NCBI RefSeq assembly: GCF_041260155.1
Contig: NW_027248277.1
Span: forward strand, 20,399,377-20,463,376
Origin: Ptychodera flava
Taxonomy: Eukaryota > Hemichordata > Enteropneusta > Ptychoderidae
Direction of reading: 5' to 3'
Length of the DNA: 64,000 bases
Made by a program: the position numbers and the translations under genes. The notes under the pieces were generated by a model that did not search any database, was not told where the DNA came from, and saw nothing but the letters and a program-made list of their open reading frames with translations. Positions 1-64,000 of this stretch are shown piece by piece; within the stretch, counting starts at the first letter, position 1, and each line of letters starts with the position of its first letter.

Positions 1-378
1 TATTAAGATATTTCCACTCGGCTGACAACGAACAGCATCTAACACGCTGAACGACTTCACCCGATTTATAGTCAAAATTCACTGATAGATATCACCATTT
101 TCTGCAGATGTAACAGCTTGCGGAAAAGCAAACACGCAAGCCTTTCATGTTTTAAAGATTAAACGAACATTCGAGATTTTCCTTTTAACATCGTAACCTT
201 AATAACAGAGCAGTGGCTATTAATATTTATTGTCATATGCAGACAGTGTGCTGAAAAGATAAATCTCTGTAGGTGATATAATGGCATCGAGCGCACAATT
301 TGTTTGTGAAAATTGGGATCTCTCAGTTTAGAGTCAGAAATACAACACTGTACTTTTGACAATACGATGGCCTAGTGT

Positions 379-426
379 AAGAGGGGCGTATCGCCTATGT
401 TACAGTACGGAAAATACGCCCCTCTT
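379..426. repeat. 13-bp-arm inverted repeat (hairpin), unit 1
   Basis: AAGAGGGGCGTAT at 379-391 is answered by its exact reverse complement ATACGCCCCTCTT at 414-426 across a 22-base spacer. The same hairpin is perfect in units 2 and 3 and degraded in unit 4 (near 21,250-21,300), where both arms have drifted. No protein-coding role is evident. It could be a small MITE remnant or a structured RNA, which cannot be settled here. Confidence 0.7.
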
Positions 427-689
427 TCGCTGGGCCATGGAATCGTTGCTGTGTTTGTGCTATAGAGATACATGTTTGTCACTGTGAAAAGCAATGGCGT
501 GTTTCTTTCGAGCCACGTGTGGCTAACGATCAATAAGTTGTATAAAATAAAACGAGCGATGCAAGGTCATAGTGATCCTAGCATATTTCCAATTGTATCT
601 TCGTCGATAGTTTATTTGAAATATCACAGTCAAAATTAATAATATAAATAAAAAACACTACGGGAGTGCGGTAGAGCATAGTTATTGTG

Positions 690-1085
690 AGGGAATTCAA
701 TAAAATTCGTTATTAATCAGAGGGAGACAGCTTTGGCTTTGTCAGGATTCTCTGCTTCACCAAAGTCTTCCGAATGATGGATACAATCATACCCTCGCAT
801 CGAATATATGTATAACTGCATTTGTGATACGTTGGCAAGCCAGGGCAGCAGTTCTTAAGCCAAAAGACAACGTGAGGTCAAAGAATAATAAGTTTCGCCG
901 AGTTTATTACAGAAAATGGAAGTCAGCTGGATCGGTAATTGCCGATAAGCGCTGCTTAAATCAAGCTTAAGCAATGGGCACCCATTCCCTTTTTGAGTCT
1001 CCATAGACGTAGAATTATCATTGGTTGGATGGATATTAAAGATGAAAATTCTAACCAAGATATTATCCGTTTTGGAGTCCACCAT
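690..1085 (-). pseudogene. Fossil DIRS-type reverse transcriptase fragment, unit 1
   Basis: The - strand encodes a decayed RT core: LKLDLSSAYRQLPI (RT block 3), then in units 2-3 FGLRTAALACQRITNAV, and further on YDCIHHSEDFGEAE..PDKA, which lines up with the YLDD-containing block of DIRS-like elements (YLDDF.G.E.P..A). The catalytic YLDD has become HSED-like, and this copy is cut by a stop after LTSR. The family assignment rests on recalled motif patterns (GLRSAA..CQR..NA) and is moderately secure. It is inactive and was carried along by the segmental duplication. Confidence 0.6.
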
Positions 1086-1109
1086 TTACTGAATGATCGA
1101 TTTAAAAGC

Positions 1110-1560
1110 TTAGATTGAAGACTAGGCGCCTATCGATTGACGCTATCATTTTTCTCCACTTTCCGAATGAGTGAGCTACTGAGTGGCGTGTCGAGGGGAT
1201 TAGATGAAAATGTACCAGCTGTAGCCCCATTTGAATAGTTCAATGTCTATTGGTGTTTTTTGTGATAGAGTATGGCAATTTTGAAGCTAATTAGTATATC
1301 AGCCAACCACGCTGTAAGAAAGCTGTCGGAAAGCGTAGATTGAAGGCTATGCGCCTATCGATCGACGCTATCTTTTTTCTCCACTGCCTGAATGGGTGAG
1401 GTACTAAGTTGAGCAACGAAGGGGTTAGCGAAAATGGACTAGCCGTGGCCCCTGCTGTCACTTCATCAATAATCCACCTTTCAACATGATCTGAATAATT
1501 TAATAGCGATGAGTATGTAGCATATGAGCTAACCACACTATAAGAAATCACACATGATTT
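1110..1560. repeat. Internal ~230 bp direct duplication, unit 1
   Basis: Two diverged tandem copies begin at about 1,112 and 1,338. Both share agattgaag.cta.gcgcctatcgat.gacgctatc, then TTTCTCCACT..C.GAATG.GTGAG, then a GTAGCCCC/GTGGCCCC segment, and both end in a 'gcaattttgaagctaa'/'gagctaaccacactataag' type segment. The duplication occurs in all four units, so it predates the 7 kb amplification. Confidence 0.7.
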
Positions 1561-2097
1561 TGTCATTCTAGTGTTGCAATTCTGCTCTCCAAATCGATAT
1601 TTTCGGATTTGATGAGACAAGTATCCTGCAATGGTAAATCAGATTACATTACCGAATCATGAGTAGTTATTACATTAGTTAAATCCTGTGATGAGGTTGG
1701 TTGCTATACCAATGACGTTCATTGTCAACAGAAATATAGCTGAGCGCATAGACATCATGACATATTTGTTTAGACTCATTTCTGGAATGGATGATTTCTT
1801 TTTGTGATATTAAGTCATCTTCTTTCCCATTGGATATTTTGTATTTTGTATTATTTATAGGAATTTGTCTGCTGAATTTTATCATCACACCTGATCGTGG
1901 AAAATCCTACAACAGGAACAATTTCCACTGTAAACAAGTTACCGGCAGTAGCTCCCCTACAATCACAGTCATTGCCATATGAGCTATTCTCGCAAAGTGT
2001 GCATGCCAGTCAGGTGGCTTCATCGTCAGTATAAGATAGTGATTCATTATGGATTTCCCTGTTGGGGTAAATATCAAGACCAAATTCCATGATATCA

Positions 2098-2392
2098 ACA
2101 TTATTAGCTTACCCTGAGAATTTGTTATAAATTTCTAAAATATACGTCAAAACAGCAATGGCTGCCTTACGTGTAACTTTGTTTCGACAAAAGAGACACT
2201 TGGTCTGCGTTATCCTGCAAAACCACATACATAGCACTTGACTGACCCTTTCGAACATTAATCTATACATGGCAGTTTGTATGCAGATATCGCACATGTG
2301 CACTTTGCGATCTGGGAACATGTTATTTAATATGAAGTCATTGATAATACACTCTGCAGTGTCTCTATCTCCTAGGCCTCCTGCAACCTTTC
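2098..2392 (-). other. Possible Cys-containing exon with splice donor, unit 1 (repeated in units 2 and 3)
   Basis: The - strand reads about 90 open codons, including HMCDIC...MWFCRITQTKCLFCRNK, and runs into TCAGG|GTAAGC, a good splice-donor match. The same open segment with the same donor is present in units 2 (9,034-9,330) and 3 (16,067-16,360). Its persistence may only reflect recent duplication. The upstream acceptor (ttgcag) has a poor polypyrimidine tract. The paired CxxC motifs hint at metal binding, but I recognise no family. Unit 4 lacks most of it. Confidence 0.25.
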
Positions 2393-2640
2393 TTTGTCAC
2401 ATCTCTACTGTCTATGCTCTACCTCAGACAATGCGTTGTCTTCCTTGATCAATTGGTGCCTGCTACATTTCTCGCCTTACCAATGTGTTGGCGCCAGGCA
2501 CGCCCCTTATGTCGATGATCTGACTGCTACTGAAATATCATCATGTAGGTATCACTGATGGAATTATTTCAGGAGGGCGCTACACATGATGGCCCGCCAT
2601 CTTAACAATTATCGCTCACATTGGAACGACAGTGCAAAAT

Positions 2641-2671
2641 GTGAACAAACAAACAAACAAACAAACAAACA
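2641..2671. repeat. (CAAA)n microsatellite, unit 1
   Basis: About 7 copies of CAAA. The orthologous tract has ~15 copies in unit 2 (9,570-9,632) and ~4-5 in unit 3 (16,601-16,621), so it has mutated since the duplications and gives a relative clock for them. Confidence 0.9.
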
Positions 2672-3624
2672 AGGCCTGCATCATCATAAAAATATTGGAT
2701 TTCCATTTGATTAGAACACTGAAAACTACCGCTTTTAAAACTATAACAAATAAACAATGTACAATCACCATTTTCACCCTTTCTTCGTGATTAACAATGT
2801 GTTTACTAACGAGACAGAAACTACTACAGGATACAGACACAGTACCTGACTATTACCAGTGAAACTTTATTGTACATTACCTTATTTTGAAACCGTTTAC
2901 CGTTTACCATTGCTGATATTGTTGTGCAGTGCAAATCTGTAGTTTCTGTACTAGGAAAGGGAAATGTGTTGTTAGGTAAGTTGGAATTGTGATCATTGCG
3001 GAATTTTGTAGAGTTATTTTTGTACTCAAAAGAACGCTAGAAATGTATTTAATTGACATCTTCTCCCATTTAAGAAGGTTTCAATCTACTATATATCTAA
3101 TTACGCATCTTAGTGATTATAACCAGTCCTGGTAGACGAATAAGCTAGAAGTTAACTGGTTTCTCTGCTTTGCATTCATCAAGGCGTGTTACCATCAGAT
3201 AGTTTATAAAATTACATTATTGGTGTTGTTGTATTGTTTCTCCCGAGTTAAAACTCATTTAGCCGTCTGTGATTTCTTGCATTTAAATTGCAGTTGAAGA
3301 AGATGTCTTACAATATTTTATTTGCGTAAGTTGTGTGTTTCAAATCTAATAAGTATTCAAACACAGCCTATGAATAATTACCAGCGAAATTACAATTTCA
3401 TTTCACTTCAATGAACTGCAAAATGAATGAGGAATGACAGTCCTAGCATTAAAGTAACTTTGAGTCAGAAATTCGACTTCCCTGTATTCAATCGTTAGAG
3501 TTTTTGTGTGTAACTTTTTGAATTTTACTACAACCCTTCTGTTATTGTGAATGGTACTTTGGTTGTGATATAGTAGTTGCATCTCTGTTGAAGTTTTGAA
3601 TAAATAAACAAAATTATTTTATAT

Positions 3625-3629
<5 letters not shown>

Positions 3630-3702
<73 letters not shown>

Positions 3703-3760
3703 GGGGGGTGTGTATGTATGTATGTTTGCGTGTATATTTCTTTGTCTGTCTGTCTGTCTC
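3630..3760. repeat. (TA)n-(TG)n-(TATG)n-(TCTG)n compound microsatellite, unit 1
   Basis: A TA run (3,630-3,681) passes into TG (to ~3,702), a G run, TATG and TCTG repeats. Open frames across it are low-complexity artefacts. Confidence 0.9.
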
Positions 3761-4541
3761 TTTGTTGTTTTGTCAAATTACCTACCCTTACTACCTGCTT
3801 ATACTTAGCAAAATTTAACAATTCACTGTCTGTGGAATAAATGAACAGGCGCACAAAACCTTTGCAAGAACAAACGCGCCTTTACTAGAGAAATATGGAA
3901 CTGCATCAAGGGAAGGCAATGCCGCCTTTACCTGCAGAGTATATATTATGCAAAATTAGAGTACGGGTAAATTTAATCCTTCTCAGCGTGACACACTGAA
4001 AGAAGATTCTGCATTGTAGTAGAACAATTGGAAAGAATACGAACGGTGGATAAGAGCATGTAGTTTCTGGATTGATTCTGCACAGTTTTGTCAGCATTCA
4101 AAGGATTGAAATGACTTTCCGGTACTACGATAGAATTTTCATTTCAAATTATTCATTCTACAGTGTCAATCAACATTACCACTAGAATGAAACGTTCCTT
4201 GCAAATCTATTAGTATTTTTACCAGGACATCATGATAAATTGTGCAAAAAAGTATTTGTCATTGGGGATTCCAGCCAAAACATGCGTTTGAATGGGTTAC
4301 CGTAGCTAGCCATAATTAAGTTTGCATGTTAAAATACAAAGGTAACGCATTCATGCTAGGTGATTGAGTGTAATTACATTTAGTTAAAAAGACACCTATA
4401 TTTTCTCTAAGAGACAGAGCCGCTACCCATCGTTATCTTCTTACATTAAACACCAGATGGCAGTACACCACCATCACAAAGAGTTACGATAGCCACGTCA
4501 ATAGCTATGGTGATGCTATTTTGCCGCGGCCGATATAGACT

Positions 4542-5596
4542 TCAGCAGAGCCATTTCATTTGTTCTTCATACACCTTGTTATTGAGTTCGGCGACGTCCG
4601 ACTGTAATCTATGGCAAAAATCACGGTCCTGATCTTTCTGGCACCTGACCTTCGCAGCGTTCTGTACGGATCTGAGTTTTGCAAGATCAGCTTCAAAGTC
4701 GCCATCATAGTTCGCAACCCTTCTCCAGAAAGTATTGTTGAAAAAGTTGTACAAGCGTATATCTGCAGGTGATAATTCTGTTATAATATCTCGCATTTGA
4801 TTGGTGATCGGTGGTTGATACTTGGTGTGCACTTTGCAAGAATTATAGATAACGTCCTCAAAGTTCCAACACATTGTCTTTTTTAGTAAAACAAGCGACT
4901 CGTCGAAGTACTCCAAAAGCATGACAAGGTCGAGCTCTCCGTTCAGTCTTTCTAACGCTGCAAGTGAAGATGTCTTGTTTGCATAAATATCTAGGCCAAA
5001 GCGGGTGGAAAAGGAGTTTGTCCAATGCAGTAATGATTTGTCAACTTTGATGTCTTCCAAGAGGTCACTTAGATATCGCGCGAAAGGGTCTGGTGACATC
5101 GCAAGGTTCATACCTCTTCTACTGTAATAAAACCGTGATTTCAGATGTGTGTATGGCGACCGTACAATCGTGAAATACTTAGCATTGGAATGATACGTTT
5201 AAGTGACAGGCGATCATACATGTCAATATGCAAACAAATATAATCATATCCTGGAAAGTTGCTACAATTGTAGTATAAAATCCCGAGACGATGATTCTTC
5301 TTGTCCAGTCTTATAAGATAGTCTTCAATGGTTAATTTTTTCAAGGCTGCCACAAGTTTATTCTTCATACCAAAACGAAGCAACAACGAAGACACTGTGC
5401 TTCCACCTGTCTTTTCTGGTTTTACGAAGACGAATTTTGTCAAGGGTTTGCAAGATCGAGTCGATGAGGTTACATCATCGTAGGAAGATGTTTTGCTGTA
5501 AGATTGGCCCTTGCCACTTATGTTGGTGTTTGTGTGTTCATCCGTTAGATGGTTCGGGCTTAAGCAAAACAATGAAAAGAACAGAATGCAATACAT
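4542..5596 (-). pseudogene. Galactose-3-O-sulfotransferase-like gene, copy 1 (one-base frameshift)
   Basis: Intronless - strand gene, near-identical to the intact copy in unit 2. The 5' part (5,596 down to ~5,190) encodes a hydrophobic N-terminal signal-anchor and the PAPS 5'-phosphosulfate loop KPEKTGGSTV. The 3' part (from ~5,180 down) encodes the 3'-phosphate loop TIVRSPYTHLKSRF and the C-terminal half ending in ..EEQMKWLC. The frame breaks near 5,185, where unit 2 has TTT and this copy TT, so the reading passes out of frame within ..RIIPN. A single homopolymer base could equally be a sequencing error, so the gene may be functional. Family role (from known Gal3ST enzymes): transfer of sulfate from PAPS to the 3-OH of galactose on glycolipids or glycoproteins in the Golgi. 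Confidence 0.8.
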
Positions 5597-6145
5597 TTTG
5601 AGTATATGTCAGGAAATATTGGCAACAAAAGTAACATTTGGCATCATCAACGTAAATATGGATTAGGTAGAGAAAGTGATATAATCTCAGGGACAGATAT
5701 TAGGACTGCCAAACTTTTATTTTGACCTACTTCTTTAGGGACTCATCTTGAAGCGGATATATAAAGCTCTCAACATTATTGTTATGTCCTTGAAAGAGAA
5801 TAGTATGATCGCTGGAAGTTCATATATTGCGAGGCACGAACTATGTTTATATGACACAAAACGATTATGAGCGGTGGTTTGGCAGTTTACATGGAGTCTT
5901 GTTCTGTATATCAAATTATGAGGTTTGGATAAAAATGTATACTCTTCGACTTCGATGCAAAAAGAATAAGAAATCACTCACAGAATGATCATCCATGAAA
6001 TTCTGGTAAGGTTATTCCAAGAAAGTGCTGACAACAAAGAAACCATACCAACGACGAAAATCAACATGTTGGTTCTGCTACAGCCGCACGTCACTGTAAT
6101 AGAAACACAAGGACTGAACAGCAGAGAACAAATACGACTTTAACT

Positions 6146-6350
6146 ATGTATGTATGTATGTATGTATGTATGTATGTATGTATGTATGTATGTATGTATG
6201 TATGTATGTATGTTTGTACGTTCGCACGTATGTATGTGTGCACGTATGCATATACGTATGTACGTACGTATGATAGGTAGGTAGGTAGGTAGGGAGGGAG
6301 GGAGGAAGGGAGGGAGAGAGGGAGGGAGGGAGGGAGGGAGGGAGGGAGCT
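6146..6350. repeat. (ATGT)n and (GGTA)/(GGGA)n microsatellite upstream of sulfotransferase copy 1
   Basis: About 17 ATGT copies (6,148-6,212) are followed by degenerate TACG/GTAC, then GGTA and GGGA runs. It lies ~550 bases upstream of the sulfotransferase start (gene on - strand). An equivalent tract sits in the same place in every other copy. Confidence 0.9.
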
Positions 6351-7292
6351 AATCGATAATTATAGCATTGTCACTTGTGATAAATATCGGCAAACGTTTC
6401 TAGCTGCACCCAAATGAATCGAATCGCAGGGATTTTGCTAAGAAAAACTTTTAACTTTCTGCATTTTAGTGTACTAAATTTTCCGAACACAATTGAAACT
6501 CATATGGGATAATTGGAACTATATATTTTTCAAGTTTCTCAAAAGTGTGAAGTGACCTACGGCTTAATGTTACGACATCAAAAATTACTCATAAAAACAA
6601 GTGTATTGCTCAGAAAGAAAAGCAGATAAGCTTATATTTGCTGATTTAGCTCATATTACTTCACTATCCAATTATCCAAAATAAGTTCCAATCGAGTTTC
6701 CGATAAAATCAGGGAGAAGCAATACGTGTCATTATTCGTGCCATTGTCCTGTGAAATGGAAAGGTTAAGTGTCAAAAATGTATTATTAAGATGGCAAAAC
6801 TGGCATTGCATATCTTACCTTTTGAAGGGGTTGACTTCATGTCGTTACTTTTGAGGGTTGCCTTTTAAAATGCGAATCTGCAAAGACTGTAGTAGTTCCA
6901 CAGGCTCCCAGTAATATTAATATATTTCCACTCGGCTGACAACGAACAGCATCTGACACGCTGAACGAATTCACCCGATTTATCGTCAAAATTCACTGAT
7001 AGAGATCACCATTTTCTGCAGATGTAACAGCTTGCGGAAAAGCAAACACGCAAGCCTTTCATGTTTTAAAGATTAAACGAACATTCGAGATTTTCCTTTT
7101 AACATCTTAACTTTAATAACAGAGCAGTGGCTATTAATATTTATTGTCATATGCAGACAGTGTGCTGAAAAGATAAATCTCTGTAGGTGATATAATGGCA
7201 TCGAGCGCACAATTTGTTTGTGAAAATTGGGATCTCTCAGTTTAGAGTCAGAAATACAACACTGTACTTTTGACAATACGATGGCCTAGTGT

Positions 7293-7340
7293 AAGAGGGG
7301 CGTATCGCCTGTGTTACAGTACGGAAAATACGCCCCTCTT
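7293..7340. repeat. 13-bp-arm hairpin, unit 2
   Basis: Arms 7,293-7,305 and 7,328-7,340 are exact reverse complements with a 22-base spacer, as in unit 1. Confidence 0.7.
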
Positions 7341-7604
7341 TCGCTGGGCCATGGAATCGTTGCTGTGTTTGTGCTACAGAGATACATGTTTGTCACTGTG
7401 AAAAGCAATGGCGTGTTTCTTTCGAGCCACGTGTGGCTAACGATCAATAAGTTGTATAAAATAAAACGAGCGATGCAAGGTCATAGTGATCCTAGCATAT
7501 ATCCAATTGTATCTTCGTCGATAGTTTATTTGAAATATCACAGTCAAAATTAATAATATAAATAAAAAACACTACGGGAGTGCGGTAGAGCATAGTTATT
7601 GTGA

Positions 7605-8000
7605 GGGAATTCAATAGAATTCGATATTGATCAGAGGGAGACAGCTTTGGCTTTGTCAGGATTCTCTGCTTCACCAAAGTCTTCCGAATGATGGATACAA
7701 TCATACCCTCGCATCGAATATATGTATAACTGCATTTGTGATACGTTGGCAAGCCAGGGCAGCAGTTCTTAAGCCAAAAAAACCCCGTGAGGTCAAAGAA
7801 TAATAAGTTTCGCCGAGTTTATTACAGAAAATGGAAGTCAGCTGGATCGGTAATTGCCGATAAGCGCTGCTTAAATCAAGCTTAAGCAATAGGCACCCAT
7901 TCCCTTTTTGAGTCTCCATAGACGTAGAATTATCATTGGTTGGATGGATATTAAAGATGAAAATTCTAACCAAGATATTATCCGTTTTGGAGTCCACCAT
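7605..8000 (-). pseudogene. Fossil DIRS-type reverse transcriptase fragment, unit 2
   Basis: This is the best-preserved copy. The - strand frame 8,000-7,701 shows LLLKLDLSSAYRQLPI and FGLRTAALACQRITNAV..IF. A shifted frame just downstream shows YDCIHHSEDFGEAE, the position of the YLDD active-site block. The region between blocks is shortened, the aspartates are lost and no integrase follows, so it is a relic. Confidence 0.6.
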
Positions 8001-8014
8001 TTACTGAATGATGG

Positions 8015-8480
8015 ATTTAAAAGCTTAGATTGAAGACTAGGCGCTATCGATTGACGCTATCATTTTTTCTCCACTTTCCGAATGAGTGAGCTACTGAGTG
8101 GCGTGTCAAGGGGATTAGATGAAAATGTACTAGCTGTAGCCCCATCTGAATAGTTCAATGTCTATTGGTGTTTATTGTGGTAGAGTATGGCAATTTTGAA
8201 GCTAATTAGTATATCAGCCAACCACGCTGTAAGAAAGCTGTCGGAAAGCGTAGATTGGAGACTATGCGCCTATCGATCGACGCTATCTTTTTTCTCCACT
8301 GCCTGAATGGGTGAGGTACTAAGTGGAGCAACGAAGGGGTTAGCTAAAATGGACTAGCCGTGGCCCCTGCTGTCACTTCATTAATGACCCACCTTTCAAC
8401 ATGATCTGAATAATGTAATAGCGATGAGTATGTAGCATATGAGCTAACCACACTGTAAGAAATCACACATGATTTTGTCA
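8015..8480. repeat. Internal ~230 bp direct duplication, unit 2
   Basis: Same diverged pair as in unit 1, with copies starting at about 8,025 and 8,250. A 9-bp duplication of GCTCTCCAT near 8,500 is specific to this unit. Confidence 0.65.
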
Positions 8481-9033
8481 TTCTAGTGTTGCAATTCTGC
8501 TCTCCATTGCTCTCCAAATCGATATTTTCGGATTTGATGAGACAAGTATCCTGCAATGGTAAATCAGATTACATTACTGAATCATGAGTAGTTATTACAT
8601 TAGTTAAATCCTGTGATGAGGTTGGTTGCTATACCAATGACGTTCATTGTCAACAGAAATATAGCTGAGCGCATAGACATCATGACATATTTGTTTAGAC
8701 TCATTTCTGGAATGGATGATTTCTTTTTGTGATATTAAGTCATCTTCTTTCCCATTGGATATTTTGTATTTTGTATTATTTATAGGAATTTGTCTGCTGA
8801 ATTTTATCATCACACCTGATCGTGGAAAATCCTACAACAGGAACAATTTCCACTGTAAACAAGTTACCGGCAGTAGCTCCCCTACAATCACAGTCATTGC
8901 CATATGAGCTATTCTCGCAAAGTGTGCATGCCAGTTAGGTGGCTTCATCGCCAGTATAAGATAGTGATTCATTATGGATTTCCCTGTTGGGGTAAATATC
9001 AAGACCAAATTCCATGATATCAACATTATTAGC

Positions 9034-9330
9034 TTACCCTGAGAATTTGTTATCAATTTCTACAATATACGTCAAAACAGCAATGGCTGCCTTACGTGTA
9101 ACTTTGTTTCGACAAAAGAGACACTTGGTCTGCGTTATCCTGCAAAACCACATACGTAGCACTTGACTGACCCTTTCGAACATTAATCTATACATGGCAG
9201 TTTGTATGCAGATATCGCACATGTGCACTTTGCGATCTGGGAACATGTTATTTAATATGAAGTCATTGATAATACACTCTGCAGTGTCTCTATCTCCTAG
9301 GCCTCCTGCAACCTTTCTTTGTCACATCTC
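9034..9330 (-). other. Possible Cys-containing exon with splice donor, unit 2
   Basis: Open - strand segment ending at a GGTAAGC donor, matching the unit 1 segment apart from a few residues (for example LRMWF instead of LCMWF). No known family is recognised. It could be a fossil exon of a host gene captured when the unit formed. Confidence 0.25.
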
Positions 9331-9569
9331 TACTGTCTATGTTCTACCTCAGACAATGCGTTGTCTTCCTTGATCAATTGGTGCCTGCTACATTTCCCGC
9401 CTTACCAATGTGTTGGCGCCAGGCACGCCCCTTATGTCGATGATCTGACTGCTACTGAAATATCATCATGTAGGTATCACTGATGGAATTATTTCAGGAG
9501 GGCGCTACACATGATGGCCCGCCATCTTAACAATTACCGCTCACATTGGAACGGCAGTGCAAAATGTGA

Positions 9570-9632
9570 ACAAACAAACAAACAAACAAACAAACAAACA
9601 AACAAACAAACAAACAAACAAACAAACAAACA
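9570..9632. repeat. (CAAA)n microsatellite, unit 2
   Basis: About 15 CAAA copies, roughly double the unit 1 tract. Open frames here (VCLF or NKQT repeats) are artefacts. Confidence 0.9.
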
Positions 9633-10594
9633 CAGCCTGCATCATCATAGAAATATTGGATTTCCATTTGATTAGAACACTGAAAACTACCGCTTTTAAA
9701 ACTATAACAAATATACAATGTACAATCACCATTTTCACCCTTTCTTCGTGATTAACAATGTGTTACTAACGAGACAGAAAGTACTACAGGATACAGACAC
9801 AGTACCTGACTATTACCAGTGAAACTTTATTGTACATTACCTTATTTTGAAACCGTTTACCGTTTACCCGTTTACCATTGCTGATATTGTTGTGCAGTGC
9901 AAATCTGTAGTTTCTGTACTAGGAAAGGGAAATGTGTTGTTAGGTAAGTTGGAATTGTGATCATAGCGGAATTTTGTAGAGTTATTTTTGTACTCAAAAG
10001 AACGCTAGAAATGAATTTAATTGACATCTTCTCACATTTAAGAAGGTTTCAATCTACTATATATCTAATTACGCATCTTAGTGATTATAACCAGTCCTGG
10101 TAGACGAATAAGCTAGAAGTTAACTGGTTTCTCTGCTTTGCATTCATCAAGGCGTGTTACCATCAGATAGTTTATTAAATTACATTATTGGTGTTGTTGT
10201 ATTGTTTCTCCCGAGTTAAAACTCATTTAGCCGTCTGTGATTTCTTGCATTTAAATTGCAGTTGAAGAAGATGTCTTACAATATTTTATTTGCGTAAGTT
10301 GTGTGTTTCAAATCAAATAAGTATTCAAACACAGCCTATGAATAATTACCAGCGAAATTACAATTTCATTTCACTTCAATGAACTGCAAAATGAATGAGG
10401 AATGACAGTCCTAGCATTAAAGTAACTTTGAGTCAGAATTCGACTTCCCTGTATTCAATCGTTAGAGTTTTTGTGTGTAACTTTTTGAATTTTACTACAA
10501 CCCTCCTGTTATTGTGAATGGTACTTTGGTTTTAATATAGTAGTTGCATCTGTGTTGAAGTTTTGAATAAATAAACAAAATTATTTTATAAATA

Positions 10595-10730
<136 letters not shown>

Positions 10731-11547
10731 CGTGTATATTTCTTTGTCTGTCTGTCTTTCTGTCTCTTTGTTGTTTTGTCCAATTACCTACCCTTACTAC
10801 CTGCTTATACTTAGCAAAATTTAACAATTCACTGTCTGTGGAATAAATGAACAGGCGCACAAAACTTTTGCAAGAACAAACGCGCCTTTACTAGAGAAAA
10901 ATGGAACTGCATTAAGGGAAGGCAATGCCGCCTTTACCTGCAGAGTATATATTATGCAAAATTAGAGTATGGGTAAATTTAATCCTTCTCAGCGTGACAC
11001 ACTGAAAGAAGATTCTGCATTTTAGCGGCACAATTGGAAAGAATACGAACGGTGGATAAGAGCATGTAGTTTCTGGATTGATTCTGCACAGTTTTGTCAG
11101 CATTCAAAGGATTGAAATGACTTTTCGGTACTACGATAGGATTTTGATTTGAAATTATTCATTCTACAGTGTCAATCAACATTACCACTAGAATGAAACG
11201 TTCCTTGCAAATCTATTAGTATTTTTACCAGGACATCATGATAAATTGTGCAAAAAAGTATTTGTCATTGGGGATTCCAGCCAAAACATGCGTTTGAATG
11301 GGTTACCGTAGCTAGCCATAATTAAGTTTGCATGTTAAAATACAAAGGTAACGCATTCATTCTAGGTGATTGAGTGTAATGTCATTTAGCTAAAAAGACA
11401 CCTATATTTTCTCTGAGAGACAGAGCCGCTACCCATGGTTATCTTCTTACATTAAACACCAGATGACAGTACACCACTATCAAAAAGAGTTACGATAGCC
11501 ACGTCAATAGCTATGGTGATGCTATTTTGCCGCGGCCGATATAGACT

Positions 11548-12603
11548 TCAGCAGAGCCATTTCATATGTTCTTCATACACCTTGTTATTGAGTTCGGCGA
11601 CGTCTGACTGTAATCTTTGGCAAAAATCACGGTCCTGATCTTTCTGGCACCTGACCTTCGCAGCGTTCTGTACGGATCTGAGTTTTGCAAGATCAGCTTC
11701 AAAGTCGACATCATAGTTCGCAACCCTTCTCCAGAAAGTATCGTTGAAAAAGTTGTACAAGCGTATATCTGCAGGTGATAATTCTGTTATAATATCTCGC
11801 ATTTGATTGGTGATCGGTGGTTGATACTTGGTGTGCACTTTGCAAGAATTATAGATAACGTCCTCAAAGTTCCAACACATTGTCTTTTTGAGTAAAACAA
11901 GCGACTCGTCGAAGTACTCCAAAAGCATGACAAGGTCGAGCTCTCCGTTCAGTCTTTCTAACGCTGCAAGTGAAGATGTCTTGTTTGCATAAACATCTAG
12001 GCCAAAGCGGGTGGAAAAGGAGTTTGTCCAATGTAGTAATGATTTGTCAACTTTGATGTCTTCCAAGAGGTCAGTTAGATATCGCGCGAAAGGGTCTGGT
12101 GACATCGCAAGGTTCATACCTCTTCTACTGTAATAAAACCGTGATTTCAGATGTGTGTATGGCGACCGTACAATCGTGAAATACTTAGCATTTGGAATGA
12201 TAGGTTTAAGTGACAGGCGATCATACATGTCAATATGCAAACAAATATAATCATATCCTGGAAAATCGCTACAATTGTAGTATAAAATCCCGAGACGATG
12301 ATTCTTCTTGTCCAGTCTTATAAGATAGTCTTCAATGGTTAATTTTTTCAAGGCTGCCACAAGTTTATTCTTCATACCAAAACAAAGCAACAACGAAGAC
12401 ACTGTGCTTCCACCTGTCTTTTCTGGTTTTACGAAGACGAATTTGGTCATGGGTTTGCAAGATCGAGTCGATGAGGTTACATCATCGTAGGAAGATGTTT
12501 TGCTGTAAGATTGGCCCTTGCCACTTATGTTGGTGTTTGTGTGTGCATCCGTTAGATGGTTCGGGCTTAAGCAAAACAATGAAAAGAACAGAATGCAATA
12601 CAT
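11548..12603 (-). CDS. Galactose-3-O-sulfotransferase-like enzyme, copy 2 (intact)
   Basis: A 351-residue single-exon gene. Known Gal3ST enzymes move sulfate from PAPS to the C3 hydroxyl of galactose on glycolipids or N/O-glycans in the Golgi lumen; the substrate here is unknown. Seen in the sequence: hydrophobic residues 2-12 (signal-anchor), a Ser/Thr-rich stem to ~50, the 5'-phosphosulfate loop KPEKTGGST at 59-67, the 3'-phosphate loop TIVRSPYTHLKSRF at 143-156, the family block LDLVMLLEYFDESLVLLKK at 222-240 with CWNFED after it, and N-glycosylation sequons near 25, 208 and 288. It is shorter than vertebrate Gal3STs (about 420 residues). The start is the first ATG of the frame; an in-frame TGA lies a few codons upstream. 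No intron or clear AATAAA was found. It may be the source copy of unit 1, from which it differs at few sites. Confidence 0.88.
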   Translation of the reverse strand: MYCILFFSLFCLSPNHLTDAHTNTNISGKGQSYSKTSSYDDVTSSTRSCKPMTKFVFVKPEKTGGSTVSSLLLCFGMKNKLVAALKKLTIEDYLIRLDKKNHRLGILYYNCSDFPGYDYICLHIDMYDRLSLKPIIPNAKYFTIVRSPYTHLKSRFYYSRRGMNLAMSPDPFARYLTDLLEDIKVDKSLLHWTNSFSTRFGLDVYANKTSSLAALERLNGELDLVMLLEYFDESLVLLKKTMCWNFEDVIYNSCKVHTKYQPPITNQMRDIITELSPADIRLYNFFNDTFWRRVANYDVDFEADLAKLRSVQNAAKVRCQKDQDRDFCQRLQSDVAELNNKVYEEHMKWLC

Positions 12604-13149
12604 TTTGAGTATATGTCAGGAAATATTGGCAACAAAAGTAACATTTGGCATCATCAACGTAAATATGGATTAGGTAGAGAAAGTGATATAATCTCAGGGA
12701 CAGATATTAGGACTGCCAAACTTTTATTTCGACCTACTTCTTTAGGGACTCATCTTGAAGCGGATATATAAAGCTCTCAACATTATTGTTATGTCCTTGA
12801 AAGAGAATAGTATGATCGCTGGAAGTTCATATATTGCGAGGCACGAACTATGTTTATATGACACAAAAATTATGAGCGGTGGTTTGGCAGTTTACATGGA
12901 GTCTTGTTCTGTATATCAAATTATGAGGTTTGGATAAAAATGTATACTCTTCGACTTCGATGCAAAAAGAATAAGAAATCAATCACAGAATGATCATCCG
13001 TGAAATTCTGGTAAGGTTATTCCAAGAAAGTGCTGACAACAAAGAAACCATACCAACGACGAAAATCAACATGTTGGTTCTGCTACAGCCGCACGTCACT
13101 GTAATAGAAACACAAGGACTGAACAGCAGAGAACAAATACGACTTTAAC

Positions 13150-13372
13150 TATGTATGTATGTATGTATGTATGTATGTATGTATGTATGTATGTATGTAT
13201 GTATGTATGTATGTATGTATGTATGTGTGTATGTATGTATGTATGTAGGTATGTTTGTACGTTCGTACGTATGTATGTGTGCATGTATGTATATACGTAT
13301 GTACGTACGTATGATAGGTAGGTAGGTATGTAGGGAGGGAGGGAGGAAGGGAGGGAGAGAGGGAGGGAGGGA
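13150..13372. repeat. (ATGT)n and (GGTA)/(GGGA)n microsatellite upstream of sulfotransferase copy 2
   Basis: About 25 ATGT copies with interruptions, then GGTA and GGGA runs, ~550 bases upstream of the gene start. Confidence 0.9.
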
Positions 13373-14319
13373 GCTAATCGATAATTATAGCATTGTCACT
13401 TGTGATAAATATCGGCAAACGTTTCTAGCTGCACTCAAATGAATCGAATCGCAGGGATTTTGCTAAGAAAAACCTTTAACTTTCCTGCATTTTAGTGTAC
13501 TAAATTTTCCGAACACAATTGAAACTCATATGGGATAATTGGAACTATATATTTTTCAAATTTCTCAAAAGTGTGAAGTGACCTACGGCTGAATGTTACA
13601 ACATCAGAAATTACCCATAAAAACAAGTGTATTGCTTAGAAAGAAAAGCAGATGAGCTTATATTTGCTGATTTAGCTCATATTACTTCACTATCCAATTA
13701 TCCAAAATTAGTTCCAATCGAGTTTCCGATAAAATCAGGGAGAAGCAATACGTGTCATTATTCGTGCCATTGTCCTGTGAAATGGAAAGGTTAAGTGTCA
13801 AAAATGTATCATTAAGATGGCAAAACTGGCATTGCATATCTTACCTTTTGAAGGGGTTGACTTCATGGTCGTTACTTTTGAGGGTTGCCTTTTAAAATGC
13901 GAATCTGCAAAGACTGTAGTAGTTCCGCAGACTCCCAGTAATATTAATATATTTCCACTCGGCTGACAAGGAACAGCATCTGACACGCTGAACGAATTCA
14001 CCCGATTTATCGTCAAAATTCACTGATATATAACACCATTTTCTGCAGATGTAACAGCTTGCGGAAAAGCAAACACGCAAGCCTTTCATGTTTTAAAGAT
14101 TAAACGAACATTCGAGATTTTCCTTTTAACATCGTAACTTTAATAACAGAGCAGTGGCTATTTATATTTATTGTCATATGCAGACAGTGTGCTGAAAAGA
14201 TAAATCTCTGAAGGTGATATAATGGCATCGAGCGCACAATTTGTTTGTGAAAATTGGGATCTCTCAGTTTAGAGTCAGAAATACAACACTGTACTTTTGA
14301 CAATACGATGGCCTAGTGT

Positions 14320-14367
14320 AAGAGGGGCGTATCGCCTGTGTTACAGTACGGAAAATACGCCCCTCTT
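14320..14367. repeat. 13-bp-arm hairpin, unit 3
   Basis: Arms 14,320-14,332 and 14,355-14,367 are exact reverse complements, as in units 1 and 2. Confidence 0.7.
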
Positions 14368-14647
14368 TCGCTGGGCCATGGAATTGTTGCTGAGTTTGTG
14401 CTATAGAGATACATGATTGTCACTGTGAAAAGCAATGGCGTGTTTCTTTCGAGCCACGTGTGGCTAACGATCAATAAGTTGTATAAAATAAAACGAGCGA
14501 TGCAAGGTCATAGTGATCCTAGCATATTTCCAATTGTATCTTCGTCGATAGTTTATTTGAAATATCACAGTCAAAATTAATAATATAAAAATAAATAATA
14601 TAAATAAAAAAACACTACGGGAGTGCGGTAGAGCATAGTTATTGTGA

Positions 14648-15043
14648 GGGAATTCAATAGAATTCGTTATTGATCAGAGGGAGACAGCTTTGGCTTTGTC
14701 AGGATTCTCTGCTTCACCAAAGTCTTCCGAATGATGGATACAATCATACCCTCGCATCGAATATATGTATTACTGCATTTGTGATACGTTGGCAAGCCAG
14801 GGCAGCAGTTCTTAAGCCAAAAAGACAACGTGAGGTCAAAGAATAATAAGTTTCGCCGAGTTTATTACAGAAAATGGAAGTCAGCTGGATCGGTAATTGC
14901 CGATAAGCGCTGCTTAAATCAAGCTTAAGCAAGAGGCACCCATTCCCTTTTTGAGTCTCCATAGACGTAGAATTATCATTGGTTGGATGGATATTAAAGA
15001 TGAAAATTCTAACCCAGATATTATCCGGTTTGGAGTCCACCAT
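14648..15043 (-). pseudogene. Fossil DIRS-type reverse transcriptase fragment, unit 3
   Basis: Same relic as in unit 2, with LKLDLSSAYRQLPI and FGLRTAALACQRITNAV still open in one - strand frame. It has no active-site YLDD and no neighbouring retroelement domains. Confidence 0.6.
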
Positions 15044-15059
15044 TTACTGAATGATCGAT

Positions 15060-15510
15060 TTAAAAGCTTAGATTGAAGACTAGGCGCCTATCGATTGACG
15101 CTATCATTTTTCTCCACTTTCCGAATGAGTGAGCTACTGAGTGGCGTGTCGAGGGGATTAGATGAAAATGTACCAGCTGTAGCCCCACCTGAATAGTTCA
15201 ATGTCTATTGGTGTTTTTTGTGGTAGAGTATGGCAATTTTGAAGCTAATTAGTATATCAGCCAACCACGCTGTAAGAAAGCTGTCGGAAAGCGTAGATTG
15301 AAGGCTATGCGCCTATCGATCGACGCTATCTTTTTTCTCCACTGCCTGAATGGGCGAGGTACTAAGTGGAGCAACGAAGGGGTTAGCTAAAATGGACTAG
15401 CCGTGGCCCCTGCTGTCACTTCATCAATGATCCACCTTTCAACATGATCTGAATAATTTAATAGCGATGAGTATGTAGCATATGAGCTAACCACACTGTA
15501 AGAAATCACA
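15060..15510. repeat. Internal ~230 bp direct duplication, unit 3
   Basis: Same diverged pair as in units 1 and 2, with copies starting near 15,070 and 15,296. Confidence 0.65.
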
Positions 15511-16066
15511 CATGATTTTGTCATTCTAGTGTTGCAATTCTGCTCTCCAAATCGATATTTTCGGATTTGATGAGACAAGTATCCTGCAATGGTAAATCAG
15601 ATTACATTACTGAATCATGAGTAGTTATTACATTAGTTACATCCTGTGATGAGGTTGGTTGCTATACCAATGACGTTCATTGTCAACAGAAATATAGCTG
15701 AGCGCATAGACATCATGACATATTTGTTTAGACTCATTTCTGGAATGGATGATTTCTTTTTGTGATATTAAGTCATCTGCTTTCCCATTGGATATTTTGT
15801 ATTTTGTATTATTTATAGGAATTTGTCTGCTGAATTTTATCATCACACCTGATCGTAGAAAATCCTACAACAGGAACAATATCCACTGTAAACAAGTTAT
15901 CGGCAGTAGCTCCCCTACAATCACAGTCATTGCCATATGAGCTATTCTCGCAAAGTGTGCATGCCAGTCAGGTGGCTTCATCGTCAGTATAAGATAGTGA
16001 TTCATTATGGATTTCCCTGTTGGGGTAAATATCAAGACCACATTCCATGATATCAACATTATTAGC

Positions 16067-16360
16067 TTACCCTGAGAATTTGTTATCAATTTCTACAATA
16101 TACGTCAAAACAGCAATGGCTGCCTTACGTGTAACTTTGTTTCGACAAAAGAGACACTTGGTCTGCGTTATCCTGCAAAACCACATACGTAGCACTTGAC
16201 TGACCCTTTCGAACATTAATCTATACATGGCAGTTTGTATGCAGATATCGCACATGTGCACTTTGCGATCTGGGAACATGTTATTTAATATGAAGTCATC
16301 GATAATACACTCTGCAGTGTCTCTATCTCCTAGGCCTCCTGCAACCGTTCTTTGTCACAT
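16067..16360 (-). other. Possible Cys-containing exon with splice donor, unit 3
   Basis: Open - strand segment with CDIC and CRITQTKCLFC motifs ending at a GGTAAGC donor. It is identical in protein to the unit 2 segment. Unassigned. Confidence 0.25.
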
Positions 16361-17484
16361 CTCTACTGTCTATGTTCTACCTCAGACAATGCGTTGTCTT
16401 CCTTGATCAATTGGTGCCTGCTACATTTCCCGCCTTACCAATGTGTTGGTGCCAGGCACGCCCCTTATGTCGATGATCTGACTGCTACTGAAATATCATC
16501 ATGTAGGTATCACTGATGGAATTATTTCAGGAGGGCGCTACACATGATGGCCCGCCATCTTAACAATTACCGCTCACATTGGAACGACAGTGCAAAATGT
16601 GAACAAACAAACAAACAAACACAGCCTGCATCATCATAAAAATATTGGATTTCCATTTGATTAGAACACTGAAAACTACCGCTTTTAAAACTATAACAAA
16701 TATACAATGTACAATCACCATTTTCACCCTTTCTTCGTGATTAACAATGTGTTTACTAACGAGGCAGAAACTACTACAGGATACAGACACAGTACCTGAC
16801 TATTACCAGTGAAACTTTATTGTACATTACCTTATTTTGAAACCGTTTACCGTTTACCATTGCTGATATTGTTGTGCAGTGCAAATCTGTAGTTTCTGTA
16901 CTAGGAAAGGGAAATGTGTTGTTAGGTAAGTTGGAATTGTGATCATAGCGGGATTTTGTAGAGTTATTTTTGTACTCAAAAGAACGCTAGAAATGAATTT
17001 AATTGACATCTTCTCACATTTAAGAAGGTTTCAATCTACTATATATCTAATTACGCATCTTAGTGATTATAACCAGTCCTGGTACACGAATAAGCTAGAA
17101 GTTAAAACTCATTTAGCCGTCTGTGATTTCTTGCATTTAAATTGCAGTTGAAGAAGATGTCTTACAATATTTTATTTGCGTAAGTTGTGTGTTTCAAATC
17201 AAATAAGTATTCAAACACAGCCTATGAATAATTACCAGCGAAATTACAATTTCATTGCACTTCAATGAACTGCAAAATAAATGAGGAATGACAGTCCTAG
17301 CATTAAAGTTACTTTGAGTCAGAAATTCGACTTCCCTGTATTCAATCGTTAGAGTTTTTGTGTGTAACTTTTTGAATTTTACTACAACCCTCCTGTTATT
17401 GTGAATGGTACTTTGGTTTTAATATAGTAGTTGCATCTGTGTTGAAGTTTTGAATAAATAAACAAAATTATTTTATAAATAAAT

Positions 17485-17485
<1 letters not shown>

Positions 17486-17542
<57 letters not shown>

Positions 17543-17560
17543 GGGGGGTGTATGTATGTA
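17486..17560. repeat. (TA)n microsatellite, unit 3
   Basis: About 23 TA repeats followed by a short TG run and a G run; the shortest of the three unit copies. The (CAAA)n tract of this unit (16,601-16,621) is also the shortest. Confidence 0.9.
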
Positions 17561-18383
17561 TGTTTGCGTGTATATTTCTTTGTCTGTCTGTCTTTCTGTC
17601 TCTTTGTTGTTTTGTCCAATTACCTACCCTTACTACCTGCTTATACTTAGCAAAATTTAACAATTCACTGTCTGTGGAATAAATGAACAGGCGCACAAAA
17701 CTTTTGCAAGAACAAACGCGCCTTTACTAGAGAAATATGGAACTGCATCAAGGGAAGGCAATGCCGCCTTTACCTGCAGAGTATATATTATGCAAAATTA
17801 GAGTATGGGTAAATTTAATCCTTCTCAGCGTGACACACTGAAAGAAGATTCTGCATTTTAGCGGCACAATTGGAAAGAATACGAACGGTGGATAAGAGCA
17901 TGTAGTTTCTGGATTGATTCTGCACAGTTTTGTCAGCATTCAAAGGATTGAAATGACTTTCCGGTACTACGATAGGATTTTGATTTGAAATTATTCATTC
18001 TACAGTGTCAATCAATATTACCACTAGAATGAAACGTTTCTTGCAAATCTATTAGTATTTTTACCAGGACATCATGATAAATTGTGCAAAAAAGTATTTG
18101 TCATTGGGGATTCCAGCCAAAACCTGCGTTTGAATGGGTTACCGTAGCTAGCCATAATTAAGTTTGCATGTTAAAATACAAAGGTAACGCATTCATTCTA
18201 GGTGATTGAGTGTAATGTCATTTAGCTAAAAAGACACCTATATTTTCTCTGAGAGACAGAGCCGCTACCCATGGTTATCTTCTTACATTAAACACCAGAT
18301 GGCAGTACACCACTATCAAAAAGAGTTACGATAGTCACTTCAATAGCTATGGTGATGCTATTTTGCCGCGGCCGATATAGACT

Positions 18384-19436
18384 TCAGCAGAGCCATTTCA
18401 TTTGTTCTTCATACACCTTGTTATTGAGTTCGGCGACGTCCGACTGCAATTTATGGCAAAATTCACGGTCCTGATCTTTCTGGCACCTGACCTTCGCAGC
18501 GTTCTGTACGGATCTGAGTTTTGCAAGATCAGCTTCAAAGTCGCCATCATAGTTCGCAACCCTTCTCCAGAAAGTATTGTTGAAAAAGTTGTATAAGCGT
18601 ATATCTGCAGGTGATAATTCTGTTATAATATCTCGCATTTGATTGGTCATCGGCGGTTGATATTCAGTGTGCACTTGGCAAGAATTATAGATAATGTCCT
18701 CAAAATTCCAACACATTGTCTTTTTGAGTAAAACAAGCGACTCGTCGAAGTACTTCAAAAGCATAACAAGGTCGAGCTCTCCGTTCAGTCTTTCTAACGC
18801 TGCAAGTGAAGATGTCTTGTTTGCATAAACATCTAGGCCAAAGCGGGTGGAGAAGGAGTTTGTCCTATGTAGTAATGATTTGTCAACTTTGACATCTTCA
18901 ATGAGGGCACTTAGATATCGCGCGTAAAGGTCTGGTGACATCGAAAGGTTTATATTTCTCCTATTGTAGTAAAACCGTGATTTCAGGTGTGTGTACGGCG
19001 ATCGCACAATTGTGAAATACTTTGCATTTGGAATGATACGTTCAAGTGACAGGCGATCTTACATGTCAATATGCAAACAAATTTAATCATATCCTGGAAA
19101 ATTGCTACAATTGTAGTATAAAATCCTGAGACGATGATTCTTCTTGTCCAGTCTTATAAGATAGTCTTCATTGTTTATTTTTTTCAAGGCTGCCACAAGT
19201 TTATTCTTCATACCAAAACGAAACTACAACGAAGACACTGTGCTTCTACCTGTCTTTTCTGGTTTTATGAAGACGAATTTTGTCAACGGTTTGCAAGATC
19301 GAGGTGATGAGGTTACATACCCCTGAGATGATTTACTGTAAGATTGGCCCTTGCCACTTATGTTGGTGTTTGTGTGTTCATCCGTTAGATGGTTCGGGCT
19401 TAAGCAAAACAATGAAAAGAACAGAATGCAATACAT
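18384..19436 (-). pseudogene. Galactose-3-O-sulfotransferase-like gene, copy 3 (three stops)
   Basis: Aligned to copy 2, this gene has three nonsense changes: a Leu codon to TAG after ..STVSSL (19,224-19,226), and two Tyr codons TAT to TAA within ..YDYICLHIDMYD.. (~19,070-19,090). The PAPS 5' loop glycine pair KTGGST has become KTGRST. The stretch 18,384-18,640 matches copies 1-2 almost exactly, whereas 18,640-19,436 carries many substitutions (for example NRRNINLSMSPDLYARYLSAL). This is consistent with an older dead copy partly overwritten or recombined with a younger one. Not functional as a full-length enzyme. Confidence 0.9.
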
Positions 19437-20029
19437 TTTGAGTATATGTCAGGACATATTGGCAATGAAAGTAACATTTGGCATCATCAACGTAAATATG
19501 GATTAGGTAGAGGAAGTGACATGAATTCTTATAAATAAATGTATTGGAGTCAAGTAAGATAGACTGCGCCTCGGGGACAGATATTGGGACTGCCAAACTT
19601 TTATTTTGACCTACTTCTTTAGGGGCTATTCTTGAAGCGGATATATTAAGCTCTCACCATTATTGTTATATCCTTGAAAGAGAATGGTATGATGGCTGGA
19701 TGTTCGTTTATTGCGAGGCAAGAACTATGTTTATATGACACACAACAATTATGAGCGATGGTTTGGCAGTTTACATGGAGCCTTGTTCTGTATATCAAAT
19801 TTTTAGGTTTCGATAAAAATGGATACTCTTGGACTTCGATGCAAAACGAATAATAAATCAATCACAGAATGATCAACCGTGAAATTCTGGTAAAGTTATT
19901 CAAAGAAAGTGCTGACAACAAAGAAACCATACCAACGACGAAAATCAACATGTTAGTTCTGCTACACCCGCACGTCACTGTAATAGAAACACAAGGACTG
20001 AACAGCAGAGAACAAATACGACTTTAACT

Positions 20030-20325
20030 ATGTATGTATGTATGTATGTATGTATGTATGTATGTATGTATGTATGTATGTATGTATGTATGTATGTATG
20101 TATGTATGTATGTATGTATGTATGTATGTGTGTATGTGTGTACGTATTTACGTATGTATGTGTGCACGTACTATGTATATACGTATGTACGTACGTACGT
20201 ATGTACGTATGATAGGTAGGTAGGTAGGTAGGTAGGTAGGTAGGTAGGTAGGTAGGTAGGTAGGTAGGTAGGGAGGGAGGGAGGTAGGTAGATAGGGAGG
20301 TAGGGAGGGAGGGAGGGTTGTAGGT
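20030..20325. repeat. (ATGT)n and (GGTA)n microsatellite upstream of sulfotransferase copy 3
   Basis: About 28 ATGT copies, then TACG-rich sequence, then ~14 GGTA copies and GGGA runs. Long open frames on both strands here are artefacts of the 4-base period. Confidence 0.92.
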
Positions 20326-21418
20326 AACCGATAATTATAGTATTGCAACTTGTAATAAATATCGGCAACCGTTTCTAGCTGCACCCAAATGAATCGAACC
20401 GCAGGGATTTTGCTAAGCAAAACTTTTAACTTTACTGCATTTTAGTGTACTAAATTCTCCGAACACGATGGAACTCATATGGGATAATTGGAACTTTATA
20501 TTTTTCAAATTTCTCAAAAGTGTTATGTGCCCTACGGCTGAATGTTACAGCATTAGAAATTACCCACAAAAACAAGTGTATTGCTTACAAAGAAAAACAG
20601 ATGAGCTTATATTTGCTGATTTAGCTCATATTACTTCACTATCCAATTATCCAAAATTAGTTCCGATAAAATCAGGGAGAAGCAATACGTGTCATTATTC
20701 GTGCCATTGTCTGAAATGGAAAAATTAAGTGTCAAAAATGTATTATTAAGGTGGCAAAACTGGCATTGCATATCTTACCTTTTGAAGGGGTTGCCTTCAT
20801 GGTCGCTATTTTGAGGGTTGCCTTTTAAAATGCGAATCTGCAAAGACTGTAGCAGTTCCGCAGACTCCCAGTAATATTAAGATATTTCCACTCGGCGGAC
20901 AACGAACAGTATCTGACACGCTGAACGACTTCACCCGATTTATAGTCAAAATATATCAATTCGTCATCATTTTCTGCAGATGTAACAGCTTGCGGAAAAG
21001 CAAACACGCAGCCTTTCATGTTTTAAAGATTAAACGAACATTCGAGATTTTCCTTTTAACATCGTAACTTTAATAACAGAGGAGTGGCTATTGATATCTG
21101 TTGTCAAATGCAGACAGTGTGCTGAAAAGATAAATCTCTGTAGGTGATATAACGGCATCAAGCGCACAATTTGTTTGTGAACATTGGGATCTCTCAGTTT
21201 AGAGCCAGAAATACATTAGTGTACTTTTAACAGTACGGTTGCCTAGTGTAAGAAGGGCGTATCGCGTGTGTTACAGTATAAAATGTACGTTCCTCTTTCG
21301 CTGGGCCATGGAAGTGTTGCTGTGTGTGCTACAGAGATACATGTTTGTCACTCTGAAAAGCCATGGCGTGTTTCTTTTGGAGCCACGTGTGGCTAACGAT
21401 CAATAAGTTGTATGAAAT

Positions 21419-21431
21419 AAAAGGAGCGATG
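21419..21431. repeat. LINE target-site duplication, 5' copy
   Basis: AAAAGGAGCGATG directly precedes the LINE and is repeated at 26,671-26,683. Units 1-3 carry the empty site (AAAACGAGCGATG followed by caaggtcat), which confirms the insertion point. Confidence 0.92.
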
Positions 21432-21661
21432 GGGGAGAGGGCGCTCTACATCTGTCATCTTCGGAAACAGGGTCGGAACGCTCCGTGATTTTTTGACAAA
21501 ATTGTCGTCTTACCGCTAAACTTGTTTACCGTAAAGTGGTCAGAGTTGAAGTTTAACTGTTTGTACTGTAGAAGTAACCGCAATTGTGTTACTTTCTGGA
21601 CCTTTTCGGACTTTTGAAGAAGATTTCAATTTTCCGTCTCGACAAAGGAACCCCACCCAGT

Positions 21662-22948
21662 ATGGCTGCCAGTGTGGCGGGAGTCCGAAGCTACGCACAA
21701 GTTACCAAGCCGTATGCAGACTCTGAAACCGCTGAAGACAAAAAGTCCGTTCTATTTCTAAAACAATCAGATGTCGTCAGACCAGAAACCAAACAATGGT
21801 TAAAAGGTGAGGAGATCCTTGCTAGTATTTCTGAAATAGTGCCAATTGAGAACATTGATGGCTTACAACTGATTCGAGGTCTCTGGAGAATTTATCCAAG
21901 AGACAATGCCGATAAGCTAATACTGCTGCAACATGGTTTGTCGTTACGTGGAAAAGCAATAGAACTATGGGATAAAAATCCATTCAGACGTGAGTTGCAA
22001 GAAGATGGAGTCAAAATCACTGTGAAAGATTTGCCATTGTCGTTAGATGACAGCGTCATCGGGAGCTCTTTATCTGCGATTGGCCTGAAAACTAAATCTC
22101 GACCTTTCAGGCAAAGATGGCGAGTAAATGGCAAACTCACGAATATATGCAATGGGGACCGCATCGTTTTCGTTGAAAAACCAAGTAAAGAATTTCCAAA
22201 ATTTATTAAAGTCGGACCTTTTACCGCGAGGCTTTTTAGCAGCTTACAGAACAGAAACTCCAGTCAAGAAGCAAAGTGTAACAAGTGCTTGCAACTTGGA
22301 CATTTTAGCTACCAGTGTACAAATCCCTGGAAATGCAGACTTTGCTTTGGCAGCGGACACCTTGCAAAGGAATGTGTTGACGCCAAGTGTGAAAAGCAGA
22401 CCGAACAGGAGGTGCAAAGTGTTGTGAGCACTTCAATAGCTTCTGTGACAGAGACAGCAATTATCACATCGACGCCACAACTAGGCACAACACTAGCAAG
22501 CAACGCAAGCGATCCTATGCCTTTATCCATGTCTGCTGCAGGGTCTTCTAAATCGTCCGGTTCGTCAGCTCATCGTGATAGTCAACAGTGGCAGAAAGTT
22601 ACTAGTAAGAGTGGGTCGAATAGAAGCAGTCATGACACAGGGAGCAGCGACCCAACATCTTCATCGGGACAACGGGCCTCGCAGCGATCGATATCGTCAT
22701 ACTTTGCTGAGAAACGGCGTGATCCAAGCGAAGCGATACCGGACGGATGTGATCAAGACGATTCCGTCGATGAAACATCGACGAATATCAGCGAGAGCGG
22801 GACTGAACAGTTCGTTGACTGTGACACAACAAAAGAGGAAATGTCCGATCTTTCACCAGAACCACCGTCGATTTTATGCCGGTTTCCGAGGACGAATTCA
22901 AACAGTAGAAAGAAGCGCAAGAGGAAGAGGAAACAGTTGAATAAATGA
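21662..22948 (+). CDS. LINE ORF1 (nucleic-acid-binding protein)
   Basis: 428 residues from the first ATG; an upstream TTG start would add 26 residues but there is no reason to prefer it. Two CCHC zinc knuckles stand at about residues 206-219 (CNKCLQLGHFSYQC) and 225-238 (CRLCFGSGHLAKEC), followed by a Ser/Thr-rich linker, an acidic stretch and a very basic C-terminus (KKRKRKRK). By family knowledge this protein packages the LINE RNA in the RNP. The frame is fully open, unlike ORF2. Its TGA stop overlaps the ORF2 start as ATGA (22,945-22,948), suggesting ORF2 is translated by termination-reinitiation. Confidence 0.9.
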   Translation: MAASVAGVRSYAQVTKPYADSETAEDKKSVLFLKQSDVVRPETKQWLKGEEILASISEIVPIENIDGLQLIRGLWRIYPRDNADKLILLQHGLSLRGKAIELWDKNPFRRELQEDGVKITVKDLPLSLDDSVIGSSLSAIGLKTKSRPFRQRWRVNGKLTNICNGDRIVFVEKPSKEFPKFIKVGPFTARLFSSLQNRNSSQEAKCNKCLQLGHFSYQCTNPWKCRLCFGSGHLAKECVDAKCEKQTEQEVQSVVSTSIASVTETAIITSTPQLGTTLASNASDPMPLSMSAAGSSKSSGSSAHRDSQQWQKVTSKSGSNRSSHDTGSSDPTSSSGQRASQRSISSYFAEKRRDPSEAIPDGCDQDDSVDETSTNISESGTEQFVDCDTTKEEMSDLSPEPPSILCRFPRTNSNSRKKRKRKRKQLNK

Positions 22949-25900
22949 GTAACAAATCACATATCATAACCTTAAACGTAAGAGGTTTGAGTAATTACTC
23001 TAAACGTAGAGATATTTTTCAATGGCTAAAACACCAAAACGCGTCTTTTGCCGTTTTACAGGAAGTTTACGGAGAAAGTGTAAATATTGTTCAGTGGGAA
23101 AAAGAATGGGGTGGCCGAATAATACTTTCGGAAGGTGCCAATAATAGTAGGGGAGTTGCAATCCTTATTGCTAAGCATTGTAATTTTCAAATTGACAGTG
23201 TATACAAAGATGATTTTGGTAGAATTGTTATTGTAAATGGTATGTACGAGAATACGGGTTTTTCAGTCTGTGGTGTCTACGCTCCAAATGATGCTGCACA
23301 TAGAAAGTATTTTTTTGTTAACCTCACGAAGGTTATTGAAGTTAACTTGCACGTATGAACGCCTAATAATTGCCGGTGACTTTAATTGTCCACTTAACAA
23401 GAGTTTGGATAAGAGAGCTCGGGCGGTAACTATTGATAAATCCGTCCCGGCCTTACGAAAAGTACTGCAACAGTTCACTTTGGTTGATATTTGGAGAGAA
23501 CGCAATCCGTCACTTCAACAGTTTACATGGAGACGATTGCATCCTATCCCGACCTACAGTAGAATTGACTACATTTTTATCTCGAAGAACATTCTAAAAG
23601 ACATAAAAAGAGTTGACATCAGGCCTGCTTTGAAAACAGACCACATGGCTGTTTACTTAGAAATTATTTATAGGAAATTTGACAGAGGTCCTAGTACTTG
23701 GAAATTTAACAAGTACCTCCTAAAGAAAGATGATTACGTTGAAAGTGTCCGTAATCTCTTGAAAAGGTGTAAAACTAAGTATGAGAATGTTGATGCCAAA
23801 GTTAGTTGGGATTTGATAAAGAAAGATGTGAAAGAATACACGATTGGGTATTGTCATAACGTAACAAAAAAATTCAAACTCTCTCATTCCGGAGTTGGAG
23901 AAGCAGTTGCGTATGGCTGGCATAACATGATTCACGAGCCGTCTGACTCCAACATTGAAGCTTATGGTTCAATTAAACAGCGTCTGGAAGATCTTTACAC
24001 CCTTCGAGCCGAAGGTGCGCAAATACGCTCCAGGGCACGCTGGGTCGAAAAGGGTGAAAAAAGTACGAAGTTCTTTTTAGGTTTGGAAAAGACAAATGCC
24101 TCCAAAAAGGAGATGAATGTTCTCCGTACAGCTCATGATACCTATGTAACTGATACAGAACAGATTCTTGAGGGACAGAAGAACTTTTATCACAATTTAT
24201 ATAAAGCTAAGCTGAGAGATAGTTGCCTTGATGAATTTCTAGAGGATGCACCTGTTCCACAGCTATCCCAGAATCAGTCAGATGATTGCGAGGGAGAGTT
24301 TACAAGAGAGAATGCTTTACAGCACTATGTAAGATGGCTCCCAACAAATCTCCAGGTTCTGACGGGTTAACAGGAGAATTTTATCGTTTTTTCTGGAATG
24401 ATATTTGTGAATATGTTGTGTCATCTTTAAATACGAGTTACAGGTGTGGTTCGCTATCTTTATCCCAGAGACGTGGTGTACTTACACTTTTGTTTAAGAA
24501 AGGCGCTGAGGACGACCTAAACAACTGGCGTCCAGTGTCTCTTCTAAATACCGATTATAAAATCGCTACAAAAGCCCTAGCTAATCGTTTACAGATTGTT
24601 CTTCCTTCATTGATCCATAGATATCAAACAGGGTATATGAAGGGTCGATTTATAGGCGAAAATGTTAGACTTATCTCAGACATCTTTCATTACTCAAAGA
24701 AACATAATATTGGAAGAGTTGCCATGTTCCTTGATTATGAAAAAGCCTTCGATAGTGTTAACTGGGATTATCTTGATGAAACCTTACGACGTATGAATTT
24801 TGGTCATTCGTTTCGTCAATGGGTAAAAACTTTCTACACTAATATTCAGAGCTGTATTTTGTACAAGGGTTGGTCTTCCAGCTACTTCAGGTTAGAAAGG
24901 GGTGTCCGTCAAGGATTTTCCCTTTCTGCACTTTTATTTGTCATGGCAATTGAGATTTTAGCTTGTAAGATAAGGTACGATAAAACTATCAAGGGGTTTC
25001 GTCTGCCTGCTTGTAATGGTAATGTCAAAGAAGCAAAGATTTCTTTGCTTGCAGATGATACAACTGTCTTCGTTCAAGATTTGACTTCAGTGCATTCTGT
25101 TCTCAAAGTAATGGAGAAGTTTCAGCGTTGTAGTGGGTTAAAGTTAAATAAAAAGAAAACACAGGCTTTTAAACTTGGTAATCTAAGAAAATGTAACGAT
25201 AGAGTGGGCGATATCAGCTGGACTGACAATCCTGTGAAAACTTTAGGAGTGTATTTTGGTTATGATGATGCTCTGTGTAAGAAGTTAAACTGGGACGATA
25301 AGTTGAAATCACTAGGAAAGATATTGGAAGTGTGGAGAAGGCGGCAACTTACGATTTATGGCCGTATTCTCATCACCAAGTCTCTTGCTGTTTCGAAAAT
25401 TATGTATCTGTCATCTGTAATTGGTATTCCCAATGATATTCTCTGTGAAGTACAACGTCTTGTTGACAGTTTTGTAAAACGTAAAAGAAGAATTTCGAAC
25501 AAAGTTCTTGAAAGTGAATATAAGCTGGGAGGAGTTAAACATATTAATGTGAAATGCCAAGTGGAAGCAATGATGGCTCTTTGGGTGAAAAGATTAATAA
25601 TATGTAAAGATGACACATGGACTGTTTTACCCTGGTCATATTTTCGTTTAGATAATTCCACCAACTTATTACATCAGCATACAATTTGGCAAAAGATTCC
25701 TGTTTTTCTATTATCTGTACTCCCAGACTTTTATGTAAATGTTCTAAATGGCTGGTATGCGGTGAAACACAATGCCTCTCACGGTGTTAACCATACACTT
25801 CTTTACTAGTCTTCTAAATTCAGGTGTTTCTATGCAGCTCACTCTGCAGGTAATAACTATGATGTCATACTTAGCGATTCTAGGATTTCAGTTTACAAAT

Positions 25901-26544
25901 TAACTTGCAAGGCGTTGTATGCTCATCTCATACAAAGGCATTCATTACATGCGAGTGATAAACTCTTGAAATGGTTTTCTAGTTTAAATATTTTTCCTGC
26001 AAGGTCAGAGAGTGACTGTCACAAAATTTGGTTGAGAGTGTACAATTTGACAAAAGAAACTAAGTTAAGAGAGTTTCAGTGGAAACTTTTACAACGATTA
26101 ACACCCTGTAACAAGTATTTATACCTTTGGAAGCTAAAATATTCAATGCTCTGTCCACTTTGTCATCAGGTTGACTCTTTGGAACACAGATTTATTTATT
26201 GTCATGTCGCTGAGAGATGTTGGAATAAGCTTAAATACGTCATCTCCAGATGTTTTGATTTACAAATGGAAATAACACCATCAAACATTATATTTTCAGA
26301 AGCTTGTGAGAGCGTCAAAACTAAAGAAAAACGTTATGTCTTTCAACTTCTAATTCTCCTTGGTAAATGGAGCATCCATAAGTATTGGGTGAGAATACAC
26401 CGAGAATACACGAGAATACACGAGAATACACCGATTGAAGTTGTAATTAAAAATGAGGTTACTTTAAGGTACAACATACAGAAGCAGCTTGGTGGAAAGG
26501 CTGACGTATTGGCAACTTTTGAGAAGATTAAGAGTTTAATGTAA
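22945..26544 (+). pseudogene. LINE ORF2 (endonuclease-reverse transcriptase), frameshifted
   Basis: The endonuclease domain is at 22,945-23,700: NVRGL, LQEVY, VCGVYAPND, IIAGDFNCP, SRIDYIF and TDHMAVYLE are recognisable APE-type motifs. The RT domain is at ~24,330-25,300: NWRPVSLLNTDYKI, AMFLDYEKAFDSVNW, LERGVRQGFSLSALLF and LLADDTTVFV. The active site reads LADD rather than the usual YADD, and the turn before it reads GFSLSA where GCPLSP is typical. A C-terminal knuckle CPLCHQVDSLEHRFIYC follows (~26,150). The frame shifts near 23,345 and 24,330, and a TAG interrupts at 25,807-25,809 with the same frame continuing to 26,544. Inactive copy of a Tx1/L1-clade element. Confidence 0.93.
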
Positions 26545-26670
26545 ATTTAAACCTCATACAACATGTCCATTTTCCTTTGTTTTAACTGCCACTTGGATAC
26601 TTGCGTATCCATGTCACTGTAATATTCACATATTCATGTAGTTGATATGAAGGTTCAAATAAAAGATAAA

Positions 26671-26683
26671 AAAAGGAGCGATG
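26671..26683. repeat. LINE target-site duplication, 3' copy
   Basis: AAAAGGAGCGATG immediately after the A-rich LINE end; unit 4 sequence resumes with cacggtcgtagtgatcc, the counterpart of caaggtcatagtgatcc in units 1-3. Confidence 0.92.
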
Positions 26684-26829
26684 CACGGTCGTAGTGATCC
26701 TAGCATATTTCGTATTTTATCTTCGTCGATGGTTTATTTGAAATATCACAGTCAAAATTAATAATATAAATATTTTATTGCTGAACAACACACTATGGGA
26801 GTGCGGTAAAGCATAGTGTTTGTGGAGGA

Positions 26830-27227
26830 ATTCAATAACAGTCGTTATTGGTGAGAGGGAGACAGCTATGGCTTTGTCAGGAGTCTCTGCTTCACAAAAA
26901 TCTTTTGAATGATGGATACTATACAATCATACCCTCGCATCGAATATATGTAAGAAACTGCATTTGTAATACGTTGGCAAGCCAGGGCAGCAGTTCTTAA
27001 GCCAAAAGACAACGTGAGGTCAAAGAATAACAAGTTTCGCCGAGTGTATTACAGAAAATGGAAGTCAGCTGGATCGGTATCTGCCGATAAGCGCTACTTA
27101 AACCACGCTTAGACAATAGGCACCCATTCCCTTTCCGAGCCTTCATAGACGTAGAATTATCAATGGTTGGATGGGTATTGAAGATGAAAATTCTAACCAA
27201 GAAATTATCCGTTTTGGAGTCCACCAC
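26830..27227 (-). pseudogene. Fossil DIRS-type reverse transcriptase fragment, unit 4
   Basis: Diverged copy of the unit relic: LSKRGLSSAYRQIPI in one frame and IHHSKDFCEAETPDKA in another. A stop follows LTSR, as in unit 1. Independent decay of this copy supports a non-functional status throughout the array. Confidence 0.55.
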
Positions 27228-27239
27228 ATACTTTTTTAT

Positions 27240-27700
27240 GGATTTAAAAGCTTAGACTGAAGACTATGCGCCTATCGATTGACGCTATCATTTTTCTCCA
27301 CTTTACGAATGGGTAAGGTACTGAGTGGCGTGGCGAGGGGGTTAGATGAAAATGGACCGGCTGTAGCCCCATCTGAATAGTTTAATAACATGGGTGTTTT
27401 GTGTGGTAGAGTATGCCAATTCTGAAGTTAATTACTATATAAGCCAACCATACTGTAAGAAAGCTGTCGGAAAGCGTAGATTGAAGACTATGCGCCTATC
27501 GATCGACGCTATCTTTTTATCTCCACTGTCTGAATGGGTGAGGTACTAAGTAGTGCAACGAAGGGGTTAGTTAAAAAGGACTAGCCGTGGCCCTGCTGTC
27601 ATTTCATTAATGATCTATCTGTCAACATGATCTGAATAATTTAATGTCTATGGGTGTGTTATATATGCGCCAACCAAACTATAAGAAATCACACACGATT
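27240..27700. repeat. Internal ~230 bp direct duplication, unit 4
   Basis: Both diverged copies of the gcgcctatcgat.gacgctatc segment are present (~27,265 and ~27,494), so the duplication is older than the unit amplification. Confidence 0.6.
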
Positions 27701-28799
27701 GTGTCATTCTAATGTTGCAATTCTGCTCTCCAAATTGATATTTCCAGATTTGATGAGACTACTATCCTGCAATGGTAAATCAGATTACATTACTGTGTCA
27801 TAAGCAGTTATGACATCAGTAAATCCTGTGATTATGTTGGTGGCCATACCAATGACGTTCATCGTCAACAGAAATATTGCTGAGCGCATAGACATCATGA
27901 CATATTTATTTAGAATCATTTCTGGAATGGAGGATTTCATTTTGTGACAGTAAATCATCTGCTTTCCTATTAGGATATTTTGTATCGTTTATAGGAATTT
28001 GTCTGCTGAATTGTTATCATCACAGCTGATCGTGGAAAATCCTACACTAGGAACAATTTCCACAGTAAACAAGTTACGGGCAGTAGCTCCCCTACAATCA
28101 CAGTCATTGCAATATGAGCTACTCTCGCAAAGTATGCATGCCGATCAAGTGGCTTCATCGCCAGTATAAGCTAATAATTTTATTGTGGATGTCCCTGTCG
28201 GGGTAAATATCAAGACCAAATTCCATGATATCAACATTATTAGCTTACCCTGAGAATAGGTAACTATTTTCTCTAATATATGTCAAAACAGTATTGGCAA
28301 CGTTATACAGTTCAATCCAGTAAGTTGAGTGTGTGTGACTGTTACAAATTAAACAAGGGGAACAAAAATTTCTGGAGCGGTTCTCTCTGTGGCCTCTCAG
28401 CTAGTCGACTGGTGCCGTATGTTGTGGGTTCGAATCCGATTGAAAACTAGCCGTATTTTCTACCCTGGGTTGGTAACTCCAAAATGCAAAAACAGAGCTC
28501 GGGAAGGAATATGACTACCTAACTGAAGGTTCCCAATTATGCAATTCTGCTCTGTTATGTAATTATGCAAATCTGTTCCCAATTACGCAATTCGATGGGT
28601 TACCGTAGTTAAGCAAAACAAAGTTTACATATTATACTGGAAAACGCAGCGTATTCATGCTAGGCCACAGAGTGTTAATACATTTTGCTTAAAGGGCACC
28701 GATAAATTCTCTGAGAGACCAAGCTGCCACCTATTATTATCTTCTTAAATGAAACACCAGAGGGCAGTACACCTCCACTACAAAAGTGACAATAACCAC

Positions 28800-28905
28800 T
28801 TCAATAGCTGCGCTTATGCCATTTTGATGGTGTTTGTGTATCTTTCCGTCAGATAGTCCGGAATGAAAAGAACGAATTAGATAAACTTTGAGCATATCAA
28901 GAAAT
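28800..28905 (-). pseudogene. Sulfotransferase copy 4, reduced to its N-terminal leader
   Basis: Reading + strand, the 3'-flank sequence tcaatagctg.g.ttatgccattttg (ending ~28,826) joins directly to tggtgtttgtgt..tc.gttagat, which in unit 2 lies at about codon 25. About 1 kb is therefore missing: nearly the whole CDS, from just after the signal-anchor to beyond the stop. The remaining leader encodes a LIRSFHSGLSDGKIHKHHQ-type start. Neither PAPS loop survives. Confidence 0.75.
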
Positions 28906-29495
28906 ATTAGCAACAAGTGCAACATTTGGTATCATCAACGTTAATGTCGCGTAGCTAGAGAAAGTGACATAATCTCATAGAAGTAATTGTAACAGAGTTA
29001 ACAAAGGTAGACAGCGCCTAGGGAACAAATATTCGGACTTTGAAACATTTACAGTAAACCTTTTGGCCTACCTTTTGGAGGGGCTTACCGTAAAGCTTAT
29101 TTGGTTAACAAAACTTTCCCTGAAATTGTATTTTTCCTTGAAAAAAGGTGGTTTGAGGGCTGGAAGTTTGCTTGACGAAAGTTTGAGTAGAAGCTATATC
29201 TTTCAATTACAAGGAGCGAACTATGTTTCTCTGGCACACAACGATTATGGGTAATGGCTTTGCATTTTGCATGGACCCTTGGTCTGTATATCAAATTTTG
29301 AGGTCCCCATAAAATGTAGACTCATCGACTTTGATACAAAAAACCACTTACTGGATGTTTATCTGTGAAATTCTGGTACGGAGATTAAACTAGAGAGCTG
29401 ACATAAAATAACATTTTTTGTCTTCTACAGCTGCACGTCACTGTAATAGAATAAAAAAGATTGAACAGCAGATAAAACAATATGACTGCCATCAA

Positions 29496-29815
29496 CTATG
29501 TATGTATGTATGTACGTACGTACGTACGTACGTACGTACGTACGTATGTATGTATGTATGTATGTATGTATGTATGTATGTATGTATGTATGTATGTATG
29601 TTTGTATGTATGTATGTCTATGTATGCATGCATGTGTGTGTATGTATGTGTATGTGCGTGTGTATATGTGTGTATATATGCATTTTGTATCTATGTATAC
29701 TTGTATCCATGTATCTATCTATCTATCTGTGTATCTATCTATGAACGTGTGTATCTATGTATGCACGTATCAAGTATTTTTGTATCTCTGTATGTTTGCA
29801 TCCGTCTAGGTATGT
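29496..29815. repeat. (TATG)/(TACG)/(TATC)n microsatellite, unit 4
   Basis: Compound 4-base repeats at the position of the (ATGT)n tracts of units 1-3, preserved although the gene next to it has gone. Confidence 0.88.
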
Positions 29816-30299
29816 AACGAAAACCACAAATTGCACGAAAACACTGGCTTTCACTGCTGGAGCTTACAATTCGATTTGATTGACAGCTTGTGGTTAAGAT
29901 GAAATAATATGAGGAAGCTTGAACATTTCAATGGGAATTCCAGGCCCAGTAACTTGCAGCAAATAAATATTGGCAACCATTTCTACCTGTGTCCTTTTAC
30001 CGACATAAAACCTTCACTAAAACAATTGGAATCTCTGTGATTTTGTTAAGGAAAATTTATAACTTTCCTGTAGTTTAGTGTACAGTACTAGATCCTGCGA
30101 TACAATGAAAGATAGGCAATACGTCTCACTTTCCGTGCCACTGTCCTGAAAAATGGAAACGTTAAGTGTGTGAAATATGTTATTAAGATGGCAAAACTGC
30201 ATCTCACCTTCAAACGGGTTGTCATGATGGTCGTTACTTATGAGAGTTGCCTTTTTATATGCCTATCTGCAAAGACTGTTGAAGTTCAGTAGACTCCCA

Positions 30300-30830
30300 G
30301 TAAAAGTCCGATATCTTCACTCAGCTGACAACCAACAGAATCGAACACGCTTAATGACTCCACTAGATTTATTGTCAAACATCTATCAAGTCACCAATAT
30401 ATATCACGAACACTTTTCTCCAGATGTAACAGCTTGCGAAAAATCAAACATGCAAGCCTTTCACCTGATAAAAGTTAAAGGAACTCTTTCCTTTTAATAA
30501 TTTAACTTTAATAACATCGCAGTGGCTATTGGTTCTTTTGTCGCATACAGACAATGCGTGCTGAATAGATAAATCTTTGTAAGTCAGATAAACGTCATTG
30601 AATGCACATTTTCCAAACAATAAAGGATTTATGAATATTATGGATTTCTCAGTTTACAGCCAGAATGACTATTGTAACAGTTGCTTTATGTGTGCTATAG
30701 TCTGAGATAAATGATTATCACTCTTATAAGCAGTGGGGAGGTTTTTTCTTTTGGAGTCACCTGTAGCTAATAATCAATAATTTGTTGTTATCCCAAAAGA
30801 GTTCCAATCATGTAAATATCTTTTTGAGGT
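30300..30830. repeat. Left end of a further unit copy (truncated)
   Basis: Diverged match to the first ~530 bases of the unit: gactcccagta...tatcttcactc.gctgacaac.aacag, cagatgtaacagcttgcgaaaa.tcaaaca.gcaagcctttca, and gtggctatt.gt....tgtcgcatacagacaa.g.gctgaa.agataaatct. Similarity stops near 30,830, where unrelated sequence leads to the NLR-like gene. Confidence 0.75.
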
Positions 30831-31390
30831 ATAATGTGCCCGGGCAAAAGATATTCAGTCTCTCAAACTTTAAAAATCCGTTATCCGTTCTAACTCTTGT
30901 GAGGGCTCGTTTGCCGTTCGTTTCATGATACAACTGTTACTGGCTTACTTTTCTGACAACGGAATATTTTATTATTCCCATAGAGTTAACACAGAGAAGT
31001 TGCCATTCTCAACCGTAAATCTTGTACGGTGAAGCCTTTTTTTTATTCTTGGGTTCGAAAGAGAATGGATAAAGTATTTGACGGAACGTTTCAGCAAAAT
31101 TTAAAGTCTTTCAATTTCAGTTGTGTTATACTTCTAAAACGATGTAAATCTCACAAAAATTATATTTCTAAGGAGAAACATACAACCTTGCTGTTAATTC
31201 ACATACGAAATATTTTTGCCAAAACACTCAGAAATCTTGGTTCTAGAATACGAGGAAAATGAGTGCATGGACAAGATAAACTGTGTATTCGTGAATTTGT
31301 GATCACTGCAAATGAATATTGAAATAGTTTGCAAATCTATTTGATTTAATTGATCAATAAGTTCTAATTCGTTAGTTAGTTATAATAAAT

Positions 31391-31445
<55 letters not shown>

Positions 31446-32100
31446 TCTATTTATTTATTTAAATGAAATGATGAACCATTTACAGACATAGTGTAGGTAA
31501 AAGCTTGTCAATAGGGCCGTAATCTTCCATAGGGTCTAACAAGACCATTAATATACTGTACAAATCACACTAAACAAGACCTGGCAATAACATATAGAGC
31601 ACTAGTAGTACTCACTATGAAATTATTTGTTTCGTTGTAAAATGTGTAATTTGAACTCTCGATTTTTTACCCTTGGACTACAACTACGAGACTACACAGC
31701 AAAGATTCTCTGACCAGATTCTTTATAAAGTGAGGAAGTTAGAGACTCGAGTCGAAGCAGCACGCGTAGGATAATCTTGTTAATTCATTACAGATGACAA
31801 ACATATGAGCAGACTTTCAAAAAATGTAGACTAAAACACAAATAAGGAAAACATACGATACCTAGCGGAGAGAATGTTGTATTGACAGTGCAAAAAATTG
31901 CAAGACATACGAAAACAATAACAAAGGGGTATAGATGCCATGCTGTACGTTCGTTTCGGTCGTGCTCAATATTGTTAGTATCTGGTTCATCACCTGACTT
32001 GCACACCGTAAAAAAGCAAAACAGGTTAATAATAAGATTTTACGGTCTTAAGGGGAACTGTTCACAAACTGTTTACTTTGATATCTCATCTACGACATTT
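30831..32100. other. Region without a recognised gene
   Basis: AT-rich sequence with short open frames that show no domain. The only clear structure is an (ATTT)n tract at 31,387-31,461. Confidence 0.6.
31387..31461. repeat. (ATTT)n microsatellite
   Basis: About 18 ATTT copies with one ATCT interruption. Confidence 0.95.
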
Positions 32101-32104
32101 TGAC

Positions 32105-32487
32105 AATCTATCGTCCAGGTAAAGATTTCACATGACCCTCTACGACAAAACCTAAAAGTAGAAGGCTCGTCAGAGAAACGGCCGACATATCTGTCTGCAA
32201 TACTAGGGTGAAACGGCTGTCACAAAAGATGTCTCCATCTGCGAATGTAGTAGGGACACCAGGTTCGCGGTCATTTATGTCGTTTTGGCCTCGGTACACA
32301 AACTGTAACTGAACTTGGTCAATTTTCTCTTTTGTCAGCGGTGTTCCTTGCAAGGTCTGACATCGAGCAAAAGTCAAGAATCTTGGAGATATCTTGATCT
32401 TCAGCTGTGCATTACCCTTGCATAGACTGGTAAAATGAGCGACGCCTATAGCAAGTACTGTTCCGTGATATTTGCATAAAAGAAATT
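32105..32487 (-). other. Open - strand segment, possible exon of unknown protein
   Basis: About 125 uninterrupted codons on the - strand, including YHGTVLAIGVAHFTSLC, PRFLTFARCQTLQGTP, VQLQFVYRGQND and DGDIFCDSRFTLVLQ. Composition and hydrophobic spacing look protein-like, with four cysteines as in an extracellular domain, but I recognise no family. No convincing splice sites bound it. It could be an isolated exon, a retroelement fragment or chance. Confidence 0.25.
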
Positions 32488-32489
32488 AA

Positions 32490-33591
32490 AGTCCATTTCA
32501 AATGATATTAACTTCACAAATCCATTGCATCCCAATGTCCGCAAACTTCTATTAACATTTTGTCATAATTGTAGTTTGTTCAAAATCGTAAACCATTAGT
32601 GTGTACAGGCGGGTACAGTAGCGCTCTGCCTCAGTCAACTTTTTAACGTTTTCGCTATAACCAAGGCTGAAATGTTATACAATTTTGCAATGTGTTAACG
32701 TCTGATGTCCACATCAATGATTCTGGTCGTGCAGAAATTTGTCGATTCGGACGGCGTTGAAGAGGTATGTTGACAATAATTATATGGGATTACTACCGAA
32801 TTTAACAAAAACGAAAAAGTATTCTTTCAATGTATGAATCCAAACACCAACGCTGGTAAATTTATTGATTGAACGATTGGGAAAAGGCGCAGCTATTGGG
32901 TTTCGTTTTAATAAGATGCCGACGTAGAGGGCGATGATAACAAATGCTTGGTAAATATCCAACCAGGGTCAGTTATACATTATTTGTGAAAAATATGGCG
33001 TCTATAGTGAGGCGGAAATATAAAGTTTTGTCTCCTCAGCGGAATAGGTAAGTCATGTTTTTGTTTTACTACATGCTAATTATATAAATGATATTAGGTA
33101 ACACGAAAGAAAATGCTTTAATGGAACACTTTATAGAATGTTTAAATGATACGTAAATCGGGAGGTCGAGAGGTGACGATGATTGTTCAGGAGTAAATAC
33201 GTAAGCGGAAATTCCGATGGGTACACAGGTGATACATAAAGGTTACATATTCGCTACTTCGTAGTCGCATAAGCTTTACAAATGTCATGGTCATCGTGTA
33301 CAGTAAAATGCAAGATTTACACAATACACGGTATACAACACGAAAGCTTGACGTAGCAGGTACAACAAGTGTTATGTTGCTTTTGTTGTCGTTACACATT
33401 TTCTACACCACTGTTTTGTATACGCCGTCAAATCAGTGTATGCATATTAGAGCGTCAGTTTCGAATTTTTTGCATTTGCTTAAAAGTAACCATGTTATAA
33501 GGTCCTCATGTCATGTTAAGTTATTCTAAACCTTTATGTATAATGCGACGTGCAATTCATTCTAATGATTTAAACAGATAATAACGTCAAG
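32490..33591. other. Upstream region of the DED/NLR-like gene
   Basis: I see no coding feature. The promoter of the gene at 33,592 must lie in or upstream of it, but no TATA or initiator pattern stands out. Confidence 0.4.
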
Positions 33592-33883
33592 ATGGATGCT
33601 CGACTACGAATTTTATATGAAGATATTTCGAAAGCACTGTCATCTGAGGAGGTATCGTCTCTACACTGCTATCTAAAGGATGTCCTGATTCCAACTCGTG
33701 AGCTTGAAAGACGACAATCCCCTGCCGAAATGTTCATCAGGCTTGAGGAATTTGGTAAAATATCGAGTGGAAATGTCAGCCTCTTGAAGACACTCCTTCA
33801 GCAGATTGGCCGCGAACCCCTTGTCAAGTTGGTGGAACAGTTTGAGCTTGGGAACATCAGTCATCATCTCGGGCAGAGAGCAA
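33592..33883 (+). CDS. Exon 1: death effector domain
   Basis: Starts at ATG in good context (caagATGGA) and ends at CAA|GTGAGT. The 97 codons match the six-helix DED pattern: LYEDISKALSSEEVSSLHCYLKD (helices 1-2), LIPTRELERRQSPAEMFIRLEE (3-4), GNVSLLKTLLQQIGREPLVKLV (5-6, with the GR.PL variant of the RxDL motif). DEDs recruit FADD/caspase-8-type partners through homotypic binding. The start is chosen because it precedes helix 1 directly. Confidence 0.85.
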
Positions 33884-34620
33884 GTGAGTATGAATTTACC
33901 TGAAATATAGATGTTACCCAATTAAATGTTTGTGGCATCACAAACATACTACTTTTTGAAAGTTTTATTCGACATTACTGAAACATTCCTTGTTGTTTTA
34001 TACATAAATAAAAAACAATGCAACATACAACAATCCTACTTTCCAGTATCCAAATATATTTACCGAAAGCATTGTTTCTGAAAATGTTATTATGTTTTTG
34101 AGAAAAAACCTGTCCATGTTGTAGAAATTACAATGGGGAACACATAATCAAATTATGCAATAAAAGGAGATGTAACGTATGCAGTAATTACCAGTATAAT
34201 GACGTAATTTGATATTTTCACATGTACGTAGGGTTATACACATAGGGATATCCGAGCGATAGGGATAAAATATCTGCCTCTCATCTCTTCGACAAAGCAG
34301 GGATATTTCTTAAACATCAGGATAATTTTAGCTCACAATAAACACAAATTGCTTCCAGTTATCACTTAAAAGTAGATCATGTTATTGACTTCCAGGATTT
34401 TTTCAAACTTAAGAAACTTAAGAAAATCTCTTAATTCGACTCGATTGAATTTCAAACAATTTTGCGCATTAGGTAAGCTTAATATCTTTTGCACCACACT
34501 TTTCGTACTGATGATATTCGAGAGAAAGTAAGATGCCGTACATGAAGTACTCATCCAGTGGACCATTTCCTAGAATAATTGATCTTTCTTTTAATTTTAA
34601 TATATCCGGGTATTAGTATA

Positions 34621-34759
34621 GGATAAAGCCCGAGTACGAGGGCTCTTCTGGTATATAAAGTCCAACCCAACGATAAAATGTCGAGGCCGCAGGCCGAGAC
34701 ATTTTATCGTAGGGTTGGACTTTATATACCAGAAGAGCCCGAGTATGAGGGTTTTATCC
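34621..34759 (+). repeat. Palindrome P1, 61-17-61, GCA-capped hairpin
   Basis: Two 61-base arms flank a 17-base centre, CGAGGCCGCAGGCCGAG (34,682-34,698). The centre folds as C-G, two G.A mismatches, four GC pairs and a GCA triloop. Arms are complementary apart from a few bases, except at mirror positions 34,631-34,640 (CGAGTACGAG) and 34,740-34,749 (CGAGTATGAG). These run in the same orientation and so place two further tandem G.A/A.G mismatches in the stem. It sits in intron 1 of the NLR-like gene. Confidence 0.9.
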
Positions 34760-34902
34760 GACTTAAAAACTATCGCCCCTAACTAATATATTTTCGTTTT
34801 CAATGTGTTTACGTCAACCGTCCCCTTTGTCAATGTAACATGTTTAGGATATGAATTAAAACTTTTATTTGTGAAATAGCCTTCCAATGTAATGGAACAT
34901 CC

Positions 34903-34943
34903 TATAAATGCCCTAGGGCACATTATATAAATGCCCTAGGGCA
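34903..34943. repeat. Short tandem duplication containing CCCTAGGG
   Basis: Two copies of TATAAATGCCCTAGGGCACA follow each other; each contains the 8-base palindrome CCCTAGGG inside TGCCCTAGGGCA. Confidence 0.75.
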
Positions 34944-36068
34944 CAGCAGATTTTGTGTTGCAGCTGGTTTCCGCTGTGTTACCAAATTTGAATATTAAAA
35001 TGTACCAGATGTCTACAGAATATGACATGTTCACTTTTGATTGGACAGTACTTTACTATGGCGCTGTCATTCGTTTCTGGAATTTTGGTGACCAAGGCTT
35101 TACGAGTAGATAAAACACCCTGAATTGAGCACTCTGATTGGTCAATCAACAGTAGATAGTTTTTAATTTCAGATATCGAACTAATATCACCTGCGCTTTG
35201 TGTTGTATGTTCAAACTCAGTCAAATAAAGCCCCAGTAGCTGAGAATGAGTAATGGTCCGATCTCAAAATATCCTCAGTTTTCCAAGAATTTTCTCCGAA
35301 ACAGACCCATTGGAGACTTAAACATGTATACGCTGTCATGAGTGTCAAAAGTGGCATATAAAATCAGACGTTTTAACATCATTTTAGATTTTCCGCCATT
35401 TTCAAAAACTAATCATATGACAGAGAAAATAAAGACTAAAACAACAAAATGTCAGCCATAGTAGGGTGAGCATTTCAGTGAACGGTATCTAGCTTGTTTC
35501 TGGTATAGTCACGATGTGTATATGCGGGAAATTCTTTATTTGTGTATTTTTCTGTTGGCACCATTTTATGAGTGTGGCACCCGTTTATTATTCAGCCTGT
35601 TAAAACATGTAGGCATGGTCCAAATCAGTGACCAGTGATACGTCTATACACGTCATTGAGTTAGCACATTAACACGAACCAATTCTGGTTTGAAAATAAA
35701 ATAATGAAAACAATGCATAAAATTGGCAGCTATTGGGGCTTTAAAACGCTTCTAAACGGTCTTAGGCAAAATACTGGCATAAAAGTTACGTTTGGTTTGT
35801 AAATCCATACAAATGTTCTCATACACATATTGCCATGTCAGAATGAGATGAACAATTGTATTTTTTTTATTTTTTTTGTTCTTGGTATAAAATATCTTTA
35901 CAACAACCACTTACAATGCTGGTTTGAAATTTGGCATGAAGGTTCCATTGAGTGGTAGTACCATAACTTACTCAGATTTTGTTTTTTATGAAAAAAATTA
36001 ATAAACATTGTAAAAGGATTTTCTTTATTATACCTACAGAAAGTAGAGTGTTAAAGTAGTAGAGTATT

Positions 36069-36752
36069 AAGGTTCCAAGACATGAAATTGAGTTTTTTAA
36101 GCCGACAATTTTCTAGCGGTAAATAAGCTCAGAACCCCCGTAAATTATATATTTTCGGAAACCCTAGATATAGGGAAACATTTTGGTTACCATAGTGTGA
36201 CCATTGTTAACATAACTATCACGTGACAGATAATTTGCATAACCTTTCAAAAATCAGTTTCCCCTATGTTCTGTTTCAATGCTATGAGATATTTAGCTGA
36301 AATTTGTGTGAGTGCAAGCTGTTCTAAATATCGTCCAAACAGTGTCTCAGAATTTTTTTAAACCTTCTTAAACAATTATGCCAGAAAAACGTCCAGAGCG
36401 GTGAATAATTTAGCCCTAGTTGATTTCTTTAACATTTTTCCTCAAATAAAAACTAAGCAAGATATAAAAAATCCGAGACAAACTTTTGAAGAGCACTGTG
36501 ACAGCTTGCATTCCAGAAAGAGTGGGTCAGATATTTAGAAGAATTGAGACAAAACATAAAGAAAACCGATTTTTGAAAGGTTATGCAAATTTCCTGTCAC
36601 GTGATAGTTATGTAAACAATGGTGACACTGTGATTACCCATACCTTCCCCTATATCTAGGCTTCCAGAAAATGTATTTATTACGGGGGTCTGAGCTTATT
36701 TACCACCAGTGAATCGATAGAATAAAGAGGTCAATTTCTTGTCTTGGAACCT
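36069..36752. mobile_element. Foldback element with ~210-300 bp inverted arms
   Basis: The left arm begins AAGGTTCCAAGACATGAAATT at 36,069; the right arm ends with its complement at ~36,752. Arms include the matching segments TAAATAAGCTCAGA(AC)CCCCGTAA, CACGTGACA and GCATAACCTTTCAAAAATC, and similarity continues weakly towards the centre (~36,410; GCAAGCTGT on both sides). No transposase frame and no clear target duplication were found. It is probably a non-autonomous DNA element in intron 1. Confidence 0.8.
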
Positions 36753-37053
36753 TGATTTGAAACTATTGTTTACGTTATGCAAATACGCACAGCCTGGCGT
36801 GAACGTGAGTGATTTGACAGCATCGTACCAATCACTATATGGTCACGTTATGAAAGCACCAAACTTGGCGCTTTCCCCCATGATTTAAAATACATTAAGT
36901 TGATGAAGCCTTAAACAACAACTTCCGCCGTAGTCCGTTTTGTAAATAAATTGCTTTTCCAGAATAAGCAACCACAAAGCTAGCACATATGCAAAATTTA
37001 GCCAAGGTGAATTTCCCTTTAAAGGTTTTCACAACTTGGTCATTTTTTCACAG

Positions 37054-37306
37054 ATATCAAGTCTATAGCAGATCTCGAATTTAAAGACTGGAAGACAAAG
37101 TTTGAGACCGGCTATCTGGCAGACGAAGAAAGACTTTTTGAAGTCCAAAAGAAGAAAACACAGCTAGAATCCAAGATTAAAACTAATGCAATTTTAAAGG
37201 ATGAAATAATAGACATTTACAAACTCGAAAAACAACGGATCATTGAGAAAAATAGCCCAGATTTAGTAAAAGAGTTATATGCAGCCTTAAAGAATTTAAG
37301 GGCAGA
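37054..37306 (+). CDS. NLR-like gene, exon 2: charged helical linker
   Basis: Acceptor tttttcacag|AT and donor GCAGA|GTGAGA. It encodes 84 codons rich in Lys/Glu (LEFKDWKTKFETGYLADEE, KKKTQLESKIKTNAILKDE), predicted mostly helical and possibly coiled coil. Phase 1 in and phase 2 out, compatible with exons 1 and 3. The frame would stop at the TGA that overlaps the donor, so splicing is needed to continue. Confidence 0.65.
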
Positions 37307-37359
37307 GTGAGAATCAATTGATGATGGTTCTTTACGGTTAATGTTAAGCTTTCTTTCAG

Positions 37360-37535
37360 AAGAAAACATGGACTTTTTTGGCAGAAATACAATTCAAGTT
37401 GCGTGGAGGACGTCTTGACAAGTCTTCTAATAACGCCAAAGATGAGATCACTTGCGGAGGACGGTGGGTTTACTGTCAGAATCAGACTGAAGATAGATCG
37501 GAAGGAGTTCCATTCTTCTAAAGAAACACTTCATG
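37360..37535 (+). CDS. NLR-like gene, exon 3: pre-NACHT segment
   Basis: Acceptor ttctttcag|AA (followed by AAG, a CAGAAG tandem acceptor) and donor CATG|GTAAGC. It encodes HGLFWQKYNSSCVEDVLTSL..ITPKMRSLAEDGGFTVRIRLKI, resembling the segment that precedes NACHT in animal NLRs (a YlssL..i..sP motif and an acidic/hydrophobic strand). The intron before it is only 53 bases. A NACHT P-loop should follow but does not. Confidence 0.6.
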
Positions 37536-37572
37536 GTAAGCTTACAAATAAAGACTCTTAGTCACTGTGGAG

Positions 37573-37763
37573 TTAAAGGTATACTATCACCTGTTCCAAT
37601 TTTGCCAAAGTTACCATAGAAAGAAGAATTATAACCAATCACAGATTTTAAGCGCGTGGCCGCTTTTTGAAAACAGCGCCCTCTCAGGGCATTTTGAATA
37701 CAATGGAACGCCCCTTTGACCATATATGGGCTATTTAGGTTATAGGTGACTGTATACCTTTAA
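37573..37763. mobile_element. MITE with 16-bp terminal repeats, TTAA flanked
   Basis: AGGTATACTATCACCT at 37,577 and its near-exact inverse AGGTGACTGTATACCT ending at 37,759, each bounded by TTAA. The 183-base body has no coding capacity. TTAA duplications are typical of piggyBac-type insertion, but the termini are not ones I recognise. Confidence 0.75.
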
Positions 37764-37862
37764 GGACTTAAACTAAGTTACGACTTGAAAATCGAACAAA
37801 TATAATAATTTGTGTATTCCATGCGCACCTTGTGGTAATTATGGTAATTTACATGTTATTTA

Positions 37863-38750
37863 TTAAAGTGGCACTCCCGCTTGGTAACATTTTTAAAGCT
37901 CATTTTTAATGCCAACGGGCGATATTTGACGTGACGACTGCGCGCGGATCACGAGATATCGATAAAAACATGTCCTCAAAAAAGTAAAAGTTTGAATTCC
38001 GGTGGCCCACCTAAATTCAGCTTCCGAACATTGAACGTTAGGTACTGGGGCCATTGTCAACTAAGCTAAGGAGTACGAGTCTATGCTTTCGCTGCTATAT
38101 GCCACAGTACCACTCGCGTTGGTGATCGGTCATGCCCCCTGGGGGAAAGCCGAGTCTTACTGACTCTGAGAAAAAACGGAAAACAAAGTTTGCTGATTCC
38201 ACCAGATTTCGCATAGGTGACTAGCACAGTTACGTGCGGTTGATACATAGCGGCAGCCGAGTGGTATGCATAGACGCATACCGCGCGCGCGGCGTACTGT
38301 GTGGCAGACGACAAAATGTAGCCATCGGAGACGGCTAATATTTGACACATAAAAACTGATGTTTATGTGGTATTGGTTAAAAACATAGTACAACTGATTT
38401 AGAATAATGAAAACGACAAAAACAAAGGAGAAGTTTTACAAAACTTACCTGAGGTAATGGCATATTGCTGTATATAAAGTCTTTGCAGTGGGAAGTAAAT
38501 TAATTGCGTCGTTCGAACTTTTTGTCGACTCCCTAGAATATCGTCAATCAACACAACAACAAACCTTCGAGGGATTTCGGATCAAAATCAGAAACGATCG
38601 TAAAACTTCGGGATGTGAAAAATACGCTCGGGAAATGACATGTTTTTATCTATATCTCGCGATTCGCGCGCAGTCGCCACGTCAAATATCGACTGTTGGC
38701 ATTGAAAAAATGTGTTTTAAAAATGTTACCAAGTGGGAGTGCTTCTTTAA
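37863..38750. mobile_element. MITE with ~110-bp terminal inverted repeats, TTAA flanked
   Basis: The left arm (37,867-37,978; AG.GGCACTCCCGCTTGGTAA, ATATTTGACGTG.CGACTGCGCGCG, GATAAAAACATGTC) is repeated in inverse at 38,636-38,746 at roughly 85% identity by eye. TTAA lies at both outer edges. Open frames inside (38,081-38,393; 38,488-38,784) show no transposase motif. It is unrelated in sequence to the smaller TTAA element 100 bases upstream. Confidence 0.82.
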
Positions 38751-38980
38751 TCTACCCCTTCAATGTATTCGTCAAAGTAACTGATTAATGATAGGCTTAG
38801 ATAGGGAAAGTAATTTTGGCATGTAAACGAGATAAGCTAATTGTTGCCTCATGTACCATGTCGGTAACTATATAACTTACATAATTGATAAAAAAAATGC
38901 CTAATGTAGATTTTTCAAGTTGCAAATGTTTACTTAATTTTTGTTAAAGAACAATAATATCGTATTTCTACTCAAAAACA

Positions 38981-39084
38981 GGAGGATATCGACTCGATTT
39001 TGGTACAATACGCTCCATATAGCACTCGCCTATCGATTCGTACTATATGTCGCCCATTGTACCAAAATCTCGTGAATACCCTCC
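38981..39084 (-). repeat. Palindrome P4, decayed, same cap on the - strand
   Basis: Arms of ~44 bases (..GATTTTGGTACAAT..CCATATAG and inverse) flank CTCGCCTATCGATTCG (39,025-39,040). On the - strand this reads CGAATCGATAGGCGAG, the P2/P3 cap with two CpG-type transitions and one extra loop base. The stem also contains CTCG facing CTCG, that is CGAG opposite CGAG on the - strand. It lies in intron 3 of the NLR-like gene. Confidence 0.7.
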
Positions 39085-39579
39085 CGCGGTAGGGTTTATT
39101 GCTTAAATTAATTACGATGTTAACATATCAATAAAGGAGGTCAAGCTGTTTTAGTTATGCGCTATGCGCCTATTTTCTTCCAAATAGATGCAGATTGATG
39201 TCTTTGTTTTTTTCCACAAAAAACTGCAGCTCTTTTACATAATTTGTTTTCATAAAATTTACTGGAACTTTGATTGGAATTTTGACAACACTATTTAAAG
39301 CCGAGGTCTTAAAAAGTCGAACAATGAAATATTATGAAGAGAACAGTAATTCGCTATACTCGGACTGTAAACGACTTATTTTCGACAAAAGAGAATAAAT
39401 TTATCATAGTTATTTAAAAGGTTTGCAATTTTGCCTTTTATCGGTAAAGTTTACTGAAGAGCAGTATGCACTTTGAAGTGTTTATCATGGATACGTGAAA
39501 CGCGATGTCGAAATAAACATCACATCAATGTGACTTTCTTAACTATGAAAGGTATCGAGTACTAAGGAAATAATCCTAA

Positions 39580-41239
39580 GGGACGGACCATTAGATCTTG
39601 GGAGGGGGGTGGTCAAAAACAGGAAAAAAAATTTCAGAGCAGAAAGTTAGGAAAAAAAAATCTTCAAACTAGTTTGCAAAATAAAAAAAAGAAGACAAAG
39701 GCGTAAAAAAAAATTTGCAAAAGTCTTTAAAATTTTGAATTTTTTTTAGATTTTACCGACAGAAAGCAACTTTCTGTATTTTTAGTACATCCTCCAGGTA
39801 CATTTTTAATTTTAATTTATACATTTAGAGTGACTGTATCCCTTATACTGGAAGTTGTGATTATCTTATCTTTTCAGGGCTTTTGTATTCTGATCACTTG
39901 AAAATTATGAAATTATAGAGCCTGTTTTCTACTTGTTTCCTGTACAATCCTGCGTACAAACCAAGCAGGTACACTGGGTAAAACATTGAAACTATGGTAT
40001 GGTTGTCAAGACAGAAAGTTGTATTTGCCTTTTAAGATCAAGGTAAACAGATGCAGGCCACATCAGTTTCATTTTTTTCAAAGCATTTTATTGCAATGAT
40101 GAATGAAAGAATGGGTGAACAAGTAGAAACACGTCAATAATGATAAACAACATATCAAGTCATTATGTATTATTTTGCTTTTAAAGGCATTTTCAATTCT
40201 TTTTTCTCAAAAAACAGCCTCAAAAAACAACATCAACACATGTTTTAACATTCAACAATACACTACGTAGAATGCCATCTATCCAACAAATCCCAACACA
40301 AAAACATACAAAAGGGTTGAACTTTGAAAGTTTCTCGATAGCAAATACTGAATAAATCTGCATGAATAATCGTTTTTGTGTAGCAAATTTCAAAGAAATT
40401 GGACAAGCCCTTTCAGAGAATACAGATTTTTTGACCATGAATGGCATAAATTGCCCTAAAAAGACAAATATTGAAATTTCAACACATCTATACACATCCA
40501 ATCAATTTGGACATGCTGCCACAGAGAAATAGATGTTTTGATCAAAAAAGGGCAGCAATTGCTCTAAAAACAGAAATATGCAAATTTAACTATATTATTT
40601 AGCTTATTTTAGCTTCTCAGCCTGTCAAAATCAATTGTAAATCATAAGATATGCATGATGTTTGGTGGGGTGAATGAAGGCATTTCACCACGCAGTAGAA
40701 AGGGAAGCCAGGAAACCAAAATAGTCAATTTTCAAAACTATAGGAAGCTACTGAGGAGCAAGACGACCATGTTTCAGAGGAAGATGTGTAATCCGAAAAA
40801 ATGCTCCCAAAGTGCCACCAAAAAAACACCATTTTTATCTCTATTTTTCAAAAGCTCCAACAGCAGGAGGGGGACCATCCCTCTCCTGACCTCCCCCCGC
40901 AAAAATACTCCCCAAGTGCCACCAAATAACACCATTTTAATCTCTATTTTTCAAAAGTTCCAACAGCAGCAGGGGGACACCCCTCTCCTGACCTCCCCCC
41001 TCCCGTGACTGCTTGCGTGGCCGCTTGTGGTGCTTGGCACCACATCTTTGCCCTCTTTATCTTCAGACAGTGATGAACTAAAAAAAATTATAAATGTGAA
41101 AATTTACTCTGAAAAAAAAATTTGCACAGCTAATCTCAATCGGAAAAAAAAATTCAGAAATTTACAATAGTAAAAAAAAAATTCACAATTTCATTGTGAC
41201 CACCCCCCTCCCCCCTCCCAAGGTCTAATGGTCCATCCC
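39580..41239. mobile_element. Non-autonomous DNA transposon, 1.66 kb, TAA target duplication (Harbinger-like)
   Basis: GGGACGGACCATTAGATC...GGGAGGGGGGTGGTC at 39,580 is inverted at the right end (GACCACCCCCC...AAGGTCTAATGGTCCATCCC, ending 41,239). TAA flanks both sides (39,577-39,579 and 41,240-41,242). A 3-base TWA target and GGG ends suit PIF/Harbinger, but no transposase or Myb-like frame is visible. Inside are two diverged ~110-base copies near 40,380-40,590 and two near 40,800-41,000. Confidence 0.75.
40800..41005. repeat. ~105-bp tandem duplication inside the Harbinger-like element
   Basis: Two copies of gtgccaccaaa..acaccattttta...tctctatttttcaaaag.tccaacagcag.agggggac, each ending in ctctcctgacctccccc. 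The long open frame across it only reflects this duplication. Confidence 0.8.
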
Positions 41240-41513
41240 TAAGTACCTTACACTGCATAAAAACCCTATAATACTTACTGTATAAACATGGATTATTGCC
41301 TGTATTTTAGCTGAAGAGTGCATATTCATGAGATTCATGAGATATCCCATATCTGTACATCAGCCAGATATTGTAAGGTCTGGGCGAATGGAAAAATCCT
41401 GGCAATGTATAATTACACTATTCAACTTGCCCATAATATACTTAACATTCACTGAGGACAAACGTGAGATTCATTTCAGACATTATGAACTCCAAACACC
41501 TCATGCAATCAAT

Positions 41514-41515
<2 letters not shown>

Positions 41516-41591
<76 letters not shown>

Positions 41592-41592
41592 A

Positions 41593-41659
<67 letters not shown>

Positions 41660-41660
41660 T
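41516..41660. repeat. (TC)n-(TA)n microsatellite
   Basis: About 36 TC dinucleotides (41,516-41,587) followed by ~30 TA dinucleotides, in the last intron of the NLR-like gene. Confidence 0.95.
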
Positions 41661-41895
41661 TAAGTCATTATTTCACACAACGCTCTCGCCTGAAATACTT
41701 CATAACACCATAGCTGTAAAATCCATTTTGCACAATGCGCATGTATCGAAACACATCATACGTTTCAAGTGATCGAATGCATGACAATGATCTACTTGAG
41801 TTACTCGTCAATTAATGACTTCTAATGTTTTACTCTAAGACACTTTGTATTTATATCAAAAATCATGTTTGTTTATCAAATGCATCTATCTACAG

Positions 41896-44800
41896 ATATG
41901 CATGCCGTGTACACTCGCTGGAAGAAGACCTACAGCAGGATGTTGGCTTACAATATATGGGAAATGTATATCCTGAATCATGTACATGAAAATCAGGTTG
42001 TGTACTTAATACAACAGTCAAGATTTCACCCAATTTGAGTGAGTTGAGAGATGAGTTTTTCTTTCCCTCATTTGTATCCTACTGGTATGAAAATATGTAC
42101 AATTTACCATCGACTTTGACAGAGGCAACTGAATATGCAATCAAACACCATGTACAATTGTATTGTAAGGAACATAAGCTTGAGGTTGGGAATATTTTGG
42201 GTGTAGTGCAGGATAGGCTCTACGAAATTGGAAAGCAAGCATTTGATAACTATCCTCAGACACCAACATCCTTTATTAAGCTTAATGATTCCTGTGACGA
42301 TCCTTTTTTGTTTGACTTGTTAGATGGAGTGAAACGATACCACATCTTGTGTTTCTTTAAAAGGCCCCTCCGTTCAGTATATATTTGGCGTCAGCACATA
42401 TACTTTTATGCTATGGCATTGTATCTGACCAAAACCAAGAATGCTCTAATGAGAAAGGCTACTTTCGAAAAGTGTGTAAAATCAGTACCAACCGTACTTC
42501 TCTTTGTTGCTGGTATTCTCAAGGAGAAAGCAGCATTCTTCTTCATTCTTTCACATATACTATCAGCAAGGCATATCCCGTGAACATAGAGCTGCTATCT
42601 CTTCTAGGATGTTGCCTCTTAGAATCTAAGAATTCTAAAAAGTTCATTGGCATTGTCAAGCATCTTATGAAATCACAGAGATTAGATTTGTCAAACGACG
42701 AGTTTGACAACACTTCTCATTATGGTCTGAAGGCCATAGCATCAGTATTACAACAGATCTCACTCATTGAGAAAGTGGTGTTGGTAGGTCAAGATGAAGA
42801 AGGAAACATATCAGGCAGCTTTAAGAACTGTTTGAAATTTCATGTTGATAATCCAAACTATGATGTTGAATTCCATGTTAAAGAAATGGCGGAGTTAATA
42901 ATAGTTGCTAGATATATCAATTTCTATGAGCTGTTAATCGCCCGAAAGTCAGATGAAAACCGTAGCGAGACTACCTTACGCTCTATTACTATCAAAGCAA
43001 CTGAAGCCATGAGATACAATGAATCGCATAAAACCGGAGAAATGCTTGTCAGGGCGCTAGCATTATGTCAAACTCTAAAAACTCTCCATTTAAGTGGATT
43101 CCAGAACAAATTTGTCGAAATATTATTTCTCAAACTGAAGATGAAATGTAAACCACTCTCAGTAACCAGGATAGAATTGCCCAATAATAAATTGGATAAC
43201 TCTTCTGTACAAGTCGTATTGGATGCTATAAAGTTTGTCCCATATCTAGAACAATTAGATGTCAGAAACAACAACATAAATTTCAGGGGAAGTGTAGCAC
43301 TATTACCTTTGGCTGATAAGGTCAGCATCCTTTCAGATAATAATGCAGTGGAGGAAGGTTTTAACAGTCTGCTTGGATATAAAGCTATGTCAGAACAGAT
43401 TGGTGACTTGAAACCATATACGGCAGAAATTAAGACCATTGATGACATCAGAAAGTTCCAGGGTAAATCAGTGCACGTGACACGATTAAAGATACCTAAA
43501 TCGTCGACTACAACCGATATCGTCGGCGCAATGTTTTCAAAATTGGCATTATTTACACATCTGAAAGATGTAGATTTCAGTGAGTGTGGTATAACTGAAA
43601 AAAATGCTAGGGTACTTGCTGATATGTTTGAATCTTTGTGTAACTTGGAATATGTCGATCTTAGTTCAAATAACATCGGAGACGATGGTGTAAACTATGT
43701 TGCAAAGAAATTAGAGTAGTTGAGAAACATTAAATACGTAGATTTCAGCAAAACCAACATAACTTTAAGAGGAATAGAAGATTTATATAATGCTACTGAA
43801 ATTTAACAACGTGAAAAGATAATTGTTGCTCATAACTTGACAGGATTAGTTTATGTCTTGCCGTACATTAAACACAAATTGACTTCATTTCCTATGGATA
43901 TTAATCTGCAGGCAGATAGAGTCTCACTTGACAAGTTATCTTTCATCACAGAATTAAACAAAGTTGCTAAGACACTAAGAGTAAGCAAACAGTGGGAAAG
44001 AAAGGAGTTTGAATCCTTTTGCCATGGCGTGAGTGTTCTCTATATGTTAGAGTACCTTAATCTTGATCGTGGAAACATTGGAGAAGTAGGCACGGAGAGT
44101 TTGAGTAAGGCTGTGAGGTTGTTACCAAAGCTTAAATATCTGTCTCTGAGTCATAACAGAATAGGGGATCACACTGCAAAGATTATTTGCAGTGGAGTTA
44201 GTAACCAGAACGAGCTTGGTCACCTTGATCTTAGTCACAATGATATCAAAGAGAATGGTGCTGAGAGTGTGGTTAGCAGCATACATGGCTTAAAATGGCT
44301 GAGGCACCTAGATCTCAGTCATAACAAGATTGGAAGTCATGGTGCAGAGATGCTAGGCAGGAAAATTAATAATCTGCACCATTTGAACCTTGGTAATAAT
44401 AATATAGGAGCTGCTGGTGTGAAAGGTTTATGCATAGGTTTAGGAGAAATGACTTGGCTCAGACATTTAGATCTCAGCCATAATGATGTTGGGGATGTTG
44501 GGACTGAAAGCTTGGTCAGTGTCACTAAGAAACTTACTAGGTTGAGACATCTTGTACTGAGTCACAACAACATTTCAGGTGTTGGTGCAAAGAAGTTAAC
44601 TGAAGGAATAGAGAAGCTGACTTTGCTTAAGCGCCTTGATCTGAGTTATAACAATCTCAAAGTTGACGGTACGCAGAGTATTATGACACCATTAGAGAAT
44701 ATGAAGCAGCTTAGACGTCTAGATTTGAGTCATAGTGACATTAAAGATGACGGTGCATGGGTCGTGAGGAAGGGCATTGTCAAAGCTAAGTGGCTGAGGC

Positions 44801-45624
44801 ACTTAGGTTTGAGTCATAACAAAATAGGGGATGTCGGAGCAGGTAGCATCAGCGCAGAGGTCGTAAAATTGACACAAATTGAGCACTTCGATCTCAGTCA
44901 CAACAGAATCAGAGATAGTGTCGCAGAGAGATTATGTGAGGTGATTGTGAGTATGGCTAATGCAATGAAAAATCACGGAAGTAGCAAAGGTAACAAAGTT
45001 ACAAATTTGGACCTGAGTCACAACCTGATCACAGACTCTGGTGCCAAACTTCTGAAGTCAACGGTGCAAAATTGTGATGTGGCCCCATCTGTTGATTTAC
45101 GTTGTTATAGAGTGCATAATTTAGAACAGTATCTCAGTACAAAATCTCCAGGGAAATCTGATAAACCAAACGCACTTGAAGCAATGGTCCTCCCATCACC
45201 TCTGAGGCCAAAACCTTTTACCGGGAGCCAAGCCAGCCAATCCTATTTAGGATCAAGTGATTCTGCTTACCACTCTGATTTAGCGTCACGTGATTCAGCT
45301 AGTCGTTCCGATTTAGAACAGCGCGAAGCGGCTAGCGGTTCCTATTTAGAAGTGGATGATTCAGTCAGCAATGCCGACTTAGTACTGGGTGATTCGGCCA
45401 GTTGTTGGCATTTAGGGCCAGGTGGTTGGGCAAGCTGTTCTGATTTAGTACCAGGTGATATGGCTAGCCAATCGGATTCCGTTCTGGATTATTCAGCCAG
45501 TCGTTCAGATGTAGTACAAGGTGATTCAGCTAGCAGTTCCGATTTAGCATTAGGTGATTCAGCCAGCCATCTGGATTCTTCTCCCATTGACAGTGACTCC
45601 ACCAATAGTTCTGTAGAGATGTAG
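41896..45624 (+). pseudogene. Large last exon: NACHT-end/winged helix, LRRs and repeat tail (broken)
   Basis: Acceptor ctatctacag|AT joins exon 3 in phase (G|AT). First frame to ~42,029: MHAVYTRWKKTYSRMLAYN..QQSRFHP. Second frame 42,032-~42,570: NLSELRDEFFFPSFVSYWYEN, then LPSTLTEATEYAIKHH..GKQAFDN (winged helix) and VLLFVAGILKE. Third frame to 45,624: RI-type LRRs with the LRHLDLSHNKIG..GAE consensus. Each shift is explained by one missing base. In the third frame TAG at 43,717-43,719 (KKLE*LRN) and TAA at 43,804-43,806 (TEI*QREK) each replace what is plausibly a Gln codon (CAG, CAA). From 43,837 on, 595 residues remain open, with 12 regular LRRs and the 11-residue tail. P-loop and Walker B are absent. 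Confidence 0.8.
45226..45600 (+). repeat. 33-bp minisatellite coding an 11-residue Ser/Asp repeat
   Basis: About 11 copies of a DSASxSDLxxG-type undecapeptide at the C-terminus of the LRR protein, for example DSASRSDLEQR, DSVSNADLVLG, DSASSSDLALG. Copies diverge in sequence but keep the exact 11-residue spacing and the frame. Confidence 0.9.
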
Positions 45625-45667
45625 GAACTAAAAGATTGGCCATTGATAAGACATATATTTGCATTCA

Positions 45668-45673
45668 AATAAA
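45668..45673 (+). terminator. Polyadenylation signal AATAAA of the NLR-like gene
   Basis: AATAAA lies 44 bases after the TAG stop at 45,622-45,624. Confidence 0.6.
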
Positions 45674-45679
45674 CCAGAG

Positions 45680-48600
45680 ATGCTGATTTTATAACAATCC
45701 AATGAACTCTGTTAAACCACAAGACTGACAGATAGACATTTTAACAACATTTGCTTCAATGTATAGGAATCGTATATTTAACTTGGCAGAATAACTTTAA
45801 AATTAGACGATCAGCAGCTTTCAAAATATACTTACTATTGGAGTTTTAACTGATTATTGAACATGCGCACACAAACAAAACGTGTCGGACGTCAATGTGA
45901 AATGGAATGTTACAAATGACATTGGCTCAAGTTAACATTCTCGAAAGCAATCCTGAAATTGATACACTATTATTACATGTCAGATGGCTGATTTTTCCAT
46001 CTTAAATCATATTTTTTTGCTAATTATGACCCAGCTTTCTGGGGATTCAAAAATGGAGATCGGAATTCATGGAGGTATTTGGATAACATATCTTTTGCCA
46101 TCAGCCAGGTTCTGATATAGTCGAAGTATCTATTTCTTCTGCTCCTACCTTCTGCTGAATAGGCAAAGGGGCATGTTGACAATATCAATTCTATCTGCCT
46201 TCTGTTTCGCTTTGCAGTCTTCTCAGAAAAGTGGAACAGCAAACTGTTTACCACTAGGTGGCTTTAGCCAGGATCAGTGCTGTCTTATTTGGCCATACTG
46301 CTGTTATTTTCTCTGTACTGTATGACAAAGAAAAGCGTAAGACATTAATTAACTGGTAACCATCTGCACCAGAGTATCCAAGGACTGATCGGCAAGCTAT
46401 ATTGAAAAGGAGGTTTGACCATCTTCCATTGCTTAGAGCAGCCCAAACTTGGCTTAATACTTGGCACTTTACTAATGATATCATTCTTCCGACCTAAAGA
46501 TTCAAAATGAAAGCACTATCATTGAATGTGTCTGTAATGGGCAAATGATCAACTTTGTCCAGCCTAAATGTAGGAACTAAGAGGCGGACAGTTGTATACC
46601 TTCATGTGCAGACAGTTATTAATACCGCCACTGTCTGTGATGCAGAGCCTATCAGATAGATGCTTGTATGCCATCAGCCCTCGTTTGTCATATGTTGTTG
46701 TCTTCGTCGTCATAGTCGTGGGTATCTATCAACTTTCACTTTCAAGCTTCTTCTAAAAAACAGCCGGTCCGATTGCTTTGAAATTTATCAGGCTGTTTCC
46801 TTTGATTGACCTTTTTGAGATTTATTTACAATGTGACAACATTTTGCATACTTGTATTTTTTGGACAATAATTGTCAGTTTGAGATCAAAGTCTGGTTCT
46901 CCGAAACCGACTATCTGTTTCTATGGAAACCTCAATGGAACTTCCATTGACTTACCTCAGTCAGGTTTAATTTTTCGTTGTGGAATTAGTATATTAGAAT
47001 TTTTGGTATTTTTTTTTTCTTGAACTGATTCTGAGATTGCTCTGAAATTTAATGTGGAGTCCACTATGGCTGACCTGTTTCAGCTTTTTACAAACCATGA
47101 GGAAACCTACAATACTGTATTTTGATGCAACTTTTGCTTTTTTAGCAAATAGAAAAATACAAAAACCTTCTTCTCAGAATCTCTTCGTCTAATCGCTTTC
47201 CCATGCAGGATTATTTGACTTACAAATTGATATATGGCTGATGCCACATGTGGGGCAGGATGCGCTTACTATTTTCGAAACACCTGACATCACTTCTTGG
47301 CCTTTCGGCCAAAGGTTCATATATCTTTTTTTCATGAATTTGACTTTGTTTTGTGTACCAGTGCTTTACTGTCTGTGCTGTGCTGTTTTGTGTCTGTGTT
47401 TAAAACTAGTGTATTACGAATTTTGACCTAGTGTTATGGATTACGGATGGGTATGATTGCGACTATCTTAGGGGTTACCTGACTCAGATTTGTTGACATT
47501 ATTATAAACTTGCATAGTTCTATTTAAAAGCAGATTTTTCCATCTTCGGTCAAACAACAGGTCTGTTTGGATGCTTAAGCTATGATTAAATGTAAGTTCT
47601 CGAACAAAGTTCGCCACCAACAATGTACGCTGCCAGCAGCAGAAGCTGGCAGTGACGTATGCAAATGATTTCTCTGTTTGGAATCCCCATTTGTTTGTAT
47701 TTAAATTTTGTTTATTAGTACATTCTACAAAATCGCTGGTGTTTTATCTTTAGCAATATCCTTGTGTAGCACCAAGCCTTTGCAGGGGGAAGTGAAAAGA
47801 GATAAAAATATACAGGAGAAAAAGTATTTACAAACAATGCGGAGAGCAGTGTTATATTATTGTTTAGATGGCAAAATGAAGAATGTTATCTGCTTGATAT
47901 CTACAACAAGTACCTCAAAATGCCAGTGATAGAGTGTCGGGTAAGTTACCAGTCAAAAACATCTGGTTACCTGCCATACTGCTTTCAGTTTCGATTTTGA
48001 TTTTAATCCGTAAATACTTTTGCTCTGCTTATTACCTCTTACACTATTCAATAGTAATTCTTCTTTACTTGGTATTTTGTCCTACATTCATTGTTGAATT
48101 CTCGTAATACTTGTCTGAACAGACAGAGTATATAAAGGTCAAATTCCATGTTCAGTTGCCTTTTGTCTTTCAATGTGCATAATAAGAGAATTGCAGTATT
48201 TTTGAAAAAAGCTAATAATTTATGTAGTTAATCAGACTATTTAACATAGTCACACAATGTAGGTTGTATAAATATATTCTTTATTTCCACTTGTGTTTTC
48301 CTTTAATCATGACATGTGTAATGTCGCTAATTCTTTGTACAGCCCTTGGAAAACACGAGAGCTGTTGCACATCATGATTATCTGTTTTCATAATATTATG
48401 TGAAGGGCTTCACTTCCTATACATTATATTATCCAAAGTTTATTATTCTCCTGCATATGTAAAGATTATTTTGTACACTTCGAGATTATGCAATGATACG
48501 CACAGTGAAACGCTATATAATATTTGTCTCTGTACAATGATGGTAAAATAGCCATCAACCCTTAGGGTAAACACGGCAACAGGATTGTATAAACTTAAAT

Positions 48601-51050
48601 ATGATATGATACGCAGGGCTTATTGTAATAGTGTACCAATGCTATCAGGAAGAATGCATGCGTAGAAAAAAGTAATGACTTGTATTTTTTCACATTTTTT
48701 GAATATTGAAGTTCACCACTATGTGCCTGTAACATTTCTACTCAGTGAAACCACACAGACGATCTTGTTAATCTGTATATTTTGTGTACTCGTAGATTTT
48801 TAAATACAGTTTTTATCACACAAACAGAAGTACTGTAGATTCAACATGTGTTTATACCTGTGTGTGCATGTGAGTGCAACAGCAGTGATGCACAATGAAA
48901 AGACAAAGGAGTATCTGTACATCATTTTAAGACAGTTGCATACTACTTTGAAACAATAGAAATAGATTGTAATTTTCTGGTTTATCTTGAATAGGAACAA
49001 ACTAATTAATTTGTAAAGTCCTTCAGAAATTGTTTCAATAGCCAGGAAGATCTTTGGTTACTGTAGTTTTTCACTTATGTTTAATCCTACAGATATACTT
49101 TTTGCTAAAGATGAATGGTCATCACAAAAAATATGTCAATACTGTGTACCTTGTAGTAATTCTCTCATTTTGCAAATTAGTTTGTATATTAGTCGTTGTT
49201 ATATCCCCATGAAGTATTCGCATTGTTAAGGAACTTGAGACGTGATGCCATGCAAAGTGTGATGAATGTTCCCTTCAGAAAACGCATGTAATCTCTTGTC
49301 ATCGATTTTTCATCTTTCAGGAATGTATTTGGTTAAAGTAGGTATTGACCAGATTTAATTGTTAATTAGTTTTATATCTTGGTGTAAATCGTATTTTCCA
49401 ACTGATAGTTTCCTTTGTTTGTTTGAAAATGCTGCGCCCAACACAGCGTATTTTGCTCAAAAATCACCTTTTTTGCAAATATTCATTCAATTTTAATGAA
49501 TTTGTTAACCCCAGATTAAAATATTGGTTGTATTTCGCTTGCCAAGTAATCGTAAGATGCGTGATGAAGTGTAAATTTATGCAAATGTATGCAAATCACC
49601 AAATTTCCAGTCTTCTCTTTCCTCCAAATTTCAAAATTTTCAAAGAATTTAACTCCACTCTGCCAGGGTCAAATTTCCGGACAATTTCACATTATGTTCT
49701 GTAAATGTTATATAACAAAACGAATGATTTGTTTGGCAATAAACTTTTTTATAAATTGAAAAAGAGGAATTTTAATTTTGCTAATCATGATTTTATTCGC
49801 TTTTTTGAGTGCCGGTCTTCCAGTCCTTGCCGTTCTAGAATGAGGGCAGATAATGTAAAAGAAAAGAGTCGGTTTATGTTCTACATATACTCTTCTTTCA
49901 AGTGAAATATTACATTTCAGAAAATAGCGTCAAGTTTTCGACTTAAATTACTTTTATCATTCATTACCAAAATTGCGGTTGTGGCCCGCCACTTGTTTTC
50001 GGCATCATTAATCAAGGACAGACAGGGGTGTTTTGCAACAACTGGTTGTCACTACTCACGACATGTACAAAAAAAACGTCAGAAATAAAAGCGAGGTTGA
50101 GTATTTTATCGATCTCCAGAACTGCTCTCGCACCGACGCGATCGCTGAATGCGTACGGTGCTGAAATGGACGCGACCGCCTCGTTACTAGGATACAGTCA
50201 GCTGTCTCTACCCATAAAGCATTGTATGTGGTCCCTGGATGGGCTTCCCCAGGGGCCTGCATTGGGATTGCCCGGGCCGGCTAGAGTCCTAAATTACGAC
50301 AAGAAAAATGCCAAAATCCAGCCGCTAAACTTGTTATTTTTTTAAAATCGCTGATTTGAATATTATATTGACATGTATGTCAATATCATGCTAGCAATTC
50401 TTTATCCCAGAAAGTAAGTGCAGGCACAGTTTAAGCCCAATTACGCTCGTACTGGAGGTCGTCCGTCAAGGGTCAGCTGATATTTTGTGGCAAATCATTA
50501 ATACGGGGGCGAAATTTCTTACTGTATAGGTTGCACTAGTGATGGAAAGTGGGGTCAACGCGGACAGTGTGGTTATTAACAGGATATGGGGGAGTCTACC
50601 GGCTGGATTCTGTGCTCGAACAGACAATTCCATTTTCGAACAAAAATACCGTTATTTAGTGAAATTAATAATTATTTCGGGGATTTCATCAACATAATAC
50701 TATTTTGCGGAGTCGTTTTTATAAAATATATATACAAAGTTTGACTAATACGGAAGGATGTGCCGATTCAGCAAGTAAAACCGAAACGCACTCGCCGATA
50801 GAGGGCGCCCTTGCGGGAGCCGTGCCTTAACACACTCGAGTAGTATCAGGGGTTACCTTGTCATCAAAGATAAGAAATTTTCCATTGTAAAAAACCCTGT
50901 TTGAAACATGCAGCTCCACCTTAAGAGATATTAAGCGGAATTGGGTCAGAATCGGCAGAAACTTCATCGCAGGAAATGTTGATACGATGCTATCTTTGCA
51001 CAATCCTTCAACGAAGGGTCCGCAATCTATCTACACACCTACCTTACTAT
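45680..51050. other. Intergenic region without a recognised gene
   Basis: Mostly AT-rich; short open frames on both strands (for example 46,024-46,484 on the - strand, which encode two adjoining ~75-residue frames) show no domain I recognise. At 49,980-50,300 and 50,780-50,830 the sequence becomes notably GC- and CpG-richer, which could mark a promoter or first exon, but no coding exon can be supported. Confidence 0.5.
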
Positions 51051-51055
51051 GTATG

Positions 51056-51092
51056 ATGAATGGATGGATGGATGGATAGACAGCTCTATCTG

Positions 51093-51149
<57 letters not shown>

Positions 51150-51240
51150 GTCTGTCTGTATGTCTGTCTGTCTGTTTGTCCGTCTGCATGTCTGTCTGTC
51201 TGTCTAGATCTGACTGTCTGCCTGCCTGTCTGCATTTCCA
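51056..51240. repeat. (GGAT)-(ATCT)n-(TCTG)n compound microsatellite
   Basis: A short GGAT run, then ~14 ATCT copies (51,090-51,150), then TCTG/TGCC repeats. Confidence 0.92.
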
Positions 51241-52008
51241 TCCACCTACCACTATACCGGATGACCTGCTTAACGAGCCAAATCGATCGGCTCAATATTT
51301 CTAAAATTTTCTGAACAGGTCAACAAACACTCATGCAAGAACAGACACACCATAACTAAAGCATTACGGAACTGAATAGAAAGCGAAGGCAATGCTACTC
51401 GTTGCCTATACATTTTTTAATGAAAAATAAGAGACGGATAAATTCAAGCTGTCACAGAGTGTACCATTCAAAGAAAAGTCTGGCTAGTAACTGTGCATTT
51501 GGAAAGAATGGATGAGCATGCGGATTTCTAAAAAAAACTGATTCTGCACAATTTTGTCTGCATTCAAAAGATCGAAATGACATTCTAGTTATACGGTAGA
51601 GTTTATATTTTTAGTTATTCATGCTAGAATGTCAGGCAACACTACCAACAGACCGAAACGTTCCTTGCCCATTACCAAGAATTCTTCCAAGCGTCATGCT
51701 CGATATTGTGCAGTAACGCGTCTGTTATTATTAGGCAGTCCAGCCCAATCATACATTTACGAATGAGTTACCTTAGCTGACCACAATTTATTTGCATATT
51801 AAAACGGAAAAGGTGTCATATAGGTGCTACGCTACTGACTGTAGTAAAATTGTGCCAAAAAGGCACCTGTAAGTTATTGGAGTGTCTGTGTTTTCATTCA
51901 TTGCTATCGTCTTAGTCAGTCTCGAGGAGACGCTACACCGCCCTGTCAAAACCATAGCCGCGTCAATAGCTGAGTTGATATCATTTTGTAGCGCCCGGTA
52001 ATCCAACT

Positions 52009-53103
52009 TCAGCAGAGCCATTTCATTTGTTCTTCATACACTATTTTATTCAGTCCGCAGACATCTGACTGCAATTTATGACAGAATTCCTGGTCCTCAT
52101 TTTTCTGGCACCTGACCTTTGCAGCGTTCTGTACGGATCTAAATTTTGCGAGATCAGCTTCGAAGTCGCCATCATAGTTGGCAACCCTTTTCCAGAAAGT
52201 CTTGTTAAAAATGTTGTACAAGCGTATATCTGCACGTGACACTTTTGTTATAATATCTCGCATTTGATTGGTCATCGGTGGTTGATACTCAGTGTGCACT
52301 TTGCATGGGTGATAGATAATATCCTCAAAGTTCCAACACATTGTCTTTTTGAGTAAAACAAGCGACTCGTCGAAGTACTCCAAAAGCATGACAAGGTCGA
52401 GCTCGTCGTTCAGTCTCTGTAACGCAGCAAGTGAAGATGTCTTGTTTGCATAAATATCAAGGCCAAAGCGAACGGAGAAGGAGTTTGAACCCTGTAGTAA
52501 TGATTTATCAACTTTGACATCCTCGATGATGTCACGGAGGAACAGTGCGAAAGGGTCTGGCGACATTGTCAAGTTCATATCCTTCCTATCGTAGTAAAAA
52601 CGTGATTTCAGATGTGTGTATGGCGATCGCACAATCGTGAAATACTTAGCATTTGGAATGATACGTTCAAGTGACAGGCGATCATACATGTCAATATGCA
52701 AACAAAGATAGTCATATCCTGGAAAATTGCTACAATTGTAGTATAAAATCCCGAGACGGTGGTTCTTCCTGTCCAATCTTATATAATAATCTTCTTTGTT
52801 TACTTTTTTCAACGCTGCCACAAGCTTATTCTCCATTGCGAATCGAAGCAACATCGAAGACACTGTACTTCCACCTGTCTTTTCTGGTTTTATGAAGACG
52901 AACTTCGTGACCGGTTTGCAAGATCGAGGCGATGAGCTCAAAGAACCGTGAGTAGATATGTTGTACAATTGTTCATTGCCTCTTATGCTGGTGTTAACAT
53001 GTGTTTGTCCGTAAGATAATCCGAGGTTAAGCAAAACAACGGAAAGAATAGAGTTCAATAACATTTTTAACATGTCTGGTAATATTAGCATCAAATTTAA
53101 CAT
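52009..53103 (-). CDS. Galactose-3-O-sulfotransferase-like enzyme, copy 5 (intact)
   Basis: 364 residues in one exon. The first ATG gives a longer hydrophobic leader (MLNLMLILPDMLKMLLNSIL..) than copy 2; internal Mets at 5, 11 and 14 are alternatives, and Met14 aligns with the copy 2 start. Seen: the PAPS 5' loop FIKPEKTGGSTVSS, the 3' loop TIVRSPYTHLKSRFYY, and the family block LDLVMLLEYFDESLVLLKK with CWNFEDIIYHPC. It is clearly diverged from copy 2 (for example LFLRDIIEDVKVDKSLLQGSNSFSV), with most changes conservative and no stops, which suggests it has been maintained as a working enzyme. Golgi type II location is inferred from the leader and family. Confidence 0.88.
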   Translation of the reverse strand: MLNLMLILPDMLKMLLNSILSVVLLNLGLSYGQTHVNTSIRGNEQLYNISTHGSLSSSPRSCKPVTKFVFIKPEKTGGSTVSSMLLRFAMENKLVAALKKVNKEDYYIRLDRKNHRLGILYYNCSNFPGYDYLCLHIDMYDRLSLERIIPNAKYFTIVRSPYTHLKSRFYYDRKDMNLTMSPDPFALFLRDIIEDVKVDKSLLQGSNSFSVRFGLDIYANKTSSLAALQRLNDELDLVMLLEYFDESLVLLKKTMCWNFEDIIYHPCKVHTEYQPPMTNQMRDIITKVSRADIRLYNIFNKTFWKRVANYDGDFEADLAKFRSVQNAAKVRCQKNEDQEFCHKLQSDVCGLNKIVYEEQMKWLC

Positions 53104-53669
53104 TTAGCATCATCAATGTAATATGGGAAGAAAGTGCAATCTCTTAGAAAAATTGTTGCAGGATTAACTAAAGCAGACAGATATCCGACTCCCATACTAG
53201 TCTTGTACAATGAACCTTTTAGCCTACGTCTTTTTTAAGCTTAAAGGGTAAACGCAACTTTCACTGGAATTTCTTTTCCTTGAAAGAGAACGGCTGAAAG
53301 TTTGCTTGAAGAGAGTTTGAGAACACGTTTTAATCATTCATTTTCGATTCGCTAACTACCTCAAGTATGTTCCCATGACACAAAATATATGTATTAGTAA
53401 TGATTTGGCAATTGGCATGGAGTGTTCGCCTGTATATTACCTTGGGAGGTCTCAATAGGAATTCTGACTCATCAATTTTGACACAAAAAAATAAAATCAC
53501 TTACACACTGTTTCTCCTTGAAATTCTGGTAAGGTAATTCAAATAAAAAGCTGACGTAAAACACACCATACAGACGACAAAAGTGAACATGCTGCTTCTG
53601 TTACAGCCGCACGTAACTGTAATAGAATCACAAACATTGAGCAGCAGAGAAAATCCTATGAGTTTCATT

Positions 53670-53815
53670 ACGTATGTATCTTTGTATGGATGGATGTACG
53701 GATGTTTGTATGGATGGATGTACGGATGGATGTACGGACGGATGTAGGGATGGATGGATGGATGGATGGATGGATGGATGGATGGGTGGATGCATGCTTG
53801 CATGCATGCTTGCTG
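53670..53815. repeat. (GGAT)n microsatellite upstream of sulfotransferase copy 5
   Basis: GGAT-based repeats with TGTA/TACG interruptions, ~570 bases upstream of the gene start, the same place as the (ATGT)n tracts of the other copies. Confidence 0.9.
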
Positions 53816-53959
53816 TAAAATCAAATGAAAGGCAAATAAATCATAGCCTTTCACTGTTTGAGATGACAGTTTGATTTTGGAGACAGCTGGTGTGGTGGTG
53901 GTTATCATACAATTCTTATCTCAAAGCTTGAACATTTCAACCCGAATGCCAGGCTTTAC

Positions 53960-54193
53960 GACTACAACTTGTGGAAATTGTTGGCAACCATTTTTATCTG
54001 TGTCATCTTACCGACATGAAAAATTCACCCCAATAAATCGTATATCGGTGAATTCGTTAATGTATTGTTAACTGTTGACTACAACTTCTGGAAATTGCTG
54101 GCAACCATTTTTATCTGCGTCATCTTACCGACATGAAAAATTCACCCCAATAAATCGAATATCGGTGAATTTGTTAATATATTGTTAACTGAA
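53960..54193. repeat. 117-bp tandem duplication
   Basis: Two copies (53,960-54,076 and 54,077-54,193) beginning gactacaactt.tggaaatt and ending in attgttaactg.. differ at only a few positions. Units 1-4 have a single equivalent. Confidence 0.88.
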
Positions 54194-54985
54194 AGCAATA
54201 TTTCGAACCTTTCTCCATTTTAGTATCATAAATTCTCCGATAAAATCTGGGAGAAGCAATAAGAATAATTATCGTGTCACGGTCCAGTAAAATGGAACTC
54301 TTAAATATTGTAAATGTGTTATTAAGATGGCAAACTATATCTTACCTTTCGAAGTGGCTGTTTTCATGGTAGTTACTTATAAGGGAGAGAGAGAGGTCTA
54401 TCTGCAAAGAATGTGACAATGGTAGTTCCGTAAACTCCCAAAAAACATTCAGATGTCTTCACTCATCTCATCGCGAACAGGCTCGAACTTACTTACTGTC
54501 AATAGATATCCTTATCAGCTCAAAATCTCGATAACATCTTGTAGAGATGAATGATCCAAAATAGTGTCCCTTTGAAACCTTAAAAATTATCAACTATTTA
54601 ACTTACTTGTGGTCGCTCACGAGCGGAATTTAGCTCACCTTCAGCGAACACTTTTCTGCAGATGTAACAGCTTGCGAAAAATCAAACAGACAAGCCTTTC
54701 ACGTGATGAAGGTTAAATGAACATTTGGCGTTTTCCCTTGAATACAATAATTTTAATAACGTCGTAGTGGCTATTGATTTTTCTTGTACAGACATGTGCT
54801 GAATAGATTTCTGTAGGTCGGATAAGCGGCATTGAGTGCACAATTTTTTGTAGTAGAAAGGCTTTGTGAAATTCTCAATTTACAGTTACAATAACACCAC
54901 TGCAGTTATTGACATTTGTTGCTATGTGTTTTATTGAGATATATGTTTGTCACTTTTTTGTTTTGTTAGAGGCCATCTGTGGCTA

Positions 54986-56787
54986 ATAAGCATTGGGGGT
55001 CGTAGTCATCCGAGTATTTCAGTTTTATCCGATAATTTTACATTAGTGACGTCACCGTTTCTACCTTTCTAAGGTAGAATGCGCCTATTTAAAGAACTGA
55101 TACTCGGATTTTTACTGTGTTTTTTTTTCATCTGCGTGTTGGGGCTTCTTTTCAACATTCAAGAAGTAAACTCAATTTTCACGTTCTTACTTTGCTGAAA
55201 ATAAGTAAATATTTGGCAATTTGTTTTTCTAGTACCAAATTTTGTGACCCCTCTTTTTTAAAACTTCTTTTGGGGGGGAAATGGATTTAAGTTTCTTTAT
55301 AGCAAGTATGAGTAAACATTGCGGTCTTTCAATTTCGAGGCATGGACCATCTTAAAAAGAAGTACAGGAATTTCATAATTACTATAGTTTTGGGAGAAAC
55401 CCTGGTGCAACCATTTGCACTGCAGTTTACTCCTGATGTAAGTAAATATATGAAGTCAGACTGACCAATTATCTCCCTAAAAATCATTGGTCTCATCTAG
55501 TACACGTCAGCCCTTTCAAAGATGAGTAAGTGTAAGTTACAAAATAGGTGTTGCACTTGAAAAAGTGAAGTGAATACCACAGAACACAAAAAATAATATG
55601 TATGACAATTGACTTGTACGGTATTTTGTCATTCACACACATTCACGTTCAGGATCGAAACAGAAAGGAAACTCACAAAGTAAGTAAAAATGCTACAAAG
55701 ACGCAACAGTTTGCTAAATGTTAAAAGTGTGTGCTGAAATTCACAAAAAATTAATTTCCCTGTTCACAGAAGCAATAAATCGAAATGAATCGAAACGGGC
55801 GTGCGTAAACGGGCACAAAGTCATATACATACCACGCTAACAATTGGTACGGGACATAAAGCCAGCTCCACGATGTAGGGTATAGGCTCTACCCGACAAA
55901 CGTTTTGCGAATGTATCTAAATTGTTATCTATCATCGGCACCTGGCCCTTAAACGAATTTCTCCAGTGCCGCTACTTCCAAAATATTAAGTTCTACACGT
56001 GGACCTCACTCTGGAATTGAATCGTATACCAAGACTCTCACGTCATGGGTCACTGCAATCTCCCACACAGAGATTGAAGCACAGTGGGACAGCAGCGCTG
56101 CGTGGATAATTCGAACCAACCTAGAGGGTCTCCGAGTCGTTGACCGCGCACCCCCACCAATCTCTGCTGCAGGCAAATTTAAATATTCCAAACTCTGACT
56201 TCTTTCAGTCCTGCGCGCGCCCAACTGGCTAAATAAACGTGGCGGAAATAGGAAACGGATAGGAGCAATCCAGCTAGAGATCGCACTTTCCGCACACTGG
56301 TAAAAATAATACATTAATACACTAATAAAAATAATAAATAATCTGCTAAAACTTTGGCAATCGCGTCTGCAAAGCTGACAGCCGTTGGGGCATACATTTT
56401 GAATCATCAATTTACATCCCTGTAACCTAGAGCAAGGTCTATGTTTTGCAAGTGTTCACGGAAATGAGGATTGATATTGAAACTAGTGTACTATTCATTT
56501 ATCTAATTTTTTTTGGTTCGAAGTATTATATATAAAAAAGACAGAAAATGTATATCATGGAAAACGCGCAATACCCAAAAAGTTGGTGAAACCGTCGCCT
56601 GTGGCAGAGATTAGTGTGGTTGCTGCTGAGACTCCCCACCTAGGTTATAATTTTCCACGGCGCTACAATCTCTGTACGGAGATTAAGGTCACTGCACAGT
56701 CCGCCGCGTGTGATAGCATAGCCCACGATGAGAGAATAGGCGAACAGGTCTGCGCATGCGTACAATGACGATAGCAAAGCCGTCGTC
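54986..56787. other. Region without a recognised gene
   Basis: Open frames include a 134-codon - strand one at 56,006-56,410 with no domain I recognise. No repeat structure was noticed. Confidence 0.5.
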
Positions 56788-56794
56788 ATTTAAA

Positions 56795-56977
56795 TAATAA
56801 CACACGACAGCAAGGGCAAGATCACGTTTTGTTGCCCGCCCAAGGGATGGTGCTCATGACGGTAATATTGATGATGCCCGAGCCGAAGGCGAGGGTATCA
56901 TCAATATTACCGTCATGAGCACCAGCCCGAGGGCAGGCAACAAATCGTGATCTTGCCCGTGCTAGCGTGTGTTATTA
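56795..56977 (+). repeat. Palindrome P2, 84-15-84, GAA-capped hairpin
   Basis: Two 84-base arms around CGAGCCGAAGGCGAG (56,879-56,893). The centre folds as C-G, tandem G.A/A.G, three GC pairs and a GAA triloop. In the stem CCCAAGGG (left) faces CCCGAGGG (right), consistent with an ancestral CGAG-opposite-CGAG pair and one CpG decay on the left. Confidence 0.9.
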
Positions 56978-57899
56978 ATTTTATTACACCGAACAAAAAC
57001 TTGTTTTCGAAACTTTGCTCAGAATGCAGTCAAGTGTCGATCGAGACTCTCCACAGTGAAACGTTCTATTTGTTGCTCGATCTCTGCTACCTCCATGCTC
57101 GATCGCAATGCTACATGAAGTTGAATTAACGTCTAAAAACGAAGAGAGTGTTGTTCAAGCTTTTCTCGTTTAATGTACTAAACGTCGTCGTGTACTTCAT
57201 TTCTTGTACCTTTTCAAAAGCCATTGCTTTACAAAAAATTCCAAGCAAATGTACGCGATGATGTGGTACGCGCAGAAAGGACGCGCGGTATTCCAGAACG
57301 TGGTAGCGGGCTATATCACTGCACGCGACAGGGCTATATCAGCGCACGCGACAGGGCTATATCAAATAAGCCATGTTCTATCACTTTTTGTTCTATATCA
57401 CGTGAGTGAGGTTCAGCCAATCACAGTACCTGAATAATACGTAAGATGTAATAAATTTAATTATTACACCTCACGTATTATCCAGGTATTGTGATTGGCT
57501 GAGCCTCACTCACGTGATATAGAACAAAAAGTGATAGAACATGGCTTAGGTGATATAGCCCGGTCGCGTGCAGTGATATAGCCCGCTACCACGTTCTGGA
57601 ATACCGCGCGTCCTTTCTGGGCGTACCACATCATCGCGTACATTTGCTTGGAATTTTCTGTAAAGCAATGGCTTTTGAAAAGGTACAAGAAATTAGCTGC
57701 ACCCGAAGTAGAGGACATTTAGTACATTGATGATTAAACGAGAAATGTCTTTGTTTTATAGACGTTAATTTAAGTTGACCTTCATCTTCATGTAGCATTA
57801 CGAACGAGCAACAAATAGAACGCTTCGCTGTGGAGAGTCTCGATCGACTGCATTCTAAGCAAAGTTTCGAAAACAGCAGTGTTTATTCGGTGTAATAAA

Positions 57900-57989
57900 A
57901 TTAATAACACACGCTAGCACGCTGGTGCTCAAGACGGTAATATTGATGTTGCCCGAGCCGAATCTTGCCCTTTCTGGCGTGTGTTATTA
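57900..57989 (+). repeat. Collapsed copy of P2 (P2')
   Basis: It reads taataacacacgctagcacg, ctggtgctcaagacggtaat, attgatgttgcc, then CGAGCCGAA (57,954-57,962), which joins directly to tcttgccc..tctggcgtgtgttatta. The join lies right after the GAA loop bases, so most of the second arm is deleted. The loop is in the + orientation, not the reverse complement expected for the right arm of the larger palindrome. Confidence 0.8.
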
Positions 57990-57996
57990 TTTAAAT

Positions 57997-58431
57997 GTAG
58001 CCAGCCTGTAAGCCGTCGGTGATTCTAAAAGTTCTCATATGAGTGGCGGGCCAACAAAGGTATAAACGGCCATGAAACTCGCAAATGTTACACAAAACTA
58101 TAAGATGAGCATTAATAAGGAAACATTGGTCCCACGTTGCCTCAATTCACACAAACACAAACTATTGGTACGCAAATGTGACAACTTTCGTTTAGGGAAG
58201 ATTCATTTTTACAGGGAGGGGAACTTAATCTATAAATGAAATGCAAAAAGCGACCCACCTCTAAATTGAATTTCTAAAATTTGAAACCCCAAATTCATCA
58301 ATGGTAAAATGTGACATCCCCGAATGTTTCATCTGATTTGATTCACTAAACCTTTTCACCCTAAGACCCTTGGGTGGCGTTGACATTTGGAAGTACCACG
58401 TGGCACAACTTCTGACCTCTGAAATAATTTC
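57997..58431. other. Short region without a recognised feature
   Basis: No gene, repeat or structure was recognised here. Confidence 0.5.
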
Positions 58432-58720
58432 CTCATAGACTACAATGAATAATGAATCAACATTTTGTTGAAATTCAATTATCAAGTTTCTTGCACACAC
58501 GTCTACTTTCACCCACCCTAGTCTAATCAACTACATTAATATAAACAAAGCGTTTATAAATACACAGGTTCATATTCATAGTTTGCTCACAGACTACAAT
58601 GTATAGAGAATCGGGATTTCATTGAAATTTTCAAAGTCAAATTTCTTGCTTGCACGCACATGTACTTGTAACCTCTAATCAAGTACAATATCAATAATCA
58701 AGCGTTATAAATACACAGAT
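58432..58720. repeat. Two tandem ~140-bp repeats (copies A and B of three)
   Basis: Copy A 58,432-58,568 and copy B 58,588-58,720 share ..agactacaatg.ata, caa.tttcttgc....c.c.t.tact and aa.caa.gcgttataaatacacag. A third copy (C) stands at 60,281-60,420. Confidence 0.7.
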
Positions 58721-58732
58721 TTAGCTAGGTTT

Positions 58733-58910
58733 ATATATATAATCCCATGGTATTTTTCTCTGTTTGACGTCATCGTATACGAGTGTTTTTCGCGGAGCTT
58801 TCGCGGAGCCGTACAACTTCGAGCCGAAGGCGAGAAGTTGTGCGGCTCCGCGAAAAACACTCGTATACGATGACGTCAAACAGAGAAAAATACAATGGGA
58901 TTATATATTT
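58733..58910 (+). repeat. Palindrome P3, GAA-capped hairpin
   Basis: Arms of 87 and 76 bases around CGAGCCGAAGGCGAG (58,820-58,834), the same 15-mer as in P2 although the arms are unrelated. The left arm is longer by an 11-base tandem duplication of TTTCGCGGAGC. Otherwise the arms are almost perfectly complementary (TTTGACGTCATCGTATACGA and inverse). Confidence 0.9.
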
Positions 58911-60280
58911 ATCACATGAACAGTCTTCTTATTTTTCTTTTGACGTGAATGGATCAAAATTATCGTAACAAACTGCATGAATTTCGTCGCGATTTGTGTT
59001 TTACTTACGCGGATTACTTTCATTTAAAGAGTAAAGCGGTCCGTCACCCAGGAGATACTTTCATTCATAAATCCCATCAAGCTGAAATTTGCTACATCAA
59101 ATGGTATCTCCACCAACCAGACATACGGATTCTGTCACGTGAACCTGTCAATCATTGTCTCGCGCTGTACCGATGCCAAGGCAAGTCAGCCATCGGTGGA
59201 CATAACTTTCATCGTGCTAGCGACGGATAGCCATAGTATTCAGAGTTATTCAGAATATTTACAAATAGATTTATGAAGTAAATGCAACGACACGATCGAA
59301 ACAGTAATTCTCATTCTCAGAGATTCCGTGGCTTTTCAAAATATCACACAAGTTTACGACCGTGGCGAGCGCGAAAGATTCCGTTCGATGACACACAGAG
59401 TGTACCTCATTGCATGTACTTTATGCCCACAACGCTGCCGTCACCGGTCTCTGCCATGCCGGTGTCAACTCGTTAATCCCGATCTGGGTCGTCAATGTTT
59501 TCGTCTTAAGGACTTTGATGTTTGCAGTGACATATCTCACCCGAAGATGCATCCTAATTTCACTTGACGGAAACTCTGTTTTGAGTGTTGTCTGAGTCAA
59601 CTTTCGAAGTACATCGGATTCCACAGCGCTGCCATGCATATACAGCTCAACAGTTGATGTCTTCGCTGTACAGCGCTACAGCCTTACGCCGCGCTGCAGG
59701 TTTGATTCCGAGCAAGAATTTACGGAATTTTTTGTATGATGAAGGAAATTTATCGTTGTTAGTCGAATGACTTTATGCTTGTGCCTGTATGTCGCTTTCC
59801 CGAAGATTATACTGTACTCATTTATTCAGTTGAACTTCCGTTGAGGTGAAGATTTCAGGTTTATCGTCAACCGGGATCGCCAGGTACGACGTCCACATTG
59901 AGCCTTACGAGGCGACTCGACTGGCGCTGCGACGTTACTAAGCTAAGCGATCGGCGGTATCCCCATTCGATTCTCGGGAACAGCTATAGTTTTAGCGACT
60001 CGAAATTTCGCTGGACATGCCTTCTATGTTTCCATGTGTGGATTTATCCGGTCACCTTTTTTGAAAAAGTGTCACGAGAGCACGGCATCGGTCACGACAA
60101 ATCGGTCTATGTTCACGTCGCGACCCGCATGTATGAACGGTACCATGCAAGAAAAAAGTTCCGGTTGATGACGTACAACAGGGGTAATTCGGATTTCTTG
60201 TCCGTCCTGTTCTACGTCACACAGGTGGGAATTCGGGCCAGTTCATGTGATAATTATAGAAACAATTGCCATAGTTTCCC
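58911..60280. other. Segment between P3 and repeat copy C, no gene recognised
   Basis: Moderately CpG-richer than its surroundings, with open + strand frames (58,949-59,230; 59,898-60,296) that encode no domain I recognise. Confidence 0.4.
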
Positions 60281-60420
60281 CATAGACTATGTATAGTGAA
60301 TCAACATTTAATCGAATTCCAAAATCAAATTTCTTGTACACATATGCACTTTTTACCACCCTAGCTTAACAAAGTACATTAATATCAATCATCAAGCGTC
60401 TATGAATACACAGATTTAGC
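60281..60420. repeat. Third ~140-bp repeat (copy C)
   Basis: Same segment as copies A and B, in the same orientation, ending atacacagatttagcta.. like copy B. Confidence 0.7.
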
Positions 60421-60429
60421 TAATTTGTC

Positions 60430-62460
60430 AGTTATGGAAACAAACTGGCTTGCCATCCATTAGTCAAAGTGACTCATGAGAATCGAGTTGTATGAAAGTT
60501 CCACAAACACACATGCAAAACAGACACGCCGTAACTACATTAATACGAAACTGCATAGGAAGCGGAGTAATGCCTCTCGTTGCTTATACAATTTTATATG
60601 CACGGAAAGGACGGATAAATTTAAACTGTCACAGAGTACCACTGAAAGAAAGGCCTGCATTGTAATAGTAGTGCAATTTGAAAGAATAGGAATAGTGGAT
60701 AAAGGCATGTAGTTTTTTTTAAATTTATGCTGTACAATACTGTCAGCATTCAAAAGATTGAAACGACATTATATTCCGGTACTTTGGTGGGATTTTAATT
60801 TCAGGTTATCCGTAATACAGTGTCAATCAAAACTAACTTAAATGAAACGTTCCTTGCCAATACTGAAGTATTTTTCATGGCATCGTGTACAACATTGTGC
60901 AAGAATGCGTTTGTCATTGAGCGGTCCAGCCGGATTGAGCAATCCGATGGGTTAACCACATTTTGTTTGCATATTAAAATAGAAAAGGTGACGTATTCAT
61001 GCTAAGCCACTGAGTAATATGACATTTTGTTGAAAAAGCATCGATGAATTCTCTGAGAGACCGAGCTGCCGTCCAATTTTATCTTGAAACACCATGGGTG
61101 TAGTACACCACCATCACAAAACGATAGCCACGACAATAGCTGTGATGATGTGCTTTTGTAGCGGCCGGCAATCCAACATCAACAGAGCCATTTCATTTGT
61201 TCTTCATACACTATCTTATTCAGGTCGAAGACGTCTGACTGCAATTTCTGGCAAAATTCATGGTCCTGAATTTTCTGGCACCTGACCTTCGCAGCCTTCT
61301 GTACGGATCTGAGTTTTGCAAGATCAGCTTCGAAGTCGCCATCATAGTTGGCAACCCTTTCCCAGAAAGTCTTGTTGAAAAAGCTGTACAAGCGTATATC
61401 TGCACGTGATACTTTTGTTATAATATCTCGCAATCGATCTGTCATCGGTGGTTGATACTCAGTGTGCACTTTGCAAGGATGATAGATAATGTCTTCAAAG
61501 TCCCAACACATTGTCTTTTTGAGTAAAACAAGCGACTCGTCGAAGTACTCCAAAAGCATGACAAGGTCGAGCTCTCCGTTCAGTCTCTCTAACGCAGCAA
61601 GTGAAGATGTCTTGTTTGCATAAACATCTAGGCCAAAGTGGGTGGAGAAGGAGTTTGTCCAATGTAATAATAACTTGTCAACTTTGGCGTTCTCCATTAT
61701 GTCTCTGAGGTACCTCGCGAAAGGATCTGGTAACATCACCAGGTTCATATCTCTCCTGTCGTAGTAAAACTTTGATTTTAGGTGTGTATATGGCGATCGT
61801 ACAATCGTGAAATACTTGGCATTTGGAATGATACGTTCAAGTGACAGGCGATCATACATGTCAATATGCAAACAAAGATACTCATACCCTGGAAAATTGC
61901 TACAATTGTAGTATATAATCTCTAGACGATGTTTCTTCCTGTTCAGTCTTATATAATAATCTTCCCTGCTTTCATTTTTCAAGGCTGCCACAAGTTTATT
62001 CTTCATACCAAAACGAAGCAACAACGAAGAGATTGTACTTCCACCTGTCTTGTATGGTTTTATGAAGACGAATTTTGTGAACGGTTTGCAAGATCGAGAC
62101 GATGAGGTTATATGACGGTGAGCAGATGTTTTGCTGTACGATTTGCCTTTGCCATTTATGCTGGTCTTTATGTGTTTTTCCGTGAGATGGCCCGGGCTTA
62201 AACAAAACAATGAAAAGAACATAAGTCAATAAACTTTTAGTATGTAAGGAAATATTAGCAACAAGTGTGACATTTGGTATCAACAACGTATGTTACTCAC
62301 TGAATGTTTCTCTGTGAAATTCTCGTAAGGTGATTCCAATACAGTGCTGTTGTAAAACACACCAGACCAACGACGAAATATAATATACTGGCTCTGCTAC
62401 AGCCACAAGTCACTGTAATAGAGTCACAATGATTGAGCAGCAGAGAAAACTATATGACTT
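60430..62460. repeat. Diverged unit copy 6 (3' flank, gene and upstream)
   Basis: Matches the unit from ~3,850 (acgcgcc/acacgcc..taact..att) through the sulfotransferase to the microsatellite; the left and right remainders of the unit are absent. Confidence 0.72.
61179..62222 (-). CDS. Galactose-3-O-sulfotransferase-like enzyme, copy 6 (intact)
   Basis: 347 residues from the first in-frame ATG (MFFSLFCLSPGHLTE..), slightly shorter at the N-terminus than copy 2 because of indels upstream. Seen: the PAPS 5' loop FIKPYKTGGSTISS (Tyr replaces the usual Glu), the 3' loop TIVRSPYTHLKSKFYY, and the family block LDLVMLLEYFDESLVLLKK with CWDFEDIIYHPC. It shares IIYHPCKVHTEYQPPMT and VSRADIRLY with copy 5, so copies 5 and 6 form a separate lineage from 1-3. 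No stops or shifts. Probably an active Golgi enzyme, substrate unknown. Confidence 0.88.
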   Translation of the reverse strand: MFFSLFCLSPGHLTEKHIKTSINGKGKSYSKTSAHRHITSSSRSCKPFTKFVFIKPYKTGGSTISSLLLRFGMKNKLVAALKNESREDYYIRLNRKKHRLEIIYYNCSNFPGYEYLCLHIDMYDRLSLERIIPNAKYFTIVRSPYTHLKSKFYYDRRDMNLVMLPDPFARYLRDIMENAKVDKLLLHWTNSFSTHFGLDVYANKTSSLAALERLNGELDLVMLLEYFDESLVLLKKTMCWDFEDIIYHPCKVHTEYQPPMTDRLRDIITKVSRADIRLYSFFNKTFWERVANYDGDFEADLAKLRSVQKAAKVRCQKIQDHEFCQKLQSDVFDLNKIVYEEQMKWLC

Positions 62461-62470
62461 CCATTAACTT

Positions 62471-62683
62471 TGTATGTATGTATGTATGTATGTATGTATG
62501 TATGTATGTATGTATGTATGTATGTATGTATGTATGTATGTATGTATGTATGTATGTATGTATGTATGTATGTATGTATGTATGTATGGATGGATGGATG
62601 GATGGATGGATGGATGGATGGATGGATGTATGTACGTACGTATGTATGTATGTATGTATGTATGTATGTATGTATGTATGTAT
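62471..62683. repeat. (TATG)n-(GGAT)n-(TATG)n microsatellite upstream of sulfotransferase copy 6
   Basis: ~28 TATG copies, ~10 GGAT copies, then TATG again. The longest such tract in the window, but only ~250 bases upstream of the gene. The open frames on both strands are artefacts. Confidence 0.95.
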
Positions 62684-62689
62684 GCAGTG

Positions 62690-64000
62690 TTGGAAACTGG
62701 CCAAAATATTTGCCAGACATCAGGACTGGTAACTTTCAAAACTTGCCTGTCCTGCCAGAAAGTTGCCTGTCCTGAATTTTTGACAAATCCATTCATTCAA
62801 AAAACACAAAACCATTATGAACTTCAAACTGTGAACAACTTTATTTTCAACATGAGTATTAACTGTGATCTTACAAACAAACTGTTCTGAATTCCACTGT
62901 TTGAAATGAATTCTAATCCGAACTTGAATACAAAATTTCTGCAATAACAATGCTGATAACACTCTGATTAATTAATTAGTTAATTCAAACACACTTTGCC
63001 CATATCGCTCAAACAGTTAAAAGGTCTCACGATAGCGGTTTTAACAACGGGGAAACATTTTTTTTTAATTTGTCTCCATTTTATGCCACTTTATCGTATA
63101 AAACCAAGATGCAATCTGTCATCGAATTGGTACTACAATCAACCAAACTGAAAAGATTGCTGAGCAATACAGAAAACATCATCTGGCAAAGAAAATCAAA
63201 AACTGAGAGAGGTGCCATATAAGTAATCAAAGTTGGCGGCATGAAATAAATAAACCAATACTCTCCTCAGACCAACCGATTTCAAAGGCCGTTTACAGCA
63301 AATATTGTTAACGAAACCATGAAACCTGGGAATGGCTAAACACAGAGAAACAAGATTTATTTCTCGAAGCAGCCCTTCACAACATGCTTTTCAAACACCG
63401 GAAAGCAGGCACCAATATCGACCCGAAATCTATTACAAGTCCACGAAAAATGACACAAAACTAAAGTTCGGATAATAGATTTAAATGCCTAAAACAAACT
63501 AATCGTTGACAGATTAGGACAACATGTACTGTTAACATAACGAGCACTAGCAACGCTCAAAATATGCCCTAAAACAAAAATCCTTATAAGCGTCCAGAAA
63601 CTCCGGTCGATGCTTGGTCATGTTAGATATAATATGACACCACACACCGGATCGCTCACTATAGAGTCAGTCAATAGTGGCTAACTCTCTCAATAACGAA
63701 TCTGGCTTCTCCTCCTGGAGGACGAAGATGACTTCATCACACAACCAAACGGATGGGATACAAAACAAGAGAGCGACTGATGAAGGAACCCCATTTGTGG
63801 TTCCGAAACACCGTTAAGACGAATCACTCAATCAACAAACCGGTTTACCGGGGACCCAAATCACATGACAAGGGTCAAGGCACTATCGATTCACCGGTGT
63901 CTCGCCATGTATTCCACACAAAATAAATGCAATGATCCTTTTATTCACCATATCGTAATACTAAACAATTTTGGTAGAGCCGATGTGTGGAGTTGCCCTC
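62690..64000. other. Right end of window, no gene recognised
   Basis: AT-rich sequence with a few low-scoring frames. The stretch gttggaaactggccaaaat...ttgcctgtcctg.ca, repeated with variation at 62,690-62,780, looks like part of a dispersed repeat. Nothing else can be supported. Confidence 0.5.

What the first reader, a model, noticed from the sequence alone, without database searches (positions are those of the whole stretch)
34621..58910. Four long palindromes with unrelated arms but one shared hairpin-cap design
P1 (34,682), P2 (56,879), P3 (58,820) and, on the - strand, P4 (39,025) have different arms, yet their centres are CGAGGCCGCAGGCCGAG, CGAGCCGAAGGCGAG (twice, identical) and the decayed CGAATCGATAGGCGAG. 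Each folds as C-G closing pair, tandem G.A/A.G, a short GC stem and a purine-rich loop: GCA, GAA, GAA and GATA. In DNA, GNA triloops and sheared tandem G.A pairs in a CGAG/CGAG setting are known to be unusually stable, so the centre looks designed as a single-stranded mini-hairpin. Sharing only the centre, not the arms, is unlike ordinary MITE families and suggests that the cap either seeds inverted duplication of flanking DNA or is recognised by a protein.
Basis: partly seen in the sequence, partly recalled or inferred. Interest (0 to 1): 0.92.

Follow-up and report, generated by a model that had tools for sequence, protein, structure and literature searches.

The report
Capped single-strand hairpins in acorn worm
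Four long palindromes with unrelated sequences in an acorn-worm genome share the same tiny hairpin tip and mismatches that mostly suit folding of one DNA strand, which suggests that the folded single strand, not the double helix, is what matters.

Summary
The window is the acorn worm Ptychodera flava or a very close relative. P1, P2, P3 and the decayed, borderline P4 are palindromes with unrelated arms. All three exact CGAG-N7-9-CGAG matches lie at palindrome centres.

A further signature was missed. Outside the cap, arm mismatches on the cap strand are 20 G.A or G.T against 2 C.T or A.C. Three cap-less inverted repeats of the window give 34:34 (Fisher p = 8e-4). Several are tandem G.A modules like the cap's own. 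So the design suits folding of one strand.

In viral contigs the 19-nt P2 cap occurs in 13 stretches, three altered controls in 0; P1's cap in 27 against 4. Of 120 distinct bacterial sites returned by a capped scan, only 1 clearly has long arms (ungapped test).

Best reading: elements whose working form is one folded strand, more likely DNA than RNA, nucleated and perhaps recognised at the cap. "The cap seeds inverted duplication" fits less well. No genome-wide count was possible; n is four palindromes in 64 kb.

The parts
34621..34759 (+). P1 palindrome, cap strand +
   Evidence: 68-nt arms, 87%; z -17.4
34682..34698 (+). P1 cap CGAGGCCGCAGGCCGAG (GCA triloop, tandem G.A)
34629..34642 (+). 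P1 left-arm module CCCGAGTACGAGGG (two tandem G.A steps around GTAC)
34738..34751 (+). P1 right-arm module CCCGAGTATGAGGG, same strand as the left one
56785..56988 (+). P2 palindrome, cap strand +, nested in the left arm of a 1.2-kb palindrome
56879..56893 (+). P2 cap CGAGCCGAAGGCGAG (GAA triloop)
56839..56846 (+). P2 left-arm decayed module CCCAAGGG, opposite CCCGAGGG at 56926-56933
56926..56933 (+). P2 right-arm module CCCGAGGG
58732..58911 (+). P3 palindrome, cap strand +, 11-nt insertion in the left arm
58820..58834 (+). P3 cap CGAGCCGAAGGCGAG, identical to P2's cap
38981..39081 (-). P4 palindrome, cap strand -
   Evidence: z -6.9 on the cap strand, -5.5 on the other; borderline
39025..39040 (-). 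P4 decayed cap CGAATCGATAGGCGAG
39069..39072 (-). P4 module CGAG, pairs with CGAG at 38993-38996 (minus strand)
38993..38996 (-). P4 module CGAG, partner of 39069-39072
39048..39053 (-). P4 second module GCGACA, opposite GGAGC at 39012-39016
39012..39016 (-). P4 second module GGAGC, partner of 39048-39053
56783..58007 (.). 1.2-kb cap-less palindrome (centre 57459) that holds P2; 9-bp direct repeat AAGCCGTCG near its ends; its P2-free part was used as a control
57921..57997 (+). Shortened P2 copy in the right arm of the 1.2-kb palindrome, with CCCGAGCCGA on the + strand

Best explanation
P1-P4 are remnants of short elements whose working form is one strand folded into a long hairpin. Folding starts at a hyperstable mini-hairpin cap (C-G pair, tandem G.A, short GC stem, GNA loop) and zips outward; tandem G.A modules in the arms are tolerated or favoured because they stack well on that strand alone. 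The arms only need to pair, so they vary freely between elements, while the cap is held constant. The cap acts as folding nucleus and probably as the feature that a single-strand-specific protein recognises, such as a transposase or nuclease acting on ssDNA exposed at replication forks or during mobilisation.

Shown here: the palindromes, the shared cap, the strand-specific mismatch bias, and its absence in cap-less inverted repeats beside them. Inferred: that the folding is of DNA rather than RNA (three loops are GNA triloops, known as hyperstable in DNA, not the GNRA or UUCG tetraloops that I recall as typical of stable RNA). Conjecture: the protein, and that the elements moved.
For: Arms without cap: 13 G.A to 0 C.T and 7 G.T to 2 A.C, together 20:2. 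Three cap-less inverted repeats of the window give 11:15, 6:3 and 17:16, together 34:34; Fisher p = 8e-4. Grouped by hand into runs of adjacent mismatches, 14 to 1 with 1 mixed. All four fold better on the cap strand than on the other, with DNA and RNA parameters. GAA mini-hairpins melt about 6 degrees above GTA (PMC6479982, passages). Elsewhere the exact cap recurs and its altered controls do not, or less: 13 stretches against 0, 0, 0, and 27 against 4 (30, 66).
Against: Only four palindromes, one of them decayed and borderline, in 64 kb. Mismatch columns within a tandem are not independent. P2 contributes both contrary A.C columns, and keeping P2's unpaired outer end would add the one C.T (20:3). 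No target-site duplication for P1 or P4, no second full copy and no protein was found; translations of P1-P3 matched no database protein of 173-550 aa. RNA parameters show a larger strand difference than DNA parameters, so DNA over RNA rests on loop type. With DNA parameters the capped tip gains only 0.4 kcal/mol over the other strand in P1, 2.0 in P2 and 0.5 in P3. The outside hits are not all independent: 27 viral stretches reduce to 22 distinct sites, and L031 and L053 share flanks. In group samples of bacteria the cap is not common: 5 of 198 genomes (one the seed), with 2 of 198 for the reversed pattern, and 1 of 60 (the seed). Of six outside cap sites folded with 75-nt flanks, four fold better on the cap strand with DNA parameters and two worse. 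A small inversion could create the P1 and P2 modules without selection.
Confidence: 0.42

Rival explanations
1. RNA-level hairpins: the palindromes are transcribed from the cap strand and selected as structured or double-stranded RNA (hairpin RNA or small-RNA precursors). Tandem G.A and G.U pairs suit RNA as well.
For: The strand difference is larger with RNA parameters: P1 -110.2 against -97.3, P4 -61.3 against -40.6. G.T outnumbers A.C 7:2.
Against: Loops are GNA triloops, not the tetraloops recalled as typical of RNA. No Rfam family reaches its gathering score in the window. No transcript data could be consulted.
Confidence: 0.22
2. The cap seeds inverted duplication: a 3' end ...CGAG folds back on the mini-hairpin and primes copying of the flanking arm.
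For: CGAG pairs with CGAG through tandem G.A, so such an end could prime (inference). Arms are unrelated. P1 has no visible target-site duplication.
Against: Copying gives exact complements, so the G.A modules within P1, P4 and P2 arms would need double transversions in the same direction, or small local inversions. Of 120 distinct bacterial sites with the P2 cap, only one clearly has long arms by an ungapped test, so the cap does not usually generate arms.
Confidence: 0.12
3. Ordinary palindromic MITE or fold-back transposons, with the shared cap a coincidence or a trace of distant common ancestry.
For: The neighbourhood holds other inverted-repeat elements (36066-36756, 37862-38751, 56783-58007). 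P2 is nested in one of these, which has a 9-bp direct repeat near its ends.
Against: Those cap-less neighbours show no strand bias (34:34). Cap position at centres is not chance. Arms show no family relation.
Confidence: 0.14
4. Repair or flip bias: one strand extrudes as a hairpin because of its cap, and repair inside the hairpin removes C.T and A.C but leaves G.A and G.T, or small inversions create the modules. The bias is then a by-product, not selection.
For: Could give the same 20:2 pattern and needs only cap-driven one-strand folding.
Against: Does not explain why unrelated palindromes have the cap at all, nor why modules sit in CGAG context.
Confidence: 0.1

Closest known systems
Phage N4 virion RNA polymerase promoter hairpin
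   Same: C-G-closed loop with 5'G and 3'A; one strand's loop is structured; the hairpin itself is the recognition signal (PMC4496689, passages)
   Different: Short stem (length recalled), phage promoter; here 40-100 bp arms, tandem G.A modules, animal nuclear DNA, no known reader
Bacterial REP-like hairpins of the form TCAT-CCCGAGCCGAAGGCGAGGG-A?C (the name REP-like is mine, from recall)
   Same: The identical 19-nt cap: 51 of 125 sites in the 120 loci of a capped scan have this flank
   Different: Short stems, bacteria; any link to RAYT/Y1 transposases is recalled and not tested
Mitochondrial repetitive hairpin elements (sponge RHE, Volvox palindromes, LIMP)
   Same: Palindromic hairpin repeats; in Volvox a favoured short loop and palindromes nested in palindromes (PMC2670323 and PMC2800124, passages); LIMP with an invariant 7-nt loop (PMC4524435, abstract)
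   Different: Organellar (or organelle-derived) families with related stems; Volvox loops TAAA/TTTA; in the sponge elements described, stems are conserved and loops vary, the reverse of this case
Palindromic MITEs / fold-back elements
   Same: Short non-coding inverted repeats in animal nuclear DNA
   Different: No target duplication found for P1 or P4; unrelated arms but common centre; strand-biased mismatches

Membership tests
MITE (TIR DNA transposon derivative) | Target-site duplication at the ends | tested here: inconclusive
   P1 only 6-bp chance-like matches, P4 none of 5 bp or more, P3 only AT-rich TATATAT; the 1.2-kb palindrome has a 9-bp repeat AAGCCGTCG
MITE (TIR DNA transposon derivative) | Members of one family share terminal and arm sequence | tested here: not met
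   arms of P1-P4 unrelated to each other
MITE (TIR DNA transposon derivative) | Multiple copies in the genome | not testable with these tools
   No genome held; in the window only P2 has a partial second copy
Bacterial REP / RAYT substrate | Short imperfect palindrome with conserved tip folding as ssDNA | tested here: inconclusive
   Same cap in bacterial hairpins, but arms here are several times longer
Bacterial REP / RAYT substrate | Associated Y1 HUH transposase | not tested
   No search for HUH proteins in P. flava or near the bacterial sites was run
Mitochondrial repetitive hairpin element | Located in organelle DNA | tested here: not met
   Sulfotransferase gene cluster whose best database match lies on a 29-Mb contig; reverse transcriptase and LRR genes
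N4-type promoter hairpin | C-G-closed loop with 5'G and 3'A on one strand | tested here: met
   P1 C(GCA)G, P2 and P3 C(GAA)G; P4 GATA loop, decayed
N4-type promoter hairpin | Extrudes in supercoiled DNA and binds a dedicated protein | not testable with these tools
   Needs probing and binding assays
Self-primed inverted duplication | Second arm is an exact copy of the first at birth; later mismatches of any type | tested here: not met
   20:2 one-strand bias with tandem G.A modules, unless small inversions made the modules

The most novel reading that the evidence does not exclude
A class of animal mobile element that spreads as a folded single strand and whose only conserved part is a hyperstable DNA mini-hairpin cap with tandem G.A modules, so that one enzyme could mobilise elements with wholly unrelated arms.
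Probability: 0.15. Interest if true: 0.88.

Novelty: new variant of a known kind. Interest (0 to 1): 0.56.

Why it matters
Palindromic repeats are usually grouped by arm sequence. Here arms are free and the tip is fixed, and mismatch types reveal which strand folds. The mismatch test (G.A and G.T against C.T and A.C, with cap-less inverted repeats as control) is simple and could be run on any genome to separate single-strand-folding palindromes from ordinary inverted-repeat transposons. If the pattern holds genome-wide in P. flava, it would point to a single-strand process acting on nuclear palindromes of an animal that I did not find described.

Tried and rejected
Chance was rejected for cap position, although the bare motif CGAG-N7-9-CGAG is not clearly over-represented in the window (3 against 0.92 expected; 5 of 100 shuffles reach 3). 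A scan for any 2x2 mismatch behind an 8-bp perfect stem gave GA/GA at P1 and P3 only: 2 against a shuffle mean of 0.2 (largest 2, 30 shuffles). TG/TG and CA/CA also occurred twice, and P2 and P4 were missed, so this scan is weak support.

One diverged family was rejected: arms unrelated. Known RNA families at gathering score: none in the window; tRNA: none.

Multi-copy evidence by way of proteins: joined stop-free translations of P1-P3 found nothing at E <= 10. P3's cap with 4 bp of arm on each side: 0 in viral contigs. Empty sites: none found in the window; flanks of P1, P3 and P4 have no copy that spans the insertion. r2 and r3, the ~150-bp repeats near P3, diverge close to P3's left edge, which may be an insertion or just a repeat end.

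The P2 copy with its cap on the same strand in the other arm of the 1.2-kb palindrome was first taken as evidence of strand selection. I do not rely on it, since a palindrome can flip.

Rows dropped: P2's outer nine columns (they hold the only C.T), P4's outer end, P3's 11-nt insertion, and all cap columns. With everything kept the counts were 24 G.A, 1 C.T, 9 G.T, 3 A.C. An automatic alignment gives the same direction for each of the four, P4 being listed there on its other strand. A further cap-less palindrome listed (14300-14387) has 6:3 and was not in the pooled control; the pooled three were chosen by me.

Papers: ten searches, seen as listings, except six papers opened: PMC11175523, PMC4496689, PMC2670323, PMC2800124 and PMC6479982 (passages) and PMC4524435 (abstract). 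'Ptychodera' with 'palindrom' gave 3 papers, none by title or start of abstract about genomic palindromes. The P. flava genome paper PMC11175523 has no 'palindrom', 'MITE' or 'Helitron' in its main text. That I did not find this pattern in print rests only on these searches of an open-licence library. Recalled and from no call: REP/RAYT and Replitron biology, RNA tetraloop preferences, N4 stem length.
Full report
Source. A galactose-3-O-sulfotransferase-like protein encoded at 52012-53103 (-) is 98% identical over 90% of its length to a Ptychodera flava protein, with next hits in P. flava, Glandiceps and Saccoglossus. The window is therefore hemichordate nuclear DNA.

Observation. Among inverted repeats with arms at most 60 nt apart, the four with the longest arms are 57331-57584 (core of a 1.2-kb palindrome), P2, P3 and P1. 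A gapped scan of centres gives 103.6 for the 1.2-kb palindrome, 67.9 for P2, 59.5 for P3, 49.6 for P1, then microsatellites, 26.0 for a cap-less palindrome at 36413 and 23.0 for P4; two resamples reach 18.9 and 21.4. P4 is thus borderline by that score, but its fold has z = -6.9 with 0 of 200 shuffles as good. The arms of different palindromes are unrelated. The centres are as quoted, and all 3 exact matches to CGAG-N7-9-CGAG in the window are palindrome centres.

The extra signature. I aligned the two arms of each palindrome and classed every mismatch as it would meet in the folded cap strand. With the cap and unpaired ends removed, the four palindromes have 13 G.A, 0 C.T, 7 G.T, 2 A.C, 3 A.A, 2 T.T, 1 G.G and 1 C.C; one C.T lay in a removed end of P2. 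On the opposite strand each G.A is a C.T and each G.T an A.C, so a palindrome that drifts without regard to strand should be even. Three inverted repeats of the same window without the cap (36066-36756, 37862-38751 and the P2-free part of the 1.2-kb palindrome) give 11:15, 6:3 and 17:16, together 34:34. The contrast 20:2 against 34:34 has Fisher p = 8e-4; the columns are not all independent. Runs of adjacent mismatches, counted by hand, give 14:1 with 1 mixed.

Modules. Much of the bias comes from a module like the cap's own: C-[GA]-G opposite C-[GA]-G. P1 has two of them around GTAC/GTAT inside CCC...GGG in each arm; P4 has CGAG/CGAG and CGAC/GGAG; P2 has CCCAAGGG opposite CCCGAGGG, one step from the module. 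In P1 a plain copy of the left arm would read CTCGTACTCG where CGAGTATGAG stands. Such double transversions are hard to reach by drift in P1, whose arms otherwise differ at three sites. This is my main objection to the idea that the cap merely primes an inverted copy. It is not absolute, because a small inversion between CCC and GGG in one arm would do the same in P1 and P2.

Folding. Both DNA and RNA parameters fold the cap strand better for all four palindromes. With DNA parameters the values are -61.4 against -58.5 (P1), -91.2 against -90.5 (P2), -85.2 against -83.6 (P3) and -28.8 against -23.1 (P4); with RNA, -110.2/-97.3, -150.2/-147.7, -131.7/-125.3 and -61.3/-40.6. The 1.2-kb palindrome shows a small difference of changing sign (DNA -543.2/-540.8, RNA -838.4/-849.7). 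The DNA parameters do not seem to credit GNA loops: the cap alone gains only 0.4 kcal/mol over its complement, and the tip with arms 0.4, 2.0 and 0.5 in P1, P2 and P3. Evidence for GNA stability comes from the literature: GAA mini-hairpins melt about 6 degrees above GTA (PMC6479982, passages). [quoted passage not shown]

The cap elsewhere. In viral contigs CCCGAGCCGAAGGCGAGGG is found in 13 stretches (L031 and L053 share flanks), against 0 with an AAA loop, 0 with the permuted loop AGA and 0 with the tandem reversed to AG.AG. P1's 17-nt cap is found in 27 stretches, 22 distinct by flank, against 4 with the permuted loop ACG. One of them, L122, has 9 bp of perfect arms. Of 125 sites in those 120 loci, 51 have the flank TCAT-cap-A?C, a short repeat-like hairpin, and 83 of 125 lie in long stop-free stretches against 275 of 300 random positions. 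By an ungapped test only one of 120 distinct sites clearly has long arms (L251, an Anaerolineales contig). Among 125 viral sites of the 15-mer, itself a capped list, one has long imperfect arms (L118). Of six outside sites folded with 75-nt flanks, four fold better on the cap strand with DNA parameters (L251, L203 and both L118 sites) and two worse (L122, L163). In genome samples from two seeds' groups the cap is rare: 5 of 198 and 1 of 60, seeds included. So the tip is a recurrent design, but long arms on it are not usual outside this window.

Mechanism. The data say that one strand's fold is what has been kept or favoured. DNA seems likelier than RNA because three of four loops are GNA triloops, known as hyperstable in DNA, though RNA parameters show the larger strand difference, and I cannot exclude RNA. 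A GC-rich centre should hinder melting of the duplex but nucleate folding of exposed single strands (inference). I therefore favour single-stranded DNA as the working form, with the cap as nucleus and possible recognition site. Whether the elements moved is open: P1 and P4 have no visible target duplication, P3 only AT-rich repeats.

Context. P2 lies within the left arm of the 1.2-kb palindrome 56783-58007, with the 9-bp repeat AAGCCGTCG near its ends. A shortened P2 copy with CCCGAGCCGA on the + strand is in the right arm. P3 lies about 10 bp from a tandem pair of ~150-bp repeats, and a 13-mer at its right end recurs inverted beside a third copy at 60241. These may tell what carried P3, but I could not resolve it.

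Verdict. A real, non-random and unusual pattern, stronger than reported because of the strand bias, but resting on four palindromes in one 64-kb window. New variant of a known kind (hairpin-forming palindromic elements); the class claim needs the whole genome.

Noticed in passing
1-21431, 26668-28298, 51539-53126, 60608-62290: Tandem cluster of galactose-3-O-sulfotransferase-like genes; repeat units of about 7 kb, blocks 88-98% identical, with 80-85% copies further on
   Followed up: partly
21578-26544: LINE-type retrotransposon in pieces: reverse-transcriptase match (24286-25809), with zinc-knuckle and endonuclease matches below their curated cut-offs in other frames
   Followed up: partly
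42361-45624: Leucine-rich-repeat protein gene in two stop-free stretches
   Followed up: no
36066-36756 and 37862-38751: Two cap-less inverted-repeat elements (about 81% and 89% arms), used as strand-symmetry controls
   Followed up: yes
58424-58570, 58578-58721, 60270-60422: About 150-bp repeats, two in tandem just left of P3; exact 13-mer GTTCATGTGATAA at 60241 (+) and inverted at P3's right end 58909 (-)
   Followed up: partly
34909-34943: Short palindrome TGCCCTAGGGCA...TGCCCTAGGGCA 150 bp to the right of P1, without the cap
   Followed up: no
L167, L188, L230, L249 and L176, L190, L240, L260: Saprospira and another Bacteroidetes bacterium carry repeats in which the same cap sits among further mini-hairpin-like motifs, mostly followed by A-rich runs
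   Followed up: no
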